A DNA stretch of 64,000 nucleotides from contig NZ_JABXJG010000002.1 in the NCBI RefSeq assembly GCF_013375535.1, positions 124,001 through 188,000 of the forward strand, written 5' to 3'. Below are positions 1 to 64,000 of this stretch, one piece after another; positions within the stretch are counted from its first letter, which is position 1, and every line of letters starts with the position of its first letter. The notes under the pieces were generated by a model. The model had not been told where the DNA came from. It saw nothing but the letters and a program-made list of their open reading frames with translations, and searched no databases. The position numbers and the translations under genes were made by a program. This stretch comes from Sphingobium sp. 15-1. GTDB lineage: Bacteria; Pseudomonadota; Alphaproteobacteria; Sphingomonadales; Sphingomonadaceae.

Positions 1-1
1 G

Positions 2-1057
2 GTGCGCGGCTATTATGGCGATCCCGCGCCGATGATCCTGGCGGGCATCGCCTACGGCACCGAAGCATCGGGCGTGCGGCGGGCGCGAACCGCCGAATTT
101 TCGAAGGCCGACGCCTTCGTCCTGACCGACGGGTCGGGCAATGACCGCTTCCCGATCCGGGCCGGGACCGATGCGGGCGACGTGGCGCAGCCGCTGACGG
201 CGGCGGAAGCAGCCGCGATCCTCGAAGAAGCCTTCACCATCATGAGCCGGGCGCGGGCGCAGATCCGCCAGCCGCTCGACAGCAGGGCGCAGGTGACGAT
301 CAGCCTGGTCGACACCCGAGGGCAGGCGCTGGGCATCGTCCGCTCGCCCGATGCGCCGATCTTCGGCACGGATGTGAGCTTGCAGAAGGCGCGGACGGCG
401 GCCTTCTTCTCCAATTCCCATGCCGCCTCGGACCTGCTGGCGAGCGGCAGCGCGGACGTCGCCGCATTTGTCGGCAAGGCGCGAACCTTCCTCAACGATC
501 CCACCGCGCTGACCGGCCGGCATGCGTTCACCGACCGCGCCAATGGCAATCTGTCCCGGCCCTATTTCCCCGATGGCGAGGTCGGGCGGCCCAATGGCCC
601 CTTTTCCCGGCCCATCGCGCAGTTCAATCCCTTCTCCACCGGCCTGCAATCGGCGCTGGTGGTGGGTGATCTCGCCGCACATCTCGCTTATGTGACGGGC
701 GTCAGCGCGACCGACACGCCGCAGCGCTGCTCGGCGGTTCCGACCGTCTCCAACCAGAACCGGGTGCAGAACGGCATTCAGATATTTCCCGGTTCCGTGC
801 CCATCTATCGCGGCACTATGCTGGTCGGCGCGATCGGCGTGTCGGGCGACGGCATCGATCAGGACGATATGATCGGCTTCCTCGGCCTCAACAATGCTGG
901 GACGCGGGTGGGAGGAATCGGCAATGCGCCCGCCGCGATCCGGTCCGACCAGATCGTCGTCGATCTGGGCAATGCGACCGTGCGGCTGCGCTATGTGAGT
1001 TGCCCCTTCGCGCCGTTCCTCGACAGTTCGTCGCAAAATGTCTGCGCGGGGCTGTAA
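2..1057 (+). CDS. GlcG/HbpS-type heme-binding domain protein (5' partial)
   Basis: The gene enters from outside the window, so the GTG at base 2 may be an internal valine; 351 residues are visible. The middle part (about residues 65-165) matches the GlcG/HbpS alpha-beta fold: a helical stretch AAAILEEAFTIMSRARAQI, then VTISLVDTRGQALGIVRSPDAP and an SLQKARTAAFF helix. The later part carries the second GlcG hallmark, a MLVGAIGVSGDGIDQDDMI strand-loop. It is longer than free-standing GlcG proteins (about 140 aa). It ends 3 bases before an outer-membrane protein gene and a decaheme cytochrome gene, so a heme-related periplasmic role is reasonable. Family membership is by eye; heme binding is inferred from the family. 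Confidence 0.7.
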   Translation: MRGYYGDPAPMILAGIAYGTEASGVRRARTAEFSKADAFVLTDGSGNDRFPIRAGTDAGDVAQPLTAAEAAAILEEAFTIMSRARAQIRQPLDSRAQVTISLVDTRGQALGIVRSPDAPIFGTDVSLQKARTAAFFSNSHAASDLLASGSADVAAFVGKARTFLNDPTALTGRHAFTDRANGNLSRPYFPDGEVGRPNGPFSRPIAQFNPFSTGLQSALVVGDLAAHLAYVTGVSATDTPQRCSAVPTVSNQNRVQNGIQIFPGSVPIYRGTMLVGAIGVSGDGIDQDDMIGFLGLNNAGTRVGGIGNAPAAIRSDQIVVDLGNATVRLRYVSCPFAPFLDSSSQNVCAGL

Positions 1058-1060
1058 GGG

Positions 1061-2884
1061 ATGGGCCTGGTCTCGCTCCTGCTGCTGTTCGCGCTGGCCC
1101 AGCCGGGGGAACCTGTGCCTCCGCCTCCGCCGGAAAACTGGCAGGAGATATTGGACGCCGACGGGCAATCCATCGAGGGCCGCCGCCGTCCCGGTTATGA
1201 AGCGCCGCTGCCCGATGCGGTTCGCCAAGATAATAAAGGCGCCGTTCGAGCGCCGCCGCCTGAGGCTTTCCCCACGGATCAGGTGCCGATCCCCGACCGC
1301 TGGCGGCTGATCGAGAGCTTGGGCGTGGTAAAGGAACGCTGGTTCGATCCCTATGGCCAGAACACGCTGAAGGGCGACCGGCCCATCGACCGCGAAAAGG
1401 TCAAGTGGCTGCCGATCAAGGGCGAGGACTGGTTCTTCGTCGCCAATGCGGTCAGCGACACGGTGCTGGAGCCGCGTACCTTCCCGATCCCGGTCGGCGT
1501 GCAGACGACCCAGCGGCCCGGCAGCCTGGACGTCTTCGGCAAGGATGCGAGCCTTGTGTTCAGCCAGACCTTCATTGGCGGCGTGGCGTTGATCAAGGGC
1601 GCGACCGCCTTCAAACCGCCCGAGATCGAATATCGGTTGACGCTGGCGCTCAACGTCAATCATGTGAATGTGCCCGAACGGCGCGTGCTGTTCGTGCAGC
1701 CGTCCAAGCCGTCGCACCGCACGGACCATTTTTTGGGCGTGCAGGAAGCCTTTGTCGACTATCACCTAGCCAACACCTCGGATCGCTATGATTTCCGGTC
1801 CGTGCGCGTGGGCATCCAGCCGTTCCAGTCGGATTTTCGCGGTTTCCTGTTCAATGACCAGCAGTTGGGTATCCGGCTGTTCGGCAATCGCGACAATAAC
1901 CGTTTCCAGTTCAACCTGGCGGCTTTCTGGCGACTGGAGAAGGACACCAATAGCGGCCTCAATTCCGTTGTGCAGTCACCGCGCAAGGATTGGGTGTTTG
2001 TCGCCAATCTCTACCGGCAGGACTTTCTGATCCCCGGCCTCACCAGCCAGATCACCGCCGTCTACAATATGAACCGCGAGAAGCGGGACGTGGAGATTGA
2101 CGATAACGGCTTTCCGGTGCGCCCGGCGCTGCTTGGCGACTTGCGCGGGCGGGAATATGATGTCGTCTATCTCGGCTATAATGCCGATGGACGGATCGGG
2201 CGGATGAATCTGACGGCGTCTCTTTATGGCGCGCTGGGGGAGGACCGGAACAGCTTCTTCACGTCGAAACCGGCGCAGATCCGCGCTTTCTTCGCGGCGG
2301 CGGAAGCGAGCTACGACAAGGACTGGATGCGGCTTCGCCTGTCGGGTCTCTATGCCAGCGGCGATGGCAACCCTCATGACAATCGCGAGAACGGGTTCGA
2401 TGCGATTTTCGAGAATCCGGTCTTTGCGGGCGCCGATACGAGCTATTGGATCAGGCAGTCCATTCCCTTTGCCGGTGGCGGGCGCGTGATCGGGATCAAC
2501 GGGCGCAACGGCATATTGAATTCGCTGCGCTCCTCCAAGGAGCAGGGGCAGTCGAACTTCAACAATCCCGGCACGATGCTGCTGGGTGCAGGGGCGGATT
2601 TCGACCTGATGCCGGAACTGCGTCTGTCGGCCAATGCCAATCATCTCTGGTTCCAGAACACGGCCACGCTTCAGGCGCTGCGCAATGAGGGCAGCATTCC
2701 CAAGTCGATCGGCTGGGACCTGTCGACGGCGGCGATCTGGCGGCCGCATGCGACGCAGAATATCGTCTTCCGACTGTCGGGCGCGACCTTGCTGCCGGGG
2801 GCAGGATTTCGCGACCTCTTCACCAATAGCGAGCGCAACCGGAATTATTATTCGGTGCTTGCCAATTTGATTTTGAGTTACTGA
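1061..2884 (+). CDS. Predicted outer-membrane beta-barrel protein, partner of decaheme cytochrome
   Basis: The 607-residue protein begins with a Sec-type signal peptide (MGLVSLLLLFALA, likely cut near QPGEPV), followed by a proline-rich stretch. The body is rich in alternating polar and aromatic residues (RLTLALNVNHVNV, YDFRSVRVGIQPF, RMNLTASLYGAL, MRLRLSGLYASGDG). It ends in NYYSVLANLILSY, a terminal aromatic residue as in outer-membrane barrels. No named family is recognised. It starts 3 bases after the HbpS-like gene, and its TGA overlaps the next ATG (TGATG), so the three genes are probably one coupled operon. By analogy with porin-cytochrome systems it may sheathe or anchor the decaheme protein; that is inference. 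Confidence 0.75.
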   Translation: MGLVSLLLLFALAQPGEPVPPPPPENWQEILDADGQSIEGRRRPGYEAPLPDAVRQDNKGAVRAPPPEAFPTDQVPIPDRWRLIESLGVVKERWFDPYGQNTLKGDRPIDREKVKWLPIKGEDWFFVANAVSDTVLEPRTFPIPVGVQTTQRPGSLDVFGKDASLVFSQTFIGGVALIKGATAFKPPEIEYRLTLALNVNHVNVPERRVLFVQPSKPSHRTDHFLGVQEAFVDYHLANTSDRYDFRSVRVGIQPFQSDFRGFLFNDQQLGIRLFGNRDNNRFQFNLAAFWRLEKDTNSGLNSVVQSPRKDWVFVANLYRQDFLIPGLTSQITAVYNMNREKRDVEIDDNGFPVRPALLGDLRGREYDVVYLGYNADGRIGRMNLTASLYGALGEDRNSFFTSKPAQIRAFFAAAEASYDKDWMRLRLSGLYASGDGNPHDNRENGFDAIFENPVFAGADTSYWIRQSIPFAGGGRVIGINGRNGILNSLRSSKEQGQSNFNNPGTMLLGAGADFDLMPELRLSANANHLWFQNTATLQALRNEGSIPKSIGWDLSTAAIWRPHATQNIVFRLSGATLLPGAGFRDLFTNSERNRNYYSVLANLILSY

Positions 2885-5800
2885 TGCGCGCGCTCTTCGA
2901 CACTCTTTCGTCCTTCCCGCGAAGGCGGGAATCCATCTCCCAACCTTGCATTCAGACGCAGCGCCGGAGATGGATGCCCGCCTTCGCGGGGATGACGGTA
3001 GTGGGGTTGAGCATGCTGCTCCTCGCAGCCCTCCTCCTGCCCGTCGCCATCCTCCACGCTTCCGACGCCGAAAAGCCGGTCGAGCGCCACTATATGCCAG
3101 CGCCTCCCGCACCGATGAGCCAGACCGCCGATCAGGTCGCGGCTAAATCGGACGGTTGCTACAGTTGCCACACCAAGACGGACGAACCGTCGATGCACGC
3201 GACCCCTGCGGTCATGCTGGGCTGCACCGACTGCCATGGCGGCAATGCGGCGGTGCGCGGCGATCCGGCGCTGGGCTTCGAAGACCCGGCCTATGTCGCC
3301 GCGCGGGAGAAGGCGCATGTGCTGCCCCGCTATCCCAAGAGCTGGCATTATCCCTCCTCGGCCAATCCGCAGCGCAGCTATACGCTGCTCAACCGGGAAG
3401 CGCCGGAGTTCGTGCGCTTCGTCAACCCCAGCGACTATCGCGTGGCGCGGGACGCCTGCGGTTCCTGCCATATGCAGGTGATCGAGGCGGCGGAGCGCTC
3501 CCTGATGGCGTCGGGCGCGATGCTGTGGGGCGGAGCCGCCTATAATAACGGCATCGTTCCCTATAAGAACTACATCTTCGGGGAAGCCTATACCAAGGAC
3601 GGCCTCCCCGCGAAGATCGTCTCCCCCGGTAGTCCGCCCGGCACGCTGACCGCCGAACAGAAGGCGCGCGGCGCGCTGGCCGAACTCTATCCGCTACCGA
3701 CTTGGCAGGTGACGCCGCCGGGCGACGTCTTCCGCGTGTTCGAACGCGGCGGCCGCAATATCGCCACGCAGTTCCCGGAAATCGGCCTGCCCAATCCGAC
3801 CGGGTCGATCCAGCGGCTGGAGGAACCCGGCCGCCCCGACCTCAAGCAATCGAGCCGTGGTCCCGGCACCGGCCTGCGCGTGGCGATCCCGGTGCTGAAC
3901 CTGCACAAGACGCGCCTCAACGATCCCTATATGTGGTTCATGGGCACGAACGACCAGCCGGGCGACTATCGCCATTCGGGCTGTTCCGGCTGCCATGTCG
4001 TCTACGCCAATGACCGCGAGCCCCGCCACAGTCTGATCTATGCCCAATATGGCCGCGACGGGGAAACCGCCACGGTCGATCCCACGATCACGAACAAGAT
4101 GAGCCATGGCGGGTTGAAGGGTCCTCATGGCGAAACGATCGAGCCGGATCACCCGGTCGGGGCGGTCAAGGAAAGCGGCCATCCGATCCGCCACACATTC
4201 ACCCGCGCGATTCCGACCGCCCAGTGCATGAACTGCCACATGCACCAGCCCAATATCTTCCTGAACAGCTATCTGGGCTATACCATGTGGGACTATGAGT
4301 CCGACGCGCCGTTGATGTGGCCGGAAAAGCAGAAATATCCCACCGCCGCCGAAGTGCATCAGACTTTGGAGCGCAATCCGGAGGGTGCCGGACCACGCGG
4401 CAAGTGGTCGGACCTAGATTTCCTGCGCAACGTCTATGATCTGAACGACAAGGCCCAGGATACGCAGTTTGCGGACTATCATGGCCATGGCTGGAACTTC
4501 CGCGGCATCTTCAAGCGCGACCGCGAGGGCAATCTGCTCGATGCCGACGGCAAGATCGTTTCGCCCGACGATCCGGAAAAATGGCGCAAGAAGGGGGAAG
4601 GCAAGTTCGTCCAGCCCGGCACCAATCCGGGCAAGGCCGTGCACCTGATGGACATCCACGCTGAAAAGGGCCTGCAATGCGCCGACTGCCATTTCGCGCA
4701 GGACAGCCACGGCAACGGCTTTATCTATGGCGAGGTGGCGAACGCAATCGAGATCGGCTGCAAGGATTGTCACGGCACGGCGGACGCCTATCCGACGCTG
4801 CTGACGTCCGGTCCCGCCGCACCGCCAAAGGGCACCAATCTGGCGCTGCTGCGCAATCCGGACGGCAAGCGGCGGTTCGAATGGTATTTCGATGCCAGCG
4901 GGCGTCAGCGGCTGATCCAGCGGTCCATCGTCGATCCCAAGCTGGAATGGGAAGTGTCGCTGGTGAAGGATTCGGTCGATCCGGCCAATCCGCACTTCAA
5001 CGCCAAGGCCGCCCGCGCCAAGCTGATGAGCCGGTCGGGCGCTGAGGATGGCAGCTTCACCTTCGGCCCCGGCGTCGCGAAGGAAGATCGTGCGCATGGC
5101 GACGACAACATGGCCTGCTTCACCTGCCATTTGAGCTGGACCACCAGTTGCGGCGGTTGCCATCTGCCGATCGAGGCGAACTGGAAGACGTCGCTCCACC
5201 ATTATGACGGGGAGGAGACACGCAATTTCGCCACCTACAACCCGCAGGTGGCGCGGGACGAAATGTTCCAGCTTGGCAAGCATATGACGACCAAGGGCAA
5301 TGAAACCGCCCCGGTGCGCTCGACATCGGCGCTGGTCCTGTCCTCCACCAACATCAATCGCGAGCGCATCTATATCCAGCAGCCGCCGGTGTCCGGCATC
5401 GGTTTCTCATCCCAGGCCTTCGCCCCGCATTTCCCCCATACGGTGCGCCGGACCGAGACGAAGACCTGTAGCGACTGCCATTTGTCGGTGAAGGACGACA
5501 ATAATGCGATCATGTCGCAATTATTGTTGCTCGGTACCAATTTCGTGAACTTCGTTGGGCTGAACGCCTGGACCGGCTTGGAGGGCGGGTTCGAGGCGAT
5601 CCGCGTCACCGAATGGGACGAGCCGCAGGCGGTGATCGGCAGCTATCTCCAGAAATATGCCTATCCCGATTATTGGAAACTGCATGTCGAGCAGAACAAG
5701 CGGGAATTGAAGAATTGGGTTCGCGGCAAGTTCTTCGACAAGAAGGCTTCGGGCGAGACCCATGCCGTCGAGGAATTCCGCAATGTCGTGAAGGGCACGG

Positions 5801-6975
5801 CGGATCGCGTCGGCTGCCTGCAACTGCGCGGCGAATATATGTATGTGGCGGAAGGGAAGGGCGGTTTCCGCGTCTATGACGTAGCGTCGATCGCGAACAA
5901 GGGCTTTTCCGAACCGATCGTGAGCGGACCTTTCTCGAAGCTTGGCCATAATACGGGTGTGCCGTCGAAGAACGCGACCTGTATGGCGCTGCCGACCAAC
6001 CAGCCGATCAATCCGCTGCGCAACACCAAGGAACTGCGCGAGATCAACCAGGAGCAGGCCTTCCTGCCGATCTACAGCTATGCGGCGGTGACGGATAGCG
6101 TTGAGGGGCTCATCATGGTCAATATCGAGACCATGGCCGATGGCGAGTTCCGCAACAATTTCCTGAAGCGCGCCGTGACCTGGAACCCCGACGGTGTGCT
6201 GAACGGCGCAAAGCATATCCAGTTGGCTGGGCAGATCGCCTATATCACCGCCGATGTGGGGCTGGTGGTGGTGGACCTCAGCGATCCGCTGCATCCCCGG
6301 CTTGCCGCTGTCCGACCACTGAAGGATGCGCGGGCGAGCGCGATCCAGTTCCGCTATCTTTGGGTGACGGATGCGGAAGGGCTGAAGTTGTTCGACGTGA
6401 CGCGGCTGACAGATCCGGTGGCGGTGCCGTCCGCGACGGTGAAGCTGGCCGATGCGCGGCGCATCTATCTGGCGCGGACCTATGCCTATGTCGCCGCCAA
6501 GGCGGAGGGGCTGGCGATTGTCGACATCACCAATCCGTTAAAGCCGTCCGTCTATGCCAAGGAGACCTTCGGCGGGCAGATGACCGATGTGGAGGATGTG
6601 ATCGTCGGCACGACCAATGCGTCGCTCTTCGCCTATGTCGCGGATGGGCGGAACGGCATGAAGGTGATCCAGCTCACCAGCCCGGCAAGCCAGCCCAATT
6701 TCTACGGCTTCTCGCCCGCGCCCAAGCCGGAACTGATCGCCTGGGCGCGGACGCCCTCGCCGGCGGTTGCGCTGTCCAAGGGGCTGGACCGCGACCGGGC
6801 AGTGGACGAGACAGGCGGGCAGATCGCGGTGTTCGGGCGATTGGGTTCACGACCGTTTACGCGGCCTGAGATGGAGCGGCTGTTCCTGACCTCGAAGGGG
6901 ATTCCCTATAAGGTCAGCGATGAGGTGGATATGAAGGGTTGGCGGCCGCCGCTGAAGGTTCCGCTCGGCCTGTAG
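2884..6975 (+). CDS. Decaheme c-type cytochrome with C-terminal LVIVD propeller repeats
   Basis: Ten CXXCH heme sites are visible (CYSCH near residue 92, then CTDCH, CGSCH, CSGCH, CMNCH, CADCH, CKDCH, CFTCH, CGGCH, and CSDCH near residue 862). After about residue 970 come five LVIVD-type blades (for example YMYVAEGKGGFRVYDV, IAYITADVGLVVVDLSDP, YAYVAAKAEGLAIVDITNP), a fold typical of extracellular adhesion or cell-surface propellers. The first 40 codons from the ATG at 2884 read through a palindromic repeat (FPRRRES...AFAGMT). A normal signal peptide (VVGLSMLLLAALLLPVAILHASDA) follows, so the working start may be 2992 or 3013 instead. The ATG at 2884 overlaps the upstream stop as TGATG. The protein is probably exported and moves electrons in the periplasm or at the outer membrane. 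Confidence 0.9.
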   Translation: MRALFDTLSSFPRRRESISQPCIQTQRRRWMPAFAGMTVVGLSMLLLAALLLPVAILHASDAEKPVERHYMPAPPAPMSQTADQVAAKSDGCYSCHTKTDEPSMHATPAVMLGCTDCHGGNAAVRGDPALGFEDPAYVAAREKAHVLPRYPKSWHYPSSANPQRSYTLLNREAPEFVRFVNPSDYRVARDACGSCHMQVIEAAERSLMASGAMLWGGAAYNNGIVPYKNYIFGEAYTKDGLPAKIVSPGSPPGTLTAEQKARGALAELYPLPTWQVTPPGDVFRVFERGGRNIATQFPEIGLPNPTGSIQRLEEPGRPDLKQSSRGPGTGLRVAIPVLNLHKTRLNDPYMWFMGTNDQPGDYRHSGCSGCHVVYANDREPRHSLIYAQYGRDGETATVDPTITNKMSHGGLKGPHGETIEPDHPVGAVKESGHPIRHTFTRAIPTAQCMNCHMHQPNIFLNSYLGYTMWDYESDAPLMWPEKQKYPTAAEVHQTLERNPEGAGPRGKWSDLDFLRNVYDLNDKAQDTQFADYHGHGWNFRGIFKRDREGNLLDADGKIVSPDDPEKWRKKGEGKFVQPGTNPGKAVHLMDIHAEKGLQCADCHFAQDSHGNGFIYGEVANAIEIGCKDCHGTADAYPTLLTSGPAAPPKGTNLALLRNPDGKRRFEWYFDASGRQRLIQRSIVDPKLEWEVSLVKDSVDPANPHFNAKAARAKLMSRSGAEDGSFTFGPGVAKEDRAHGDDNMACFTCHLSWTTSCGGCHLPIEANWKTSLHHYDGEETRNFATYNPQVARDEMFQLGKHMTTKGNETAPVRSTSALVLSSTNINRERIYIQQPPVSGIGFSSQAFAPHFPHTVRRTETKTCSDCHLSVKDDNNAIMSQLLLLGTNFVNFVGLNAWTGLEGGFEAIRVTEWDEPQAVIGSYLQKYAYPDYWKLHVEQNKRELKNWVRGKFFDKKASGETHAVEEFRNVVKGTADRVGCLQLRGEYMYVAEGKGGFRVYDVASIANKGFSEPIVSGPFSKLGHNTGVPSKNATCMALPTNQPINPLRNTKELREINQEQAFLPIYSYAAVTDSVEGLIMVNIETMADGEFRNNFLKRAVTWNPDGVLNGAKHIQLAGQIAYITADVGLVVVDLSDPLHPRLAAVRPLKDARASAIQFRYLWVTDAEGLKLFDVTRLTDPVAVPSATVKLADARRIYLARTYAYVAAKAEGLAIVDITNPLKPSVYAKETFGGQMTDVEDVIVGTTNASLFAYVADGRNGMKVIQLTSPASQPNFYGFSPAPKPELIAWARTPSPAVALSKGLDRDRAVDETGGQIAVFGRLGSRPFTRPEMERLFLTSKGIPYKVSDEVDMKGWRPPLKVPLGL
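2909..2997. repeat. Palindromic REP-like repeat
   Basis: Two 32-base arms (2909-2940 and 2966-2997) are inverted copies with three mismatches by eye, separated by 25 bases. The core is CCCGCGAAGGCGGGAATCC. It is the kind of dispersed palindrome that translates as FPRRRES and AFAGMT. It lies directly after the stop of the barrel gene and inside the first 40 codons of the decaheme cytochrome reading frame. Confidence 0.85.
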
Positions 6976-7386
6976 GACAAAGAGATTTACGCCGGATTTC
7001 GGCCATTTCATGCCGAAGTTCACACCATTCGCGCGCGTGTGCCTGCGCGCGCGTGTACGAAGGCGGGATTTTATCGGACGTTTCAAAGAGGCATGTGGGA
7101 TAGAGCGGTCGGCGTGAAATAGGACAGGCTAAATCGAGATATGTTGGAAAAATAGGATGTTTTTTTGAAAAGCCTGTGGTCATTGGGTTACGTTTGATCC
7201 TAGGCCACGCCTTCATTTAAGGGAGGCGTATCCGGTTGGCTTTGTCGATTTGGAGAGCAGCGGGTTTCCGGCTCAAGGCCGTGATGACTGTAAGAAGAGG
7301 GTCTGAAAACGACCAGTTGTTGCCGTTCAACAGGATTATGTCGCCACCCCATTGCGGAAATTATCGATCAATAGATAAGGTCGGGA
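6976..7386. other. Intergenic stretch, no gene seen
   Basis: These 411 bases between the decaheme cytochrome and a small membrane protein hold no convincing reading frame. A direct repeat GCGCGCGTGT occurs twice near 7031-7055 and could form a GC-only hairpin. The rest (7090-7386) is visibly richer in A and T than its surroundings. Confidence 0.5.
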
Positions 7387-7794
7387 ATGTTTAGACCGCT
7401 GATCGCATTTTTGCTGGCTCCGTTCCCAGCGGCATTCTTTCAAGCCATCATCGTGGCGATATGGCCGAAGGAAGGCATGGGCGTGTTCCAGCATCCGGCT
7501 TCCATGTTTGCGGCCATATGCCTGTTATTTTACATTTTTGGCTTTTTGCTGGGCTTACCTTTGCTTCTGCTCTCACGCAGACGGTTCCAATCAACGTTGC
7601 GAGGTTACGCCTGGGGAGGCGCTGTCGCCATCTCTTTACCGATTGTGATCGCCCTCGCTGTCGTTGCGTCTCGCGGCCAACTTTCCGTTTATGTCGCCCT
7701 CTATAATTTGATTTTCTTTATCATAGGAGGCGCTGTCGCTGGCACTTTGTTCCGCTATATCAAAGACCCTCTGCGGGTGGCACAAGTGAAATAA
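7387..7794 (+). CDS. Small four-helix membrane protein, unknown function
   Basis: The 135-residue product is strongly hydrophobic with four likely membrane helices: LIAFLLAPFPAAFFQAIIVAIW, MFAAICLLFYIFGFLLGLPLLLL, GYAWGGAVAISLPIVIALAVVA and LYNLIFFIIGGAVAGTLF. An AAGG lies about 9 bases before the ATG. No family is recognised. Base composition is lower in GC than the flanking cytochrome genes, and the next gene is also a small membrane protein on the other strand. The pair may be recently acquired cargo; this is a guess from composition only. Confidence 0.6.
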   Translation: MFRPLIAFLLAPFPAAFFQAIIVAIWPKEGMGVFQHPASMFAAICLLFYIFGFLLGLPLLLLSRRRFQSTLRGYAWGGAVAISLPIVIALAVVASRGQLSVYVALYNLIFFIIGGAVAGTLFRYIKDPLRVAQVK

Positions 7795-7938
7795 TCGATA
7801 AATGCCCTCCCGTCTGCAAGCGACCATTCGTTGCCTCTTTGGCACCAATTTTTCATTTCAAGGACCGGACCGGCAGCTTCTTAATTCTGTCTCTCAAACG
7901 GCCATTCCGAAATAGCGACGAACGACATGGGCTGATCT

Positions 7939-8163
7939 CTAGGTTCCGACGCCCATCGCTTTTCCGATGAGAGCCAGAAACATGAAAATCAGATACATAA
8001 CTGCCAGCCATCCCAAGGGCGCAAATATGCTCACCAAAATCAGAACCGAAATACGTTTCCAAGTTGGTGCGGATCGGAGAAAAGGGGCAGCCCTTCTTGT
8101 GGGAATTAACGAACTAGCCAGTTCAAATATGCCGGAAATTGCAGGACCCAACCAGTCAGCCAT
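7939..8163 (-). CDS. Small membrane protein, hypothetical
   Basis: A 74-residue frame with one long hydrophobic segment (ISVLILVSIFAPLGWLAVMYLIFMFLALIG), long enough for two short helices or one long one, behind an amphipathic N-terminus. Its start codon at 8163 lacks a strong ribosome-binding site. It is supported only by its membrane-protein character and by the absence of an overlapping gene. It could be a chance frame. Confidence 0.4.
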   Translation of the reverse strand: MADWLGPAISGIFELASSLIPTRRAAPFLRSAPTWKRISVLILVSIFAPLGWLAVMYLIFMFLALIGKAMGVGT

Positions 8164-8279
8164 TCATTGATGCTATCACCCTAAGCGGACGGTAGATACA
8201 TCTTAATTCGATGTCGGCTATCGATCCTACCGACCCCGAACCTGCCAGTCCGCAATCCACCCATCTCCGCCAAAGACCA

Positions 8280-8351
8280 TCATGCTCCCGCGAAAGCAGG
8301 ATTCCAGTTCTGCTGTCGGGGCTGGGTTCCCATCTTCGCCGGAACATGGTG
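8280..8351. repeat. Degenerate REP-like palindrome
   Basis: The arms TGCTCCCGCGAAAGCAGGAT (from about 8282) and TGGGTTCCCATCTTCGCCGG (from about 8326) are imperfect inverted copies of the repeat seen at 2909 and 9276. It lies between the small membrane gene and the phosphodiesterase gene, just downstream of the latter's stop at 8376. Confidence 0.55.
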
Positions 8352-8375
8352 GTCCACAATGGTTGGGCGCTTCAG

Positions 8376-9224
8376 CTAGACCGGCCGTTCATCGATCAGC
8401 GTCCGCACCAGCGGCTGCATTCCGGCGTCGAACTTGGCCAGCATCACATGCTCATCGGCCGTTTCGAAATGGGTGATCAGGCCATGGTCCGTCCAGCGAT
8501 GCAGCGCGTAGGCGGGTGGGTCCGCGACGATCATCGGGCGGTTGTCGGGGCTTTCCGGGTCCATGGGCCGCATGTCGAGCGCCAATTGGGGCGCGGTCGA
8601 GGAGCAGATGGCGATGGTCGTGCCCCGCCATGGCGCGGTGATGGCGCGGTGGATGTGGCCGCAAAGGATGGCCTGGATATTGGGTCGGCCTGCGATGGTG
8701 GCCGTGAAGCGCTGGACCCACGGTTCTTCCGGGTGGGTGTTCATCCAGTCGATACCGACTTCCACCGGGGGGTGGTGCATGACGATCAGCGTCGGCGTGG
8801 CGCCGTCTTCATCCAGTCGGGCGGAGAGCCATTTCGCGCGGCGTTCGCAGAAGGCGCCGCCGTGGCGGTCCGGCTCCAGCGTGTCGAGCATGATGATCCG
8901 CCGGTTCTCCAGTGGGATCACATATTGGACGAAGCCGTCTTCCTGGGGGATGTGAGGGAAGTGCTGGGCGAAATGGGCGCGGTCGTCATGATTGCCCATG
9001 CAGGGCCAGACCGGGAAATCGCATTGGCTGAAGGCATTGGCGAGGCGGCGATAGCTGTCCGCGTCTCCCCGATCGGTCAGGTCGCCGGTCGCCAGCAGCA
9101 GGTCCGGGCGGTTGGGGCCATCGTTCAGGGCGCGGAGCACCTGGTCCAGCCGCTTGCGGTTGAACTCGGCGGGGTTGTCGGGGTCGAAACCCAGATGGAT
9201 GTCCGTGACCTGTGCGATCAGCAT
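8376..9224 (-). CDS. CpdA-like class III metallophosphoesterase
   Basis: The 282-residue protein has the full calcineurin-like metal site in order: D8-x-H10 (VTDIHLG), ATGDLTDRG, GNHDD, MHHPP and GHIHRA. This set and length fit the CpdA/GpdQ family of 3',5'-cAMP or glycerophosphodiester phosphodiesterases acting in the cytoplasm with two divalent metals. GGGGAG lies about 10 bases before the ATG. The neighbouring operon encodes a protein with two cyclic-nucleotide-binding domains, which makes a cAMP-degrading role attractive, but substrate choice cannot be read from sequence. Confidence 0.88.
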   Translation of the reverse strand: MLIAQVTDIHLGFDPDNPAEFNRKRLDQVLRALNDGPNRPDLLLATGDLTDRGDADSYRRLANAFSQCDFPVWPCMGNHDDRAHFAQHFPHIPQEDGFVQYVIPLENRRIIMLDTLEPDRHGGAFCERRAKWLSARLDEDGATPTLIVMHHPPVEVGIDWMNTHPEEPWVQRFTATIAGRPNIQAILCGHIHRAITAPWRGTTIAICSSTAPQLALDMRPMDPESPDNRPMIVADPPAYALHRWTDHGLITHFETADEHVMLAKFDAGMQPLVRTLIDERPV

Positions 9225-9275
9225 TGGCCTTTGCTCCCCATTTTTATGCGTCTTTGTCTACCCTTAAGAGCGGCA

Positions 9276-9339
9276 TGCTCCTGCGAAGGCAGGAGCCCAG
9301 TTCCGTCGTTTCAACTGTGCTCCTGCCTTCGCAGGAGCA
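9276..9339. repeat. REP-like palindrome overlapping a cytochrome C-terminus
   Basis: The arms TGCTCCTGCGAAGGCAGGAG (9276-9295) and GCTCCTGCCTTCGCAGGAGC (9319-9338) extend further to a near-perfect inverted repeat including AACTG/CAGTT. It belongs to the same family as the repeat at 2909. It supplies the last nine or so codons and the stop of the FHA-multiheme gene on the minus strand. Confidence 0.8.
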
Positions 9340-11179
9340 CATGATAGGCTGACATAGTCGGCTCTTTCTGCCTGTCTGCTCCATCTTTCCCAATCGAACG
9401 GTTGGCGGGTGCCCATGGGGCTCCCTCACCGCTATGATAGCTATGGCACATGGCGCAACCGGAGGGTACGTTCGCCTTGGACTTTTCCCCGCCATGGCAG
9501 GTGCGGCAACTGTCGAGGCCGGGCAGCAGCAATTGCTTCGCATCGTGCGATTTGGGCGCGGCGTGGCAGCTTTCGCATTTTTCTGTGCGATGTGCGGCAT
9601 GGTCGAACCAACCGTTCATCATATAGCGCATCGGTTGGTGCACCGGCAGCACTTGCCAGTTGGCGTTGCCGTTGGCGCCCGGAGGGGTGACGGTGTGGCA
9701 GTCATAGCAAGCGCCGCCCTTGGAGAAGACCGTCCGGATGGCGTCGTCGGCGCGGGAGGGGCGGGCTGCGACCGCGCCGAAATAGGCGTGGTAGATCTGC
9801 CCCTGCGCATAGTCGCCGGGCCGCCGCCGGGTCATGCCGCCCAGAGCGATGGGCTGGGCCGGGCCGGTCGAGCGGTAATAGGCGCGCAGGTCCGCGATCA
9901 CCTGATCGGGCTGGCCGTGGCGGAGCGTGCGGACGGTGCCGCCGATCGTCTCGAAGGCGAGGCTGTGGCACATCTGGCAGTCGCGTTCCATGTCCACCGG
10001 CAGGAAGCGCACGCCATCGGCGGTCGGCTTGTGGCAATCCTTGCAGGCGAGGGCGTTGCCAAAGCCAGTTTGCGCTTTCATCGTGCGCGCCATTTTCGCG
10101 ACGCCGCCAGTGGCCGACAGATGGATGTCGTGCGGGAATTTGAGGCCGCTGTCGTCCATCGGCTTGCCGTCGAGCGAGGCGCGGGTGAAGCGGGGGTGCT
10201 GGCCGGGCACCGTCTGGACGAGGGCCGAGAATTGCGGGTGACTGGTGCCGAAATCTCCGGCATTGCCGAGTTTCGTGTCCTTGAGGCGATCCTTCAGCGT
10301 GCCGTGGCAGTCGGTGCAGAAAGCTTGCGGAGCGGGCTGCATCGGGCCTGCGCCCTCATGTTCGCGGTGGCAGTCGACGCAGGCGCCTTCGGGCGGCTTG
10401 CCGAAGGCGCTGGCGACCCCCGCCAGCAATTGGCCGCCCAGGCCCGGTTCGGCGCGGGCCATGGCGATGCGGGTCGCGGGGGCGTGATCGTGCACATCCT
10501 TGTGGCAGGTCTGGCAGGCATTGTCGCGAACCGAGACGAAGGCCTTTTGATGGCAGGTTTCGCAGCGGCCCTCCAGCGCGTGGTGGGCTTGGCTGAGCGG
10601 GCCTGAGGACCAGCTCTTGTCGCCCATGACCGTGTAGATGTTGCGGCTGTCGTTGGTCGGGCGGTTGGCGTAGCTCCAGATGGGCAGGGCAAGGAAGCCG
10701 ATCAGGATCGCCAGAGCCATACCCCATGCCGTCAGACGCTTGCCGGGCAGCAGGCTGCGCAGGGAAAAGACCTTTGTCTCCTCCTTTTCCTCCGAGGCTT
10801 CCGACACGGCGTCGACGCGGCGGATGGAGAGGATGGTCGTGCCGTCCGCTTCTCCGTCACTGGGCCTCGACACGGTGATGCGATGGCCGCCGAAGCGCAG
10901 TTCCGCGCCCTTGGCGGGGTCGATCTCGGCGCGCAGGACGGTGCGACCTTCAAGGTCGAAGCCCAGCGTGCCGGTGGCGCGGACGCGGATGGTGCGCTCG
11001 TCGACCTGCTCGATCCGGGCATGGTCCGGCTCCAGCGCAAGGTCGGGCAAGTGGATGTCGTTTTCCGCCGAGCGGCCCAGCGAAAGCTGCGGCTTGGGCA
11101 GGGTGGCGGCGCGGACGATCTCGCGGCCATCGGCGGTGAGACTGATCTGACGGACTAGAAAGCTCATTGGCGCGCTCAC
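9311..11179 (-). CDS. FHA domain fused to decaheme c-type cytochrome, single-pass membrane protein
   Basis: 622 residues. The N-terminus (about 8-105) is an FHA domain (LSLGRSAENDIHLPDLALEPDHARI). The usual serine of the SxxH loop is replaced, so phosphothreonine binding may be weakened. A single membrane helix follows at about 150-171 (TAWGMALAILIGFLALPIWSY). The periplasmic part has ten CXXCH sites: CETCH (206-210), CQTCH, CVDCH, CTDCH, CKDCH, CQMCH, CYDCH, CESCH, CRTCH and CAMCH. The GTG start overlaps the stop of the cytochrome-b-like gene (GTGA); an ATG at 11167 is an alternative. The C-terminal tail (HVLLRRQEHS) is encoded by a palindromic repeat. Heme attachment and topology are firm; a signalling role for the FHA domain is inference. 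Confidence 0.9.
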   Translation of the reverse strand: MSAPMSFLVRQISLTADGREIVRAATLPKPQLSLGRSAENDIHLPDLALEPDHARIEQVDERTIRVRATGTLGFDLEGRTVLRAEIDPAKGAELRFGGHRITVSRPSDGEADGTTILSIRRVDAVSEASEEKEETKVFSLRSLLPGKRLTAWGMALAILIGFLALPIWSYANRPTNDSRNIYTVMGDKSWSSGPLSQAHHALEGRCETCHQKAFVSVRDNACQTCHKDVHDHAPATRIAMARAEPGLGGQLLAGVASAFGKPPEGACVDCHREHEGAGPMQPAPQAFCTDCHGTLKDRLKDTKLGNAGDFGTSHPQFSALVQTVPGQHPRFTRASLDGKPMDDSGLKFPHDIHLSATGGVAKMARTMKAQTGFGNALACKDCHKPTADGVRFLPVDMERDCQMCHSLAFETIGGTVRTLRHGQPDQVIADLRAYYRSTGPAQPIALGGMTRRRPGDYAQGQIYHAYFGAVAARPSRADDAIRTVFSKGGACYDCHTVTPPGANGNANWQVLPVHQPMRYMMNGWFDHAAHRTEKCESCHAAPKSHDAKQLLLPGLDSCRTCHGGEKSKANVPSGCAMCHSYHSGEGAPWAPANRSIGKDGADRQKEPTMSAYHVLLRRQEHS

Positions 11180-12063
11180 CAGTAGAAGAAGACGCTGACG
11201 ATATGCGCGGTCAGCGCGGCCAGCAGGGCAAAGGTGGCGGGCACATGGACGTAGAGCCAGATTTCCAGCAGCGCCTTGAGCTTGAGGTGCCGTCGCAGGC
11301 GCGCCAGCATCGCCTGCTTGCGTTCCAGCAGGGCGTCGATGCGCTCCAACGGGTGGTTGCTGGAATTTGGCCCGGTGTCGGGCTGGTCGCCAGTCCAGTG
11401 GCGGAGCGCGGCTTGCGCTGTGGCGGTGGCGCAGCGGGGGTAGCCGCCCGACAGGCGGTTGAGCAGGCTGCCGCCGAAGGGGTCCTGTTCCAGCGACTGG
11501 CGGACAAGCGTGGCCTTGTCGTGGGGGAGGGGCTGGGCGGCGTCATGGAGTTGGCGGTCGATGGCGCGCACGGCGTCCAGCATCTGCACCTGCGTCATTT
11601 CGGCGCGGTTGTTGCTGAGCGCGGCGGGCAGGGTGGCGTAGACGGTGATGCCGAACAGGCCGGACAGGATGACCAGCATCATCAGCGCATAGGCCAGCGT
11701 GTGGACGTTCCAGCCAAGCTGGAAGCCGGTGTGCAGCGTGGCGATGACGATCAGGCTGAGGCCGAGATAGACATGGGCGGAAGTCCAGGCCTTCAGCGAC
11801 CAGCGGCCGCGCGTCATGGCGCGCTTGCGCAGGCCCAGCAGGGTCAGCCAGAGGATGAGCAGTACGCCGATCGTGCCCATGGTGTAGCCGTACCAGCTAC
11901 CGCCATTATGGTGCGGCGTGACGTCGACCAGCATATAGCTGGCGATGGCGAGGACGCAGATCAGCGTCGCGATCTTCAGCCAGCGGAAACCGGCATGGCG
12001 CAGGAAGCCGTCATGCAGCACTTCACCCTTGGCGCGCCGGGTGGGGGCGGCTCTCGTCGCCAT
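11176..12063 (-). CDS. Cytochrome-b-like integral membrane protein
   Basis: 295 residues with about five membrane helices: LKIATLICVLAIASYMLV, GTIGVLLILWLTLLGL, SAHVYLGLSLIVIATLHTGF, LAYALMMLVILSGLFGITVY and, at the C-terminus, ATFALLAALTAHIVSVFFYW. Histidines within or next to helices (SAHVYLG, ATLHTGF, NVHTLAY, YVHVP, TAHIV) could ligate b-type hemes, as in cytochrome b561 or NrfD-free quinol oxidation modules. The ATG overlaps the upstream stop (TGATG), and its own stop overlaps the next GTG, so the three genes are translationally coupled. It probably links the cytoplasmic iron-sulfur flavoprotein, or the quinol pool, to the periplasmic hemes. The exact family is not certain. Confidence 0.75.
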   Translation of the reverse strand: MATRAAPTRRAKGEVLHDGFLRHAGFRWLKIATLICVLAIASYMLVDVTPHHNGGSWYGYTMGTIGVLLILWLTLLGLRKRAMTRGRWSLKAWTSAHVYLGLSLIVIATLHTGFQLGWNVHTLAYALMMLVILSGLFGITVYATLPAALSNNRAEMTQVQMLDAVRAIDRQLHDAAQPLPHDKATLVRQSLEQDPFGGSLLNRLSGGYPRCATATAQAALRHWTGDQPDTGPNSSNHPLERIDALLERKQAMLARLRRHLKLKALLEIWLYVHVPATFALLAALTAHIVSVFFYW

Positions 12064-14588
12064 CAGTTCGCCTCCCGATCCAGGCGGGCGACGGTCAGGA
12101 AATCCTCCGGCGCGACGCGGATCGCGGCGCCGGTGGGGCAGGCGCGCACGCAGGCCGGGCCGCCCTCAATGCCGGAACACATGTCGCATTTGATCGCCTT
12201 TTTGGGCTTTTCGACGCCGGGTTCGGCGTTTTTGTAGCGCCATTTCTTCGACGGTTCGCCGGGGCCGGGGCCTTGGCCGAAGAACATCCAGCTCAGCAGG
12301 CTGGGCTTCTTGGGCGGGACGCTGTCCATGCGGATGACGCCATAGGGGCAGTTGCGCTGGCAATTGCCGCAGCCGATGCAGGTTTCGTCGATGAAGACCT
12401 CTCCATCCGGGCCGCGATGGATGGCGTTGGGCGGGCAGTCGGCCATGCAGTGCGGATGCTCGCAATGGCGGCAACTGGTGGGGACGTGCAGATGGGCGTA
12501 GGTGCGGCCCGCTTCCCGGTCGAGGCGGGAGAGACCGTCATGGCTGTCGGCGCAGGCCTTTTCGCAATTGTCGCAGCCGACGCAGAGATGTTCGTCAATC
12601 AGCAGCACGTCGGTCGCTTCGCCAATGCCGTTGTCGACTAGGAATTTCGCGGTTTCCGAATACATGTCGACGACGTTCGAGAAGCTGTCCTTGCGGCTTT
12701 CGATGAAGGCGTTGACGTCCTGGCGGGAGGCCATGTCGCGGCGGGCTCGCTCCAGCAGGGCGGGCTTGGTGGCCATCAGCCGGGCGAAGGCCTCGCCGTT
12801 CAGCTTGATGACTTCGGACTTGACCGTTGCCTTGACCGTAGCGGTGCGCGGGCCGCCTGCGATAAGGGCCATTTCGCCCACATAGCTGCCGGCGGGGAGG
12901 TAGGAGAGGAAGACGTTCTTCCCGCCGATCTTCTTCTCCACGATCATGGAGCCGACGCGGATCACATAGATGTCGTTGCCGAGGTCGCCTTCGGTGATGA
13001 TAGGCTCGCCCGCCTTGACGGTCTGGATTTCCGCCGTGTCGAGCACTTCGGCAAGGTCCGCCGGGGTCAGGCCCGCGCCGAAAAGTTGCAGCAATTGCCG
13101 CTCGGTCGATATGCGGGTGATGGCGCGCTTGGCCGGGGGGTTGGAGGACATGAGCTTCAGCGCCGCGGTGCGCGACACTTCCACCATGATCGAATCCGCG
13201 CCCGCCCGCACCGTGGCGCCGCGGCGGCGACCGGAGATCAGGCCGACCTCCCCGAAGATCGATCCCTGGCCGATGGGGACTTCGAGCGTGGGGCTGACCT
13301 CGACCAGTGCCTGGCCCTGCGCCACGCCGAAGAGGGAGGAGCCGGGGTCGTATTTTTCGAAGATCGTCTCGCCCTTGCGATAGGCGCGTACTTCGCTGTC
13401 GAGCATGAATTCGCGCATCTGGAGGGGGGAGAGGCCCTCCAGGATGGAGACGTTGGAGCGGAGGAACTCCAGCCATTGGTCGACGCTCTTCCTTTCCGGC
13501 AGGGCGGCGAATTTGGCGGCCAATATGGGTTCGTCGGCGGGCTTCAAATCCCTGTTGCCGTTGATGAACTCGACGACGTCATAGCCCTGGTTCATGCAAT
13601 GCTTGATCAGCGGATAGCCCGCCAGCGCGCCGATCACGAAAATGCCGGGCGCGGTGCTTTCGAAGACCGGGGACAGTTTCGGGAAGGCGAGGCGATCGCC
13701 GCTGGTGAATTCGATGCCGCAGCTTTCCACGAAGGCGCGGGGCGGGGCGGAGCCCATGCGCGCGATGATGCGGTCGCATTTCAGCTTCACCTCGCCGTCG
13801 CGGCTGTCGAGCGTGACATATCCCGGCTCGATCTTCGCCGTGGTGGCTTCGGTCATGATGGAGAGGCGGCCAGCCTCCGAAGCGGCCATCAGCGCCTTGA
13901 CGTTCGCGGCCTTGGCGCTGGCGAATTCGGTCGAGCGGTTGAGGATGGTGACGGCATTGCCCTGCGCCTCGTCGGCGGCGAGGCCCAGCGCATTCTCAAT
14001 GCCTGCGTCCCCGGTGCCTACGACGAAAATATGCTCGTCATTATAAGCGGCTGGATCGTCTAGTTGATATTGTACATGAGGAAGGTCAGCGCCGGGCACG
14101 CGCATCAGGTTGGGGTTGCCCTGCGTGCCGATGGCCATGATCACCGCGTCGGCTATGACTTCCCGCCCGTCGCTCAGCGTCAGGCGGTAGGGCGGGGCGA
14201 GGCGCTGGATTTCCTTCGTGTCGGTCGTGCCGTCGCGCTTGCGCTCGACGATCTTCTGGACGCTGCCGGGGATGGGATCGCCGGTGCCGGCGATTGCCTT
14301 CACTTCGGCGTTATAAGCGACGTTGACGCCCTGCTCGGCGGCCTGCGCGTTCCAGCGGTCGAGAATCGATTCGCGCTTCCCAGCCTCGAAATCGCAGTCG
14401 GAACGCAGCACGAGCTGGCTGGGCGTCGCCATCACATGCTTGCCCTTCTGATATTTGAAGATGGTGTCGGACAGATGGTCCGTCTTCTCGATCAGCAGGT
14501 GCGAAAGCCCCAATTGCGCGGCCCGCGCGGCCGCACTCAGCCCCGCCGGCCCCGATCCGACGATCGCGATACGCACGCGGTCAGTCAA
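12063..14588 (-). CDS. Flavoprotein fused to two cNMP-binding domains and a 4x[4Fe-4S] ferredoxin module
   Basis: 841 residues in three parts. Residues 1-345 are a two-dinucleotide-fold flavoprotein (GSGPAG at 11-16; VVGTGDAG at 189-196). Two cyclic-nucleotide-binding domains follow, with phosphate-cassette-like loops GEVGLISGRRRGATV (446-460) and GEMALIAGGPRTATV (571-585). Residues 664-825 form a HybA/DmsB-type ferredoxin with CVGCDNCEKAC, CRHCEHPHCMADC, CIGCGNCQRNC and CDMC...CVRAC. There is no signal peptide, so it is cytoplasmic. The start is TTG at 14588, with GGGGG about 8 bases upstream. It heads the operon with a cytochrome-b-like protein and the FHA-decaheme protein. It likely passes electrons between NAD(P)H or a reduced carrier and the membrane, gated by a nucleotide; the direction of flow is unknown. 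Confidence 0.88.
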   Translation of the reverse strand: MTDRVRIAIVGSGPAGLSAAARAAQLGLSHLLIEKTDHLSDTIFKYQKGKHVMATPSQLVLRSDCDFEAGKRESILDRWNAQAAEQGVNVAYNAEVKAIAGTGDPIPGSVQKIVERKRDGTTDTKEIQRLAPPYRLTLSDGREVIADAVIMAIGTQGNPNLMRVPGADLPHVQYQLDDPAAYNDEHIFVVGTGDAGIENALGLAADEAQGNAVTILNRSTEFASAKAANVKALMAASEAGRLSIMTEATTAKIEPGYVTLDSRDGEVKLKCDRIIARMGSAPPRAFVESCGIEFTSGDRLAFPKLSPVFESTAPGIFVIGALAGYPLIKHCMNQGYDVVEFINGNRDLKPADEPILAAKFAALPERKSVDQWLEFLRSNVSILEGLSPLQMREFMLDSEVRAYRKGETIFEKYDPGSSLFGVAQGQALVEVSPTLEVPIGQGSIFGEVGLISGRRRGATVRAGADSIMVEVSRTAALKLMSSNPPAKRAITRISTERQLLQLFGAGLTPADLAEVLDTAEIQTVKAGEPIITEGDLGNDIYVIRVGSMIVEKKIGGKNVFLSYLPAGSYVGEMALIAGGPRTATVKATVKSEVIKLNGEAFARLMATKPALLERARRDMASRQDVNAFIESRKDSFSNVVDMYSETAKFLVDNGIGEATDVLLIDEHLCVGCDNCEKACADSHDGLSRLDREAGRTYAHLHVPTSCRHCEHPHCMADCPPNAIHRGPDGEVFIDETCIGCGNCQRNCPYGVIRMDSVPPKKPSLLSWMFFGQGPGPGEPSKKWRYKNAEPGVEKPKKAIKCDMCSGIEGGPACVRACPTGAAIRVAPEDFLTVARLDREAN

Positions 14589-14715
14589 TGATTATCCCCC
14601 AAAATACCCCTGTGCTCCGGATGTTACCGGATGCGCGTTACGGGCGGCACTCTATCATTTCCGCAGCGTCACGCTAGAGAGGATCGGCAGGGATTGGCCG
14701 GGGAGTGGAAGAATA

Positions 14716-15651
14716 ATGGGTTGGAGCTGGGGGCGGGTCGTGTTGATGGGCGCGGTCGGCATTGCCGCCGTCTCGATCGGCTATAATATGATGCAGGCAC
14801 CCGACGAGGCGAAGGCGCCCGCCGCCCCCTCGATGCTGACGGCCGATCGGGCGGACGATCCGGAAGCGGTCATTCGCGGACTCCAGGACCGGGTCGGCGC
14901 CAATCCCAACGATGCCGAAGGCTGGCAGAGGCTGGGCTGGGCCTATTTCGAGAGCGGCCGCCATGCCGATGCGGTGCGCGCCTATCGCCATGCGGCGAAG
15001 CTCGTGCCGGGCAATGCGACCTTCTGGTCCTCCCTGGGCGAAGCGGCGGTGATGGCGAGCGAGCACGATCCCATGCCGAGGGAAGCGACGGACGCTTTCG
15101 AAAAGGCGATCTCGCTCGATCCGAAAGAGCCGCGGGCGCGCTATTTCCTGGCGGTGCGCAAGGATCTGGCGAAGGATCATGAAGGCGCGATCCGCGACTG
15201 GCTGGCCTTGCTGGGCGATACGCCGCCCGGCGCGCCGTGGGAGGCCGATCTGCGCCGGACCATCGAGCAGGTGGGAAAGATCAACCGGATCGACGTGGCC
15301 GGGCGGCTGGCGGCGGTGAAGCCGCAAGCGCCGCATCCGCCGATGGGTGGCGGCATGTCGGTGGCGGCGGCGGCGATTCCGGGGCCCAGCCGGGAGCAGA
15401 TGCAGGCGGCGGCGCAACTTCCCAAGGGGCAGCAGGACGCGATGGTCGAGGGGATGGTTTCCGGGCTTGAGGCGAAGCTGAAGGCGAATCCGGGCAATGT
15501 GGACGGCTGGATCATGCTGATGCGCAGCCGGATGACATTGGGCGAGACCGCGAAGGCGGCGGCGGCCTATGCGGCGGCGAAGGCGGCCAATCCGGCGCAG
15601 GCCGGACGGATCAGGGATGAGGCGCGGATTTTGGGCGTGCCGGGGGTTTGA
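14716..15651 (+). CDS. CcmI-like TPR protein of cytochrome c maturation
   Basis: The likely start is the ATG at 14716 (311 aa); a longer open frame upstream overlaps the start of the divergent gene and has no protein-like character. A short N-terminal membrane anchor (VVLMGAVGIAAVSIGYNMM) is followed by tetratricopeptide repeats (AEGWQRLGWAYFESGRHADAVRAYRHA; NATFWSSLGEAAV; EPRARYFLAVRKDLAKDHEGAIRDWLALL). A second TPR-like block sits near the C-terminus (NVDGWIMLMRSRMTLGETAKAAAAY). This matches the periplasmic C-terminal half of CcmI/CcmH, which presents apocytochrome c for heme ligation. It lies next to two decaheme cytochrome genes, which fits. The ccm partners are not in view. Confidence 0.75.
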   Translation: MGWSWGRVVLMGAVGIAAVSIGYNMMQAPDEAKAPAAPSMLTADRADDPEAVIRGLQDRVGANPNDAEGWQRLGWAYFESGRHADAVRAYRHAAKLVPGNATFWSSLGEAAVMASEHDPMPREATDAFEKAISLDPKEPRARYFLAVRKDLAKDHEGAIRDWLALLGDTPPGAPWEADLRRTIEQVGKINRIDVAGRLAAVKPQAPHPPMGGGMSVAAAAIPGPSREQMQAAAQLPKGQQDAMVEGMVSGLEAKLKANPGNVDGWIMLMRSRMTLGETAKAAAAYAAAKAANPAQAGRIRDEARILGVPGV

Positions 15652-15708
15652 GGTTGGACGCTCCGATGCTGCATCGGGGCCTGCATGATCGCTTTGATCA
15701 TTGGCGGC

Positions 15709-15738
15709 GCGCGCATCGAACCATGGCCCGATGCGCGC
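15709..15738. terminator. Hairpin between convergent genes
   Basis: GCGCGCATCG (15709-15718) and CGATGCGCGC (15729-15738) form a perfect 10-bp stem with a 10-base loop, between the stops of the CcmI-like gene and TonB receptor 1. No T-run follows on either side, so it may act as a bidirectional terminator or an RNA 3'-end stabiliser. Confidence 0.5.
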
Positions 15739-15774
15739 ATCTCCAATCCAGTGCGTGATGGCAAAGGCAGGCGG

Positions 15775-18207
15775 TCAGTATTTCCAGCTGACGGATATAC
15801 CCCACTCGACGGGGCGTCCCGCATATTGGACCACCGTGTCGAAATTGCGCAGGCGATTGGTCCAATAATAGGAGTTGGTCACGTTCTTCCCGTAAACCGT
15901 CACGTTCCAGCGATCATTTTCATCTCTCAAACCAGCCCTCAGGTCGAGAATGGCGTACCCCTTGATATAGGCATCGGAGATTTTTTTCGGATCGATCTCA
16001 GGGGAACCATAGCTCTTGGTCTGTGCTGAAAGCGTGCCGCCGACGAAAGCCTCCATCCCATCGTTGATCAGGAAAGCATAGTCGGCCCCCAGTGACCCCT
16101 GCCATTTGGGCGAGAAGGGCAGGGGCACACCGGCATATGAACCATAGACCGGAAGGAGCAGCCCGTTGACCGATTGAGTGCCAGTGACGCCGTTATATTT
16201 CTTGATCTTGGCATCCAGATAGGTGGCCGCGACGCGCAGCGTCAGATTTCGCACCGGCGCGATGGTCGCGTCGATTTCGGCGCCCTTGATGGTCGATTTC
16301 GGAATGCCGACCAGATGGTCGAGCGCCCCGAAGAAGGGATTGACCAACTTGCCGCGCAATTGCTTGTTGCGATAGTCGTAATAGAAGGCCGCGCCGTTCA
16401 CGATGCCCAGTCCGCCAGGCAGCGTAGCCTTGAACCCCGCTTCGTAATCCGTAAGATATTCCTGCCTCACCGGATAATAGGCTTCCCACGAGCCTGCGGA
16501 TGCCGCCGGGAAGGCGCCTGCCTTATATCCCTTCGACACATTGGCGAACAACAGCAGTCCGGGAATGGGCTTATAGTCTATGCCCGCGCTCCAGGAAGTG
16601 TTCTCTTCCCTCAGGACATCGCTGTAGACGCCCGACTGGCAGGTCACCGGATCAATCGCAATCGCACCGCCGGGCGCGATCGGCTGGAAAGTCGTGCCCG
16701 GACAGAATAGAGGGACGTAAGCGTTGGCGAACGCGTTGTTGGCAAAGGCGGCAAAGCCATTGGCGCCCGGTATCTCAGTATAGTTGCGCGCGTCATATTC
16801 GCCATCGATCGCGCTGTGCCGCCCGTCCGTGTAGCGGACGCCGCCTTTCAGCGTCAGATCGTCAACGACTTCCCACTGTAGATTGGCAAAGCCGGCAAGA
16901 TAGCGCTTCTTCTGCTTCGACGTATAGGTGTCGGCGGTGAAACCGATCGTGCAGCAGCCGGTCGACGCTTCGGGATAGACAAGAAGCACCTCCTGGCTGG
17001 ATTCGCTCAGGGCCAAATTCGCGCCGACCACCCAGCGCAAGCGCCCTGGATTCGAGTTGGAAAGGCGGATTTCCTGGGTGAAATCGTGCGTCTGGGCAAC
17101 ATCGGCGGCATTTTCTACGTCAAGAAGCGCAAGACCGGAAAGATTGCTTGTCTTGAACTGATCATAATGAATGTAATTGGTGAGTGAAGTCAGGCTTATG
17201 TCGTCTGCAACCTCATAATTCATCGTCAGGATGGTCTGGAAAAATTTATTGTCCTGCTTCGGGCGATACCGCTGGATCGGTGACCAGTCCGCGGCGCGCC
17301 CGTTGCGCGGCGCCGGGGCATAGAGAAGAATGGGATGGTCAGCCGTAACGCAGCCCGTTGGGCCGCATGCTCCGACCGGAGCCTGAAGATCATCGGGCAG
17401 GATAGGACGCGCAAGTTGAGGGGCTTGCGTGTCCGAACGATCCAGCCAGCCATTGACGTTCAGCGAAACGTCAAGCTTGTCCGTTGGCTTCCAATCGAAC
17501 AGGAGGCGCGCCGCGATCGTGTCCTGCTTGCCCAGGCGGTCATCGCGCGTATAGCTTTTCTGCCATCCGTCGCTGCGGGATGCTTTTATGGCGAACCGCG
17601 CCGCCAGCGTATCGGAAAGCGGCCCGCTGATGAACGCGTCCACGCCCAGGGCGTTGAAACGCCCATAACTTAATGTTGCGCCAGCCGCCAAAGTCTGTGT
17701 CGGCTTCGCTGCAATGAAATTGATCGCCCCTCCCGTTGCGTTGGCGCCGAACAATGTTCCTTGCGGCCCCTTCAACACCTCGACCCGTTCGAGATCGAAG
17801 GCGGTCAAGCTTGTATAAACAGGCAAGGATAGGGGAGCCTGGTCAATATAGACCGCGACGTTGGGCGATGAACTGACAGAACTTTCGAAGAAACCAACGC
17901 CGCGTAGCGTGAATACAGGCGTATTCGTGGGACTTGGCGTAGCTGTCAGCCCAGGAACGATCTTGGTGAGGTCAGTTACATTCTCAACCCTGTTCTGCGC
18001 CAGCGTTTCGGCTCCAAACGCCGCAACGGAGATGCCGACATCCTGAAGTCGTTCTTCCCTCTTTTGCGCGGTCACAATGATTTCACCGGCGGCAGGAGCC
18101 TGCAGTTCGGCCGAGTCCGTGTCGGCAGCGGCGCCCGGTTGAGCGGATTGCGCCCAGGCGGCAACGGAAGTCGTGAGAAAAAAGAAAGCTAAAGATTGCC
18201 TTATCAT
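15775..18207 (-). CDS. TonB-dependent outer-membrane receptor 1
   Basis: 810 residues: signal peptide (SLAFFFLTTSVAAWAQ), plug domain beginning EIIVTAQKREERLQDVGISV, with VEVLKGPQGTLFGANATGGAINF, and a long barrel ending in VSWKY. This is the sphingomonad receptor type usually tied to uptake of aromatic or other organic substrates rather than a known siderophore. It closely resembles receptor 2 (31274) in shared stretches such as STGCC, YTSxQKKRY, AATYLDAKIK and FDTVVQYAGRP. It is divergently transcribed from an SDR gene across a 629-bp AT-rich region that carries the TATCGAATAT motif. Confidence 0.93.
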   Translation of the reverse strand: MIRQSLAFFFLTTSVAAWAQSAQPGAAADTDSAELQAPAAGEIIVTAQKREERLQDVGISVAAFGAETLAQNRVENVTDLTKIVPGLTATPSPTNTPVFTLRGVGFFESSVSSSPNVAVYIDQAPLSLPVYTSLTAFDLERVEVLKGPQGTLFGANATGGAINFIAAKPTQTLAAGATLSYGRFNALGVDAFISGPLSDTLAARFAIKASRSDGWQKSYTRDDRLGKQDTIAARLLFDWKPTDKLDVSLNVNGWLDRSDTQAPQLARPILPDDLQAPVGACGPTGCVTADHPILLYAPAPRNGRAADWSPIQRYRPKQDNKFFQTILTMNYEVADDISLTSLTNYIHYDQFKTSNLSGLALLDVENAADVAQTHDFTQEIRLSNSNPGRLRWVVGANLALSESSQEVLLVYPEASTGCCTIGFTADTYTSKQKKRYLAGFANLQWEVVDDLTLKGGVRYTDGRHSAIDGEYDARNYTEIPGANGFAAFANNAFANAYVPLFCPGTTFQPIAPGGAIAIDPVTCQSGVYSDVLREENTSWSAGIDYKPIPGLLLFANVSKGYKAGAFPAASAGSWEAYYPVRQEYLTDYEAGFKATLPGGLGIVNGAAFYYDYRNKQLRGKLVNPFFGALDHLVGIPKSTIKGAEIDATIAPVRNLTLRVAATYLDAKIKKYNGVTGTQSVNGLLLPVYGSYAGVPLPFSPKWQGSLGADYAFLINDGMEAFVGGTLSAQTKSYGSPEIDPKKISDAYIKGYAILDLRAGLRDENDRWNVTVYGKNVTNSYYWTNRLRNFDTVVQYAGRPVEWGISVSWKY

Positions 18208-18836
18208 GGTCCCTATCCCAGATGTTTTGATTATGATTTATCATCTTCATCCAATAATCATTGTCGATCTTGATGAATGAATTTCAATTTCAATGATTTA
18301 TATCGAATATAAGTTTCGATTTTGGGTGATTGATGCGATGAATTTATATTCAGCTACCATCGGGACCGGATAATGAAAATAAAAAATCGATTTTTATCAA
18401 AAAGTGATAATGCACGCTCTTTGGGAAAATCCGCCATAACAACGATGGCAGGAGAGCGACGAGTGCGTGAGCGAGGGATGGGGGATCGTCTCCGCTGCGA
18501 ATTTGGACGTCCTATTTTGGCGTCCGCGACGGCGACCTTCAGCCCGCCGGATGGGCTGGGCCGGACACAACTGCTGTTGCAACCTCCCCGACTTTACCGC
18601 ACTCATCATCCCGTTGCGAAGCGCTGACTCGCGCGGATGAATTATTACATTGTGATTATTTCTGAATTTCAATCGACATATTCTGATAGTGGTTTTAGCT
18701 TTCGGTTCAAATATCCAGGCCTGAAGCGCGTCATCTATTGAATTCTGCTCGCGTTGCGGGATCAATGCGGGATGTGCCGCCGGGCCACGGCCGATGCGCG
18801 CCGGACGTCGGTCCGCCCCGATAGGAGAGGTAATCA
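18208..18836. other. 629-bp divergent intergenic region
   Basis: The first 200 bases are strikingly AT-rich and hold TATCGAATAT (18301-18310), TTTCGATTTT (18314-18323), a perfect 14-bp palindrome AAAAATCGATTTTT (18382-18395) and TTATCA/TGATAA arms (18394-18410). This is the expected control region for TonB receptor 1 and the SDR operon. Short frames inside it (for example 18373-18627) look non-coding. Confidence 0.55.
18301..18310 (+). promoter_or_regulatory. Candidate operator, TATCGAATAT
   Basis: This 10-mer also occurs in two other intergenic regions of the cluster (47562-47571 on the minus strand and 56971-56980). Here it sits about 95 bases upstream of the TonB receptor 1 start. A second TCGA-centred motif, TTTCGATTTT, follows 3 bases later. 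The regulator is unknown; the GntR protein at 47673 is one candidate. Confidence 0.4.
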
Positions 18837-19596
<760 letters not shown>

Positions 19597-19665
19597 TTTC
19601 GACTGGCCGCCGGATATGCGCGATCATGGGAAAACGATCAATCCAGAAAATTGCGAGCTGAAATC

Positions 19666-20088
19666 ATGCAGGAAACCAAGCACCGCACCGCGATCGAGAT
19701 ACTCAGCGACTTCTATGAGAAGGAGTCGATCTTCCTTTCGCCCGAGGGTGGCGACTTTTCGATCCTGGCCGAAAATATTCATCCCGACTGCGTGATGTAC
19801 CAGTCTACATCGCTTCCTTATGGCGGCGAGTGGAAAGGCCCCCAAGGCTTTCACGATTGGATGAAGGCATTTGGCGAGACCTTTTCGCGGGTCGATGTGA
19901 TCGAGAGCGAAATGCTTGACTGCGGGGATGTCGTGGTTAGCAGGATCACCGCTGATGCCACGGCCCGCGCGACCGGCAAGGATCTGACCTACCAGGTTCT
20001 GCAATATGTCAAATGCGTGGACGGCCAGCTTTACGAATTCCGGCCTTATTATTGGGACATTCCCGCGCTTCTGGAAGCGCTCGGCTGA
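19666..20088 (+). CDS. SnoaL/NTF2-like protein A
   Basis: 140 residues from the ATG at 19666 (an in-frame ATG at 19651 is also possible). The sequence (AIEILSDFYEKESIFLSPEGGDFSILAENIHPDCVMYQ...GGEWKGPQGFHDWMKAF...FRPYYWD) fits the small cone-shaped NTF2 fold used by ketosteroid isomerases, polyketide cyclases and cofactor-free lyases. It is a clear paralog of the protein at 51242 (shared FYEKE, SPxGGDFSI, FGGEWKG, EFRPxYWD). Each copy is followed by an alpha/beta hydrolase gene, suggesting two consecutive steps on related substrates. The reaction is not known. Confidence 0.8.
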   Translation: MQETKHRTAIEILSDFYEKESIFLSPEGGDFSILAENIHPDCVMYQSTSLPYGGEWKGPQGFHDWMKAFGETFSRVDVIESEMLDCGDVVVSRITADATARATGKDLTYQVLQYVKCVDGQLYEFRPYYWDIPALLEALG

Positions 20089-20133
20089 TCCCACGCGCCG
20101 ACCGAAAACAACGAAAAAGGAAGTGGAGAGAAG

Positions 20134-20208
20134 ATGAATCACCCGCACAAGGCAGTTCTGGCCACCGGACCCGGCGGCGCGGTCGCCGGCCAAAGCGTTG
20201 CCCGATGA
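20134..20208 (+). CDS. 24-residue reading frame behind a strong RBS
   Basis: A strong Shine-Dalgarno stretch (AAAGGAAGTGGAGAG) precedes an ATG opening MNHPHKAVLATGPGGAVAGQ and a TGA 24 codons later. A neighbouring frame continues protein-like as KALPDELKEIDN. It could be a leader peptide, or the stump of a gene lost by internal deletion that left its ribosome-binding site and first codons. Nothing shows that it is translated. Confidence 0.3.
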   Translation: MNHPHKAVLATGPGGAVAGQSVAR

Positions 20209-20225
20209 GCTGAAGGAAATTGACA

Positions 20226-21113
20226 ATGACTTTTCAACTGGATGAACGTTTCGAACATCATATGGAGGACGTCGAAGACCTACGCCTGCATTATGTGCGC
20301 GGAGGAACCGGGCCCACGCTGGTCCTGCTGCATGGCTGGGGTTCGACCTGGTATATGTGGCGCCACCTTCTGTCGAAACTGGCCGACCATTATGACGTGA
20401 TCGCGCCGGACATTCGCGGCCTGGGCGATTCCGGCGTGCCGCAGAAGCCGCTGAACGGTTATGACAAGAAGACCGTCGCCAAGGACATACGCCAGCTTCT
20501 CGACAAGCTGGGCGTGGAGAAGGCCCATATCATGGGGCATGATCATGGCGCGGCCACAGCCTATGCCTTCTGCGCGCAATATCGCGACGTCGCTCGCTCG
20601 CTGATATTCTGCGACATGGCGCTGATGGGCATGGGCGGCGAGACCGGGCTGGAATATTTCATGAACCATGGCGACCAGTTGCGCCTGTGGCACATATCCT
20701 TTCATGCCGCGAACCATGTCGCTGAAATGTTGATTCGCGGCAAGGAACGCGAATATCTGCGCTATATGTATCGCACGCAAATCTATAATGTCGATGCGAT
20801 CAGCGATGAGGATATTGAGGTCTATGCACGCTCCTACGCTGCGCCGGGCGGTTTGCGGCTGGAACTTTACCGTTCCTTCTATCAGGATGCGGAGGATTTC
20901 CGCGAATTCGCGAAGAACAAGCTGACAATTCCGGTCCTTGCGGTTGGCGGGCAGCAGAGCATCCGGGAACTGTGCGCCGGATCGATGCGCATGGTGGCGG
21001 AAAATGTCGAGGGCGTCGTCATACCGCGCTGCGGGCATTGGGTGCCCGAAGAACGCCCCGCAGAACTGCTCGCTCATGTCCTGCCCTTCCTGAAAAGCGC
21101 CGAACAGGCCTGA
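20226..21113 (+). CDS. Alpha/beta hydrolase, epoxide hydrolase-like
   Basis: 295 residues from the ATG at 20226, with AAGGAA 8 bases upstream. It carries the HGWG oxyanion motif (36-39), the nucleophile elbow GHDHGA with Asp106, and a late RCGHW with the catalytic histidine. An aspartate nucleophile places it with epoxide hydrolases and haloalkane dehalogenases rather than serine esterases. The cap region is rich in aromatic residues (LRYMYRTQIYN). It follows NTF2-like protein A; a similar pair lies at 50197-51661. The substrate is unknown, but hydrolysis of an epoxide, lactone or C-C bond in the catabolic pathway is plausible. Confidence 0.85.
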   Translation: MTFQLDERFEHHMEDVEDLRLHYVRGGTGPTLVLLHGWGSTWYMWRHLLSKLADHYDVIAPDIRGLGDSGVPQKPLNGYDKKTVAKDIRQLLDKLGVEKAHIMGHDHGAATAYAFCAQYRDVARSLIFCDMALMGMGGETGLEYFMNHGDQLRLWHISFHAANHVAEMLIRGKEREYLRYMYRTQIYNVDAISDEDIEVYARSYAAPGGLRLELYRSFYQDAEDFREFAKNKLTIPVLAVGGQQSIRELCAGSMRMVAENVEGVVIPRCGHWVPEERPAELLAHVLPFLKSAEQA

Positions 21114-21126
21114 GCAATGCCAAGAC

Positions 21127-21158
21127 GACCGGCCTATCCTTATCGGGAAGGGCCGGTC
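21127..21158. terminator. Hairpin between convergent genes
   Basis: GACCGGCC (21127-21134) pairs perfectly with GGCCGGTC (21151-21158), 16-base loop, with AAGA and TCTT extending the base, followed by TTGTC. It lies between the stops of the hydrolase and the VOC gene and probably terminates the plus-strand operon. Confidence 0.55.
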
Positions 21159-21211
21159 TTGTCGGCGGCAACGCCGTGAATGGGGCTACGCATTGCGCCG
21201 CCCGCATCGCT

Positions 21212-21718
21212 TCAGATATAATCGAGCACCAGCTCGCCGCCGTCCATCCAGCGTTGCATCGCCGGCTTGTCGCTGGCGCGCTGCAATTCGATGCGGGACC
21301 CGGCCGCGTTGCGGAAATAGGCAAAGCCACGGAACGGGCCGTCGGTCGCGGGTTCGCCGTCCGACACCTGGGGCGTGAGTTCAAGATCGAAGCCCAGCTT
21401 GCCGAGTTGATTGGCCTGACGTTCCATGTCGAATGCCCAATAGCAGACATGGTCGAAGCGCATGGTCCCGCTCGGTACATTCCATGGCGATCCGGGAGGG
21501 CCTTCCCACAGTTCGACTGGGACGCTGGGGCCGACCAGCCATCGCACGCGGCCCTGGATATGCCGTGTTTCCGTCCCTTCCAGAGAGGTACGCCAGATCG
21601 CGTCCACTTGCAGCGGCTTGGTCCAGCGCCCGCCCATCGCCTCGTCAAAACGGTCCATCCAATTGTCGATATTATCCACCGCATAGCAAATATGCGACAT
21701 TTCCCAATCTGTTATCAT
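21212..21718 (-). CDS. VOC-family (glyoxalase/dioxygenase fold) protein
   Basis: 168 residues from the ATG at 21718, chosen because GAGAAGG lies just upstream; the longer open frame to 22015 has no protein-like sequence. It opens EMSHICYAVDNIDNWMDRF and later has MRFDHVCYWAFDME and GFAYFRNAAGSRIELQR, the paired beta-alpha-beta-beta-beta pattern of VOC enzymes, with candidate metal ligands in SHICY, DHVCYW and RIELQ. A single-domain pair of this size fits an isomerase, epimerase or small lyase. It stands alone on the minus strand between two plus-strand operons. Confidence 0.75.
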   Translation of the reverse strand: MITDWEMSHICYAVDNIDNWMDRFDEAMGGRWTKPLQVDAIWRTSLEGTETRHIQGRVRWLVGPSVPVELWEGPPGSPWNVPSGTMRFDHVCYWAFDMERQANQLGKLGFDLELTPQVSDGEPATDGPFRGFAYFRNAAGSRIELQRASDKPAMQRWMDGGELVLDYI

Positions 21719-22085
21719 AGCAACCTTCTCCATTTCTACAGCGCCGCCTGGACGGAATTCCCAATGTTCGGCTCGGGAGCATGTGGCTTTGCATGAAGTT
21801 CCAGGGACATATCCTAGAGACGATCGTTCCGAACATTCCAGTCGACGAGTTACCAGAATAGCTGAAGGCGCGCGAGGCTCTGCGCAACGGAAAACAGGCA
21901 GCGCGCACATTATGAGAAAAACCATTTTCGCATTGCTCCGGCGCGCAAGCCGGTGTGCAAACGGCATGCATGGTCCGTCATAAGAAGGCCAAACGCCTTG
22001 CCGCCGCCAGTGCACCGATCAGGCTGGCCGTTCCATGCACCCGCAACCTCCTTCGCATGAACGTCTCGATCCGCCAGGAGTATGA

Positions 22086-23078
22086 ATGACCGACATGACC
22101 ATGATTGCCCCGGACGGCAGAGCTGCCGACGCTTCGAAAAGCCTGTGCTTTTTCGTGCCGGTCAAGCGCCGGATGCTGCTTCCTTACGATGTCTGGGACG
22201 CATATTGGAAAGACATCCATTCCCAGATCGTCACCAGGCTTCCCGGCATCCGCGACTATACGCAAAGCCATACCCATCGTCCCCGCGCAGACCTGTGGCC
22301 CCAGATTTCCGGAGTGGAACACAAAGCCGCCGAAACGCAGATGTGGGATGGTAGCGCGGAGCTTTCGTTCCGCGATGAAGACGATCTTGCCCGCTGGATA
22401 GCGTCAAGCGGCGTGCTCGCCGCCGACGAGGCCAATGCGTTCGAGCGAACGGTCGGCTATTTCACGGCGCCTGGGACAGCACGCGATTTTGTCTCGCAGG
22501 CGCGGAGCGGTTTGGCCGGACCCACCCGGAATTTCGTGCTGCGGCTCCTGCTGACGGGAAAGTCGCCCGAGGATCGCGAGACATTGCACGCCAGGATCAT
22601 GGACGATGTCTGCCCGATATGGGCATCGTCGCCTCTTGTGGAGCGGCTTCGGGTGCTGCCTCTCCTCGAACATGACAATCATGCCGAGACGGGCGGCGCG
22701 GCCAAGGGCGGCAACAATGTGGAGCCGGTTGAAATTCAGCACCATGCGTCAGTCGAGATCGGCTTCGACAGCCATCTCGCATTCCGCCAGTTCCTGGCTT
22801 CGCCGGCCTATCTGTCGACCGAGCGGATTTTGCAGGATGCCCTGTCCCGGCTGACGGCCATGCAAGAATATTCCGCCTATCAATGCGTCAAGGACGGCCG
22901 GCCGACATTGGCCGGAATGTACGGCGCCACCAACGCAGCCATCATAGAATCCGTCGGCGCGGCCAGCATGCTGTCGCATGAGGTGCGCCGCCTCTTCGGC
23001 CATAGAGTTGCCCGAATAGATCGTTCAGCCCCGGCGCCATGCGCGCCGCGATCGAAGCCAGGCCAAGCGGTCTCTTGA
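22086..23078 (+). CDS. EthD-domain protein (tandem ferredoxin-like alpha+beta barrels)
   Basis: 330 residues with AGGAG before the ATG. Two EthD/dimeric alpha-beta barrel units can be discerned: residues about 18-125 (LCFFVPVKRRMLLPYDVWDAYWKDIHSQIVTRLPGIRDY...) and about 150-285 (NFVLRLLLTG...EIQHHASVEIGFDSHLAFRQFLASPAY). EthD-type proteins accompany monooxygenases and cyclases of aromatic or polyketide compounds; many have no proven activity. It precedes an SDR gene by 40 bases and probably forms an operon with it. The substrate is unknown. Confidence 0.75.
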   Translation: MTDMTMIAPDGRAADASKSLCFFVPVKRRMLLPYDVWDAYWKDIHSQIVTRLPGIRDYTQSHTHRPRADLWPQISGVEHKAAETQMWDGSAELSFRDEDDLARWIASSGVLAADEANAFERTVGYFTAPGTARDFVSQARSGLAGPTRNFVLRLLLTGKSPEDRETLHARIMDDVCPIWASSPLVERLRVLPLLEHDNHAETGGAAKGGNNVEPVEIQHHASVEIGFDSHLAFRQFLASPAYLSTERILQDALSRLTAMQEYSAYQCVKDGRPTLAGMYGATNAAIIESVGAASMLSHEVRRLFGHRVARIDRSAPAPCAPRSKPGQAVS

Positions 23079-23117
23079 TCCACCAAAGCATAATGATCCA
23101 ATTTTGGGAGAAGGATA

Positions 23118-23849
23118 ATGGGAAGTCTCGACGGCAAAGTAGCAATCGTCACCGGCGGCGCGCGCGGCCAGGGCGCATCGCACGTCAAGGGCCTGATGGG
23201 CGAGGGCGCGCGCGTCTATATCACCGACATTCAGGATGAGGACGGCAGGCGGCTTGCCGAAACGCTGGGCGAGGGCTGCGTCTATCTGAACCACGACGTA
23301 TCGTCCGAGGAGGATTGGACCCGCGTGATCGATACGGTCGGGCACGATGAAGGCAGGCTGGACATATTGGTCAATAATGCGGGCATCTATCATCCCTATC
23401 CGATGGCCGAGACCACATCGGCCTTTTTCGAGAAGATATTCCGCGTCAACCAGCTCAGCGTCTTCCTGGGCATGAAAGCGGCGGCCGATCTGCTGCGCAA
23501 GTCGGGTGACGGGGCGATCGTCAACATCGCTTCGGTCGTGGCCATGCGCGGCTTCGCCCAGATGATCGGTTATGGCAGCACGAAATGGGCGATTCGCGGC
23601 ATGACCCGCACTGCCGCGCAGGAACTGGCGCCCTATGTGCGCGTCAACACCGTCTGCCCCGGTTTCGTCGACACCAGCATGCTTGAGGTGAACGCGCAGG
23701 AGTTCAACCAGTCCGGCTTCGACGCCGCGCTGCTCAAACGGCCCGGACGGCCTCAGGAAATCACTGATCTCGTCCTGTTTCTGGCCTCCCCCAAGGCCAG
23801 TTTCATCACCGGATCGGAGTTTGTGATCGACGGCGGATTGAATGCCTGA
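23118..23849 (+). CDS. SDR-family oxidoreductase
   Basis: 243 residues, with GGGAGAAGG ahead of the ATG. It has the TGGARGQG cofactor loop, an acidic residue after beta-2 (TDIQDEDG) that favours NAD(H), NNAG, the catalytic serine in NIASVV, and YGSTK with Tyr and Lys. It ends FITGSEFVIDGGLNA. It resembles the SDRs at 36028 and 48431. The likely role is oxidation or reduction of a hydroxyl/keto group in the catabolic pathway. Confidence 0.9.
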   Translation: MGSLDGKVAIVTGGARGQGASHVKGLMGEGARVYITDIQDEDGRRLAETLGEGCVYLNHDVSSEEDWTRVIDTVGHDEGRLDILVNNAGIYHPYPMAETTSAFFEKIFRVNQLSVFLGMKAAADLLRKSGDGAIVNIASVVAMRGFAQMIGYGSTKWAIRGMTRTAAQELAPYVRVNTVCPGFVDTSMLEVNAQEFNQSGFDAALLKRPGRPQEITDLVLFLASPKASFITGSEFVIDGGLNA

Positions 23850-23893
23850 CGGAGAGGCATGCCAGCTCCGCCGTTCCAACGCTATCGCTATGC

Positions 23894-23907
23894 GATAACT
23901 GGTTATC
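23894..23907. promoter_or_regulatory. Palindrome upstream of the IclR gene
   Basis: GATAAC-TG-GTTATC is a perfect inverted repeat 55 bases before the GTG of the IclR-type regulator gene. IclR-family proteins commonly bind short palindromes overlapping their own promoters, so this is a candidate operator for autoregulation of the hydroxyquinol operon. Not verified. Confidence 0.4.
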
Positions 23908-23961
23908 TCATGTTGACACTTTTCTCGCGCAATCGCACCTTCGCCAACAAGGAGAAGATCA

Positions 23962-24786
23962 GTGGCAGACAATAAGACAATGGCTCAAGCACCGGTCGAT
24001 GGCGGGCAAAGCATAGCGCGTGCCGTCGAATTGTTGATCGCAGTGGCGAAGCGCGGTGAGGCGGGCATCCGTCTTTCGGACATGTCGGCCGAAACTGGCT
24101 TGCACATCGCAACCGCGCGCCGGATCATGCAGGCACTTGTTTCGGGCGGGCTGCTGTCCTTCGATATGCGGACCAAGCTCTACTTCGTTGGACCGGCGGC
24201 ATTTTCGGTGGCGGTGCTGGGCAATGCGTGGTTTTCCCGCCGCGAAGATTTCACGCCCGTGCTGGAAGCGATCGCTGCCCGCACGCGCGACACGGTCATG
24301 TTCTCGATCCGCAGCGGCTATGAAGCGGTTTGCCTGGAGCGCTGCGAGGGCGCATTCCCGATCAAGGTGATGAGCCTGGAAAGAGGCTCGCGCCGTCCGC
24401 TTGGGGCAGGATCGGGAAGCCTGGCGATTCTCGCTTATCTGGACGACGAGGAGCGCGAAACCGTGCTGCGGCAATGCGCGCCGCACTATGAAGCGTTCGG
24501 CCTCAGCAAGGAATTCCTCGCCAAAGAGGTGCGCGCGACGCGGTTCAACGGATATGCCGTCAATCTTGGGCACATCATCGAAGGCGTCTACGGCATTGGC
24601 GTTCCCATCCTGGCCGACGGCGTCGCGGTCGCCTCCATCAGCGTCGCCGCCATCGCCAGCCGCATGGACGAGGAGCGCCGCAAGGACATCATCAAGATCA
24701 TCGGAGAGGAGGCCGCTGCCTTGCCTGACATCGAAATGCCGCCCGGTATTCTCAGACGCGGCGTGAAGCCGGGGAAGGTTGCCTGA
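23962..24786 (+). CDS. IclR-family transcriptional regulator
   Basis: 274 residues. The GTG start is supported by AAGGAG about 8 bases upstream. Residues 15-85 form the winged helix (QSIARAVELLIAVAKRGEAGIRLSDMSAETGLHIATARRIMQALVSGGLL), and about 95-265 the effector domain (RDTVMFSIRSGYEAVCLERCEG...PLGAGSGSLAILAYL...GVYGIGVPILADGVAVASISVAA). It opens a run of seven closely spaced genes that includes hydroxyquinol dioxygenase and maleylacetate reductase, so it is the likely local regulator, probably responding to an aromatic intermediate. Confidence 0.92.
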   Translation: MADNKTMAQAPVDGGQSIARAVELLIAVAKRGEAGIRLSDMSAETGLHIATARRIMQALVSGGLLSFDMRTKLYFVGPAAFSVAVLGNAWFSRREDFTPVLEAIAARTRDTVMFSIRSGYEAVCLERCEGAFPIKVMSLERGSRRPLGAGSGSLAILAYLDDEERETVLRQCAPHYEAFGLSKEFLAKEVRATRFNGYAVNLGHIIEGVYGIGVPILADGVAVASISVAAIASRMDEERRKDIIKIIGEEAAALPDIEMPPGILRRGVKPGKVA

Positions 24787-24789
24787 ACA

Positions 24790-26298
24790 ATGTATCCGAT
24801 CGAATTTTTCTGGCGCGCCGTCGCGCGCCACCCGGATCGCTTTGCCGTCCTGGGGAATGGGACAGAGATCAGCTTTGCCGAATTGGGCCGCCGGGTCATG
24901 GCGCGAGCGGGCATGATCCAGAAGCTTGCCCCTGAACCGTCCACGCCGGTGGGGATTGGCGCGCACAACTCGGTGGAGCACCTGATCGGCATTCTCGGCG
25001 TGCTTGCGGCGGGCAAGGTCTGGGTTCCGCTCAATCCGCGCAGCGGCGACCCGGAGATCGCCCGGCAAATCGAATTCGCGCAGCCGGGTCTGGTGTTGGC
25101 CGATGCCGAAATGACGGCCCGGATCGGATCGCCCGCCTGCCCGGTCCATCTTCTGGAGGATAGCCCGCCGGAATGCTCCGAAGAGCTGGCGATGGGGCCA
25201 AGGCCAAGGACCGCCGTACCGCTTCATACCACGCAGGCGATCAAGTTCACCGGCGGCAGCACGGGCTTTCCCAAGGGGGTCAAGCAGCCGCTGCGAGCAT
25301 GGACGACCAATATCGTCACCCAAATCCAGACTTTGGGGCTGACGGCTGATGACCGCTATCTGGTCGCGGCTCCGCTCACCCATGGCACCTCCACCTACAT
25401 GTTGCCGGTTCTCGCGGGCGGTGGCGCGCTGATCTTTCCGGACTATCCCAAGTCCGCCGCCTTGCTCGACGCAGCCGAACGGTTTCGCGCCACGCTGTTT
25501 TTCGCCCCGCCGGCATTGGTGCTGGCGCTTGTCGAAGAGCAGACGGCCCGGCCACGCGATCTGGGCGCGCTGCGTTATCTGATCTATGGCGGTTCACCCA
25601 TGCCGGCGGAACAAATTCGCGACGCGCAGGCCTGCTTCGGTCCGATCCTGTGCACCTCTTATGGCCAAACCGAGGCGCCTCAGATCGTCACCTTCCTGCC
25701 GCCCGACCAGATGCAGGGCAGGAACCTGCGATCGGTCGGCAAGCCCAGCCTCTTGACCCAGGTGGCCATTCTGGACGAGGACGGGCTGCCCGTGCCCGAT
25801 GGCGAGGAGGGCGAAATAGCGGTGCGCGGCGATCTGTGCATGACCGGCTATTTCGAAGCGGCCGAGGCGTCGGAGGCGGTTCTCATCGATGGTTGGTTGC
25901 GTACCGGCGATGCCGGTTTGTTCGATGAGGACGGTTTCCTGTTCTTGAAGGACCGGCTGCGCGATGTGATCATCACGGGCGGCTTCAATGTCTACCCCAG
26001 CGACGTCGAAGGCCAGATCGCGCAAGAGCCAGCGGTGCTCAACTGTTCGGTAGTGGGCATCCCGGACCCCAAATGGGGCGAAGCCGTGCACGCCGCGATC
26101 GAGGTGCGCGAAGGGCATAGGCTCGACCGGGCGGCTCTGCAGGCCAATATAAGGGCTGCGCTGGGACCGGTGAAGACGCCCAAGGAAATCCATATCTTCG
26201 ACCAACTGCCCCGCAGCGCGGTGGGCAAGCTTCTCAAGCCCGCCATTCGGGAGGAAATCATGCGCAGACGGCAATCCTCTGCGGAGGAAAGCGCGTGA
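24790..26298 (+). CDS. AMP-forming CoA ligase
   Basis: 502 residues of the ANL superfamily: P-loop IKFTGGSTGFPKGVKQP, YGQTEAPQ (A5), WLRTGDAGLFDEDGFLFLKDR (A7-A8), and the C-terminal catalytic lysine in PRSAVGKLLKP. It lies 3 bases after the IclR gene, and its TGA overlaps the GTG of the citryl-CoA-lyase-like gene, so the product is probably cleaved by that neighbour. It would activate a carboxylic acid with ATP and CoA. The acid could be an aromatic acid or a side-chain fragment; sequence does not decide. Confidence 0.9.
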   Translation: MYPIEFFWRAVARHPDRFAVLGNGTEISFAELGRRVMARAGMIQKLAPEPSTPVGIGAHNSVEHLIGILGVLAAGKVWVPLNPRSGDPEIARQIEFAQPGLVLADAEMTARIGSPACPVHLLEDSPPECSEELAMGPRPRTAVPLHTTQAIKFTGGSTGFPKGVKQPLRAWTTNIVTQIQTLGLTADDRYLVAAPLTHGTSTYMLPVLAGGGALIFPDYPKSAALLDAAERFRATLFFAPPALVLALVEEQTARPRDLGALRYLIYGGSPMPAEQIRDAQACFGPILCTSYGQTEAPQIVTFLPPDQMQGRNLRSVGKPSLLTQVAILDEDGLPVPDGEEGEIAVRGDLCMTGYFEAAEASEAVLIDGWLRTGDAGLFDEDGFLFLKDRLRDVIITGGFNVYPSDVEGQIAQEPAVLNCSVVGIPDPKWGEAVHAAIEVREGHRLDRAALQANIRAALGPVKTPKEIHIFDQLPRSAVGKLLKPAIREEIMRRRQSSAEESA

Positions 26299-27050
26299 AG
26301 ACCCCGCGGAGCCAGCTTAGCCGATATGACAGCAGCTCGGTGCATTATCGCGACCACAATCTGGTGGAGGATTTGCTGGGGCAGGCATCCTTCATCGACG
26401 TCTTCGCCTATCAGACGCTGAACCGCCAGATCGATGCCGCCGAACGCACCGTGATCGAAGCCGTTCTTATCTGCCTCATGGAGCATGGCCTGACGCCCAG
26501 CGCCATCGCGGCGCGGATGGTCTATTCCAGCTCGCCCGAGAACATCCAGGCGGGCGTCGCCGCAGGCCTGCTTGCCGTAGGCAGCCGGTTCGTTGGCACG
26601 ATGGAAGGGTGCGCGGCATTGCTGGAAAACATTGTTGCCGACCCCGATCCGGAGGGGCGGGCACAGGCCATCGCTGCCGGCCATCGCGACCGGCGCAGCC
26701 CCGTGCCAGGCTTCGGCCATCATCTGCACAAGCCCGACGATCCCCGCGCCGCTGCCCTCCTGGACCTGGCGGAGAGGGTCGGGACCGCCGGTCCCCATGC
26801 CGATGCGTTGCGCTGCCTGGCCCGACAGGTCGACCATGTTGCGGGACGCCACGTCACCATCAACGCGACGGGGGCCGTCGCTGCCTTGCTGGGCGACATC
26901 GGCGTGCCGGTGCGCCTCATGCGTGGCTTCGCCGTGCTGGCGCGAGCCGCCGGTCTCATCGCGCACATAGCCGAAGAACAGCTCGATCCGTCCGACCGAT
27001 TTGTCTGGGCGCTCGTCGACGGCGCGATGTCGTCGCAGGACGCGGATTGA
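26295..27050 (+). CDS. Citryl-CoA-lyase-like protein (citrate synthase superfamily)
   Basis: 251 residues, GTG start overlapping the ligase stop. It matches the large-domain fold of citrate synthase: LICLMEHGLTPSAIAARMVY with the first histidine, VPGFGHHLHKPDDPRAAALL with the second His-rich loop, and a late INATGAVAALLGDIG. Length is well short of citrate synthases (about 430 aa) and fits stand-alone citryl-CoA lyase-type proteins, which cleave a CoA thioester into acetyl-CoA and an oxo acid. With the CoA ligase just upstream, a ligase-lyase pair for shortening a branched carboxylic acid is plausible. Confidence 0.8.
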   Translation: MKTPRSQLSRYDSSSVHYRDHNLVEDLLGQASFIDVFAYQTLNRQIDAAERTVIEAVLICLMEHGLTPSAIAARMVYSSSPENIQAGVAAGLLAVGSRFVGTMEGCAALLENIVADPDPEGRAQAIAAGHRDRRSPVPGFGHHLHKPDDPRAAALLDLAERVGTAGPHADALRCLARQVDHVAGRHVTINATGAVAALLGDIGVPVRLMRGFAVLARAAGLIAHIAEEQLDPSDRFVWALVDGAMSSQDAD

Positions 27051-27073
27051 ACAAAAAATTCAGGGAGTTGAAT

Positions 27074-27940
27074 ATGCGTAACATGACCGAAACCCAACTG
27101 ACCGACGTGGTGGTCGAAAGATATGCGAGCACGCCCGACGCCCGGCTTCGCTATTTGCTGCAGACCCTGATCGTCGCATTGCACGATTATGTCCGCGAAG
27201 CGCGACTGACGGAAACGGAGTGGATGGAGGCGATCCAGTTCCTGACTCGCACCGGCCAGATGTGCGATGACAAGCGGCAGGAAATGATCCTGCTGTCCGA
27301 CAATCTGGGCATTTCCGCCCTTGTCAATCTGGTCAGCGCGGGTGCCCCGGAAGGCGCGACGGAAACGACGGTGGTCGGCCCCTTCTACGTTCCCAACTCG
27401 CCGCAACGGGAATGGGGCGAGACGATTCTGCTGCGCGAGACCGACGAACCTTCGCTGATCGTGCGGGGGCGGGTCGTCGATTGCCAGGGCGCTCCAATCC
27501 CGGATGCCGGGATCGAAGTCTGGCAGACAGATTCGAACGGGATGTACGATATTCAGGACCCGACCCAGGCGGTGGACAATCTGCGCGGCCATTACCGGAC
27601 GAACGCCAAGGGCGAATTTCTCATCCGCACTATCCGTCCTACATCCTATCCCATCCCGACCGACGGGCCGGTGGGCGAACTGTTGGAGGCCACGGCCCGC
27701 CATCCCTGGCGGCCCGCGCATATCCATGCGATTGTGACCGCGCCCGGCCACCGGCCACTGGTGACGCATCTTTTCGACGCGGAGGACGCCTATCTCGATT
27801 CCGACGTGGTCTTCGCGGTCAAGGAGTCCCTCATCCGCAACTATGCGCAAAACAGCTCCGAAGAAGATGCGGCCCGGTTCGGCGTTTCGGCTCCGTTCTG
27901 GGAGCTTGAGACCGACTTCATCCTGGCTGCGCAGGATTGA
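27074..27940 (+). CDS. Hydroxyquinol 1,2-dioxygenase-like intradiol dioxygenase
   Basis: 288 residues from the ATG at 27074 (GGGAG 7 bases upstream). An N-terminal helical dimerisation domain is followed by the beta-sandwich. The non-heme Fe(III) ligands are visible at the usual spacing: Tyr158 (GMYDI), Tyr192 (SYPIP), His216 and His218 (RPAHIH). The family opens 1,2,4-trihydroxybenzene between C1 and C2 to give maleylacetate. The maleylacetate reductase three genes downstream supports hydroxyquinol, rather than catechol, as substrate. Confidence 0.92.
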   Translation: MRNMTETQLTDVVVERYASTPDARLRYLLQTLIVALHDYVREARLTETEWMEAIQFLTRTGQMCDDKRQEMILLSDNLGISALVNLVSAGAPEGATETTVVGPFYVPNSPQREWGETILLRETDEPSLIVRGRVVDCQGAPIPDAGIEVWQTDSNGMYDIQDPTQAVDNLRGHYRTNAKGEFLIRTIRPTSYPIPTDGPVGELLEATARHPWRPAHIHAIVTAPGHRPLVTHLFDAEDAYLDSDVVFAVKESLIRNYAQNSSEEDAARFGVSAPFWELETDFILAAQD

Positions 27941-27945
27941 CTGGC

Positions 27946-28239
27946 ATGTTCTTCATCATCATCGCCCGCGACAAGCCGGGGATGCTTCAGGTGCGGCAGG
28001 ACACCAAAAGCCTGCATATGGCCCATCTCGATGCCGGAGCGCCGGGCGTCGAAGTCCTCCAGTCCGGCCCCTTGCTGGACGAGGGGGGAGACGAGGCGGG
28101 ATCGCTCATCATTGTGCGCGCGACGGACAGCGGCAGCGTGGAACGGTTTCTTGCGAATGATCCCTATGTCGCGGCGGGGCTCTTTGCCGAGCATAGCGTC
28201 CAGCGCTGGCTGTGGCGCCGGGGCAATCCATTTCTGTGA
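27946..28239 (+). CDS. YciI-family protein, possible TftG-like dehydrochlorinase
   Basis: 97 residues, starting 5 bases after the dioxygenase stop. FFIIIARDKPG...HMAHLDAG...LQSGPLLDE matches the YciI/YCII fold, including the conserved His followed by the acidic residue region. In the 2,4,5-T pathway, TftG of this family removes chloride from 5-chlorohydroxyquinol beside a hydroxyquinol dioxygenase and a maleylacetate reductase; the same trio is present here. Halide removal is therefore possible but unproven, since most YciI proteins are uncharacterised. Confidence 0.8.
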   Translation: MFFIIIARDKPGMLQVRQDTKSLHMAHLDAGAPGVEVLQSGPLLDEGGDEAGSLIIVRATDSGSVERFLANDPYVAAGLFAEHSVQRWLWRRGNPFL

Positions 28240-28250
28240 CGATTGAAACG

Positions 28251-28658
28251 ATGAAGCGAAACGGGACCAGAGTGAACGACGAGCTCAAGCAGCAGATCAG
28301 GGACGCGGAAGATGCGCGCTTTGCCGCCGTCATCGGCGCCGATATTCCCGCATTGGAGAGCCTGCTCCACAAAGAGCTGCTTTATAGGCACTCCAGCGGG
28401 TTTGCGGACACGCGCGAGACCTATATTGAGGGCCTGCGCGCGGGCCTATGGGTCTATCGCGCGGTCGACCGGTCGGAGGAGACGATCAGCGTCAGCGGAC
28501 ATACCGGCCTTGTGTTCAACCGGCTGTGCATCGATCTGCTCTTCAGGGGCGAACGCAAGCATGTCAACGCCAGGGCGCTATCGGTCTGGGTTCGCGATGA
28601 CGGACAGTGGCGTCTGATCGCCGTGCAGTCCGGCGCCGTTCCTCGGGAGGATGTCTGA
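28251..28658 (+). CDS. NTF2-like protein B (DUF4440 type)
   Basis: 135 residues from the ATG at 28251; a GTG at 28236 overlapping the previous stop is an alternative. The N-terminal helix (DELKQQIRDAEDARFAAVIGADIPALESLLHKELLYRHSSG) and the C-terminal sheet (ARALSVWVRDDGQWRLIAVQSG) follow the DUF4440 pattern. It sits inside the hydroxyquinol operon, between the YciI protein and maleylacetate reductase. The function is unknown: it could be a small isomerase or a binding protein. Confidence 0.75.
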   Translation: MKRNGTRVNDELKQQIRDAEDARFAAVIGADIPALESLLHKELLYRHSSGFADTRETYIEGLRAGLWVYRAVDRSEETISVSGHTGLVFNRLCIDLLFRGERKHVNARALSVWVRDDGQWRLIAVQSGAVPREDV

Positions 28659-28659
28659 C

Positions 28660-29739
28660 ATGCCGGACAGCTCCCTTTCGTTCGTCCATGAACCGGCGGC
28701 GCAGCGCGTCCTGTTTCAACCCGGAGGCTTTTCCCGCATGGGCGAGGAAGCCGACCGTCTGGGGCTGCGGCGGCTCCTCGTCCTGACGACGAAGGGACAG
28801 GCGCGGTTGGGCGAAGCCGCCGCCGATCTGCTTGGGGAGCGGGCCGTGGCCTTGTACCCCGGTGCGGTGATGCACACGCCGGTCGAGGTGACCGACGACG
28901 CCTGCGCCCTGGCGGCGGACCGAAAAGCCGACGGGATCGTCGCCATTGGAGGCGGCTCGACCGTAGGGCTGAGCAAGGCGATCGCCCTGCGCACCGATAT
29001 GCAGCAAATCGTGCTTCCCACCACCTATGCCGGATCGGAAATGACCGACCTCATCGGGCAGACGGCCCATGGCGAGAAGAAGACCGAACGGACCCGCAAG
29101 GTTCGCCAGGAGACGGTCATTTACGATGTGCACCTGACAATGTCGTTACCGGCCAGCATTTCCGCCCTGTCCGGGATGAACGCGATAGCCCATGCGATGG
29201 AAGCGATGTACGCGCCGGACGGCAATCCGATCGTTTCGCTGATGGCCGAAGAGGCCGTTTCCGTGCTCAATGCCGCGTTGCCGGCCATCATCGATGCCCC
29301 CGCGTCGGTAGAGCATCGCAACCGCGCCCTTTATGGCGCCTGGCTTGCCGGTACGTGCCTGGGGTCGGTGACGATGGGACTGCATCACAAGCTATGCCAT
29401 GTGCTGGGCGGCAAATTCGACCTGCCGCATGCGGAGATGCATACGGTTCTTCTGCCCTATTCGCTGGCGTTCAACGCGAAAGCCGCAGGCGATGCGATGG
29501 AGCGCATGGGGCGGGCGATGGGCGCGCATGATCCGGTTTCGGCCCTGCGCGATCTGCAGGCCCGTTGCGGCGCGCCCGCCGGGCTTCACGCGCTGGGCAT
29601 GCCGGCGGAGGGGATCGAAGATGTTGTCGCGCAAGTGGCCCATGCCGATTTTCCCAATCCCAGGGCGGTCGAAGCCGATCCTTTGCGGGTGATGCTTTGG
29701 GCCGCGCATGCCGGCAACCCGCCGCCGGACCTGCTCTGA
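28660..29739 (+). CDS. Maleylacetate reductase
   Basis: 359 residues from the ATG at 28660, chosen because GGGAGG lies 9 bases upstream; the ATG at 28651 abuts that same sequence. It is an iron-type alcohol dehydrogenase fold with GGGSTVGLSKAIAL (nucleotide binding), PTTYAGSEMTDLIG, ALSGMNAIAHAMEAMY and GLHHKLCHVLGG. This set and the short length are characteristic of maleylacetate reductases, which reduce maleylacetate to 3-oxoadipate with NAD(P)H. It is the last gene of the operon begun by the IclR regulator. Confidence 0.92.
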   Translation: MPDSSLSFVHEPAAQRVLFQPGGFSRMGEEADRLGLRRLLVLTTKGQARLGEAAADLLGERAVALYPGAVMHTPVEVTDDACALAADRKADGIVAIGGGSTVGLSKAIALRTDMQQIVLPTTYAGSEMTDLIGQTAHGEKKTERTRKVRQETVIYDVHLTMSLPASISALSGMNAIAHAMEAMYAPDGNPIVSLMAEEAVSVLNAALPAIIDAPASVEHRNRALYGAWLAGTCLGSVTMGLHHKLCHVLGGKFDLPHAEMHTVLLPYSLAFNAKAAGDAMERMGRAMGAHDPVSALRDLQARCGAPAGLHALGMPAEGIEDVVAQVAHADFPNPRAVEADPLRVMLWAAHAGNPPPDLL

Positions 29740-29801
29740 CATGTTGGCGGACCGGCGGCAAACATGGTTTCGTGCTGCATCCGCATAAGCCAACCGGACA
29801 G

Positions 29802-30743
29802 CTAGGCGGTCTGCCGCAAGGATTGCGCCTTGAAGCGTCTGGGCGAAATTCCGTAGAAGGTCTTGAATGCCCTTGAGAAATGAGACGTGTCGCTGAAGCC
29901 CCACCGATAGGCGATGTCGCCAATCCGCGCATTGGGGTTCCGACGAAATTCCTCCGCGCAAAATTTCAGTCGGCCTTCGAAGATGCGCCGCGAAACCGGT
30001 CCGCCAGACCTTACCAGCACGCGATTGAGATAACGCGAACTCACGCCCAGTTCGTGCGCCAACGTCTCCACATTCAATTCGGAATCCTGCAACCGATCGG
30101 CCAGAAGCTTTTCAAATCGTCTGGTGAGCGCAAGTTCAGCCGGCGTCAGATCGAGCGGCGTCAGAAAGCCAGCGACCGTTTCCGAGAGCAGATTGACCAC
30201 GGCAGCGATCGCGCTGTCCCTTTTTTCGGTGGCGACATCGTCTGCGGCGCAACTGTCGAGCAGGGCCAGAGACGCAGCGCCCGCGATGTGCAAAAGCGGC
30301 TCGCCATTCGAGGCGCAAATGGAGTCCCGCAGGGCCGGAGGGGCATTATATCCCCATCGGCTCCACGGGGCCCTGATGAACAAATGCCGGAACGAGCCGG
30401 GAAAATCGAGGGCGACGGGGGTTCGCGCGTCGTAAAAGAACATGTCTCCAGGTCGCACGACATGCTCCCTGTCGCCTGTTCGAACCCGCATCTGTCCTTC
30501 CAACTGAAGAAAGGCGACCGCGAACTCGTCATCGTCGCGCGCCAGCCCATAGGGATGCCGTTCGGCCACGTGCGACGACGCCTTGAGTTCCGCGATCGAG
30601 ATATTGTCGCAGCCTTCATATCGAATGCTGCCGACGAAATCTCGCGAACCTTTGCAATCAACGCGCAGCAAATCCGAGCAAACAACCTCTTGCCAAAAGG
30701 ACAAAGAGTGATTGGAACTGACATCCGTTGAAAATTCATGCAT
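29802..30743 (-). CDS. AraC-family transcriptional regulator
   Basis: 313 residues. The N-terminal half is a cupin-like sensor of the AraC-binding-like type (FWQEVVCSDLLRVDCKG...VRPGDMFFYDARTPVALDFPGSFRHLFIRAP). The C-terminal 100 residues hold two helix-turn-helix units (NVETLAHELGVSSRYLNRVL; RIGDIAYRWGFSDTSHFSRAFKTFYGISPRRFK). It is divergent from TonB receptor 2 across 530 bp and convergent with maleylacetate reductase, so it may control the receptor 2 operon. Confidence 0.92.
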   Translation of the reverse strand: MHEFSTDVSSNHSLSFWQEVVCSDLLRVDCKGSRDFVGSIRYEGCDNISIAELKASSHVAERHPYGLARDDDEFAVAFLQLEGQMRVRTGDREHVVRPGDMFFYDARTPVALDFPGSFRHLFIRAPWSRWGYNAPPALRDSICASNGEPLLHIAGAASLALLDSCAADDVATEKRDSAIAAVVNLLSETVAGFLTPLDLTPAELALTRRFEKLLADRLQDSELNVETLAHELGVSSRYLNRVLVRSGGPVSRRIFEGRLKFCAEEFRRNPNARIGDIAYRWGFSDTSHFSRAFKTFYGISPRRFKAQSLRQTA

Positions 30744-31273
30744 ATTATTCGCAATCTTGTTTCTGGACTTGCTAAATAATTACATCGCCAGCGTTAAACC
30801 GAAGACATTGAGGCGAACAGAGATAGCGCAAGCACAAAAAGCGTCGCATGCCGTACCAGGTGCAAAGCGCATTCCCTGACTCCTCTCATCCAGAACTTCA
30901 GGGCGCCGGGAACGGGCGGCGCCTTTTCGAGCCCTGATTTTCAGGGACGTTAACATGCCTGTTTGCAATCGCAAAGCCTCTCGCGCTTTCCCGGCCGCCG
31001 GCGCTGCCCTCTGCAGTGGCCTGCCGCAGCCCGTTCCGACGCGCCGCCAAGTCAGGTCGCGAATCCGGCCGTCACCATCGCGGCGGTGACGGATCCACGC
31101 CTTGGTTCCGAATCTGACGCAATGGGTCCGGTCCGGTCATGAAATTAGCCCGGCTCGATCAAGAAATGCCCGCGGTTTGGATGTAGGTATCCCCCCAGGA
31201 AAAAATTCCGCGAGCCAGGACCGGCGGAGCGGAAAATCCAAGCTCGTGCATCAGGAAAATAGGGGAGGGTAGT
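30744..31273. other. 530-bp divergent intergenic region
   Basis: This is the control region between the AraC regulator and TonB receptor 2. The AraC-proximal 50 bases are AT-rich. No open frame looks coding. GGGGAGG lies 5 bases ahead of the receptor ATG, almost identical to the ribosome-binding site of receptor 3 at 53197. No copy of the TATCGAATAT motif is seen here. Confidence 0.5.
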
Positions 31274-33724
31274 ATGAAGGGAACTGCAATGTTAAGGCGC
31301 GGTCTGGCCGTCTTTTTGCTGACGACAGCGACGGGCGCCTGGGCGCAGGATGCCTCGGCCAATCGCGCCGCCGTGCCGGAAGCGGAAAATGAAGGAGGGG
31401 TGCCCGACATCATCGTCACGGCCCAGAAACGCGAAGAGCGCCTTCAGAAAGTCGGCATTTCGGTCAGCGCATTTACCGGAGAGACGCTCGCCAAGGCCGG
31501 GGTCGCCAGCATCACCGATCTGACCAAGATCGTGCCCGGCCTGACCGCGACGCCCAGTCCCACGAACACGCCCGTCTTCACCTTGCGCGGTATCGGCTTC
31601 TTCGAAAGTTCCGTCAGTTCTTCACCGAACGTTGCGGTTTATCTGGACCAGGCGCCGCTGTCCCTGCCTGTTTATGCGGCGCAAACCGCTTTCGATCTGG
31701 AACGGGTCGAAGTCCTCAAGGGGCCGCAGGGCACGCTGTTTGGCTCCAACGCGACAGGCGGGGCGATCAACTTCGTGGCGGCCAAGCCGAGCGATACATT
31801 CCATGCCGGGGTCAAGCTGGGATATGGGCGTTTCAACACGGTCGACGTCGACGCCTTTGTGACCGGGCCCTTGAGCGATACGCTCAACGCGCGGCTTGCG
31901 GTCAAGTCCAGCAAGAGCGACGATTGGCAGAAAAGCTACACGCGCGCCGATACGATCGGGAAGAAGGACGTGACGGCCGCCCGTCTTCTTTTCGACTGGC
32001 GCCCCGCCGATCGCCTCCGCTTTCAACTTGACGTGAACGGCTGGCTCGACCGGTCCGATCCGACCACGCCGCAACTGGCTCGCGCAGTGACGCCGGACGA
32101 TCTCTCTGCGCGTCTGGGAACCTGCTCGGTGCTGGGCTGCGTGACTTTGGACAATCCGCTGCTGCTTTATCCCGCCGCTCCCAACAACCCCCGCGCCGCC
32201 GACTGGCCTTCGGACCCCCGATACCGGCCCAAGCAGGACAATGGATTATATCAGGCGATCCTGAACGCGACCTATGACGTGACGGATAATATCGCCCTGA
32301 CGTCGCTCAGCAACTACATCCATTATACGCAGCATCGCACAAGCAGCCTGTCCGGTCTCAACCTGTTGGATGTCGAAAATGCCGCCGATGAGGCCACGGC
32401 GCATGACTTCACGCAGGAACTGCGGCTCGCCAATACGGACAATGGGCCAGTCCGCTGGGTGGTCGGCGCCAATCTCGCCCTGAGCAAGTCCAGCCAGGAA
32501 GTCTTGCTGGTCTATCCGGATGCTTCGACCGGTTGTTGCCAGAATGGATTCACAGCGAACACTTATACATCGGATCAGAAAAAACGGTACATTGCAGGCT
32601 TCGCCAACGCGCAATATGACGTCACGAGCCAAATTACGCTGAAAGCGGGCATTCGGTACACGGACTCCCATCATACCGCAGTATCCAGCGAATATGGCCC
32701 TCGCAATTATGCGGAAAATCCGCAACTTGTGGGCTTTGAGGAGTTCGCCAACTTCCTGTTCACGACCTATTATGTGCCAAGCCCCGGCCTGTGTCCCGCC
32801 GGAACGGTTTTCCAGCCTATCCCGCCGGGCGGAGGCATTGCGATCGACCCCGTCACCTGCCAGTCGGGCGTGTATCGCGGCACGCTGAACGAGCATAATG
32901 TCTCGTGGAGCTTGGGCGCGGACTTCAAGCCGACTCAGAATGTGCTTCTTTATGCCAACGTCGCCAAGGGCTATAAAGCGGGCGCTTTTCCCGCCACATC
33001 GACCGTCACCTGGACCGCTTTCTATCCGGTCAAGCAGGAATCCGTTCTGGATTATGAGGCGGGCTTCAAGCTGACGCTGCCTGGCGGCCGGGCGATCATC
33101 AACGGTGCCGGTTTCTATTACGACTATTCCAACAAGCAATTGCGCGGCAAGTTCGTCGATCTTTTCTTCGGACCACTCGACCAGTTGATAGGAATCCCGA
33201 AATCGACGATCAAGGGCGCGGAAATCGATGCGACGGTTTCTCCGATCCAAAATCTCACCCTGCGCGCGGCGGCGACCTATCTCGACGCGAAGATCAAGAC
33301 ATATCAGGGCGTTGTGGGGGAAACCGTGGTCAATGGCCTTCACTTCCCGGTGAATGCGTCATTTGCTGGCGTGCGCCTTCCCTTCTCTCCGTCATGGCAG
33401 GGCAGCTTCAGCGCGGATTACAGCTTCGGGATCAATGATCGGATGGACGCTTTCCTGGGAGCATCCGTCATGGGCCAAACCAAAAGCTATGGATCGCCTC
33501 AGCTTTCGGCTGCCGGTCGAGCGGATGCGTTCATCCCCAGCTATGCCCTTCTCGACCTGCGCGGAGGTCTCCGGAGCGCCGACGGCCGTTGGGAACTGAC
33601 GCTGTGGGGCAAGAACGTCACCAATAAATTCTATTGGACCAATCAGTTGCGGAACTTCGACACCATAGCCCGCTACGCCGGAAGACCTGCGGAATATGGC
33701 GTGACAATTGGCTGGAAAATGTAA
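31274..33724 (+). CDS. TonB-dependent outer-membrane receptor 2
   Basis: 816 residues: signal peptide (GLAVFLLTTATGAWAQ), plug start DIIVTAQKREERLQKVGISV, VEVLKGPQGTLFGSNATGGAINF, and a barrel ending in VTIGWKM. Strongly related to receptor 1 along the whole length, including STGCCQNGFTANTYTSDQKKRY. It heads a unit with a Tat flavoprotein, cytochrome c, SDR, NTF2-like protein and flavin monooxygenase, although a perfect 14-bp hairpin directly after its stop probably isolates it. It likely imports the pathway substrate. Confidence 0.93.
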   Translation: MKGTAMLRRGLAVFLLTTATGAWAQDASANRAAVPEAENEGGVPDIIVTAQKREERLQKVGISVSAFTGETLAKAGVASITDLTKIVPGLTATPSPTNTPVFTLRGIGFFESSVSSSPNVAVYLDQAPLSLPVYAAQTAFDLERVEVLKGPQGTLFGSNATGGAINFVAAKPSDTFHAGVKLGYGRFNTVDVDAFVTGPLSDTLNARLAVKSSKSDDWQKSYTRADTIGKKDVTAARLLFDWRPADRLRFQLDVNGWLDRSDPTTPQLARAVTPDDLSARLGTCSVLGCVTLDNPLLLYPAAPNNPRAADWPSDPRYRPKQDNGLYQAILNATYDVTDNIALTSLSNYIHYTQHRTSSLSGLNLLDVENAADEATAHDFTQELRLANTDNGPVRWVVGANLALSKSSQEVLLVYPDASTGCCQNGFTANTYTSDQKKRYIAGFANAQYDVTSQITLKAGIRYTDSHHTAVSSEYGPRNYAENPQLVGFEEFANFLFTTYYVPSPGLCPAGTVFQPIPPGGGIAIDPVTCQSGVYRGTLNEHNVSWSLGADFKPTQNVLLYANVAKGYKAGAFPATSTVTWTAFYPVKQESVLDYEAGFKLTLPGGRAIINGAGFYYDYSNKQLRGKFVDLFFGPLDQLIGIPKSTIKGAEIDATVSPIQNLTLRAAATYLDAKIKTYQGVVGETVVNGLHFPVNASFAGVRLPFSPSWQGSFSADYSFGINDRMDAFLGASVMGQTKSYGSPQLSAAGRADAFIPSYALLDLRGGLRSADGRWELTLWGKNVTNKFYWTNQLRNFDTIARYAGRPAEYGVTIGWKM

Positions 33725-33734
33725 TTTTGATCAA

Positions 33735-33771
33735 GCGCGGCGGTATCGTCGATTGAGCGATACCGCCGCGC
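33735..33771. terminator. Strong hairpin after TonB receptor 2
   Basis: GCGCGGCGGTATCG (33735-33748) and CGATACCGCCGCGC (33758-33771) pair perfectly over 14 bp with a 9-base loop, beginning 11 bases after the receptor stop. No T-run follows, so it may be a partial terminator or an mRNA-protecting 3' structure ahead of the next gene. Confidence 0.65.
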
Positions 33772-33787
33772 AGCAGGAGGGCGATGC

Positions 33788-35518
33788 ATGGAAGACGGAA
33801 AAGGTCCGGGAATCTCGCGAAGAGCCATGATCGCGGGGACGGGAATGGCCGGCGCTTTTGCCGCCAGCGCTTCCCAGGGTTTTGCGCAATCGACCGCCGA
33901 ACCCAGCCCCGCATTCGACATGGAGACTGACGTCGTCGTCTGCGGCGGGGGCGCTGGCGGTCTGGCTTCCGCCGTCTTGTGTCGGTCGCAGGATCATGAA
34001 GTGGTGCTGTTGGAAAAAGCGGGTAGCCTGGGGGGCACAGCGGCAAAGGCTGCCTTCTGGTACTGGGTTCCCAATAATCCCGCGATGAAGGCGGGCAATA
34101 TTGCCGACCCCAGGCAAGGCTTCCTGCAATATGTCGCGCGTCTTTCCAGTCCTGACATCTATGATCCCAGTTCACCAACTCTGGGTCTCGACCAGTGGCA
34201 ATATGATATGTGCGCCGCATTGTACGACAGCGGGGCGGATGCGGTGGAGGCGCTGGCCGGTCAGGCGGACCTGCCATTCCGGCATGTAGCCGGCGCACCC
34301 GATTATTGGGCGGAACTGGCCGAAAACAAGGCGTCGCTCGGACGCGTCCTGGTGCCGGAAGGCACGAACGCCACTCTGTCGGATGGCGGCAGGGTCGCAA
34401 TCAGGAACATGACGGCGGCGGCCAGGCGCAAGGGCGTCAGGATCGCCACATCCCATCGTGTCGAGCGTCTGATCCGGGACGGCGAGGGCAGGGTCATCGG
34501 GGTCGAGGCATCCCGTTTCGACGATTCCAAAGTGAGGATACGGGCCCGCAAGGCCGTGATCTTCGCGACGGGCGGCTTCACCCATAATGCCGCGATGCGC
34601 GCCAGTCATCTGCGCTTGCCCATTCAGGGCGGCTGCGCCGCGCCCACCAATGAAGGCGATATTCTGAATATCCTTGCGGATGCAGGGGTTCAACTCCTGA
34701 ACATGAAGAATGCCTGGGCCGCGCCGGCATCATTGGACAAGATCGCGGCCGGTGACGGAGCCTTGATCGATACGTTCAAGATGGGCGGCGATTCCATGTT
34801 GATCGTCAACAAATATGGGCATCGCGTCGTCGACGAAAAACTGCCCTACAATGAATTGGCTGAAATATTCGGGGCCTGGGATGCCGTCCGTGGCGAACAT
34901 CCGAACCTATGCCTTTTTTCCATATGGGACGAACGCGCGCAAAGGAAATGCGCGTCGGCTGAGTTCGGCAATCTGATCGTTCCGGAGGGCACGGATAATC
35001 GGCATGTCATCAAAGGCCAGACGCTCGAAGAACTGGCCAGCGGCATTGCAGCCAGACTGGCCAGCTTCCGCACTACCGTGTCGACCCAATTGGATGCGAA
35101 CTTCACGGCCGGTCTGAAGGCCAGCATCGACCGGTTCAATGCATTGGCCGTCGCGGGCAAGGACAGCGATTTCGGCCGTGGCGAGCGCATAATCAGCAAA
35201 TTCTTCAACGGGCCGGCATTGGAGGCAAATCAGCCCAACGCGACGATGTGGCCGCTTGCCGATACAGGGCCATATTATGCGGCCTTGATAGTGGCGGCGT
35301 CCCTGGACACGAAGGGCGGTCCGAAGACGGACGTCGACGGGAAAATATTGGACCTGCAGGATAAGCCCATTCCTGGGCTATATGGCGTCGGCAACTGCGT
35401 CGCGTCATGCAGCGGCTCCGCATATTGGGCGGGCGGCGCCACGATCGGACCGATCCTGACCTTCGCTTATCGGGCCGCGCAGGCCATCTCTCGGGAAAAC
35501 AAGGCGATTCCGGCATGA
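33788..35518 (+). CDS. Tat-exported FAD-dependent dehydrogenase (fumarate reductase/ketosteroid dehydrogenase type)
   Basis: 576 residues. Twin-arginine signal ISRRAMIAGTGMAGAFAAS near residues 9-27. FAD fold at about 47-60 (VVVCGGGAGGLASAV), KAVIFATGGFTHN in the middle, and a C-terminal GLYGVGNCVASCSGSAYWAGGATIG that closes the FAD site. It belongs with fumarate reductase/3-ketosteroid dehydrogenase flavoproteins. Its TGA overlaps the ATG of a cytochrome c gene, so the periplasmic enzyme probably hands electrons to that cytochrome. It likely desaturates or oxidises a pathway intermediate before or without import to the cytoplasm. Confidence 0.88.
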   Translation: MEDGKGPGISRRAMIAGTGMAGAFAASASQGFAQSTAEPSPAFDMETDVVVCGGGAGGLASAVLCRSQDHEVVLLEKAGSLGGTAAKAAFWYWVPNNPAMKAGNIADPRQGFLQYVARLSSPDIYDPSSPTLGLDQWQYDMCAALYDSGADAVEALAGQADLPFRHVAGAPDYWAELAENKASLGRVLVPEGTNATLSDGGRVAIRNMTAAARRKGVRIATSHRVERLIRDGEGRVIGVEASRFDDSKVRIRARKAVIFATGGFTHNAAMRASHLRLPIQGGCAAPTNEGDILNILADAGVQLLNMKNAWAAPASLDKIAAGDGALIDTFKMGGDSMLIVNKYGHRVVDEKLPYNELAEIFGAWDAVRGEHPNLCLFSIWDERAQRKCASAEFGNLIVPEGTDNRHVIKGQTLEELASGIAARLASFRTTVSTQLDANFTAGLKASIDRFNALAVAGKDSDFGRGERIISKFFNGPALEANQPNATMWPLADTGPYYAALIVAASLDTKGGPKTDVDGKILDLQDKPIPGLYGVGNCVASCSGSAYWAGGATIGPILTFAYRAAQAISRENKAIPA

Positions 35519-35901
35519 GATACATTGTCCTGTTGATGGGATTGATGGCGATCCCCGCCGCATCCTTCGCATCCGCCAAGACGCAGCCTCCATCCCCAGG
35601 GGAGAGGTTGTTCCAGCGAGATTGCGCCGCATGTCATACCATTGCCCGCGGTTCTGGGGCGGCCGAAGGGCCAAGTCTGTACGGCGTCATCGGGCGAAAG
35701 ATCGGGTCGATGAGCGGATTCCGCTATTCGCCCGCATTGCGAGCGAAGAGTGGCAAGGTCTGGACAGCCAAGCTGTTGGACCAGTGGTTGACCGATACGC
35801 AAAAATACGCGCCCGGCGCCAACATGGTCTATTTTTCCGAAAATCCTCGCGAGCGGATGCTATTGATAAATTATATGCAAGAACAGAGCGTCGGTCGTTA
35901 G
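35515..35901 (+). CDS. Class I c-type cytochrome, electron acceptor of the flavoprotein
   Basis: 128 residues with a signal peptide (YIVLLMGLMAIPAASFASA), one heme site CAACH, GPSLYGVIGRKIG, and a methionine ligand candidate in APGANMVYF. The order matches small cytochrome c2/c550-type proteins. The ATG overlaps the flavoprotein stop (ATGA), so the two are made together. Confidence 0.9.
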   Translation: MRYIVLLMGLMAIPAASFASAKTQPPSPGERLFQRDCAACHTIARGSGAAEGPSLYGVIGRKIGSMSGFRYSPALRAKSGKVWTAKLLDQWLTDTQKYAPGANMVYFSENPRERMLLINYMQEQSVGR

Positions 35902-36027
35902 GGCAGCTTTGTTCCATTCAATGTCATGATGACTTTCCAAGCGATAGACATGGCTTGAATTTCGATATTCGAAGTAGCGCGAACGTTCGTGAAACAGATC
36001 ATCGCAGCTATGCAGCAGGAGGCGAGA

Positions 36028-36759
36028 ATGAACAGGTTGAAGGATAAGGTTGCCATCATCACCGGGGCGGCGAACGGCATGGGTCATGAAACGGCCAAAT
36101 TGTTCGCTGAAGAGGGCGCTCTCGTTATAGCAACCGACGTTGCCGATGGACCTTCGACGCCTTACGGCAATTCCAACATTCAATTCATGCGTCATGACGT
36201 GACGTCCGAAGCCGATTGGCGCTCAGTCGTTTCGGATGTCGTTGCGCAGCATGGCAGGATTGACGTGCTGGTCAATAATGCGGGCATCGTCGGTTCCTAT
36301 GCGTCCATCGACGATTTCACGCTGGAAGACTGGAACAAGGTGATCGCCGTCGACCAGACGAGCGTGTTCCTGGGCATTCGCGAGGTCGGGCCTCATATGC
36401 GGAAGGCGGGGAAGGGGTCCATCGTCAACATCTCATCCGTCTGGGGCATCACCGGCGTAAGCGGCGTGCCGGGTTATCAGGCCGCCAAGGGCGCGGTGCG
36501 CACGCTCACGAAGAATGCGGCCATCACCTATGCGAAGGACAATGTCCGGGTGAACTCCATCCATCCGGGCATCATCTTCACGCCGCTGGTGCAGGCGCAG
36601 GCGGAAGAACTGAATGCAGCGGTGATCGCGGCAACGCCGCTGGGGCGCGCAGGACAGCCGCGGGAAATCGCCTATGGCACATGTTTTCTCGCAAGTGACG
36701 AAGCGAGCTTCGTGACCGGAGCCGAATTGGTGATTGACGGCGGACTTGTCGCGCAATGA
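36028..36759 (+). CDS. SDR-family oxidoreductase
   Basis: 243 residues from the ATG at 36028, with AGGAGG 5 bases upstream; an ATG at 35989 lacks such a site. It has TGAANGMG, the acidic ATDVAD, NNAG, the catalytic Ser in NISSVWG, and YQAAKGAVR with Tyr and Lys, ending SFVTGAELVIDGGLVAQ. Likely an NAD-dependent alcohol dehydrogenase of the pathway; substrate unknown. Confidence 0.9.
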   Translation: MNRLKDKVAIITGAANGMGHETAKLFAEEGALVIATDVADGPSTPYGNSNIQFMRHDVTSEADWRSVVSDVVAQHGRIDVLVNNAGIVGSYASIDDFTLEDWNKVIAVDQTSVFLGIREVGPHMRKAGKGSIVNISSVWGITGVSGVPGYQAAKGAVRTLTKNAAITYAKDNVRVNSIHPGIIFTPLVQAQAEELNAAVIAATPLGRAGQPREIAYGTCFLASDEASFVTGAELVIDGGLVAQ

Positions 36760-36794
36760 TCGAACCGCACGGCTTTGACGGAAAGGATGATGAC

Positions 36795-37271
36795 ATGACG
36801 ACGCAGACAGATGGTCATTTCAATATTGTCGAAATGAGCGGCGATCAGAGAAAAGCGGTCGCACTGGAATATTTCCTCCGCATGGATCGCGGCGACGACT
36901 TTCTCGAATTGTTTGACGACAACGCCACCGTATATTTCCCCAAATGGGGCATTGCCCGAGGCCGGTCCGAATATAGCAGGCTGTTCTCGGAGTTGATGGG
37001 CATCCTCAAGCAGATAGAGCATCATTCCGCCTATTCCAACTTCATCATCCAGGACGATAGGGTGGTGGTGGAGGGCACCAGTTCAGGCGTCACGGCAACG
37101 AATGTGGAATGGCGTGTCGGCGTGACGTTCGCCGGCAGGTGGTGCGACGTCTTCGAAATCCGCAATTTCAAGATACAGCGGCTCTTCATCTATCTGGACC
37201 CCGATTATAGCGGCGAAGATGTCGAGCGCTATCCTTGGCTGGCAAATCAGGACGCCAATCATCCGAGATAA
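36795..37271 (+). CDS. SnoaL/NTF2-like protein C
   Basis: 158 residues from the ATG at 36795 (AAAGGA 9 bases upstream). RKAVALEYFLRMDRGDDFLELFDDNATVYFPKWGIARGRSEYSRLFSEL is a typical NTF2 N-terminal helix-cone, followed by VVVEGTSSGVTATNVEWRVGVTFAGRWCDVFEIRNFKIQRLFIYLDPDYSG. It lies between an SDR and the flavin monooxygenase. Members of this fold include ketosteroid isomerases, polyketide cyclases and the sphingomonad lignin-dimer lyases; which activity applies cannot be told. Confidence 0.78.
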   Translation: MTTQTDGHFNIVEMSGDQRKAVALEYFLRMDRGDDFLELFDDNATVYFPKWGIARGRSEYSRLFSELMGILKQIEHHSAYSNFIIQDDRVVVEGTSSGVTATNVEWRVGVTFAGRWCDVFEIRNFKIQRLFIYLDPDYSGEDVERYPWLANQDANHPR

Positions 37272-37324
37272 TGCATGGCGCGATTATTTCGGGAAAGGGC
37301 GAATCGAAATCGGGAGCTAATGAA

Positions 37325-39103
37325 GTGAATATTCTGACAACCGATGTGCTGGTGGTGGGTTGCGGCCCCGCCGGGCTGACCATGGCGCTGGGGCTTGCGC
37401 GCGCGGGCATCGACGTGCTGGCCGTCGCCAAGCATTCCGGTACGGCCAATTCGCCGCGCGCGCACATCACCAACCAGCGGTCGATGGAGGCGTTTCGTCA
37501 GCTTGGCGTGGAACGGGCCGTGGCGGCGGCGGCGGTGCCCAATGAATTGATGGGCAATAATGTCTGGTCCACCAGCTTTGCCGATCCGGAAATCGGCCGG
37601 ATGCAGGCCTGGGGATCGGGCGAGAAGCGGCGTACCGATTATGATGCCGCCAGTCCGAGCGAAATGTGCAATATAGCCCAGCACATCATGGAACCCGTCC
37701 TGCTCGACGCTGTCGTGGCCGAGGGCGCCCGGACGCGTTTTCGCAGCGAGTTTGTTTCGTTGCGCGAGGTTGGGGATGGCGTGGAAACGCGGTTGCGCGA
37801 TCGCGACACTGGCGAGGAGTTTCTGGTCCAGTCGCGCTTCGTCATCGGCGCGGATGGGGCCAATAGCGCCGTCGCTTCTTCGATCGGCATCGATTTCGAA
37901 GGGGAGATGGGGCTTGGCGCGTCCGTCAACGCCTGGCTTGAGGTCGATCTCACCCAATATACGGCGCACAGGCCGGGCGTGCTTTACTGGATGACTCGCC
38001 CAGGCAATGATTATTGGGTGGGCAGCGGCACCTGGATCTGCGTCGAACCCTGGAAGGACTGGGTCATGCTGTTCATGTATGACCCGAACGGCCCGGAGCC
38101 CGACCTTAGCGACGAGGGCATCATTGCGCGGGCGCGCGCCACCATCGGGGACGATTCCATCCCCGTACGCGTCAAGGCGGTCAGCAAATGGCAGATCAAC
38201 CATGTCGTGGCGAGCCATTATCGGATCGGCCGCACCTTCATTGCCGGTGACGCGGCGCATCGCCACCCTCCGGCGAACGGCCTGGGCACCAACACCTCCG
38301 TGCAGGACAGCTTCAACCTCGCCTGGAAGTTGGCAATGGTCATCAAGGGGCAGGCCAGCGCCTCCCTGTTGGACAGCTATAGCGCCGAACGCCAGCCGGT
38401 TGGCCGTCAGGTCGTGGACCGCGCAATGAAAAGCGTGGGCGGCATGCGTCCCATTGCGGATGCTCTTGGCTTCCGTCCCGAACAGAGCGAGGCTGAGGGG
38501 TGGGCCAGCCTAGAAGAACTGCGCGGCGATACGCAGCGGGGGCGCGAACGCCGCGAGCAACTGTCCAAGGCCATCGAACTTCAAAATTATCAGTTCAATT
38601 GCCACGGCGTCGAAATGGGGCAGGTCTACGCCTCCGACGCAATCCTGCCCGACGGAAAGAGCGCGCCGGTGCCGACAAGAGATGCGGAGCTCTTCTACCA
38701 TCCCAGCACATTCCCCGGTGGACGCCTTCCCCATGTCTGGCTGGAACAGGACAAGCGCCGCATATCGTCGCTCGACCTGTGCGCTTGGGACGGCTTCACA
38801 TTGCTGACCGGCACTGGAGGAACGGCCTGGGTGGATGCCGCGTCGCGGGTGGCGCGGGATTGCGGCATTCCCCTATATGCCCACCGTATCGGGCCGGCGT
38901 GCGAGGTGACCGACATTTACGGCGATTGGAGCGCGATCAGCGAGGTGTCCGACAGCGGGTGCGTCCTGGTTCGGCCCGACCATCATATCGCCTGGCGATG
39001 CGCCGATATGCCATCCGACCCTGCGGCGGCGCTTGAAACGGTCATTCGCGCGATTACCGGGCGGGCCGTCGCTGCGGAACGCCAACTTGTCGCGCCCCGG
39101 TGA
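37325..39103 (+). CDS. FAD-dependent aromatic monooxygenase (TfdB/phenol hydroxylase type)
   Basis: 592 residues from the GTG at 37325, chosen for GGAGC 7 bases upstream; an ATG at 37271 overlapping the previous stop is possible. It has the three fingerprints of group A flavin hydroxylases: VVGCGPAGLTMALGLARAG, RFVIGADGANSAV and TFIAGDAAHRHPPANGLGTNTSVQDSFNLAWKLA. The C-terminal 160 residues form the thioredoxin-like domain found in phenol and 2,4-dichlorophenol hydroxylases. It probably adds a hydroxyl ortho to a phenolic OH using NAD(P)H and O2. With a hydroxyquinol pathway in the window, a resorcinol-type substrate is reasonable. Confidence 0.9.
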   Translation: MNILTTDVLVVGCGPAGLTMALGLARAGIDVLAVAKHSGTANSPRAHITNQRSMEAFRQLGVERAVAAAAVPNELMGNNVWSTSFADPEIGRMQAWGSGEKRRTDYDAASPSEMCNIAQHIMEPVLLDAVVAEGARTRFRSEFVSLREVGDGVETRLRDRDTGEEFLVQSRFVIGADGANSAVASSIGIDFEGEMGLGASVNAWLEVDLTQYTAHRPGVLYWMTRPGNDYWVGSGTWICVEPWKDWVMLFMYDPNGPEPDLSDEGIIARARATIGDDSIPVRVKAVSKWQINHVVASHYRIGRTFIAGDAAHRHPPANGLGTNTSVQDSFNLAWKLAMVIKGQASASLLDSYSAERQPVGRQVVDRAMKSVGGMRPIADALGFRPEQSEAEGWASLEELRGDTQRGRERREQLSKAIELQNYQFNCHGVEMGQVYASDAILPDGKSAPVPTRDAELFYHPSTFPGGRLPHVWLEQDKRRISSLDLCAWDGFTLLTGTGGTAWVDAASRVARDCGIPLYAHRIGPACEVTDIYGDWSAISEVSDSGCVLVRPDHHIAWRCADMPSDPAAALETVIRAITGRAVAAERQLVAPR

Positions 39104-39148
39104 GTGCGCAGCAGCCGTTATTTTATCCATGATTATTCGAGGGTTTGT

Positions 39149-39163
39149 ATGAAGCTGATGTAA
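39149..39163 (+). pseudogene. Orphaned start codon of the interrupted FAA hydrolase gene
   Basis: GAGGG, five bases, then ATG AAG CTG, after which the insertion sequence begins and a TAA closes the frame at 39163. Joining ATGAAGCTGAT across the element to the bases after 40890 restores MKLIRFVAGDGKP, the expected N-terminus of the gene that continues at 40883. Confidence 0.85.
39151..39159 (+). repeat. Left copy of IS target-site duplication
   Basis: GAAGCTGAT directly precedes the left terminal repeat at 39160. The same nine bases follow the right terminal repeat at 40882-40890. IS66-type elements usually duplicate 8 bases, so one base may be chance. Confidence 0.85.
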
Positions 39164-40881
39164 GCGGGGCAAATTTCCGTGCAGGGGTCTTTTCAAGCTT
39201 CACGGTTTGTGATTCACACTTTGGATGACTCCCGGTGGATCTGGCCCTGACGACGATGGCGGTTTTGCCGATTTACGCCGTGTGGTTGGTGCGCTGGCGG
39301 CGCAGGTGAAGTCGCTTCAGGATTCTCAGGACGAGCATGCTGCGGTAGTAGCACTGAAAGATGCCGAGATTGCGGCCCTGAAGGACGAGATCGCGCGGCT
39401 GAAAGGGCTGCCGCCGCGACCGAAGTTCAAGACGAAGCCATCGGGGATGGAGCAGGCAACATCGAAGCCGAAGAGCAAGAAAGGCCGTAAACGCGGCCGG
39501 GGATCGGTGCGTGACAAGCTGGCTGTAACGTCAGAAGTGAAGCTGAAGGCGGATGCGCCTGCCGGATCGAGGTTTCGCGGCTACGAAGACGTGCTGGTGC
39601 AGGATCTGAAGATCAGCGTCGAGGTGGTCCGCTATCGCCGGGAACGCTGGGAGGCGGCGACGGGCGAGCGGATATTGGCGCCTCTGCCGCCGGGCATCCT
39701 GGGTGGCTTTGGCTCCGAGCTTCGCCGCTTCATTGCCGCAGGTCACTTCCAGGGGCAGATGACGAGTGAACGGCTGACAGCCATCTTGAACGGAATGGGC
39801 CTGCAAATCTCCAAGCGGCAAGTTGTCCGTCTTCTGAGCAGGGGACTTGAAGCCCTGGTGGCTGAAGATCAGGCCGTTTTGCGCACAGGACTGGAGACCG
39901 CCCGGTGGATCAGCGTCGATGACACCAGCGCTCCCCATGCCCGGCGCAATGGCTATGTCACGCAACTGGGTGACCAGCGCTTTGCGGTGTTCCGGAGTGG
40001 CGTGTCCAAGTCCCGTGCCGCCTTTCTGGGTCTGCTCCAGGCCGGGCGCAGCGAGCATGTCGTCAATGACGTGGCAGTGGCCCGGATGCGCGAGATGAAC
40101 ATGGCGGCGGCCCAGATCGATGCCCTTGCAAGCCATGGTGACAAGCGCTTCGCTTGTGCCGAGGCCTGGGCTGCCCACCTTGCGGCGCTGGACTTCGACA
40201 AGCTCAACGTCCAGCCCGATCCGGTCAAGGTCGCTACCGAAAGTGCCCTGTGGGGTGCCATCAGCGAACAAGGCTTGCTGGGCGACACGGCGATCGTCTC
40301 CGATGGTGCCGGCCAGTTCCGGGTCGGAGACAATCATGCTCTGTGCTGGGTCCATTGCGAGCGGCTGGTGCACAAGCTCCAGCCCAGCTCGAAGAAAGAT
40401 CGTGACGCCGTCGAGCTCAAACGCACCCTGATCTGGTGGCTTTATGCCGACCTCAAGGCATGGCAGCGCTATCCCGATCCCAAACGGGCCAGAGCCCTGC
40501 GGGTCCGCTTCGACCGTATCTTCACCAGGCGCACCGGTTACGTGATGCTCGACCGGCTGCTCACGCGCCTCCATCGCCAGAAGGCACAGTTGCTTCGCGT
40601 CCTCGAGCGCCCGGAAATCCCCCTGCACACCAATGGTTCGGAAAACGATATCCGCGCCTTCGTCACCAAGCGCAAAATCTCCGGCGGCACCGTCAGCCAG
40701 GCCGGAAGGATCGCCCGCGACACCATGATTGGCCTGCTCAAGACATGCGCCAAGCTGCGCATCTCTTTCTACCAATTCCTCGGCGACCGCTTCGCTGTCC
40801 CCGGCGCACCACACGTCCAATGGCTACCAGACCTCGTCCGGCACGCCCCAGCCTGAACGCCCGGGAATCTGCCCCGGTTAC
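39160..40881 (+). mobile_element. IS66-family-like insertion sequence, 1722 bp
   Basis: Left end GTAAGCGGGGCAAATTTCC (39160-39178) and the reverse complement of the right end, GTAACCGGGGCAGATTCCC (40863-40881), agree at 16 of 19 bases. IS66 ends characteristically start GTAA. A 9-base direct repeat flanks the element. One gene fills it, as in the single-transposase (ISBst12-like) branch without tnpA and tnpB. It interrupts the catabolic operon between the flavin monooxygenase and an FAA hydrolase, removing the latter's start codon. Confidence 0.9.
39225..40856 (+). CDS. IS66-type transposase (TnpC-like)
   Basis: 543 residues. An N-terminal coiled coil (ALAAQVKSLQDSQDEHAAVVALKDAEIAALKDEIARLKG), then a basic stretch, then the DDE core: SVDDTSAPHARRNGYV, VSDGAGQFRVGDNHALCWVHCERLVHKL and TNGSENDIRAFVTKRKISGG. 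CWVHC and the late NGSEN glutamate are the IS66-like markers. It fills the element almost end to end and appears intact, so the insertion sequence may still be active. Confidence 0.88.
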   Translation: MTPGGSGPDDDGGFADLRRVVGALAAQVKSLQDSQDEHAAVVALKDAEIAALKDEIARLKGLPPRPKFKTKPSGMEQATSKPKSKKGRKRGRGSVRDKLAVTSEVKLKADAPAGSRFRGYEDVLVQDLKISVEVVRYRRERWEAATGERILAPLPPGILGGFGSELRRFIAAGHFQGQMTSERLTAILNGMGLQISKRQVVRLLSRGLEALVAEDQAVLRTGLETARWISVDDTSAPHARRNGYVTQLGDQRFAVFRSGVSKSRAAFLGLLQAGRSEHVVNDVAVARMREMNMAAAQIDALASHGDKRFACAEAWAAHLAALDFDKLNVQPDPVKVATESALWGAISEQGLLGDTAIVSDGAGQFRVGDNHALCWVHCERLVHKLQPSSKKDRDAVELKRTLIWWLYADLKAWQRYPDPKRARALRVRFDRIFTRRTGYVMLDRLLTRLHRQKAQLLRVLERPEIPLHTNGSENDIRAFVTKRKISGGTVSQAGRIARDTMIGLLKTCAKLRISFYQFLGDRFAVPGAPHVQWLPDLVRHAPA

Positions 40882-41767
40882 GAAGCTGATCAGGTTCGTT
40901 GCGGGGGATGGAAAGCCGCATCTGGGTGTCGTGCAGGACGGCGGCGTCGTGGATCTCACCAGGGCGGGCATCGGTTATGCGACGATGCTGGAGCTAGTCG
41001 GGGCGGGGTCCGCGGGACTTGAGGCGGTCCGCGCAATCCTTGCGACGAACCCGGCAGTCGACGCGTTCGATCCCAAATCCTTGCTCGCCCCGATTGAGAG
41101 GCCGGGAAAATATCTCGCGATCGGCATGAATTATCAGAAGCATGTTGAGGAAGCCGACAAGCTGGGCGTTGCGCGTTCCAAGCATCAGGTGTGGTTCAAC
41201 AAGCAGACCACATGCCTGTGCGGTCCCCATGATCCGATTGAACCGGGGGTGACCGAAAAGCTGGACTATGAAGTCGAACTTGGCGTCGTGATCGGGAAGG
41301 CCGCCAAATATGTCGATGCCGCCGACGCCTATTCCCATATATTCGGCTATTTCGTGGCGAACGACGTGTCCGCGCGCGATTGGCAGTTCCATTCACCGAC
41401 CTTCACCATGGGCAAGTCGTTCGACACCCATGGGCCCATCGGCCCCTGGATCATAACGGCCGATGAAATCGCAGACCCGCAGAAGCTGGACCTGTATTGT
41501 TATGTCAATGGAGAGCTTCGCCAAAGCAACAATACGGCGAACATGATCCACAGGATCGACGAGCAGATCGCTTATCTTTCGACCGCGTTCACGCTTGAGC
41601 CCGGCGACCTCATCGCCACCGGTACGCCTGAAGGCGTTGGCGTCGGCATGGAACCGCCGTGTTTCCTGCAGCCAGGCGATGTCGTGCGGTGCGAGGTGGA
41701 GGGGATCGGCGTCATCGAAAACCGCGTGGCCGATGGTTCGGTCCCTGTGGAGCGGAGGGTGTCATGA
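40820..41767 (+). pseudogene. FAA hydrolase-family gene 1, start codon removed by IS insertion
   Basis: The body is intact from AAG at 40883 (LIRFVAGDGKPHLGVVQDGGVVDLT...) to the stop at 41767. Its ATG lies 1.7 kb upstream at 39149 on the far side of the insertion sequence. The original protein would be 295 residues, normal for fumarylacetoacetase-family hydrolases, with KLDYEVELGVVIG (metal-binding acidic residues), NDVSARDWQF, and LIATGTPEGVG. In the present sequence an in-frame ATG at 40820, inside the end of the transposase gene, could give a 315-residue hybrid whose first 21 residues (MATRPRPARPSL...) come from the element. Whether it is expressed is open. Its stop overlaps the next ATG. 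Confidence 0.85.
40882..40890 (+). repeat. Right copy of IS target-site duplication
   Basis: GAAGCTGAT follows the right terminal repeat and matches 39151-39159. Codons 2-4 of the interrupted gene (AAG CTG ATC) begin within it. Confidence 0.85.
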
Positions 41768-42687
41768 CTGTAACGGGGTTGCTGTCGGTAACGTTGGAAG
41801 TGCCCGATCTCGAACCCGGCATTCGGTTTTACGGGGATGCCGGGCTGGAGGTATCGGTCGAGGGAGAAACGGCATTCTTCCGGTGCAAGGGCCAGGCTGA
41901 AGCCGCGATCGTGCTCAAAGGAGGGCATGGGCGCAAGCGCCTCCACCACCTCGCCCTGCGGGCGCAAGAGCTGGATCGGCTTCCCGCCCTCGTTTCGCGG
42001 GCGGGCGGCGCCGTTGTCCCGCCGCCGGAGGGTCACTCGACCGCAGGTCTTTGGGTGACCGATCCGCACGGGATGCTGATCCATCTGCTCGACGTGCCGG
42101 CTGCGCCAGCATTGACGCCGAACGACCGGCCTTTCACGATCAATGAGCCCGGCCGTGTTGGCCGGGTTCGCCGGTCGGCCATTCTGCCGGCTTCGGCTTA
42201 TCCTTCCGTGCAGCCGCTTCGGCTGGGCCATGCATTGGTTTTCACGCCGGACGTGAGCGCCAGCGTCGCCTTCATGACAGAGGGACTCGGCATGGGCCTG
42301 GCCGACCGAGCGCAGGACGTGATCGCCTTCTGCTGCGCCCGCCGGGACAGCGACCATCATGTGATCGCCTTCGCCAAGTCGCCCGGCGTGGGCTTCCATC
42401 ATGCGAGCTTTCAGGTGGCGGACCCGGATGCCGTGGGCAGGGGCGGGCGCAGCCTGACCAAGAAAGCGGGAAAGGGGGATTGGGGCTTTGGCAGGCATAC
42501 CATCGGCTCCAACTTCTTCCACTATATTCAGGATCCCTGGGGGAGCTGGTTCGAATATTTTTCGGACATGGATTTCATCGACGATTATGCGCTCTGGACG
42601 CCGACAAATTACGGCATGGAAGATAGTCTGGCGAGTTGGGGGCCGGATGTTCCCCATGACTTCGTGCATAATTACGAGATGGATTGA
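41764..42687 (+). CDS. Type I extradiol ring-cleavage dioxygenase 1
   Basis: 307 residues, ATG overlapping the FAA hydrolase stop. Two VOC modules. The second module carries the full active site at BphC-like spacing: iron ligands His156 (LGHALVF), His213 (FHHASF) and Glu264 (WFEYFSD), with His199 (DHHVIAF), His245 (RHTIGSN) and Tyr254 (FFHYIQDPWG) in the second shell. This marks a working meta-cleavage enzyme for a catechol-type substrate. Its position after an FAA hydrolase and a flavin hydroxylase suggests hydroxylation, meta-cleavage and hydrolysis as consecutive steps. Residue matching is by eye. Confidence 0.88.
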   Translation: MTVTGLLSVTLEVPDLEPGIRFYGDAGLEVSVEGETAFFRCKGQAEAAIVLKGGHGRKRLHHLALRAQELDRLPALVSRAGGAVVPPPEGHSTAGLWVTDPHGMLIHLLDVPAAPALTPNDRPFTINEPGRVGRVRRSAILPASAYPSVQPLRLGHALVFTPDVSASVAFMTEGLGMGLADRAQDVIAFCCARRDSDHHVIAFAKSPGVGFHHASFQVADPDAVGRGGRSLTKKAGKGDWGFGRHTIGSNFFHYIQDPWGSWFEYFSDMDFIDDYALWTPTNYGMEDSLASWGPDVPHDFVHNYEMD

Positions 42688-42698
42688 GCGGTCGGGGA

Positions 42699-42740
42699 AA
42701 GGGCCTGTTGCACGGATGATGCGGGATGCCGCAGGCCCTT
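42699..42740. terminator. Hairpin between convergent genes
   Basis: AAGGGCCTG (42699-42707) pairs with CAGGCCCTT (42732-42740), closing the plus-strand operon 12 bases after the dioxygenase stop. A second, AT-only palindrome, ATAATATATATTAT, follows near 42760. Confidence 0.5.
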
Positions 42741-42898
42741 GGCGGAACATTTTAATCGATAATATATATTATGTTAAACTCACCATCATCCAACACCCTC
42801 CGCCGTCCACCACCATCCCCCCCAGGCTCAATCCTCCAATATCCGGCTATGCCGCTGCGTGTCGCGCATCCGGACATGGCCGATCAGCAAGCGGCTAG

Positions 42899-43876
42899 CT
42901 ATTGCATCGACACAACGACCTTGCCGGTGGCGCGGCGGTCGCGAAGGTCGCTGATCGCTTGCGAGGCCTGATCCAAGGGATATACGGCGGACAATTGCGG
43001 TCTTGCGACGCCCGTCGCATAGAGCGCCGCCAGCGCTTCGGCATGCGCGCGCCCATTTTCCGGTTCGCGGTCAAGGAATCCGCCCCAGAACACGCCAACG
43101 ACCGAAACCCCTTTGAGCAGGACGAGGTTGAGAGGAATTTTGGGAATCTCGCCGCTGGCAAAACCGACGACCAGATAGCGCCCATTCCACTTTGTCGATC
43201 GCAGGGCCGTTTCCGCGAGCGCGCCGCCGACCGGATCGAATATGACGTCGACCCCCTCTCCTCCGGTCAAAATCTTCAACTGCTCCCGCAGATCGCCGTT
43301 CGCATAGTCGATGCAGTCGTCGGCGCCGATCGACCGGCAATAGTCATTCTTCTTCGCGGACGAAGTGGCGGCGATCACCCTTGCGCCGATCGCCTTGCCG
43401 ACCTGAATCGCGGCCGTGCCGACGCCGCCTGCGGCCCCAAGCACGAGCAGCGTTTCGCCCCGGCGAAGCCCACCGCGATCTTCCAGAGCATGCAGCACCG
43501 TCCCATATGTCAGCAGAGAGGCCGCCGCCTCCTCATAGGGCATCCCCGCCGGCTTGGCGATCAGCCGCTTTGCATCGACCACCACCTCTTCAGCGAGCCC
43601 GCCCCATATGATGAAGGCCATCACCTCGTCGCCAACGGACCATCCGTCGACGCCGGGGCCGACCTTTGCGATGATGCCCGAAATCTCGCCGCCAGGCGCA
43701 AAGGGAAGGTCCGGCTTGAACTGATATTTATTCTCGATGATCAAGGCATCGGGGAAATTAATCCCGCATGCCTTGACCGAAACCACGACCTGGCCCTTCC
43801 CCGGTTCCGGCGAAGATAATTCGGTAAGTTGCAGGGTTTCAGGGGGACCATATTCTTTGCACAGAACCGCCTTCAT
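42899..43876 (-). CDS. NAD(P)H:quinone oxidoreductase-like MDR protein
   Basis: 325 residues from the ATG at 43876 (GGAG 9 bases upstream). Zinc-free MDR type: AVLCKEYGPPETLQL start, PFAPGGEISGIIAKVGPGVDGWSVGDEVMAF, and LVLGAAGGVGTAAIQVGKAIGARVIAATSS for NADPH. The cysteine/histidine zinc sites of alcohol dehydrogenases are absent. Such enzymes reduce quinones or enoyl double bonds; both would suit aromatic breakdown products. It is the second gene of a two-gene minus-strand unit behind an amidohydrolase. Confidence 0.88.
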   Translation of the reverse strand: MKAVLCKEYGPPETLQLTELSSPEPGKGQVVVSVKACGINFPDALIIENKYQFKPDLPFAPGGEISGIIAKVGPGVDGWSVGDEVMAFIIWGGLAEEVVVDAKRLIAKPAGMPYEEAAASLLTYGTVLHALEDRGGLRRGETLLVLGAAGGVGTAAIQVGKAIGARVIAATSSAKKNDYCRSIGADDCIDYANGDLREQLKILTGGEGVDVIFDPVGGALAETALRSTKWNGRYLVVGFASGEIPKIPLNLVLLKGVSVVGVFWGGFLDREPENGRAHAEALAALYATGVARPQLSAVYPLDQASQAISDLRDRRATGKVVVSMQ

Positions 43877-43953
43877 GGTGGCTTTCTCCAAGATAATTGC
43901 TGGTGCGGTCAGAGGTGAATCACCGGGCATGGGCAATTCAGCCCGCTCGTCGG

Positions 43954-44814
43954 TCAGATGTCCATGCCCAGTTTCTGGAAGAACCGCCGGGCGTTGTTCG
44001 ACCAGATGTCTTCCAGCACGTCGTCCGACAGGCCCAGACCCTTCCAGTCTTCGACAAGGCGACCATAGTTGAACAAAGGGTAATCCGCGCCGAACATCGC
44101 CTTGTCGCGCAGGCGCCGCGACAGGTCGTAGACAAGTTCCGGAGTAAAATAGCGCGGCGACCAGCCATGCAGTTCATACATGATGTTCGGCTTGTGGAGC
44201 AGGATCGCGATGGTTTCCGACTGCCACGGCCAGGCGGGGCGCCCGGCGATCAGGGTCAGATCGGGGAAGCGCGCGGCGACCTCGTCCAGATGGCGTGGAT
44301 GGCATGAATCGAGCAGGATGCCGCCGCCGCCCGGCAATCCGGCGCCCAGCCCCGTCGTCCCGACGAAGATGAGGGCAGGCACGCCGGCCTCTATGCACAG
44401 ATCATAGAAGGGCTTCCAGCTAGGGTCGCTGGCAGGCGGCCCGTTCGAGCCGTTGACCGCCAGTCCGACGAAACCCACGCGCGCCTCTATGCAGCGGCGG
44501 AATTCCTCCAGCGAACCGCTGACGCCGGGCTGGCCGTGAATCCAGTGCCCCAGCACCACATCCCTGTTCGCCCGTTCGAAATCCATGCCATATTCGTGAA
44601 CCTCACGCGCCTCCGCCGGGGGGAGCGTTTTCGTGAAGCCGAAATCCAGGATCGTCCGAACGCCGGCGGCACGCAGATCGTCCGCCATTTCCTCTTCGGT
44701 CCGGTAGAATGGCTTGGACCGAAAATAATTCTCCTGATGCTCAAGCTCCTCCGCCGAGCGAGCGACATACCCACGGCGAGTCGCCCAATGTGAGTGCATG
44801 TCGATTAGAGGCAT
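43954..44814 (-). CDS. Amidohydrolase-family protein of ACMSD/resorcylate decarboxylase type
   Basis: 286 residues, with GGAGTTAGG ahead of the ATG. It has the metal-binding HxH at residues 7-9 (DMHSHW), later SCHPRHLDEV, and a FGADYPLF aspartate near the C-terminus. This is the amidohydrolase-2 branch, which holds decarboxylases (ACMSD, gamma-resorcylate decarboxylase, 5-carboxyvanillate decarboxylase LigW) and hydratases of ring-cleavage products. A decarboxylase or hydrolase acting on an aromatic acid or ring-fission acid is likely. It is divergent from FAA hydrolase gene 2 across a region with the TCGATTATT motif. Confidence 0.82.
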   Translation of the reverse strand: MPLIDMHSHWATRRGYVARSAEELEHQENYFRSKPFYRTEEEMADDLRAAGVRTILDFGFTKTLPPAEAREVHEYGMDFERANRDVVLGHWIHGQPGVSGSLEEFRRCIEARVGFVGLAVNGSNGPPASDPSWKPFYDLCIEAGVPALIFVGTTGLGAGLPGGGGILLDSCHPRHLDEVAARFPDLTLIAGRPAWPWQSETIAILLHKPNIMYELHGWSPRYFTPELVYDLSRRLRDKAMFGADYPLFNYGRLVEDWKGLGLSDDVLEDIWSNNARRFFQKLGMDI

Positions 44815-44895
44815 TTCCTAACTCCTGTCCGTGGGCCGGCTTCTCTGCGGCTGCCTCTCAATACAAATTTATCTCATTTGTGTAAAGATAGATAG

Positions 44896-44916
44896 ATTTT
44901 CGATTATTTATTGACG
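44896..44916 (+). promoter_or_regulatory. Conserved promoter motif upstream of FAA hydrolase 2
   Basis: TTTTCGATTATTTATTGACG (44897-44916) ends in a -35-like TTGACG 55 bases ahead of the ATG. The same motif, with two base changes, sits 57 bases ahead of the duplicate gene at 51938, although the leader sequences after it are unrelated. Related copies at 47554 and 56969 share the TCGA core. Confidence 0.5.
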
Positions 44917-44970
44917 CTTCGAACAGGGTGTGTTTGAAGAGGGAGAATGATAAGCCCGGAGGCGCAATTT

Positions 44971-45924
44971 ATGACATTTTCACTCGCCACCTTGCGGAGC
45001 GACGGGGCAGCGATCCCAGCGATTGAGATTGAGGGCCGGTTCTGGCCGATCGAGGGATTGTTCCCGGAATTGAAGAGCCTGACGGCCGATGGCGGCCTGC
45101 TGGGCCTGTTCCGGCAATGGGACAGGGTCGAGGCGATGCTGGTCGCGGCATTGAGCGACCCCGCCTTCGTTCCCAACGCATCGGTCGAACCGCTCGACCC
45201 GGCGGAGGACGATTTCCTCGCCCCCCTGCTCTACCCCTCCAAGGTCGTCCTGATCGGCGGCAACTATGCCGACCATGTCCAGGACGATGCCGGCGAGACC
45301 TTCAACAAGGAGGATAATCTTCCCCTCCTCTTCCTCAAGCCGCCGACGACCAGCCTGGTGGGCAGTGGAAAGTCGGTGCGCTATCCCACCCAGTCCCAGA
45401 AGCTGGACTGGGAGCTGGAACTGGCGGTCGTGATCGGTCGCGGCGGCCGCAAGATCAAGGCGGACGAAGCGATGGACCATGTCGCGGGCTATACCATCGG
45501 CCTGGACCTCACCGTGCGCGACTGGCAGATGGACGCGCGCCATCTGGGCACGTTCGACATGGTCACCGGCAAGGCCTTCGACGACAGTTGTCCGCTTGGC
45601 CCCAAGATCGTGCCCAAGCGCTTCGTCGATCTCCAGGCGCTCGACATCAGGCTCACCGTCGATGGCGAGCTCAAGCAGAACGGCAATAGCGGCAATATGA
45701 CATGGACCGTGCCCGAAATCATCGAGGCCGTTTCGGAGCATATCACCCTCGAACCTGGAGACGTCATCCTCACCGGCACCCCGGCCGGCGTCGGTTTCCC
45801 AACCGGAACCTTCCTCAAGGTCGGATCAAGGCTCGTCGGGGAAATCACAGGCCTCGGCAAACTCGCCGTCGAAATCGCCGGGGACGAGGGCGCGGCTCTT
45901 CCAAGGGATCTGGCGGCTGCCTGA
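44971..45924 (+). CDS. FAA hydrolase-family protein 2
   Basis: 317 residues from the ATG at 44971 (GGAGG about 9 bases upstream). It has an N-terminal lid domain (FSLATLRSDGAAIPAIEIEGRFWPIEGL) and the fumarylacetoacetase core: LIGGNYADHV, LDWELELAVVIGRGG (metal-binding glutamates), YTIGLDLTVRDWQMD, ILTGTPAGVGFPTG. The family hydrolyses C-C bonds of acylpyruvates and other ring-cleavage products with Mg2+ or Mn2+. Its first 302 residues equal the copy at 51938; only the C-terminal tail (GDEGAALPRDLAAA) differs. Confidence 0.92.
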   Translation: MTFSLATLRSDGAAIPAIEIEGRFWPIEGLFPELKSLTADGGLLGLFRQWDRVEAMLVAALSDPAFVPNASVEPLDPAEDDFLAPLLYPSKVVLIGGNYADHVQDDAGETFNKEDNLPLLFLKPPTTSLVGSGKSVRYPTQSQKLDWELELAVVIGRGGRKIKADEAMDHVAGYTIGLDLTVRDWQMDARHLGTFDMVTGKAFDDSCPLGPKIVPKRFVDLQALDIRLTVDGELKQNGNSGNMTWTVPEIIEAVSEHITLEPGDVILTGTPAGVGFPTGTFLKVGSRLVGEITGLGKLAVEIAGDEGAALPRDLAAA

Positions 45925-46053
45925 AAAAACGATCGCGCTCTTGCGCCTTGCCTGCACCTTTCGGCTCCGTCACCATGGTCCGTTGCAGGCAGGGCCGCGG
46001 GCGAGACCGGTCGGAATATAAGAATCTTCGGAGAGGAAGATGGAGTCATTGAC

Positions 46054-46959
46054 ATGGTAGGCATTACGGAACTCGGCTATATCGGCATCGGCATATCCAA
46101 CGAGGCGGCCTGGAAGGAATATGCGGCGGCGGTCATCGGCATGGAGGTCTGGGACGGGGAGCGCGACGACCGTTTCTACCTGAGGCTCGACAATTGGCAT
46201 CACCGCATCGTCGCGCACAAGGACGGCAGCGACGACCTCCTCTATCTCGGCTGGCGGGTGGCTGGCCGGAAGCAATTCGAGGAAATGCAAGATCAACTCG
46301 CCGCCGCCGGCCTGGAGTTCCGCCAGGGAACGCGGGAGGAGGCAGAGGAGCGGCACGTCCTTGAATTGCTGAAATTGACCGATCCGGCGGGCATCCAGAC
46401 CGAAATCTTCTATGGCCCCGAGGTCTGCATGAATCGCCCGTTCCATCCCGGACGGCCGCTTCATGGCCGCTTCCTGACGGGAAATGCAGGCCTGGGCCAT
46501 TGCATCGTCGCGCAGCCGGATCATGAAGCGGCCTATCGTTTCTACAGCGCCTTGGGCTTCGAAGGCGGCGTGGAGGTCAAGATCGGACCGCCCGAAGTGC
46601 CGGTCTATGCCGAACTGACCTTCATGCATTGCAATGAACGGCAGCATTCGATCGCCTGGGGCGCGCCGGGCGCCGCGAACAAGATGATGAATCATCTGAT
46701 GATCGAATATGATGACGTGAAGGATCTGGGCGCCGCGCATGATCGCGTCCGGGAGCGCCAGATAGCGGTGGCGATGAATCTGGGCATCCATGCCAATGAT
46801 CGCGTGCTGAGTTTCTATGCGGCCAACCCGTCCGGCTGGCTGATCGAACTCGGCGCGAGCGTGGGCCAGCCCTTCCCGTCGCAGAGCGAATATTATCGCG
46901 CCGATATTTTCGGTCATAAGGTCGAGAAGGCTGGATTCATCTTCGCGGAGCGCGAATGA
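46054..46959 (+). CDS. Type I extradiol ring-cleavage dioxygenase 2 (BphC/HsaC-like)
   Basis: 301 residues, GGAG 8 bases before the ATG. The active site is complete in the order and spacing of BphC: iron ligands His149 (GLGHCIV), His214 (MMNHLMIEY), Glu265 (GWLIELG), plus His198 (QHSIAWG), His246 (LGIHAND) and Tyr255 (SFYAANPSG). It should cleave a substituted catechol next to the hydroxyls with Fe(II) and O2. The bicyclic-substrate branch (2,3-dihydroxybiphenyl, DHSA) is the closest by motif. It lies 130 bases after FAA hydrolase 2, a sensible next enzyme. Confidence 0.92.
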   Translation: MVGITELGYIGIGISNEAAWKEYAAAVIGMEVWDGERDDRFYLRLDNWHHRIVAHKDGSDDLLYLGWRVAGRKQFEEMQDQLAAAGLEFRQGTREEAEERHVLELLKLTDPAGIQTEIFYGPEVCMNRPFHPGRPLHGRFLTGNAGLGHCIVAQPDHEAAYRFYSALGFEGGVEVKIGPPEVPVYAELTFMHCNERQHSIAWGAPGAANKMMNHLMIEYDDVKDLGAAHDRVRERQIAVAMNLGIHANDRVLSFYAANPSGWLIELGASVGQPFPSQSEYYRADIFGHKVEKAGFIFAERE

Positions 46960-46965
46960 CGGTGG

Positions 46966-46998
46966 CCCCGGCGCACGGCATCCCGCCTTGCGCCGGGG
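46966..46998. terminator. Hairpin between convergent genes
   Basis: CCCCGGCGC (46966-46974) and GCGCCGGGG (46990-46998) form a perfect 9-bp stem with a 15-base loop between the stops of the extradiol dioxygenase and the NTF2-like gene. Confidence 0.55.
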
Positions 46999-47013
46999 TC
47001 GGGGATCGAGTCT

Positions 47014-47418
47014 TCAGGTGCACGCCCAGGCCACGTTGAAGCTGTCTTCCAGAAGATGGAAGGATTTGATGCGGCCGTGTTCGACGATGATGTTCGCGGC
47101 GATCTCCGTCTCTATCAGCTTGCCGGTCCGCAACACGCGGGTTGCGAGTGCGCCCAGCACGACCACGCGATTGCCCTTCACCAGCATGTCGGTCAGTTCG
47201 AAATGCTCGGATGCCGTCTGGGCGCGCAGCAGGGCGTAGCATTCGGCAACGGCGGCCTTCGAAGTCCGGTGGCCGATCCAGGGCACCACGCTGGTGTCCC
47301 CCGCGACAAGCCAATCGACATCGTCGCTGATCATCTCGGCTATCTCCGCCACATCCTCCGCCGTTCCGACGCGGCGGAAAAACTCTTCGACGACGGCTTG
47401 GGGATCTTGCGTCTGCAT
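47014..47418 (-). CDS. SnoaL/NTF2-like protein D
   Basis: 134 residues from the ATG at 47418, chosen for GGAGAGG 6 bases upstream; the longer frame to 47559 is not protein-like. DPQAVVEEFFRRVGTAEDVAEIAEMISDDVDWLVAG...WIGHRTSKAAVAECYALLRAQ...VVVLGALATRVLRTGKLIETEIAANIIVEHGRIKSFHLLEDSF is a textbook SnoaL/ketosteroid-isomerase-like pattern. It is divergent from the GntR regulator; a TATCGAATAT motif lies between them. Confidence 0.8.
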   Translation of the reverse strand: MQTQDPQAVVEEFFRRVGTAEDVAEIAEMISDDVDWLVAGDTSVVPWIGHRTSKAAVAECYALLRAQTASEHFELTDMLVKGNRVVVLGALATRVLRTGKLIETEIAANIIVEHGRIKSFHLLEDSFNVAWACT

Positions 47419-47553
47419 CAAGGGCCTCTCCATTGGGAAAAATTCGGTTGCTGCCGGATCTTGCCGGTCATCGGATCGAAGGCTGCGAAAAGGAATTGCG
47501 ACCTTTCCGTCAGCCATTTTCAGGCCCTTATCAGTGGCACAGGCCGGACATGG

Positions 47554-47573
47554 CGTCAAATATATTCGATAAT
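47554..47573 (-). promoter_or_regulatory. Candidate operator between NTF2-like gene D and GntR gene
   Basis: Reading the minus strand, ATTATCGAATATATTTGACG combines the TATCGAATAT core with a TTGACG box. It faces the NTF2-like gene and lies about 100 bases ahead of the GntR start, where autoregulation would place an operator. Confidence 0.45.
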
Positions 47574-47672
47574 AATATCTGTTATATATAATTTCACATT
47601 ATAAACAGACTAGTTGAGGAGTTGGAAATAGGCTAGAAAGCGATAAAAGCGCGCATTTAAGAGGTAGTCGCA

Positions 47673-48410
47673 TTGAAAATCGACAATCAGGTCAAAAGCT
47701 CTCCCGAAACCGCTGCGGGAGGCAATGACAACGGCGCCACGCGTGCCCGGGACACCTACCATATCATCAAGCGCGACATACTTGAGTGCCGGCTGCTGCC
47801 GGGCGCCAAACTCAAGCTCGATCAGTTGCGGACGCGCTACGACGTCGGAGGAAGTCCCCTTCGGGAAGCGCTGGTGCGTCTGTCGGCCGATGGACTGGTC
47901 GTGCTGGAGGATCACCGCGGATTTTACGTCGCGCCGGTATCGCGCGCTGATCTTGTCGACGTCACGAAGATGCGCATCATGCTGGAGACGCGCGCCCTGT
48001 CGGACTCGATCGAGCATGGAAGCGACGAGTGGGAATCCCGGGTGATCGGCGCCTATCATTATCTGTCCAAGACGGAGACCTTCATCGACGGCAACCGGAT
48101 CATGGGCCAGGATTGGGAAAGCCGCCACCGGGACTATCACACGACGCTGGTCGAGGCCTGCGCCTCGCCCTGGCTGCTGCGCCTTCGCGGCTTGCTTTAC
48201 GACCAGGCGGATCGCTATCGCCGCTTGTCGCTCTTGTCGCAGCGCGCTTCGCCGCAAAGCCGGCCCGCCAATACGGAGCATAAGCAACTGCTGGACACGG
48301 TTCTGGCGCGGGACGTGGACGCGGCCTGCGCCATATTGGCGAAACATATCCAGAAGACGACGGATATTCTGATCGATGACCCAGAACTGCAGCGTTATCT
48401 TTCGCCCTGA
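47673..48410 (+). CDS. GntR-family regulator, FCD type
   Basis: 245 residues from a TTG start at 47673 (AGAGG about 8 bases upstream). Residues 28-95 are the winged helix (DTYHIIKRDILECRLLPGAKLKLDQLRTRYDVGGSPLREALVRLSADGLVVLEDHRGFYVAPVS). The C-terminal FCD domain (MRIMLETRALSDSIEHG...HRDYHTTLVEACASPWLL...EHKQLLDTVLARDVDAACAILAKHIQKTTDIL) has the histidines that hold its metal or ligand. FCD regulators usually repress catabolic genes and release on binding an organic acid. It is a candidate binder of the TCGA-centred motifs. Confidence 0.92.
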   Translation: MKIDNQVKSSPETAAGGNDNGATRARDTYHIIKRDILECRLLPGAKLKLDQLRTRYDVGGSPLREALVRLSADGLVVLEDHRGFYVAPVSRADLVDVTKMRIMLETRALSDSIEHGSDEWESRVIGAYHYLSKTETFIDGNRIMGQDWESRHRDYHTTLVEACASPWLLRLRGLLYDQADRYRRLSLLSQRASPQSRPANTEHKQLLDTVLARDVDAACAILAKHIQKTTDILIDDPELQRYLSP

Positions 48411-48430
48411 GACGGCATTTCTGGCCAGCC

Positions 48431-49183
48431 TCAGGCCATCATCGCCCCGTCGATCGTGATCTCCGATCCGGTGATGTAGGACGCCTCGTCGGACATGAGG
48501 AAACGCATGAGCCGCCCTATATCCTCCGGCTTGCCATAGCGCCCGATCGGAATGGTTGAGAGAATATGGGCCTGTTCCTCCGCCGTGTGCGATTTCAGCA
48601 TGTCGGTCTCGATCGAACCGGGCGACACTGAAACGACCCGGATGCCGAAGGGAGCGAACTCCCTCGCCGCGCAGCGCGTCATCCCGCGAACCGCCCATTT
48701 GGATGTGGCATAGGCGAACATCCCCGGAAATCCGCGCTGTCCGACGATCGACGCCAGGTTGATGATGACGCCGCCGCCGGCCTTCTTCATTGGTTCCAGG
48801 ACGGCCTGCATGCCCAGGAAGACGCCAAGCTGATTGACCCTGTAGATGCGGTCCATCAGCTCGACCGTCGTATCCGCAAGGTCGCAGCTCTTGAAAATGC
48901 CGGCATTGTTCAGAAGCCCGTCAATGCGGCCGTGATCGCGCAGAACGCTGGCGACCACGCTCGTCCAGGAGGCGGGATCGGACACGTCATGGCGGAGGTA
49001 GCCGATATGGGCCGCTGCGTCCGCAGGCAGGCCGGCATGGTCCGGCTCCTCGACGTCTAGGACGACGACCTTCGCCCCGCTTTCGGCAAATGCCAGGGCC
49101 GCCGCGGCGCCCAGTCCGCGCGCGCCGCCGGTGACCAGGATGACCTTGCCCGACAGATCGTCCTTCTCCTTCATTCCCATCAT
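48431..49183 (-). CDS. SDR-family oxidoreductase
   Basis: 250 residues: TGGARGLG, the acidic LDVEEPDH, NNAG, the serine in NLASIVG, YATSK with Tyr and Lys, ending SYITGSEITIDGAMMA. It is the last gene of a five-gene minus-strand operon (NTF2-like, alpha/beta hydrolase, GlcG-like, exported NTF2-like, SDR). It closely resembles the SDR at 23118 (MKAA/MQAV, KWA(I/V)RGMTR), again pointing to parallel pathway branches. Confidence 0.9.
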   Translation of the reverse strand: MMGMKEKDDLSGKVILVTGGARGLGAAAALAFAESGAKVVVLDVEEPDHAGLPADAAAHIGYLRHDVSDPASWTSVVASVLRDHGRIDGLLNNAGIFKSCDLADTTVELMDRIYRVNQLGVFLGMQAVLEPMKKAGGGVIINLASIVGQRGFPGMFAYATSKWAVRGMTRCAAREFAPFGIRVVSVSPGSIETDMLKSHTAEEQAHILSTIPIGRYGKPEDIGRLMRFLMSDEASYITGSEITIDGAMMA

Positions 49184-49218
49184 TTTCCTCCACTATATCT
49201 TGACGGCAGCGCGCATGG

Positions 49219-49749
49219 TCACGGGATGCGGGCGAGCTGCCTCGCCACGGCGGGAACGTCCATCAAGAACCACATTTCCGAAAAGCGGCCATCGACAACC
49301 TTGTAAAAGCAGAATTCGGTAAACTCGACCGAAGCGCCGGTCGGGCTCAGGCCCACCCATGGCCTGGCAGGCGTGCCCGTGTCGCGCAGCTTGGCGACCA
49401 GGCGTCCGCCCTCGACCACCAGTTCCTCAAGATGCCATGTGAAGTCCGGCACCGCATCGATGATCCCCTTCAGCGATATGATGACATCGTCCCGTCCGCG
49501 CTCAACGCCGTTCATCAGGACTTTGTCGTGGATCAAGGTCGCGACGAAGTCATAGTGGCGGGCATTCACGGCTTCCAGATAACGCGCATAAAAAGCATGC
49601 AGTTCGGCGGTGGACATGTCGTTGTTCCTTGGCGTCTTCGATGGCTTGAGGCCGGATGCGGCGAACGCCATGCACGGGGCGATCAACATGGCGGCCAGCG
49701 CTGCGGCGCCCGCGTGGACCAGGCTGCGGCGGTCGATATTCCCGGTCAT
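49219..49749 (-). CDS. Exported SnoaL-like protein with twin-arginine signal
   Basis: 176 residues from the ATG at 49749, which lies one base after the upstream stop. The N-terminus has IDRRSLVHAGAAALAAMLIAPCMAFAAS, a Tat-type signal peptide with two arginines and a hydrophobic core. The mature part (AELHAFYARYLEAVNARHYDFVATLIHDKVLMNGVERGRDDVI...SPTGASVEFTEFCFYKVVDGRFSEMWFLMDVPAVARQL) is a SnoaL/ester-cyclase-like fold. Export of such a fold is uncommon and suggests a periplasmic step, matching the Tat flavoprotein at 33788. Confidence 0.78.
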   Translation of the reverse strand: MTGNIDRRSLVHAGAAALAAMLIAPCMAFAASGLKPSKTPRNNDMSTAELHAFYARYLEAVNARHYDFVATLIHDKVLMNGVERGRDDVIISLKGIIDAVPDFTWHLEELVVEGGRLVAKLRDTGTPARPWVGLSPTGASVEFTEFCFYKVVDGRFSEMWFLMDVPAVARQLARIP

Positions 49750-49750
49750 T

Positions 49751-50179
49751 TCAGGCCTGGCTGGCCAGGCCGGCGGCGGCGATGCCCTCCAGCGCGCAAA
49801 TCTCGTCATTGTCGCTGGTATCGCCGGTTACGCCGACGGCGCCGAGCGGCGCGCCGCCGTCATCGACAACGATGATCCCGCCCGCCGCCGGAATGACGCC
49901 AAGCGGACTGATCGGCCCCAGCGCACCGATAAAGGCCGGGCGCTCCGCCGCCATATCTCCGATCTTGCGGCTTGAGACGCCAAGCGCGAGCGCCCCGCCC
50001 GCCTTCCCGCACGCGATCTGCGGGCGCAGCGTCGAGGCGCCGTCCTGACGTTCGAAGGCGATCAGATGGCCGCCCGCATCCAGCACCGCCACGCTGAGTG
50101 GCTTGAGGCCAAGCGCCCCCCCCTTGGCGAAAGCGGTGGCGATGATGGTGCTGGCCTGTTCAAGAGTGATGCGGCTCAT
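49751..50179 (-). CDS. GlcG/HbpS-family protein
   Basis: 142 residues of the compact GlcG type: TLEQASTIIATAFAKGGALGLKPLSVAVLDAGGHLIAFERQDGA, then ACGKAGGALALGVSSRKI and GGIIVVDDGGAPLGAVGVTGDTSDNDEICALEGIAA. Proteins of this family bind heme or cofactors such as cobalamin, or accompany oxidoreductases in catabolic operons without known activity. It lacks a signal peptide. It follows the alpha/beta hydrolase gene by 17 bases, and the next gene begins at its stop. Confidence 0.85.
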   Translation of the reverse strand: MSRITLEQASTIIATAFAKGGALGLKPLSVAVLDAGGHLIAFERQDGASTLRPQIACGKAGGALALGVSSRKIGDMAAERPAFIGALGPISPLGVIPAAGGIIVVDDGGAPLGAVGVTGDTSDNDEICALEGIAAAGLASQA

Positions 50180-50196
50180 ACGGAAATCCTTTTGTT

Positions 50197-51207
50197 TCAG
50201 GTGATTGCGTGCGGATGAGACAGGCCCATCGGATCGCGCATATTGTCGCTATGCGCGGGATTGTCCTTTCGGTATCCCTCCAGAAATTCCATCGTCAGCG
50301 CCAGAAATTCGGCCGGCTTCTCTTCGGCCGGATAATGGCCGCAATCGGCAATGACCTCCGATCGCAGATGTTCGGCCAGCGTCGCCATCTCCGCTTCGAT
50401 CATCTCGCCGCAACAATATTCCCCAGCAATCGTCAGGACGGGCATTTTCAGCATATCCCCCTCCCCCCGCCGACGATGTTGCGGAAGCGACAGGTCGAGG
50501 GCGCGATAAAATTCGAAACTGGCGCGAAGCGCGTCAGGATTGCGGAGCTGTTCGATATAAAGGTCTTGCGCGTAACGCGGGACAGCATCCGGGCTGGCCG
50601 CCTTCGTTGCGAATTGATGGCGGAAATACAGATCCTCGCGACCGCGCACCAATTGCTCGTTGATCCCTATCGCCCGATTGAAATTATGATGCCAGAGCAT
50701 ATCGCTCAACCGCCGGTCGTCCGGAAGGAGGGGCGGCGAAGGCGAGACCCCCAGGATCAGGGATTCGCTGAGGATGATGCGCTCGATCCTGTCAGGGCGG
50801 TCGGCGGCCATGGCATAGCCGGTCCACATGCCAATATCGTGACCCAGCATGGCGAAATACTGGTGCCCCAGCGCGTCCATCAGCGCGAACATGTCGGCAA
50901 CCCGGCTATCGGTGTCATAGCCCGTCTCCGGCTTGTCGGACAAGCCGACTCCGCGAGGATCGGCCGCGATCACCGTGAAATGCGCGGCGAGAGGGCGCAT
51001 CAGATAGCGGAAGGCGAACCAGTTTTGCGGCCAGCCCGCGAGCAGCAGCAAGGGGCGACCCGATCCCCCGATCACCGCATGAATATGGCCATCGTCGACC
51101 GGGACGAGATAGCTTTCGAACAGCGCGTCCAGGCGCAAATCTCCCGGCACGTCATGCACGGAGCCGCGGCCTGTCGCCGTTTCGAACGTATATTCTGGAC
51201 TGGCCAT
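50197..51207 (-). CDS. Alpha/beta hydrolase, epoxide hydrolase-like
   Basis: 336 residues from the ATG at 51207 (GGAAGAG 6 bases upstream). The oxyanion loop reads AGWPQ (57-61), where epoxide hydrolases have HGWP. The nucleophile elbow is GHDIGM with Asp124, and a late DCGHYPAEEKPAEF carries the catalytic histidine. It partners NTF2-like protein E just upstream, repeating the NTF2/hydrolase pairing at 19666-21113. Epoxide, lactone or C-C hydrolysis are possible; the substrate is unknown. Confidence 0.85.
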   Translation of the reverse strand: MASPEYTFETATGRGSVHDVPGDLRLDALFESYLVPVDDGHIHAVIGGSGRPLLLLAGWPQNWFAFRYLMRPLAAHFTVIAADPRGVGLSDKPETGYDTDSRVADMFALMDALGHQYFAMLGHDIGMWTGYAMAADRPDRIERIILSESLILGVSPSPPLLPDDRRLSDMLWHHNFNRAIGINEQLVRGREDLYFRHQFATKAASPDAVPRYAQDLYIEQLRNPDALRASFEFYRALDLSLPQHRRRGEGDMLKMPVLTIAGEYCCGEMIEAEMATLAEHLRSEVIADCGHYPAEEKPAEFLALTMEFLEGYRKDNPAHSDNMRDPMGLSHPHAIT

Positions 51208-51241
51208 GTGAAGCTCTTCCGCTCTATTCATCGGTATCGGC

Positions 51242-51661
51242 CTATTGTTGCGCGCATGCCTCAAGGATCTGAGCCGTGTCCCAATAAAATGGCCGGAATT
51301 CGATCAGGCGATCATCCTCGGCGCGGACATATTGAAAACAGTCCAGCGGAAAGGATTTTCCCGAATTGCGCGACACCGCGACCATCTTGATCTTGGTGAT
51401 CACCACCAGACCGCAATCGAACTGCTCGGTTTCGAGAAGCTGGACGCTGGAGAATGTCCGATCAAATGCTTCAAGCCAGGCCTTGAGGCCGTCGACACCT
51501 TTCCATTCCCCGCCAAAAGGCAGCGAATCCGCCTGATGCATGATGCAATCGGGGTGAATGAGATCGGCCATGATGGAGAAATCGCCTCCATCCGGGGAGA
51601 GATAGTGATATTCCTTTTCGTAGAATTCGTTGAGAATCTCTTTTGCGCTTCGCCCTGCCAT
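51242..51661 (-). CDS. SnoaL/NTF2-like protein E, paralog of protein A
   Basis: 139 residues, first gene of the minus-strand operon. AKEILNEFYEKEYHYLSPDGGDFSIMADLIHPDCIMHQADSLPFGGEWKGVDGLKAWLEAFDRTFSSV aligns throughout with the protein at 19666, including the ending EFRPFYWDTAQILEA. Both are next to an epoxide-hydrolase-like gene. The shared histidine and aspartate positions (IHPDC) are candidate catalytic residues. Confidence 0.82.
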   Translation of the reverse strand: MAGRSAKEILNEFYEKEYHYLSPDGGDFSIMADLIHPDCIMHQADSLPFGGEWKGVDGLKAWLEAFDRTFSSVQLLETEQFDCGLVVITKIKMVAVSRNSGKSFPLDCFQYVRAEDDRLIEFRPFYWDTAQILEACAQQ

Positions 51662-51860
51662 AGCCTTGTCCTTCAGATGCGCCGTCTCGGCCGATATGAC
51701 CTCTCCGATAGGCCCGGATCGCGCCGGATGACCCGGCGGAAGTGCGTGCCGTCGTGTCGAAGGCCGCTTACCCCATCAGATGCATATCGCCTCTCCTGCC
51801 CGACCTTATCGCGACGGGATCAGTCATACATAAAGCATCTTAACTTGTAAATAAGATCAT

Positions 51861-51881
51861 ATTTTCGATTATTCGTTGACG
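51861..51881 (+). promoter_or_regulatory. Conserved promoter motif upstream of FAA hydrolase 3
   Basis: TTTTCGATTATTCGTTGACG (51862-51881) matches 44897-44916 except at two adjacent bases and lies at nearly the same distance from the start codon. Conservation while the leader diverged suggests a functional operator/-35 element. Confidence 0.5.
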
Positions 51882-51937
51882 AATCGATCAAGCCGTGCTT
51901 CAAGGCTGGCAACGAAAAGCCTCGGAGATGGATCGGC

Positions 51938-52855
51938 ATGACATTTTCACTCGCCACCTTGCGGAGCGACGGGGCAGCGATCCCAGCGATTGAGATTGAG
52001 GGCCGGTTCTGGCCGATCGAGGGATTGTTCCCGGAATTGAAGAGCCTGACGGCTGATGGCGGCCTGCTGGGCCTGTTCCGGCAATGGGACAGGGTCGAGG
52101 CGATGCTGGTCGCGGCATTGAGCGACCCCGCCTTTGTTCCCAATGCATCGGTCGAACCGCTCGACCCGGCGGAGGACGATTTCCTCGCCCCCCTGCTCTA
52201 CCCCTCCAAGGTCGTCCTGATCGGCGGCAACTATGCCGACCATGTCCAGGACGATGCCGGCGAGACCTTCAACAAGGAGGATAATCTTCCTCTCCTCTTC
52301 CTCAAGCCGCCGACGACCAGCCTGGTGGGCAGCGGAAAGTCCGTGCGCTATCCCACCCAGTCCCAGAAGCTGGACTGGGAGCTGGAACTGGCGGTCGTGA
52401 TCGGTCGCGGCGGCCGCAAGATCAAGGCGGACGAAGCAATGGACCATGTCGCGGGCTATACCATCGGCCTGGACCTCACCGTGCGCGACTGGCAGATGGA
52501 CGCGCGCCATCTGGGCACGTTCGACATGGTCACCGGCAAGGCCTTCGACGACAGTTGTCCGCTTGGCCCCAAGATCGTGCCCAAGCGCTTCGTCGATCTC
52601 CAGGCGCTCGACATCAGGCTCACCGTCGATGGCGAGCTCAAGCAGAACGGCAATAGCGGCAATATGACATGGACCGTGCCCGAAATCATCGAGGCCGTTT
52701 CGGAGCATATCACCCTCGAACCTGGAGACGTCATCCTCACCGGCACCCCGGCCGGCGTCGGTTTCCCAACCGGAACCTTCCTCAAGGTCGGATCAAGGCT
52801 CGTCGGGGAAATCACAGGCCTCGGCAAACTCGCCGTCGAAATCGCCAATGGTTGA
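51938..52855 (+). CDS. FAA hydrolase-family protein 3, near-identical copy of protein 2
   Basis: 305 residues. From the ATG to codon 302 the protein equals the copy at 44971; the DNA differs at about seven positions by eye, all silent (for example GCC/GCT, TTC/TTT, GCG/GCA). Sequence identity begins at the ATG and ends near 52846, after which this copy stops at once (ANG). Same family features: LDWELELAVVIG and ILTGTPAGVGFPTG. It lies 350 bases ahead of TonB receptor 3. Having two copies of one enzyme suggests dosage or separate regulation. Confidence 0.92.
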   Translation: MTFSLATLRSDGAAIPAIEIEGRFWPIEGLFPELKSLTADGGLLGLFRQWDRVEAMLVAALSDPAFVPNASVEPLDPAEDDFLAPLLYPSKVVLIGGNYADHVQDDAGETFNKEDNLPLLFLKPPTTSLVGSGKSVRYPTQSQKLDWELELAVVIGRGGRKIKADEAMDHVAGYTIGLDLTVRDWQMDARHLGTFDMVTGKAFDDSCPLGPKIVPKRFVDLQALDIRLTVDGELKQNGNSGNMTWTVPEIIEAVSEHITLEPGDVILTGTPAGVGFPTGTFLKVGSRLVGEITGLGKLAVEIANG

Positions 52856-53208
52856 GGCAGTCCCCGAAATGTTGGACCGAGCTTAAAAATGCCGAACCGA
52901 TGCGCGCCTCCGCCGCAGAGTGGCCTGGTTTAGAGGTGAGCACAGGCGAGTGAATATCGTCCGGTCGTTTTCGATCGCGACAGGGAAAAGGCCATGCATG
53001 GGCCAGATTGTCCGCCCGAGCGCATTGCTTGCGCGTCGATGGCGCTGGTCCCGCCCCTGTCATTGCCCCGAAAAACCGTGAACCAGATACGCAGAAAATA
53101 ATCAGAAGCAAAAATCAGTTTCGATCGGAGCGTCACCCGACGCTCATCTCGTTAAATGGAAGGCGAAATACGTTCTCATTTCGTCCCATTATTGAAGGGG
53201 AGGATAGT
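52856..53208. other. 353-bp intergenic leader of TonB receptor 3
   Basis: No gene is seen. The last 120 bases are AT-richer and run into AGGGGAGGATAGT directly before the receptor ATG, a ribosome-binding site nearly the same as that of receptor 2. A longer in-frame reading from 53008 is possible but gives no signal peptide at its start. Confidence 0.5.
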
Positions 53209-55689
53209 ATGATCAGAAAAAAGGCACTATTGATTGGCGGCATTTCCGCCATAGCTGTCCTCGCTGGACCAGCGCAGGCCCAGATCGCGGCGGAAACTGA
53301 TGCCGGCAAGACGACAGTCGGCGCGGCACCAGCCCCGCAAGATCCCAATGTCGGTGAAATCATCGTCACGGCGAATAAGCGCGAACAGAATTTGAACAAG
53401 GTCGGTCTGTCGATCACCGCATTGGGCGCGTCCGATCTTGCCGCCCGGCGCATCGCCAATGTCGCGGACCTTGCGCTTGCGACGCCGGGCCTGACCTTCG
53501 CCCCAACCCCGGACAACACGCCGATCTATACCCTGCGCGGCGTCGGTTTCTTCGAATATTCGCTGGGCGCTTATCCGGACGTCAGTCTTTATCTGGATCA
53601 GGCGCCGCTTCCATTGCCGGCGATGGCTACGCTGACCGCCTTCGACCTGGAGCGCGTCGAAGTGTTGAAAGGGCCGCAGGGAACCCTGTTCGGCAACAAT
53701 GCGACCGGCGGCGCGATCAACTTCGTCGCCGCGAAACCGACGAAGGATTTCTCCGGCGGCGTGGAAATCGGCTATGGCCGCTTCAATAGCCTTGAGGTTT
53801 CCGGTCATGTGAGCGGGCCGCTGACGGACACGCTGAGCGCCCGGCTGGCGGTGAAGGCGGCCAAGGGCGACGACTGGCAAAAGAGCATCACCCGCGACGA
53901 CACCATCGGAAAACAGGACAATATCGCCGCTCGCCTCATCGTCGACTGGGAACCGACCGATCGCCTGAAATTCTCGCTCAACCTCAATGGCTGGCGTGAC
54001 AGAAGCGATCCGCCGAGCCCGCAACTGATCGCCTTCAACCCTCAGGGTTCCACGGTGGGCGTTCCGCTGTTCACCTCCCCGATCGCGCCCGCCAATGCGC
54101 GGGCGACGGACTGGGGACCGGGTCAGCGCCCCTATCAGGACAATCGCTTCAAGCAGGCGACGTTGCGCGGCGATTATGATTTCGGCTTCGCTTCCCTGAC
54201 TTCCGTGACCGGCTATTCCGACTATAGGATGCAGGCGTCGACCGACAATGACGGGTCGTTTTACCGCGACCAGCAAGCCACCAGGATCGATGGCCGCGCC
54301 AAGTCCTTCACCCAGGAACTGCGGCTGTCCAATGGAAGCCGGTCGGGATTCCGCTGGGTGATCGGCGCGAATTACGAGCACACCACAGTCTATCAGGAAA
54401 CGCGCGTCAATTTCGAGGAAGGAACGGCCGCCGCAGACCTTGGCATCGTGCGGAACGTGAACATCAGCGACAGCAAGATGAACAATTATGCCGGCTTTGC
54501 GAACGCCGAATATGACATCACCGACGAGCTGACATTGAAGGCGGGCGTCAGGCGCACCCGGGCGACACGCGACTTTTTCGCTTCCAACGCCGACAGTCCC
54601 GATTTCGTGGCCACGCCCGCCGACATCAGGCCGCGTGTCGGCACGCCAGCGATCTCCCTGACGGATTTCCTGAACGCGGCATTCGGCGCGGTATATGGCA
54701 ACAGGCCGGATGGAACGCGGGTGGTGCCGCTCATTCAGCCTTTCGCCTCCTTCATTCTGGACAACAGGACCAATCCGGACGGCACCCCGGTCGATCCCGC
54801 GACCTATTTGACCACCGGCGTGGTCAATAATCGCCTGGTGGAGCATAACACGGCCTGGAGCGCGGGCGTCGATTACAAGCCCAGCAGTTCGCTGCTGCTC
54901 TACTTCAACGTGTCGAAGGGCTATAAGGCGGGCAGCTTCCCGCATCTGTCCGGTTCGACCGCCCTGGCCTATGGCGCCGTGAAACAGGAATCGATCCTCG
55001 ATTTCGAGGGCGGCTTCAAGGCGCAACTGTTCGACCGCATGCTGTCGGTCAACGGCGCCGCCTTCTATTATGATTACCGGAACAAGCAGCTTCGCGGCAA
55101 ATTCGTCGATCCGCTATTGGGCTCCCTCGATCGCCTGATCAACGTGCCCAAGTCGCGCATCACCGGCGGCGAACTGGACATTCAGGCGAGACCGATGAGG
55201 GGGCTGAGCCTTTCCGCCTCGGCAACCTATGTCAAGGCGGAGGTCATCGATTATGAAGGAACGGTCGGTCAAACGACCGCGCCACTGCCGGGCGGCGGAA
55301 GCATCAACGTGCCGATCCTCGCTGACTTCAAGGGCGCGCAGCTTCCGCTCTCCCCGAAGTTCCAATATTCGATCCGGGCGGATTATGATTTCCCGCTGAC
55401 GACCGATCTCAACGGATTTGTCGGAGCGGGCGTGAACGGTCAGACCAAGTCCATCGGCATACTGACGGTCGATCCGGCGAAGGAAAAACTCTATGAGGTG
55501 AACGCCCGCGCGCTCGTGAGCGTGAATGCCGGCCTTCGCTCCGCCGACGACACTTGGCGACTGACATTCTGGGGCAAGAACATCTTCAACAAATATTACT
55601 GGACCAGCGCGATCCAGGCCTATGACACCGATGTCCGCTATGCGGGCCGTCCCGCCGAATATGGCGCGTCCTTCGCCTATAAATTCTGA
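53209..55689 (+). CDS. TonB-dependent outer-membrane receptor 3
   Basis: 826 residues from the ATG at 53209, which gives a clean signal peptide (KKALLIGGISAIAVLAGPAQAQ). Plug start EIIVTANKREQNLNKVGLSI, VEVLKGPQGTLFGNNATGGAINF, and a barrel ending in YGASFAYKF. It belongs to the same receptor type as 1 and 2 but is clearly more divergent (no STGCC block). A 15-bp perfect hairpin follows its stop, then an MFS transporter gene, so outer- and inner-membrane transport steps are paired. Confidence 0.93.
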   Translation: MIRKKALLIGGISAIAVLAGPAQAQIAAETDAGKTTVGAAPAPQDPNVGEIIVTANKREQNLNKVGLSITALGASDLAARRIANVADLALATPGLTFAPTPDNTPIYTLRGVGFFEYSLGAYPDVSLYLDQAPLPLPAMATLTAFDLERVEVLKGPQGTLFGNNATGGAINFVAAKPTKDFSGGVEIGYGRFNSLEVSGHVSGPLTDTLSARLAVKAAKGDDWQKSITRDDTIGKQDNIAARLIVDWEPTDRLKFSLNLNGWRDRSDPPSPQLIAFNPQGSTVGVPLFTSPIAPANARATDWGPGQRPYQDNRFKQATLRGDYDFGFASLTSVTGYSDYRMQASTDNDGSFYRDQQATRIDGRAKSFTQELRLSNGSRSGFRWVIGANYEHTTVYQETRVNFEEGTAAADLGIVRNVNISDSKMNNYAGFANAEYDITDELTLKAGVRRTRATRDFFASNADSPDFVATPADIRPRVGTPAISLTDFLNAAFGAVYGNRPDGTRVVPLIQPFASFILDNRTNPDGTPVDPATYLTTGVVNNRLVEHNTAWSAGVDYKPSSSLLLYFNVSKGYKAGSFPHLSGSTALAYGAVKQESILDFEGGFKAQLFDRMLSVNGAAFYYDYRNKQLRGKFVDPLLGSLDRLINVPKSRITGGELDIQARPMRGLSLSASATYVKAEVIDYEGTVGQTTAPLPGGGSINVPILADFKGAQLPLSPKFQYSIRADYDFPLTTDLNGFVGAGVNGQTKSIGILTVDPAKEKLYEVNARALVSVNAGLRSADDTWRLTFWGKNIFNKYYWTSAIQAYDTDVRYAGRPAEYGASFAYKF

Positions 55690-55702
55690 CGATCGGCCAA
55701 CA

Positions 55703-55737
55703 CCATGCCGCCGCTCCCCCATGGAGCGGCGGCATGG
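55703..55737. terminator. Strong hairpin after TonB receptor 3
   Basis: CCATGCCGCCGCTCC (55703-55717) and GGAGCGGCGGCATGG (55723-55737) pair perfectly over 15 bp with a 5-base loop, 14 bases after the receptor stop and 43 bases before the transporter start. No T-run is present. Confidence 0.65.
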
Positions 55738-55779
55738 GACGGAATGCTACCCATCGCGTTCAGAACCGGGAGACGACCA

Positions 55780-56928
55780 ATGGCAAGCCAGTCCTTTCCG
55801 AAAAGCCAGACGATCGCGGTCGTCACCATCGCCGTCGTCGCCGGTTGCGTCCCTCCGCTGCAGCCCATGCTGCTCGGCGGCCTGCTGGCGGAGGGCAGGA
55901 TCGGCGCGGCCGCCATGGGCTATGCCGCCGCGGCCGAAGGGCTGGGCATGGTGATCGGCACCACCCTCGCAAGCGCCTTGCTCGCCCCCCGGCGGCTGCG
56001 GCTCATTGCGGTCCTTGCGCTGCTTGCGGTGATGGCCGCGAACGTCATGACCATCGCCATGCCCCCGCCGGGCATCATCGCGGCCCGCGGCTTGAGTGGG
56101 CTTGGCAACGGCATCCTGTTCTGGGTCTTTGTGGGCATGCTCGCTCGATCCGAACTGCCCACGCGGCTGTTCGGCACTTATTACAGCGCAAACGCCGCGC
56201 TGGTCTTCCTCACGTCGGTGTTCCTCGCATCCTCCGCTGCGGGCCGCTCAGCCTCGCTCCTTGGCTATGGCTTTCTGATCGCCCTCTATGTCCCTCTCCT
56301 GCTGGCGATCCGCTTCGCGCCGAACGACTATGCGGACCTCCGTCAAGGCGATGGCGACCTTGCGCTGCCCCCGCTTTGGGGCTTTTCAGCCCTGGCCGCC
56401 GTCATATTGTTTCTGGCCGGCGTGATGTCTTTCTGGATCTATTCAGTCCCTCTTGGCCATCAGGCGGGGATAGCCACGCAATCGATGAAAGCGATCGTCG
56501 GCGCGGGTACGGGCGTCCAGATATTGGGCGGCCTGGCGGCGATTTCGCTGGCCACGAGGCTGTCCGGCACCGGCGTGGTCATCTTCACGGCGGGCGGCGG
56601 GCTTCTGGCCGTGATGGCGACGCTGACCAGCAGCGACATGCTGGTTTGGGCATCGGCCGTGTCGATCCTGGCATTTTGCTGGATGTTCGGCCTTCCATTC
56701 CACATCGCTTTCCTGAACGACGCTGATCCGACCCGGCGCGCCTCCATGTTCGTCGGCACCGCGCAGCTCGTGGGCCTTACGATCGGGCCGCTGCTGGCGT
56801 CACCGATGATCTCTGCCCGCAACTATGTTCCCGCGAGCTACGCGGCGATTGGCTGCTTCGCTCTCGCGCTGCTGTTGGCGGTCGGCATAGGCGCCAAGGG
56901 CAGGTTTCGGCGGTTTTCCCCGGCTTGA
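55780..56928 (+). CDS. MFS-type transporter
   Basis: 382 residues from the ATG at 55780 (GGGAG 8 bases upstream). About ten to twelve hydrophobic helices, such as IAVVTIAVVAGCVPPLQPMLLGGLL, LIAVLALLAVMAANVMTIAM, AALVFLTSVFLAS, LAAVILFLAGVMSFWIYSVPL and YAAIGCFALALLLAVGIGAKG. The pattern with GLGMVIGTTLASAL and ARGLSGLGNGILFW fits the major facilitator superfamily. It probably imports the compound delivered by receptor 3 into the cytoplasm, or exports a product; the direction is not known. Confidence 0.82.
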   Translation: MASQSFPKSQTIAVVTIAVVAGCVPPLQPMLLGGLLAEGRIGAAAMGYAAAAEGLGMVIGTTLASALLAPRRLRLIAVLALLAVMAANVMTIAMPPPGIIAARGLSGLGNGILFWVFVGMLARSELPTRLFGTYYSANAALVFLTSVFLASSAAGRSASLLGYGFLIALYVPLLLAIRFAPNDYADLRQGDGDLALPPLWGFSALAAVILFLAGVMSFWIYSVPLGHQAGIATQSMKAIVGAGTGVQILGGLAAISLATRLSGTGVVIFTAGGGLLAVMATLTSSDMLVWASAVSILAFCWMFGLPFHIAFLNDADPTRRASMFVGTAQLVGLTIGPLLASPMISARNYVPASYAAIGCFALALLLAVGIGAKGRFRRFSPA

Positions 56929-56968
56929 TTAGTATGTTTAAATTTTATAATATTCCATTATTTTATGA

Positions 56969-56986
56969 ATTATCGAATATGTTGCA
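56969..56986 (+). promoter_or_regulatory. Candidate operator upstream of acyl-CoA synthetase
   Basis: ATTATCGAATATGTTGCA holds the 12-mer ATTATCGAATAT that also occurs at 47562-47573 on the other strand, followed by a TTGCAA box 73 bases before the GTG start. The surrounding 60 bases are AT-only to a degree not seen inside genes here. Confidence 0.45.
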
Positions 56987-57054
56987 ATCGCCGCACCAGC
57001 TTGGAATGACGGTTCCATCTCTCGGCATTTGCCTGTCCATCTGGAGATAATATC

Positions 57055-58992
57055 GTGCTCGACAATGACGGCGTTTGGTATCCCAGCCCCAAGCAGGTGA
57101 GTGATGCTCGGGTGACCCGACTTGCCGAACTGCTCGGCGTGGACGGCTTCGATGCGCTTTACGAACTCTCGCTTGCGGACCCGGAGCGCTATTGGCGCGG
57201 GCTGGGCGAGCTTGCGGGCTTTCAATGGTCGCGCCCCTTCGACAAGCTTCTCGACCAATCGGAAGGAAAGCAGTTTCCGCGATGGTTCGTCGGCGGAGAG
57301 CTCAATTTCGTGGACAGCATCATCGCCAAGGCCAGCGAGATCGGCACGCCCGCTCTGATCGTGGAACTGGAAGACGGACGAACCTCCCAGATCGGCTATT
57401 CCGAACTCGCCACTGGAATCCTTCGCCATGCTGCCGGGCTGCGAGAAGCGGGCGTGGCGCGCGGCGACAGCGTGGGGCTGCTCATGGAACCAGGCGTGGA
57501 GGTCGCGACCTCCTTGCTGGCGCTTGCGGCGCTGGGCGCCATCGCCGTGCCGATGTTCAGCGGGTTCGGTCATGAAGCGATCAGCGCGCGATTGAAAGCA
57601 TGCGATGCGAGGGTGCTGATCGCGACGACCGGCTTCAAGCGTCGGGGCCGGACGATTGATCTGAGGCCCACGGTGACGGAGGTCGTGACCGGCTTGCCCG
57701 GCATCGAAACGCTGATCGTCAGCGACAAATATGGGCTGGGCGACTTTCCCCTTTCGACCCCCGTCACGGTCCTGCCATGGGCGTCCGTGGACGCGGAACC
57801 GGCGGACGCCATTCCAGCCCGCATGGACCCGAACGACCCTTTCCTGATCCTCTACACGTCCGGAACGACTGGCGCGCCCAAGGGCACCGTCCATGTGCAT
57901 GGGGGCTTCCCGCTCAAGATCCTCAACGATGCGGCCTTGTATTTCGATCTGGGACCGGGGGACCGTTGGCTGTTCCCGGCGGACATGGGGTGGGTCGCGG
58001 GATCGGTGACCCTGCTGGGCGCCTTGCTCAACGGCGCGACGCTCGTCCTTTTCGACGGCGCGCCCAATTGGCCCGATTGGTCGAGGATCGGCCAGATCAT
58101 AGAAAGGTCCAGGGTCACGCATCTGGGCTCTTCCCCCACGCTGATCCGCTCCCTGGCCGCCAATGAGGATGAGGCGCTGCGGTATGACCTATCTTCGCTC
58201 CGCCTGATCATCACGGCCGGCGAAGCGATCGCTCCGGAACATTTCCTCTGGTACAGCCGGGCGTTTGGACGCGGCGAGGCGCCCGTCATCAACTATACGG
58301 GCGGGACAGAGGTCTCCGGCGGGTTGCTGGGCAATATTCCGGTGCGTCCGATCAGGCCCTCCTGGTTCAATTCCGTGACACCCGGCGTCGTCGTCGATGT
58401 TTTCGATCCGGACGGGAAGCCGCTGGAAAACGGGGTGGGCGAACTCGTCGTCCTGGAACCGTGCGTCGGCATGACCCAGGGTTTCTGGCAGGACCCGGCC
58501 CGCTATCTCGAAACCTATTGGGAGACATTCCCTGGAATCTGGGCGCATGGCGACCTTGCCCTTCGGGACGAGACGGGATGTTTCCAGCTTCTCGGGCGTT
58601 CCGACGACATGATGAAGATCGCGGGCAAGCGCCTGGGTCCGGCGGAGGTCGAAGACAGCCTCGCCGCCATAGCGGGCGTCGCGGAGGTGGCGGCCATCGG
58701 CGTGCCCGATCCGATCAAGGGGACGGCGCTGGTCGTCTTCTTCGTCGGGGACGGCGAAGAGGCGGCGACCGGCCGGCAAGTCGTCGAAATCCTGGAGAAC
58801 AGCCTGGGGCGCGCGTTCAAGCCCGCCGCGGTCCACGCGCTTCCCGAATTTCCCAAGAACCGCAGCGGCAAGATCCTGCGCCGCATCCTGCGGCGGGCCT
58901 ATCTGGGCGAACCGCTGGGCGATGTCACCGCGCTCGCCAATCCCGACATGCTCGACATCGTGGCGCGCAAGGGCGCAGCCCATCGATCATAG
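57055..58992 (+). CDS. AMP-forming acyl-CoA synthetase
   Basis: 645 residues from a GTG start (GGAGA about 9 bases upstream). ACS-type N-terminus (WYPSPKQVSDARVTRLAELLG...ERYWRGLGELAGFQWSRPFDKLLD), P-loop LYTSGTTGAPKGTVHVHGG, YTGGTEVSGG, GDLALRDETGCFQLLGRSDDMMKIAGKR, and the catalytic lysine in NRSGKILRR. The long N-terminus places it with acetyl/propionyl/acetoacetyl-CoA synthetases rather than long-chain ligases. With a downstream ACAD/kinase pair it may activate a short or hydroxylated acid. Confidence 0.9.
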   Translation: MLDNDGVWYPSPKQVSDARVTRLAELLGVDGFDALYELSLADPERYWRGLGELAGFQWSRPFDKLLDQSEGKQFPRWFVGGELNFVDSIIAKASEIGTPALIVELEDGRTSQIGYSELATGILRHAAGLREAGVARGDSVGLLMEPGVEVATSLLALAALGAIAVPMFSGFGHEAISARLKACDARVLIATTGFKRRGRTIDLRPTVTEVVTGLPGIETLIVSDKYGLGDFPLSTPVTVLPWASVDAEPADAIPARMDPNDPFLILYTSGTTGAPKGTVHVHGGFPLKILNDAALYFDLGPGDRWLFPADMGWVAGSVTLLGALLNGATLVLFDGAPNWPDWSRIGQIIERSRVTHLGSSPTLIRSLAANEDEALRYDLSSLRLIITAGEAIAPEHFLWYSRAFGRGEAPVINYTGGTEVSGGLLGNIPVRPIRPSWFNSVTPGVVVDVFDPDGKPLENGVGELVVLEPCVGMTQGFWQDPARYLETYWETFPGIWAHGDLALRDETGCFQLLGRSDDMMKIAGKRLGPAEVEDSLAAIAGVAEVAAIGVPDPIKGTALVVFFVGDGEEAATGRQVVEILENSLGRAFKPAAVHALPEFPKNRSGKILRRILRRAYLGEPLGDVTALANPDMLDIVARKGAAHRS

Positions 58993-59033
58993 CAGGACGC
59001 CGGCTGACAAGAATGATTCGGAGGGGATAGTGA

Positions 59034-61445
59034 GTGTCCGATAGCAACGCGTCAAAGGCTGTCATCGTCATCCTGCGCATCTACGCGCTGCTGCTTCTGC
59101 TGATCGGCGCGACGCTGGCCATGGGCGGCGCCTATCTGCTGACTCTGGGCGGCTCCCCCTATTATCTGCTGAGCGGTCTGGCGGTCGTTGCAAGCGCCGT
59201 CCTGCTTGGGATGAAGCGCTTCGAAGGCGCGCAGCTCTATGGCCTGATGCTGCTGGCGACGACGGTCTGGGCGCTTTGGGAATCGGGTTTTGACGGTTGG
59301 GCTCTCGCGCCGCGCGTGGTCGCGCCGGGGATCATGGGGCTGATATTGCTGATCCCCGTGATCCGCCGAACGCTGATCCGGCGGCGGCCTGCCATGCGGC
59401 CCAGCCTTGCGGCTTCAGCGATAGCGGCGGCCCTGATCGGCGGGGCGTCGCTGCATCTTCTGGCTCCCCCATTCCGGCACGCCGATCCGCAATATCAAAA
59501 TGGCATGGGCATCGCGCCGTCCGCCGTGTCGCTGACCAATAGCCCGGCCGCGGCCGCCGCTGGTCCCGCCGCGGGCGATTGGCCCAATTACGGCAATGAT
59601 TCCTATGGAACGCGCTTCAGTCCGCTGACCCAGATCACCCCCGCGAACGTATCCAAGCTGAAGCTGGCGTGGAGCTTCCGCGTAGGGGAATTCGGGAAGG
59701 GTTTCGAGGTGACGCCGCTCAAGGTCGGTCGGGCGCTCTATCTCTGCAACAACAGGAATGAGGTCATGGCGCTAGATGCCGAGACCGGCAAGCAGCTATG
59801 GCGATTCAACCCTGAGGTCGATACCCGCCCCATCTCCATCGCGGTTTGCAGAGGCGTCGCCTATTTCCGCGCTCCCGATGGCGGCGACGGCGAATGCGCC
59901 GAACGCATCCTGACGAACACGCTCGATGCCCGGCTGATCGCGCTCGACGCCCGGAGCGGCAAGCGCTGCCGTGATTTTGGGAATAATGGCGAGGTTTCCC
60001 TGCTGACCGGCATGGGCGAAGTCCGGCACGGCTATTATCATGTGACGTCCGCGCCCACGATAGTCCGGGGCAAGGTCGTCCTGGGCGGCTGGGTGATCGA
60101 CAATCAGAAGGTGGATGTGCCGTCGGGCGTCATCCGCGCATTCGACGCGATGACTGGCCGGCTGGCCTGGGCGTTCGATTCCGGCCGCCCGGACCGCCGC
60201 ACCGAACCTGCCCCCGGCGAAACTTATACGCGTGGTACGCCTAATAGCTGGGCGCCGATGAGCGCGGACGAGGAGCTTGGCCTGGTCTATGTGCCGACGG
60301 GCAATTCCAGCCCGGATTATTTCGGCGGCCAGCGCCGTCCCTTCGACGAGAAATATTCGGGCGCCGTCGTCGCCATCGACGCGGACACGGGCGGCGTGCG
60401 CTGGACATTCCAGACCGTCCACCACGACCTGTGGGATTATGACGTCGCGTCCCAACCGACGCTGGTGAATTATCCGTCGCCCGCCGGTATCGTTCGCGCA
60501 CTCATACAACCCACGAAGCGTGGCGAGCTTTTCGTGCTCGACCGCGTTACCGGGCGCCCTTTGCGCCAGGTCGTGGAGCGCCGCGTGCCGACGCGGGGCG
60601 CGGCGCCGGAAGAACGGGTTTCCCCGACCCAGCCTTTCTCCGTCGGCATGCCGTCCTTTGGGGGCGCCGCTTTCACCGAAGGCGAAATGTGGGGGATAAC
60701 GCCGCTCGACCAGCTTTATTGCCGGATCAAATTCCGGCAGGCCCGCTATGACGGCACGATGGAGCCGCCGGGCATGACGTCCGCGATCGATCTGCCGGGT
60801 TTTCTGGGCGGGATCGACTGGGGCGGAGTTTCGGTCGACGCGGATCGCGGGATCGTGATCGTCAATTCGAACAAAATGGGCTTCCTTACCCGGCTGGTTC
60901 CCCGGACAGAAATCAATCGCATCGGGCTGAAGGCCTATAAGGGCGATACGGTGCCGCCGAATTTCGATACGGTCATCTTCGCTCCGGGCGAGGGCGCGCC
61001 CTATGGCGTGTCGCAGCCGCCCTTCCTGTCGCCTCTGAACGTCCCATGCAATCAGCCGCCTTATGGCACGATCAGCGCTGTCGACCTGAAGAGCGGGAAG
61101 CTGATCTGGACCAAGACCCTGGGCACCGCGCGCGACAGCGGCCCGATGGGCATTCCATCGATGCTGCCGCTGCCCTTTGGCACGCCCAATATCGGCGGTT
61201 CGGTCACGACCAGAAGCGGGCTGTTCTTCATCGGCGCGGCTTCGGATGATTATCTGCGCGCCTATGATACGGCTTCGGGCCGGATATTGTGGCGGCAGCG
61301 TCTGCCAGCGGGCGGACAGGCGACGCCGATGACTTATCTTTCGCCTGCCAGCCGCCGCCAATTCGTGCTGATCGCCGCCGGGGGCCACCATGCGGCGGGG
61401 ACGACGAAGGGGGACTATATCCTCGCCTATGCCCTGCCGAAATGA
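59034..61445 (+). CDS. PQQ-dependent membrane dehydrogenase (glucose/quinate dehydrogenase type)
   Basis: 803 residues from a GTG with GGAGGGG 7 bases upstream. Five membrane helices in the first 145 residues (for example VIVILRIYALLLLLIGATLAMGG and GIMGLILLIPVI), then the eight-blade PQQ propeller: DWPNYGNDSYGTRFSPLTQIT, YLCNNRNEVMALDAETGKQLWRF, VHHDLWDYDVASQPTL and a C-terminal GGHHAAGTTKGDYILAYALP. Such enzymes oxidise sugars, quinate or polyols in the periplasm and pass electrons to ubiquinone. In this catabolic context the substrate may be an alcohol of the pathway compound, not glucose. Confidence 0.92.
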   Translation: MSDSNASKAVIVILRIYALLLLLIGATLAMGGAYLLTLGGSPYYLLSGLAVVASAVLLGMKRFEGAQLYGLMLLATTVWALWESGFDGWALAPRVVAPGIMGLILLIPVIRRTLIRRRPAMRPSLAASAIAAALIGGASLHLLAPPFRHADPQYQNGMGIAPSAVSLTNSPAAAAAGPAAGDWPNYGNDSYGTRFSPLTQITPANVSKLKLAWSFRVGEFGKGFEVTPLKVGRALYLCNNRNEVMALDAETGKQLWRFNPEVDTRPISIAVCRGVAYFRAPDGGDGECAERILTNTLDARLIALDARSGKRCRDFGNNGEVSLLTGMGEVRHGYYHVTSAPTIVRGKVVLGGWVIDNQKVDVPSGVIRAFDAMTGRLAWAFDSGRPDRRTEPAPGETYTRGTPNSWAPMSADEELGLVYVPTGNSSPDYFGGQRRPFDEKYSGAVVAIDADTGGVRWTFQTVHHDLWDYDVASQPTLVNYPSPAGIVRALIQPTKRGELFVLDRVTGRPLRQVVERRVPTRGAAPEERVSPTQPFSVGMPSFGGAAFTEGEMWGITPLDQLYCRIKFRQARYDGTMEPPGMTSAIDLPGFLGGIDWGGVSVDADRGIVIVNSNKMGFLTRLVPRTEINRIGLKAYKGDTVPPNFDTVIFAPGEGAPYGVSQPPFLSPLNVPCNQPPYGTISAVDLKSGKLIWTKTLGTARDSGPMGIPSMLPLPFGTPNIGGSVTTRSGLFFIGAASDDYLRAYDTASGRILWRQRLPAGGQATPMTYLSPASRRQFVLIAAGGHHAAGTTKGDYILAYALPK

Positions 61446-61513
61446 CGGGCGCGGCGAAAGGCGAATATGCGGCCGGGACCATGCCGCAGGACCGGATAAT
61501 CAGGAGAATATCG

Positions 61514-62686
61514 ATGAGCGAACGGGCATTGGCGATTGCCGCGAAGATCGAGGCTTTCGTGCGCGAGACGATCATCCCCTATGAGAAAGATCCCCGGGCT
61601 ACGGCGCATGGGCCGACCGACGAACTGGTGCAGGAAATGCGGGCGAAGGCGCGCGCCGCGGGTATCCTAACGCCCCATATTCTGGCGGACGGATCGCATT
61701 TGACCCAGCGCGAGACGGCGATGGTGCTGATCAAGTCGGGCCTTTCGCCATTGGGACCGCTGGCGGTGAACGGCATGGCGCCGGACGAAGGGAGCATGTA
61801 CCTGCTCGGCCGCGTGGCGACGCCCGAACAGAAAGCGCGCTTCCTCGAACCGCTCGTGTCGGGCGAAGCGCGTTCAGCCTTCTTCATGACCGAACCGGCG
61901 GCCGATGGAGGCGCCGGTTCGGACCCGTCGATGATGAAGACCAGTTGCCGCCTGGAGGGCGATCATTGGGTGATCGACGGGCGCAAGGCCTTCATCACCG
62001 GCGCGAAGGGCGCGAAGGTCGGGATCATCATGGCCAAGTCCGACGAGGGCGCATGCATGTTCCTGGTCGACCTGCCCGATCCCGCGATCCGGATCGAGCG
62101 GGTGTTGGACACGATCGACAGTTCCATGCCCGGCGGCCATTCGATGGTGGCGATCGACAATCTGCGCGTCCCGGCGGGTCAGATGCTGGGCAATGCTGGC
62201 GACGGGTTCAAGCTGGCGCAGATCCGGCTGTCCCCGGCGCGGCTTTCGCACTGCATGCGCTGGCTCGGCGCGTGCATCAGGGCCAACGAGATCGCCACCG
62301 ACTATGCCTGCCGGCGGCACGCCTTCGGCAAGGCGCTGATCGACCATGAAGGCGTCGGTTTCCAGCTTGCCGAAAATAGGATCGATCTCAAGCAGGCCGA
62401 ACTGATGATCGATTGGTGCGCCTCTGTCCTGGACGAAGGGCATCTGGGCACGGCGGAAAGTTCGATGGCCAAGGTCGCCGTGTCGGAAGCGCTGTTCCGC
62501 ATCGCTGACCGCTGCGTGCAGATCATGGGCGGAACCGGCGTTTCAGGCGACACCGTTGTCGAACAAATATTCCGCGAAGTCCGCGCCTTCCGCATTTATG
62601 ACGGCCCGACCGAAGTCCACAAATGGTCGCTCGCCAAGCGGATCAAGGGCGAGCACCGGTCCCGCATGGAGGCCCAGGCGGCATGA
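61514..62686 (+). CDS. Acyl-CoA dehydrogenase family protein
   Basis: 390 residues from the ATG at 61514 (AGGAGAA 5-6 bases upstream). Signature stretches FFMTEPAADGGAGSDPS (flavin/substrate loop), VIDGRKAFITGAKGAKVGIIMAKS, RRHAFGKALIDHEGVGFQLAENRIDL and IMGGTGVSGDTVVEQIFREVRAFRIYDGPTEVHKWSLAKRI. This is the ACAD10/11- and FadE36-like branch that pairs with APH-type kinases. Its stop overlaps the kinase start, so the two act together. Confidence 0.9.
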   Translation: MSERALAIAAKIEAFVRETIIPYEKDPRATAHGPTDELVQEMRAKARAAGILTPHILADGSHLTQRETAMVLIKSGLSPLGPLAVNGMAPDEGSMYLLGRVATPEQKARFLEPLVSGEARSAFFMTEPAADGGAGSDPSMMKTSCRLEGDHWVIDGRKAFITGAKGAKVGIIMAKSDEGACMFLVDLPDPAIRIERVLDTIDSSMPGGHSMVAIDNLRVPAGQMLGNAGDGFKLAQIRLSPARLSHCMRWLGACIRANEIATDYACRRHAFGKALIDHEGVGFQLAENRIDLKQAELMIDWCASVLDEGHLGTAESSMAKVAVSEALFRIADRCVQIMGGTGVSGDTVVEQIFREVRAFRIYDGPTEVHKWSLAKRIKGEHRSRMEAQAA

Positions 62687-63744
62687 GCGGGGGCGCGAGC
62701 CAGGAAGAGAATGAAGGCACGATCCCGGTCCGCGCTGGCTCCGCCTTTGACGAGGGGGGCCTGGCGCGCTGGATGGCAGCGCATGTGCCGGGCTTCGCCG
62801 GGCCGATGACCGTCGAGCGGTTCAAGGGCGGCCAGTCCAATCCGACCTACAAGCTGGTCACGCCCGGCGCTTCCTACGTGCTCCGCCGCAAGCCGCCCGG
62901 CCCGATCCTCCAGGGCGCGCATGCGGTGGAGCGCGAGGCGGCCGTGCTGGTCGCGCTGGAGAAGGCGGACTTCCCCGTGGCGCACGTTCATGCGCTGTGC
63001 ACGGACGATGCGATCATCGGCACCGGCTTTTATGTCATGGACATGGTGGAAGGCCGCATCTTCTGGGATGCGACCCTTCCGAACATCGCGGCAGTCGACC
63101 GGCCCGCCTATTTCGACGCGATGAACGAAACGATCGCGGCGCTCCATAAGGTGGATTACCGGGCGATCGGCCTTGCGGATTACGGGAAAGCCGGAAATTA
63201 TTTCGCCCGGCAGATCAGCCGCTGGTCAAGGCAATATCTGGACGACGAACTCGCCGGCCGCGATCCGAACATGGACAGGCTGATCGAATGGCTGCCCGCC
63301 AACATCCCGCCGGGCGAGGAGGTGTCGATCGTCCATGGCGATTTCCGCATCGACAATATGATCTTCCATCCGACCGAACCCCGCATCCTTGCGGTGCTCG
63401 ATTGGGAATTGTCTACCCTAGGCCATCCGCTCGCTGATTTCGCCTATCATGCGATCATGTACCACATGCCGCCGCACATCGTCGCGGGGCTGGCAGGCAG
63501 CGATCTGGCTGCGCTCAACATCCCGCGCGAGGCGGACTATATCGCCGCCTATTGCGCCAGGACCGGCCGCGACGGCATCGCCGGCTACCGTTTCTACACG
63601 GCGTTCAATTTCTTCCGGCTCGCGGCGATCTTCCATGGCATAAAGGGCCGCGTGCTGCGGGGGACCGCCGCTTCCGGGCAGGCTGCGGAGCGGGCGAAGA
63701 TGTTCCCCGAACTGGCCGCGATCGCGCGGCGCCAGATGGAATGA
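62683..63744 (+). CDS. APH-type phosphotransferase (ACAD10/LvaA-like)
   Basis: 353 residues, ATG overlapping the ACAD stop (ATGA). Kinase-like fold: FKGGQSNPTYKLVTPGASYVLRRKPPG (nucleotide lysine), IVHGDFRIDNMIFHP (catalytic HGD loop) and VLDWELSTLGHPLADFAYH (metal-binding DWE). In ACAD10/11 and in the levulinate LvaA system, such kinases phosphorylate the 4-hydroxyl of a hydroxyacyl-CoA, and the partner ACAD then eliminates phosphate. The tight overlap with an ACAD supports this reading over antibiotic resistance. Confidence 0.9.
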   Translation: MSGGASQEENEGTIPVRAGSAFDEGGLARWMAAHVPGFAGPMTVERFKGGQSNPTYKLVTPGASYVLRRKPPGPILQGAHAVEREAAVLVALEKADFPVAHVHALCTDDAIIGTGFYVMDMVEGRIFWDATLPNIAAVDRPAYFDAMNETIAALHKVDYRAIGLADYGKAGNYFARQISRWSRQYLDDELAGRDPNMDRLIEWLPANIPPGEEVSIVHGDFRIDNMIFHPTEPRILAVLDWELSTLGHPLADFAYHAIMYHMPPHIVAGLAGSDLAALNIPREADYIAAYCARTGRDGIAGYRFYTAFNFFRLAAIFHGIKGRVLRGTAASGQAAERAKMFPELAAIARRQME

Positions 63745-63765
63745 GCGGCGACGCCGGATCGGCCG

Positions 63766-64000
63766 TCAGGTCAGGATCAGGCGCCGCGCTTTGGCGAGGT
63801 TCGCGACGAGTTCCGGCTTGGTCTGGTGATTGAGCGCCACCCATGCGGGCTGACCGGGGGCGCTGCGCCAGGCTTCGCTGAGGGGGCTGTTGTCGACGGT
63901 GTCGAACCCTATCCGATCGAACAGTTCCGCGACCAGATCGATCGCTTCGGGAAAGTTGCTGGAGATCGGCACCGCAATTCGGTCCGGCGCGCCCGCCGGT
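63766..64000 (-). CDS. Rossmann-type NAD(P)-binding protein, F420H2:NADP oxidoreductase-like (5' partial)
   Basis: The gene enters from beyond the window end; 77 C-terminal residues are visible. DRIAVPISSNFPEAIDLVAELFDRIGFDTVDNSPLSEAWRSAPGQPAW resembles the end of NADPH-dependent F420-reductase-like proteins, which share VxxLIDxLGFDxVDxGPLxEGWR. It is convergent with the kinase gene, 21 bases apart. The N-terminal nucleotide-binding half is not in view, so the name is tentative. Confidence 0.65.
   Translation of the reverse strand, partial: PAGAPDRIAVPISSNFPEAIDLVAELFDRIGFDTVDNSPLSEAWRSAPGQPAWVALNHQTKPELVANLAKARRLILT

Follow-up and report, generated by a model that had tools for sequence, protein, structure and literature searches.

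The DNA analyzed here (the window) is a 64,000-nt stretch of the Sphingobium sp. 15-1 genome (assembly GCF_013375535.1, contig NZ_JABXJG010000002.1, positions 124,001-188,000 of the forward strand), and the locus under study spans its positions 1-14,588. Two operons on opposite strands lie in this interval (Table 1). One encodes an HbpS-like lipoprotein, a porin and a decaheme cytochrome ending in an LVIVD propeller (decaheme-LVIVD). The other encodes a cytoplasmic flavoprotein with cyclic nucleotide (cNMP)-binding and iron-sulfur domains (flavo-FeS), a cytochrome b-like membrane protein and a second decaheme cytochrome, joined to an FHA domain (FHA-decaheme). All the ORFs listed for the locus in a preliminary description of the window were present. 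The CXXCH pattern (TGYNNNNNNTGYCAY) matches 21 times in the window, compared to 3.4 +/- 1.9 in shuffled sequences, with ten matches in each decaheme gene; Pfam matches include cytochrome c3 domains besides the HbpS-like and LVIVD domains. ORFs, motif counts and domains thus agree with the gene content first described. Translational coupling, proposed at the same time, could be read directly in the DNA: the porin and decaheme-LVIVD genes overlap as TGATG, as do those for flavo-FeS and cytochrome b, and the cytochrome b and FHA-decaheme genes overlap as GTGA.

Table 1. Features of the locus, with positions counted from the first base of the window.
Feature	Positions	Strand	Basis
HbpS/GlcG-like lipoprotein gene, 3' part	1..1057	+	Pfam PF03928 in each half
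Dedicated outer-membrane porin, 607 aa, predicted 18-strand AlgE-like barrel	1061..2884	+	AlphaFold2, Foldseek
Decaheme cytochrome with C-terminal LVIVD propeller	2884..6975	+	10 CXXCH; Pfam LVIVD 63.2 bits
Palindromic interspersed repeat, in frame, at the 5' end of the decaheme-LVIVD gene	2908..2998	.	inverted self-match and copies elsewhere; pattern scan
SpdA-like cyclic-nucleotide phosphodiesterase gene, adjoining the FHA-decaheme gene	8376..9224	-	NCBIfam, Pfam
FHA domain - transmembrane segment - decaheme cytochrome, 622 aa	9311..11179	-	10 CXXCH; transmembrane segment judged by eye
Cytochrome b-like inner-membrane protein, PCC3/PCC4 IMP type, 295 aa	11176..12063	-	two WX3HX13H motifs
Cytoplasmic NAD(P)H-FAD - 2x cNMP-binding - four [4Fe-4S] protein, 841 aa, TTG start	12063..14588	-	Pfam

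The HbpS gene begins 914 bases ahead of the window (G000:C2:123087), codes for a protein of 656 aa and ends 3 bases ahead of the porin gene. It is preceded, directly upstream of the window and with an ATGA overlap, by a seventh member of the cluster, a gene for a c554-type cytochrome with four CXXCH and one CX4CH; no multiheme gene besides this one and the two decahemes was seen in the cluster. A pattern scan found no FNR box with zero or one mismatch upstream of either operon, and hence no sign of low-oxygen control. One-mismatch boxes number five in the window against 4.4 expected by chance, and the same scan of relative L002 gave no site.

Four families (porin, decaheme-LVIVD, FHA-decaheme and full-length flavo-FeS) were searched for in 147 genomes of the order and were all found in an identical set of 25. 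Within six genera presence varies, always for the four families together. The two operons lie within 20 kb of each other in 16 of the 25 genomes, far apart on one contig in five and on different contigs in four. Eight further genomes with a decaheme-LVIVD gene all have the FHA-decaheme gene as well. The gene set recurs in other phyla: the Nitrospira MAG L094 and L092 carry all six families on one strand, and in the deltaproteobacterial MAG G435 the parts are split over two contigs. Since four families share the same 25 of 147 genomes and the set reappears across phyla, these genes appear to form one functional unit, as had been suggested; far from being rarely found together, the operons co-occur. 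That two unrelated redox operons were joined by chance on a large replicon might be argued from their setting, a 1.56 Mb contig here and megaplasmids in Sphingobium relatives, but the 25/25 co-occurrence, which extends to nine genomes with separated operons, and the one-strand clusters of L094 and L092 make this hardly credible. Genome searches also found full-length flavo-FeS without porin and decaheme-LVIVD in G147, G179 and G295, one of the two copies in G147 standing without the triad. The occurrence of this protein without the outer-membrane genes shows that the inner part can do without the outer one. The triad, the porin and HbpS were all found in genome G296, where the contig stops 333 bases past the porin gene and no decaheme-LVIVD gene was found.

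On the outer-membrane side, a simple pattern recognized a lipobox-like N-terminus in 30 of 32 relatives of the HbpS protein. In the porin, a predicted barrel follows some 120 N-terminal residues. Its AlphaFold2 model, of moderate quality (pLDDT 68, pTM 0.71), has 18 strands and retrieved AlgE as the best Foldseek match (E 3.7e-16), MtrB being absent from the best 50 of 863 matches. Predicted fold and strand number are thus those of AlgE/OprD-class porins; the sphingomonad protein differs from this class in its identity of about 10%, in matching Alginate_exp below the Pfam cutoff (14.9 vs 25.2 bits) and in its tie to a cytochrome system. The family occurs in 25/147 genomes of the order and 6/299 of the phylum, in these samples solely alongside the cytochromes, so that the barrel did not turn out to belong to a known, unrelated family. 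The decaheme-LVIVD protein, with a strong match in 25/147 genomes of the order, measures 1363 aa from the coupled AUG codon or 1327 aa from the ATG at 2992, immediately ahead of the signal peptide. All ten CXXCH are invariant in 19 aligned sequences, that of Sphingobium sp. 15-1 included. The simple lipobox pattern flagged 3/36 relatives, convincingly in the Nitrospira protein and possibly in L078. AlphaFold2 gave no usable fold for the heme region (pLDDT 37) and for this reason no fold search was made with it; searches of PDB sequences with profiles of decaheme-LVIVD and of the porin returned no match in runs at E 0.01 and E 1.

In FHA-decaheme, encoded by the other operon, the ten CXXCH and nine further histidines are invariant among 12 aligned sequences including Sphingobium sp. 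15-1. The FHA domain scores below cutoff in the protein of this strain (17.2 vs 20.7 bits) and above it in distant relatives (43.8 in Nitrospira, 35.3 in L092, 32.0 in the deltaproteobacterial protein). The membrane protein probably carries two b hemes: two WX3HX13H motifs, read by eye in the Sphingobium sp. 15-1 sequence, are found in 24/24 relatives and an SGXXG motif in 20/24, while the Pfam match to cytochrome b561 falls below cutoff (25.8 vs 30.1 bits). Flavo-FeS matches Pyr_redox_3 (93.5 bits), cNMP_binding in two stretches (105.9) and Fer4_11 (PF13247, 43.7). Its 16 ferredoxin-type cysteines are invariant in ten aligned sequences including that of Sphingobium sp. 15-1, as are the Glu and Arg of the first phosphate-binding cassette. 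In L166 and L168, flavo-FeS and cytochrome b are fused into a single protein.

Judged from its predicted products, the system is of porin-cytochrome type, a kind already known. One close comparison is with PCC3 and PCC4, putative porin-cytochrome clusters proposed from genomes of Fe(II)-oxidizers (He et al. 2017, PMC5566968). The IMP of PCC3 is described as having SGXXG, two WX3HX13H and five transmembrane helices, and in subgroup II of PCC4, which also has a porin and an IMP, an Fe-S (pfam13247) gene lies upstream of the IMP gene (PMC5566968). The sphingomonad membrane protein has these IMP motifs, the gene immediately preceding its own, that of flavo-FeS, encodes the PF13247 domain, and a porin and multiheme cytochromes complete the likeness. 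Furthermore, the PCC3-like cluster of another sphingomonad (G145) contains a homologous IMP (49.8 bits) and a homologous flavoprotein (222 bits). In PCC3 the porin is very large and the cytochromes carry tens of hemes (medians 34 and 21; PMC5566968), whereas here the porin has 607 aa and 18 predicted strands and the cytochromes have ten hemes; PCC4 is described with 4-, 5- and 10-heme cytochromes, three in all, in the periplasm and none at the surface (PMC5566968), whereas here there are the c554-type protein and two ten-heme proteins, without a tetraheme one. The cNMP domains on flavo-FeS, the FHA anchor on a decaheme, the LVIVD propeller and the HbpS lipoprotein set the sphingomonad system apart from PCC3 and PCC4 as described; in the main text of PMC5566968, none of the terms FAD, cNMP, cyclic nucleotide and forkhead occurs.

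A second relationship is with the Geobacter Ext cluster, extHIJKLMNOPQS, tied to selenite and tellurite (PMC5877670). By profile comparison, the heme region of decaheme-LVIVD is a remote relative of ExtM: the protein scores 61.0 bits with the ExtM equivalog model NF040943 (cutoff 800), and hhalign aligned its heme core, residues 53-848, with a 644-aa protein over 488 columns (probability 100, E 1.4e-39), this partner itself scoring 312.7 bits with the ExtM model, below the same cutoff. Both clusters combine a porin of modest size, a multiheme protein related to ExtM, an inner-membrane cytochrome b, an Fe-S protein and several cytochromes c. They differ in that a flavo-cNMP-ferredoxin protein takes the place of the Rieske protein ExtO and an LVIVD propeller is added; neither Rieske nor rhodanese (ExtH) was among the Pfam matches of the genes scanned (the best 25 of 29 families for flavo-FeS, the large TpsA ORF excluded).

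With MtrCAB, PioAB and MtoAB the locus shares the combination of barrel, decaheme cytochromes and inner-membrane electron donor. It has an NAD(P)H-flavo-FeS input instead of one of the type of CymA, a quinol oxidase, and its barrel has the AlgE fold with 18 predicted strands, the number found in AlgE, MtrB being a barrel of about 26. A geometric estimate of free width gives ~23 A for 18 strands vs ~38 A for 26; the modeled barrel would probably not accommodate a wire of MtrA type. The initial remark that no part is a recognizable Mtr or Pio homolog held against the cutoffs of curated Pfam and NCBIfam models: the NCBIfam search returned no MtrB/PioB model, FHA-decaheme stays below the MtrA/DmsE and MtrC/OmcA cutoffs (TIGR03508, 12.6 vs 192.2 bits; PF22113, 27.8 vs 30), and decaheme-LVIVD has no match to either at E 0.1. 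The accompanying proposal of a cytoplasm-to-surface conduit fared well for its inner-membrane half only. An MtrCAB-like crossing of the outer membrane is not supported by the predicted 18-strand, AlgE-like barrel, nor by a decaheme-LVIVD that is large and ExtM-related instead of a compact wire.

On balance, we lean toward the two operons and the upstream c554-type gene specifying one trans-envelope electron-export system, fed by NAD(P)H and ending in an outer-membrane-associated decaheme with its own porin. NAD(P)H would reduce the FAD of flavo-FeS, whose four [4Fe-4S] clusters would relay the electrons to the membrane protein and its two b hemes. The next carrier would be FHA-decaheme, anchored in the inner membrane, which would hand them on, perhaps via the pentaheme c554-type protein, to decaheme-LVIVD, an ExtM-related terminal enzyme acting jointly with the dedicated 18-strand porin. 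The role of the HbpS lipoprotein may be to provide or protect heme or some other cofactor. The sequences themselves show which genes and domain architectures are present, how they are conserved and co-occur, their motifs and the flavo-FeS/cytochrome b fusion of two genomes, whereas the direction of the electrons, cNMP gating (see below), the site of the terminal cytochrome and its substrate are inferred.

In the favored variant of this explanation, to which we give somewhat less than an even chance, the porin would admit a small oxidized substrate that decaheme-LVIVD reduces in the periplasm, a mode of action proposed for ExtI and its cluster in Geobacter. Barrels of the AlgE/OprD class are channels for molecules. 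Decaheme-LVIVD is better conserved between phyla than the porin or FHA-decaheme (54% identity to the Nitrospira homolog, vs 40% and 24%), which fits the expectation for an enzyme. Homology to the ExtM family over the heme region points the same way, as does the implication of the outer-membrane porin ExtI in selenite and tellurite reduction (PMC5877670), although decaheme-LVIVD remains far under the ExtM equivalog cutoff. The substrate may be an oxyanion, a metal complex, a quinone or an aromatic compound. "Candidate conduit" remains apt for the inner-membrane half, while the outer half may consist of a terminal reductase and a channel for its substrate.

A rather unlikely alternative has the porin holding decaheme-LVIVD so that its hemes cross the outer membrane and the propeller lies outside, where minerals, humics or an electrode would be reduced. 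The two genes adjoin and co-occur, the inner module has a homolog in the PCC3-like cluster, where PCC3 itself has been published as a candidate conduit (PMC5566968), and LVIVD repeats are known from cell-surface proteins (PMC2447325). The narrowness of the predicted barrel argues against this arrangement, as do the roughly 130 aa per heme of decaheme-LVIVD and the rarity of a lipobox among its relatives. Inward flow, with Fe(II), Mn(II) or an organic donor oxidized outside and quinone or NAD(P) fed, seems to us improbable: an NAD(P)H-flavin-FeS protein fused to cytochrome b fits NAD(P)H oxidation more simply, and many of the named host genera are heterotrophs. In its favor, PCC3 and PCC4 were proposed from genomes of Fe(II)-oxidizers and PCC3 was found in a Mn(II)-oxidizing Erythrobacter (PMC5566968).

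The two cNMP-binding domains of flavo-FeS had gone unmentioned in the preliminary description. The neighboring SpdA-like protein scores 154.8 bits with NCBIfam SpdA (cutoff 400) and 72.9 with Pfam Metallophos, and its gene is present in 25/45 loci examined. A CHASE2 nucleotide cyclase, its cyclase domains identified by profile match, is encoded near the redox genes. Together, these genes suggest that flavo-FeS is probably gated via its two cNMP domains, the cyclase making and the SpdA-like enzyme removing the nucleotide. The gating may not be universal, since the cyclase gene is adjacent in only some of the loci examined and the Nitrospira locus L094 gave no cyclase match. The more specific proposal, that cAMP or cGMP binds the NAD(P)H-flavo-FeS protein directly and thereby turns electron flow across the envelope on or off, the terminal cytochrome lying at the surface or the outer membrane, is speculative and, in our judgment, doubtful. 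If true, it would make this protein a redox counterpart of the ligand-gated channel.

To our knowledge, the aerobic bacteria of soil and water that carry these genes are not regarded as electron exporters, nor are they known for metal respiration. The locus would represent a conserved electron-export module of aerobes that extends beyond a single phylum and also occurs on plasmids, with a cyclic-nucleotide input absent from the porin-cytochrome sections of PMC5566968. It provides defined genes with which to ask whether aerobic sphingomonads carry out a reduction at the outer membrane and whether electron flow is under the direct control of second messengers. In titles and abstract openings we found no description of this cluster and no paper joining LVIVD with "multiheme cytochrome"; "cyclic nucleotide-binding" and decaheme were co-mentioned only in PMC4999443, where the terms are unrelated. 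The co-occurring families also make up a marker set for Sphingobium records annotated as hypothetical or merely as multiheme cytochrome.

Upstream genes for two-partner secretion, CHAT and FecR-like proteins were seen in only some relatives and were on these grounds placed outside the core. The palindromic repeat sits between the coupled AUG codon of decaheme-LVIVD and the signal peptide; it had no match in L098, L073 and L074 and is shared with Sphingobium fuliginis (L075). We considered whether the TGATG coupling with the porin gene might be an artefact of the repeat and rejected this possibility, as relatives without the repeat start similarly, right after the porin.

The window spans G000:C2:124001-188000, on the 1.56-Mb contig C2 of a 5.8 Mb, three-contig genome (G000). 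The locus comprises two operons of opposite strand, and the number of heme motifs in the window is well above chance. Overlapping starts and stops, taken in the preliminary description as a sign that the genes are expressed as units, were verified in the DNA (TGATG, TGATG and GTGA). No FNR box was found upstream of either operon. The ShlB/FhaC-type protein and the 2563-aa ORF lying farther upstream are two-partner secretion genes; these and the accompanying CHAT, cyclase and FecR-like genes (the last named by eye, with no Pfam match) are partly conserved beside the system.

Genes of the two operons and of the preceding stretch (L002) of the same genome; positions are those of the window unless a stretch is named
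Gene	Position	Strand	Remark
CHAT, CHASE2-nucleotide cyclase, FecR-like, ShlB/FhaC-type secretion protein, 2563-aa ORF	L002 7-13595 (G000:C2:108007-121595)		upstream of c554-type gene
c554-type	L002 13708-15090		four CXXCH and one CX4CH; precedes HbpS gene
HbpS	5' end 914 bases before the window (seen in L002)	+	first of + strand operon within the window
Porin (barrel)	1061-2884	+	607 aa; + strand operon
Decaheme-LVIVD	2884-6975	+	+ strand operon
SpdA-like phosphodiesterase	8376-9224	-	- strand operon
FHA-decaheme	9311-11179	-	622 aa; - strand operon
Membrane protein (cytochrome b)	11176-12063	-	295 aa; - strand operon
Flavo-iron-sulfur (flavo-FeS)	12063-14588	-	841 aa; - strand operon

Searches in 147 genomes of the order returned the porin, the decaheme-LVIVD protein (strong matches; 28 genomes counting weak ones), the FHA-decaheme protein (26 counting one weak match) and the full-length flavo-FeS protein (any match in 146) in an identical set of 25 genomes, all within the source's own family. 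For the four families searched, the co-occurrence on which the preliminary description had staked its proposal was borne out. The decaheme-LVIVD and FHA-decaheme genes lie less than 20 kb apart in 16 of the 25, distant on one contig in five (G035, G065, G080, G110 and G119) and on separate contigs in four (G074, G097, G121 and G133), of which those of G097 and G121 could still adjoin across a gap. Within six genera (g1, g3, g4, g6, g7 and g16) some genomes carry the whole set and others none of it, so the genes have repeatedly been gained or lost jointly; since the genomes are related, they do not represent 25 independent events. Cytochrome b, HbpS and c554 were traced by gene neighbourhood only, in 45 loci. 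The genes recognised there were decaheme-LVIVD in 36, porin in 35, HbpS in 32, c554 in 30, FHA-decaheme in 26, SpdA in 25, and cytochrome b and flavo-FeS in 24 each. Many of these loci are truncated by contig ends, and the genes of some genomes fall into two loci.

The inner-membrane half fits a role in NAD(P)H oxidation and electron transfer across the inner membrane, as domain content, gene order and the occurrence of flavo-FeS and cytochrome b as a single polypeptide in two genomes (G295 and G179) all agree with this reading. The flavo-FeS protein contains two Rossmann motifs, recognised by eye, and two cNMP-binding stretches. In 10 sequences its 16 cluster cysteines are invariant, as are G446, E447 and R456 in the first cNMP domain and R581 in the second, where E572 is nearly so; these five positions presumably contact the ribose and phosphate of cAMP. 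Cyclic-nucleotide gating is a candidate form of control, given the two cNMP domains, an SpdA-like gene that adjoins the triad of flavo-FeS, cytochrome b and FHA-decaheme genes in sphingomonads, and a cyclase present in part of the loci. All ten CXXCH motifs and nine further histidines of the FHA-decaheme protein are invariant in 12 sequences. Both WX3HX13H motifs of the membrane protein are present in 24 of 24 relatives and SGXXG in 20 of 24, a pattern which has been described for the inner-membrane proteins of the putative porin-cytochrome clusters PCC3 and PCC4 and interpreted as two b hemes (PMC5566968).

The function of the outer half is less certain. The main rival is a true conduit across the outer membrane. 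A decaheme wire inside the barrel is unlikely: the porin is predicted to be AlgE-like with 18 strands (a moderate model, pLDDT 68, its first 108 residues unreliable), and by a simple geometric estimate such a barrel is probably too narrow, leaving roughly 23 A of free width versus about 38 A for 26 strands. The decaheme-LVIVD protein has ten CXXCH motifs and 14 other histidines invariant in 19 sequences; it averages about 130 residues for each heme, and extended segments between the hemes are conserved. Residues 53-848, the heme region, align with a protein resembling ExtM of the Geobacter selenite/tellurite cluster; the decaheme-LVIVD protein falls below the ExtM equivalog cutoff. This relation and the high conservation, together with the pore geometry, favour a terminal reductase that would act at the outer membrane with its own porin. 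HbpS has a lipobox-like N-terminus in 30 of 32 relatives. An in-frame palindromic interspersed repeat (2908-2998; ..SFPRRRES..WMPAFAGMT..) separates the coupled start codon of the decaheme-LVIVD gene from its signal peptide; Sphingobium fuliginis (L075) shares it, whereas three further close relatives gave no match.

The proteins of the cluster did not reach the cutoffs of the Mtr and Pio models tried, in line with the earlier statement that recognisable homologues are lacking, and no published description of the cluster was found in the literature searched, as judged by listings. Some features are common to PCC4, and a common inner-membrane core with PCC3 is suggested by a cluster in the sphingomonad G145, of the source's bacterial family (L176, G145:C28, 7419-19212), which we class as PCC3-like from the published description of such clusters. 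It encodes a 436-aa flavo-FeS protein and an inner-membrane protein with both WX3HX13H motifs, each homologous to its counterpart here, along with 24-heme and 49-heme cytochromes and an 889-aa protein with a SPOR domain. The present cluster differs from PCC3 and PCC4 in porin size, heme number and its cNMP, FHA, LVIVD and HbpS parts. We rate the system as belonging to the porin-cytochrome kind already known, this combination being a variant of it.

A scan of genome contigs with six patterns, one of which fell inside the palindromic repeat, gave at least 33 loci; among the 33 matches listed, 28 were true relatives (one a short match) and five repeat-only. The matches listed included Sphingobium, Novosphingobium, Porphyrobacter, Tsuneonella, Sphingopyxis and a Phenylobacterium MAG and, as distant relatives, MAGs of Nitrospira (54%) and of a deltaproteobacterium (50%), the latter with parts of the system on two contigs. 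The FHA-decaheme gene was present in 8 of 8 genomes checked through these loci. The Nitrospira locus (L094) and locus L092 carry flavo-FeS, cytochrome b, FHA-decaheme, HbpS, porin and decaheme-LVIVD genes in this order on one strand, L094 also the end of a c554-type gene. Twelve Sphingobium megaplasmids carry relatives, and a Sphingopyxis indica plasmid has the porin operon with no flavo-FeS match on that plasmid.

Among 198 sampled genomes of the phylum to which the Nitrospira MAG belongs, 29 gave some decaheme-LVIVD match and 2 a full-length one; among 299 of the source's phylum the numbers were 13 and 5. The porin occurred in 6 of 299, namely those five and G296, and full-length flavo-FeS in 9 of 299 (17 at E 1e-40), the three 299-genome samples being taken as identical from their common handles; the inner part is thus more widespread than the outer module. 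Four genomes had flavo-FeS with no decaheme-LVIVD found. In G296 the rest of the set is present and the contig ends 333 bases past the porin. G295, G147 and G179 have the triad with no outer genes nearby and no porin match genome-wide; in G147 the triad is the last thing on its contig side, lying at the contig's end, and this genome has another flavo-FeS copy that lacks adjacent triad partners. The fusion ORFs of loci L166 (3052-6420) and L168 (7850-11203), each of ~1120 aa, have a small one-CXXCH ORF before them and a gene for a 9-heme FHA-type cytochrome after them. In the Nitrospira locus, an ORF downstream of the cluster (L094 15415-17415) contains an AVVIGINEY stretch, which we take to be caspase-like; in some sphingomonads a CHAT protein is encoded upstream of the system. 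Finally, the CX4CH motif accompanies the four CXXCH of the c554-type cytochrome in 28 of 30 relatives, the deltaproteobacterial one included.
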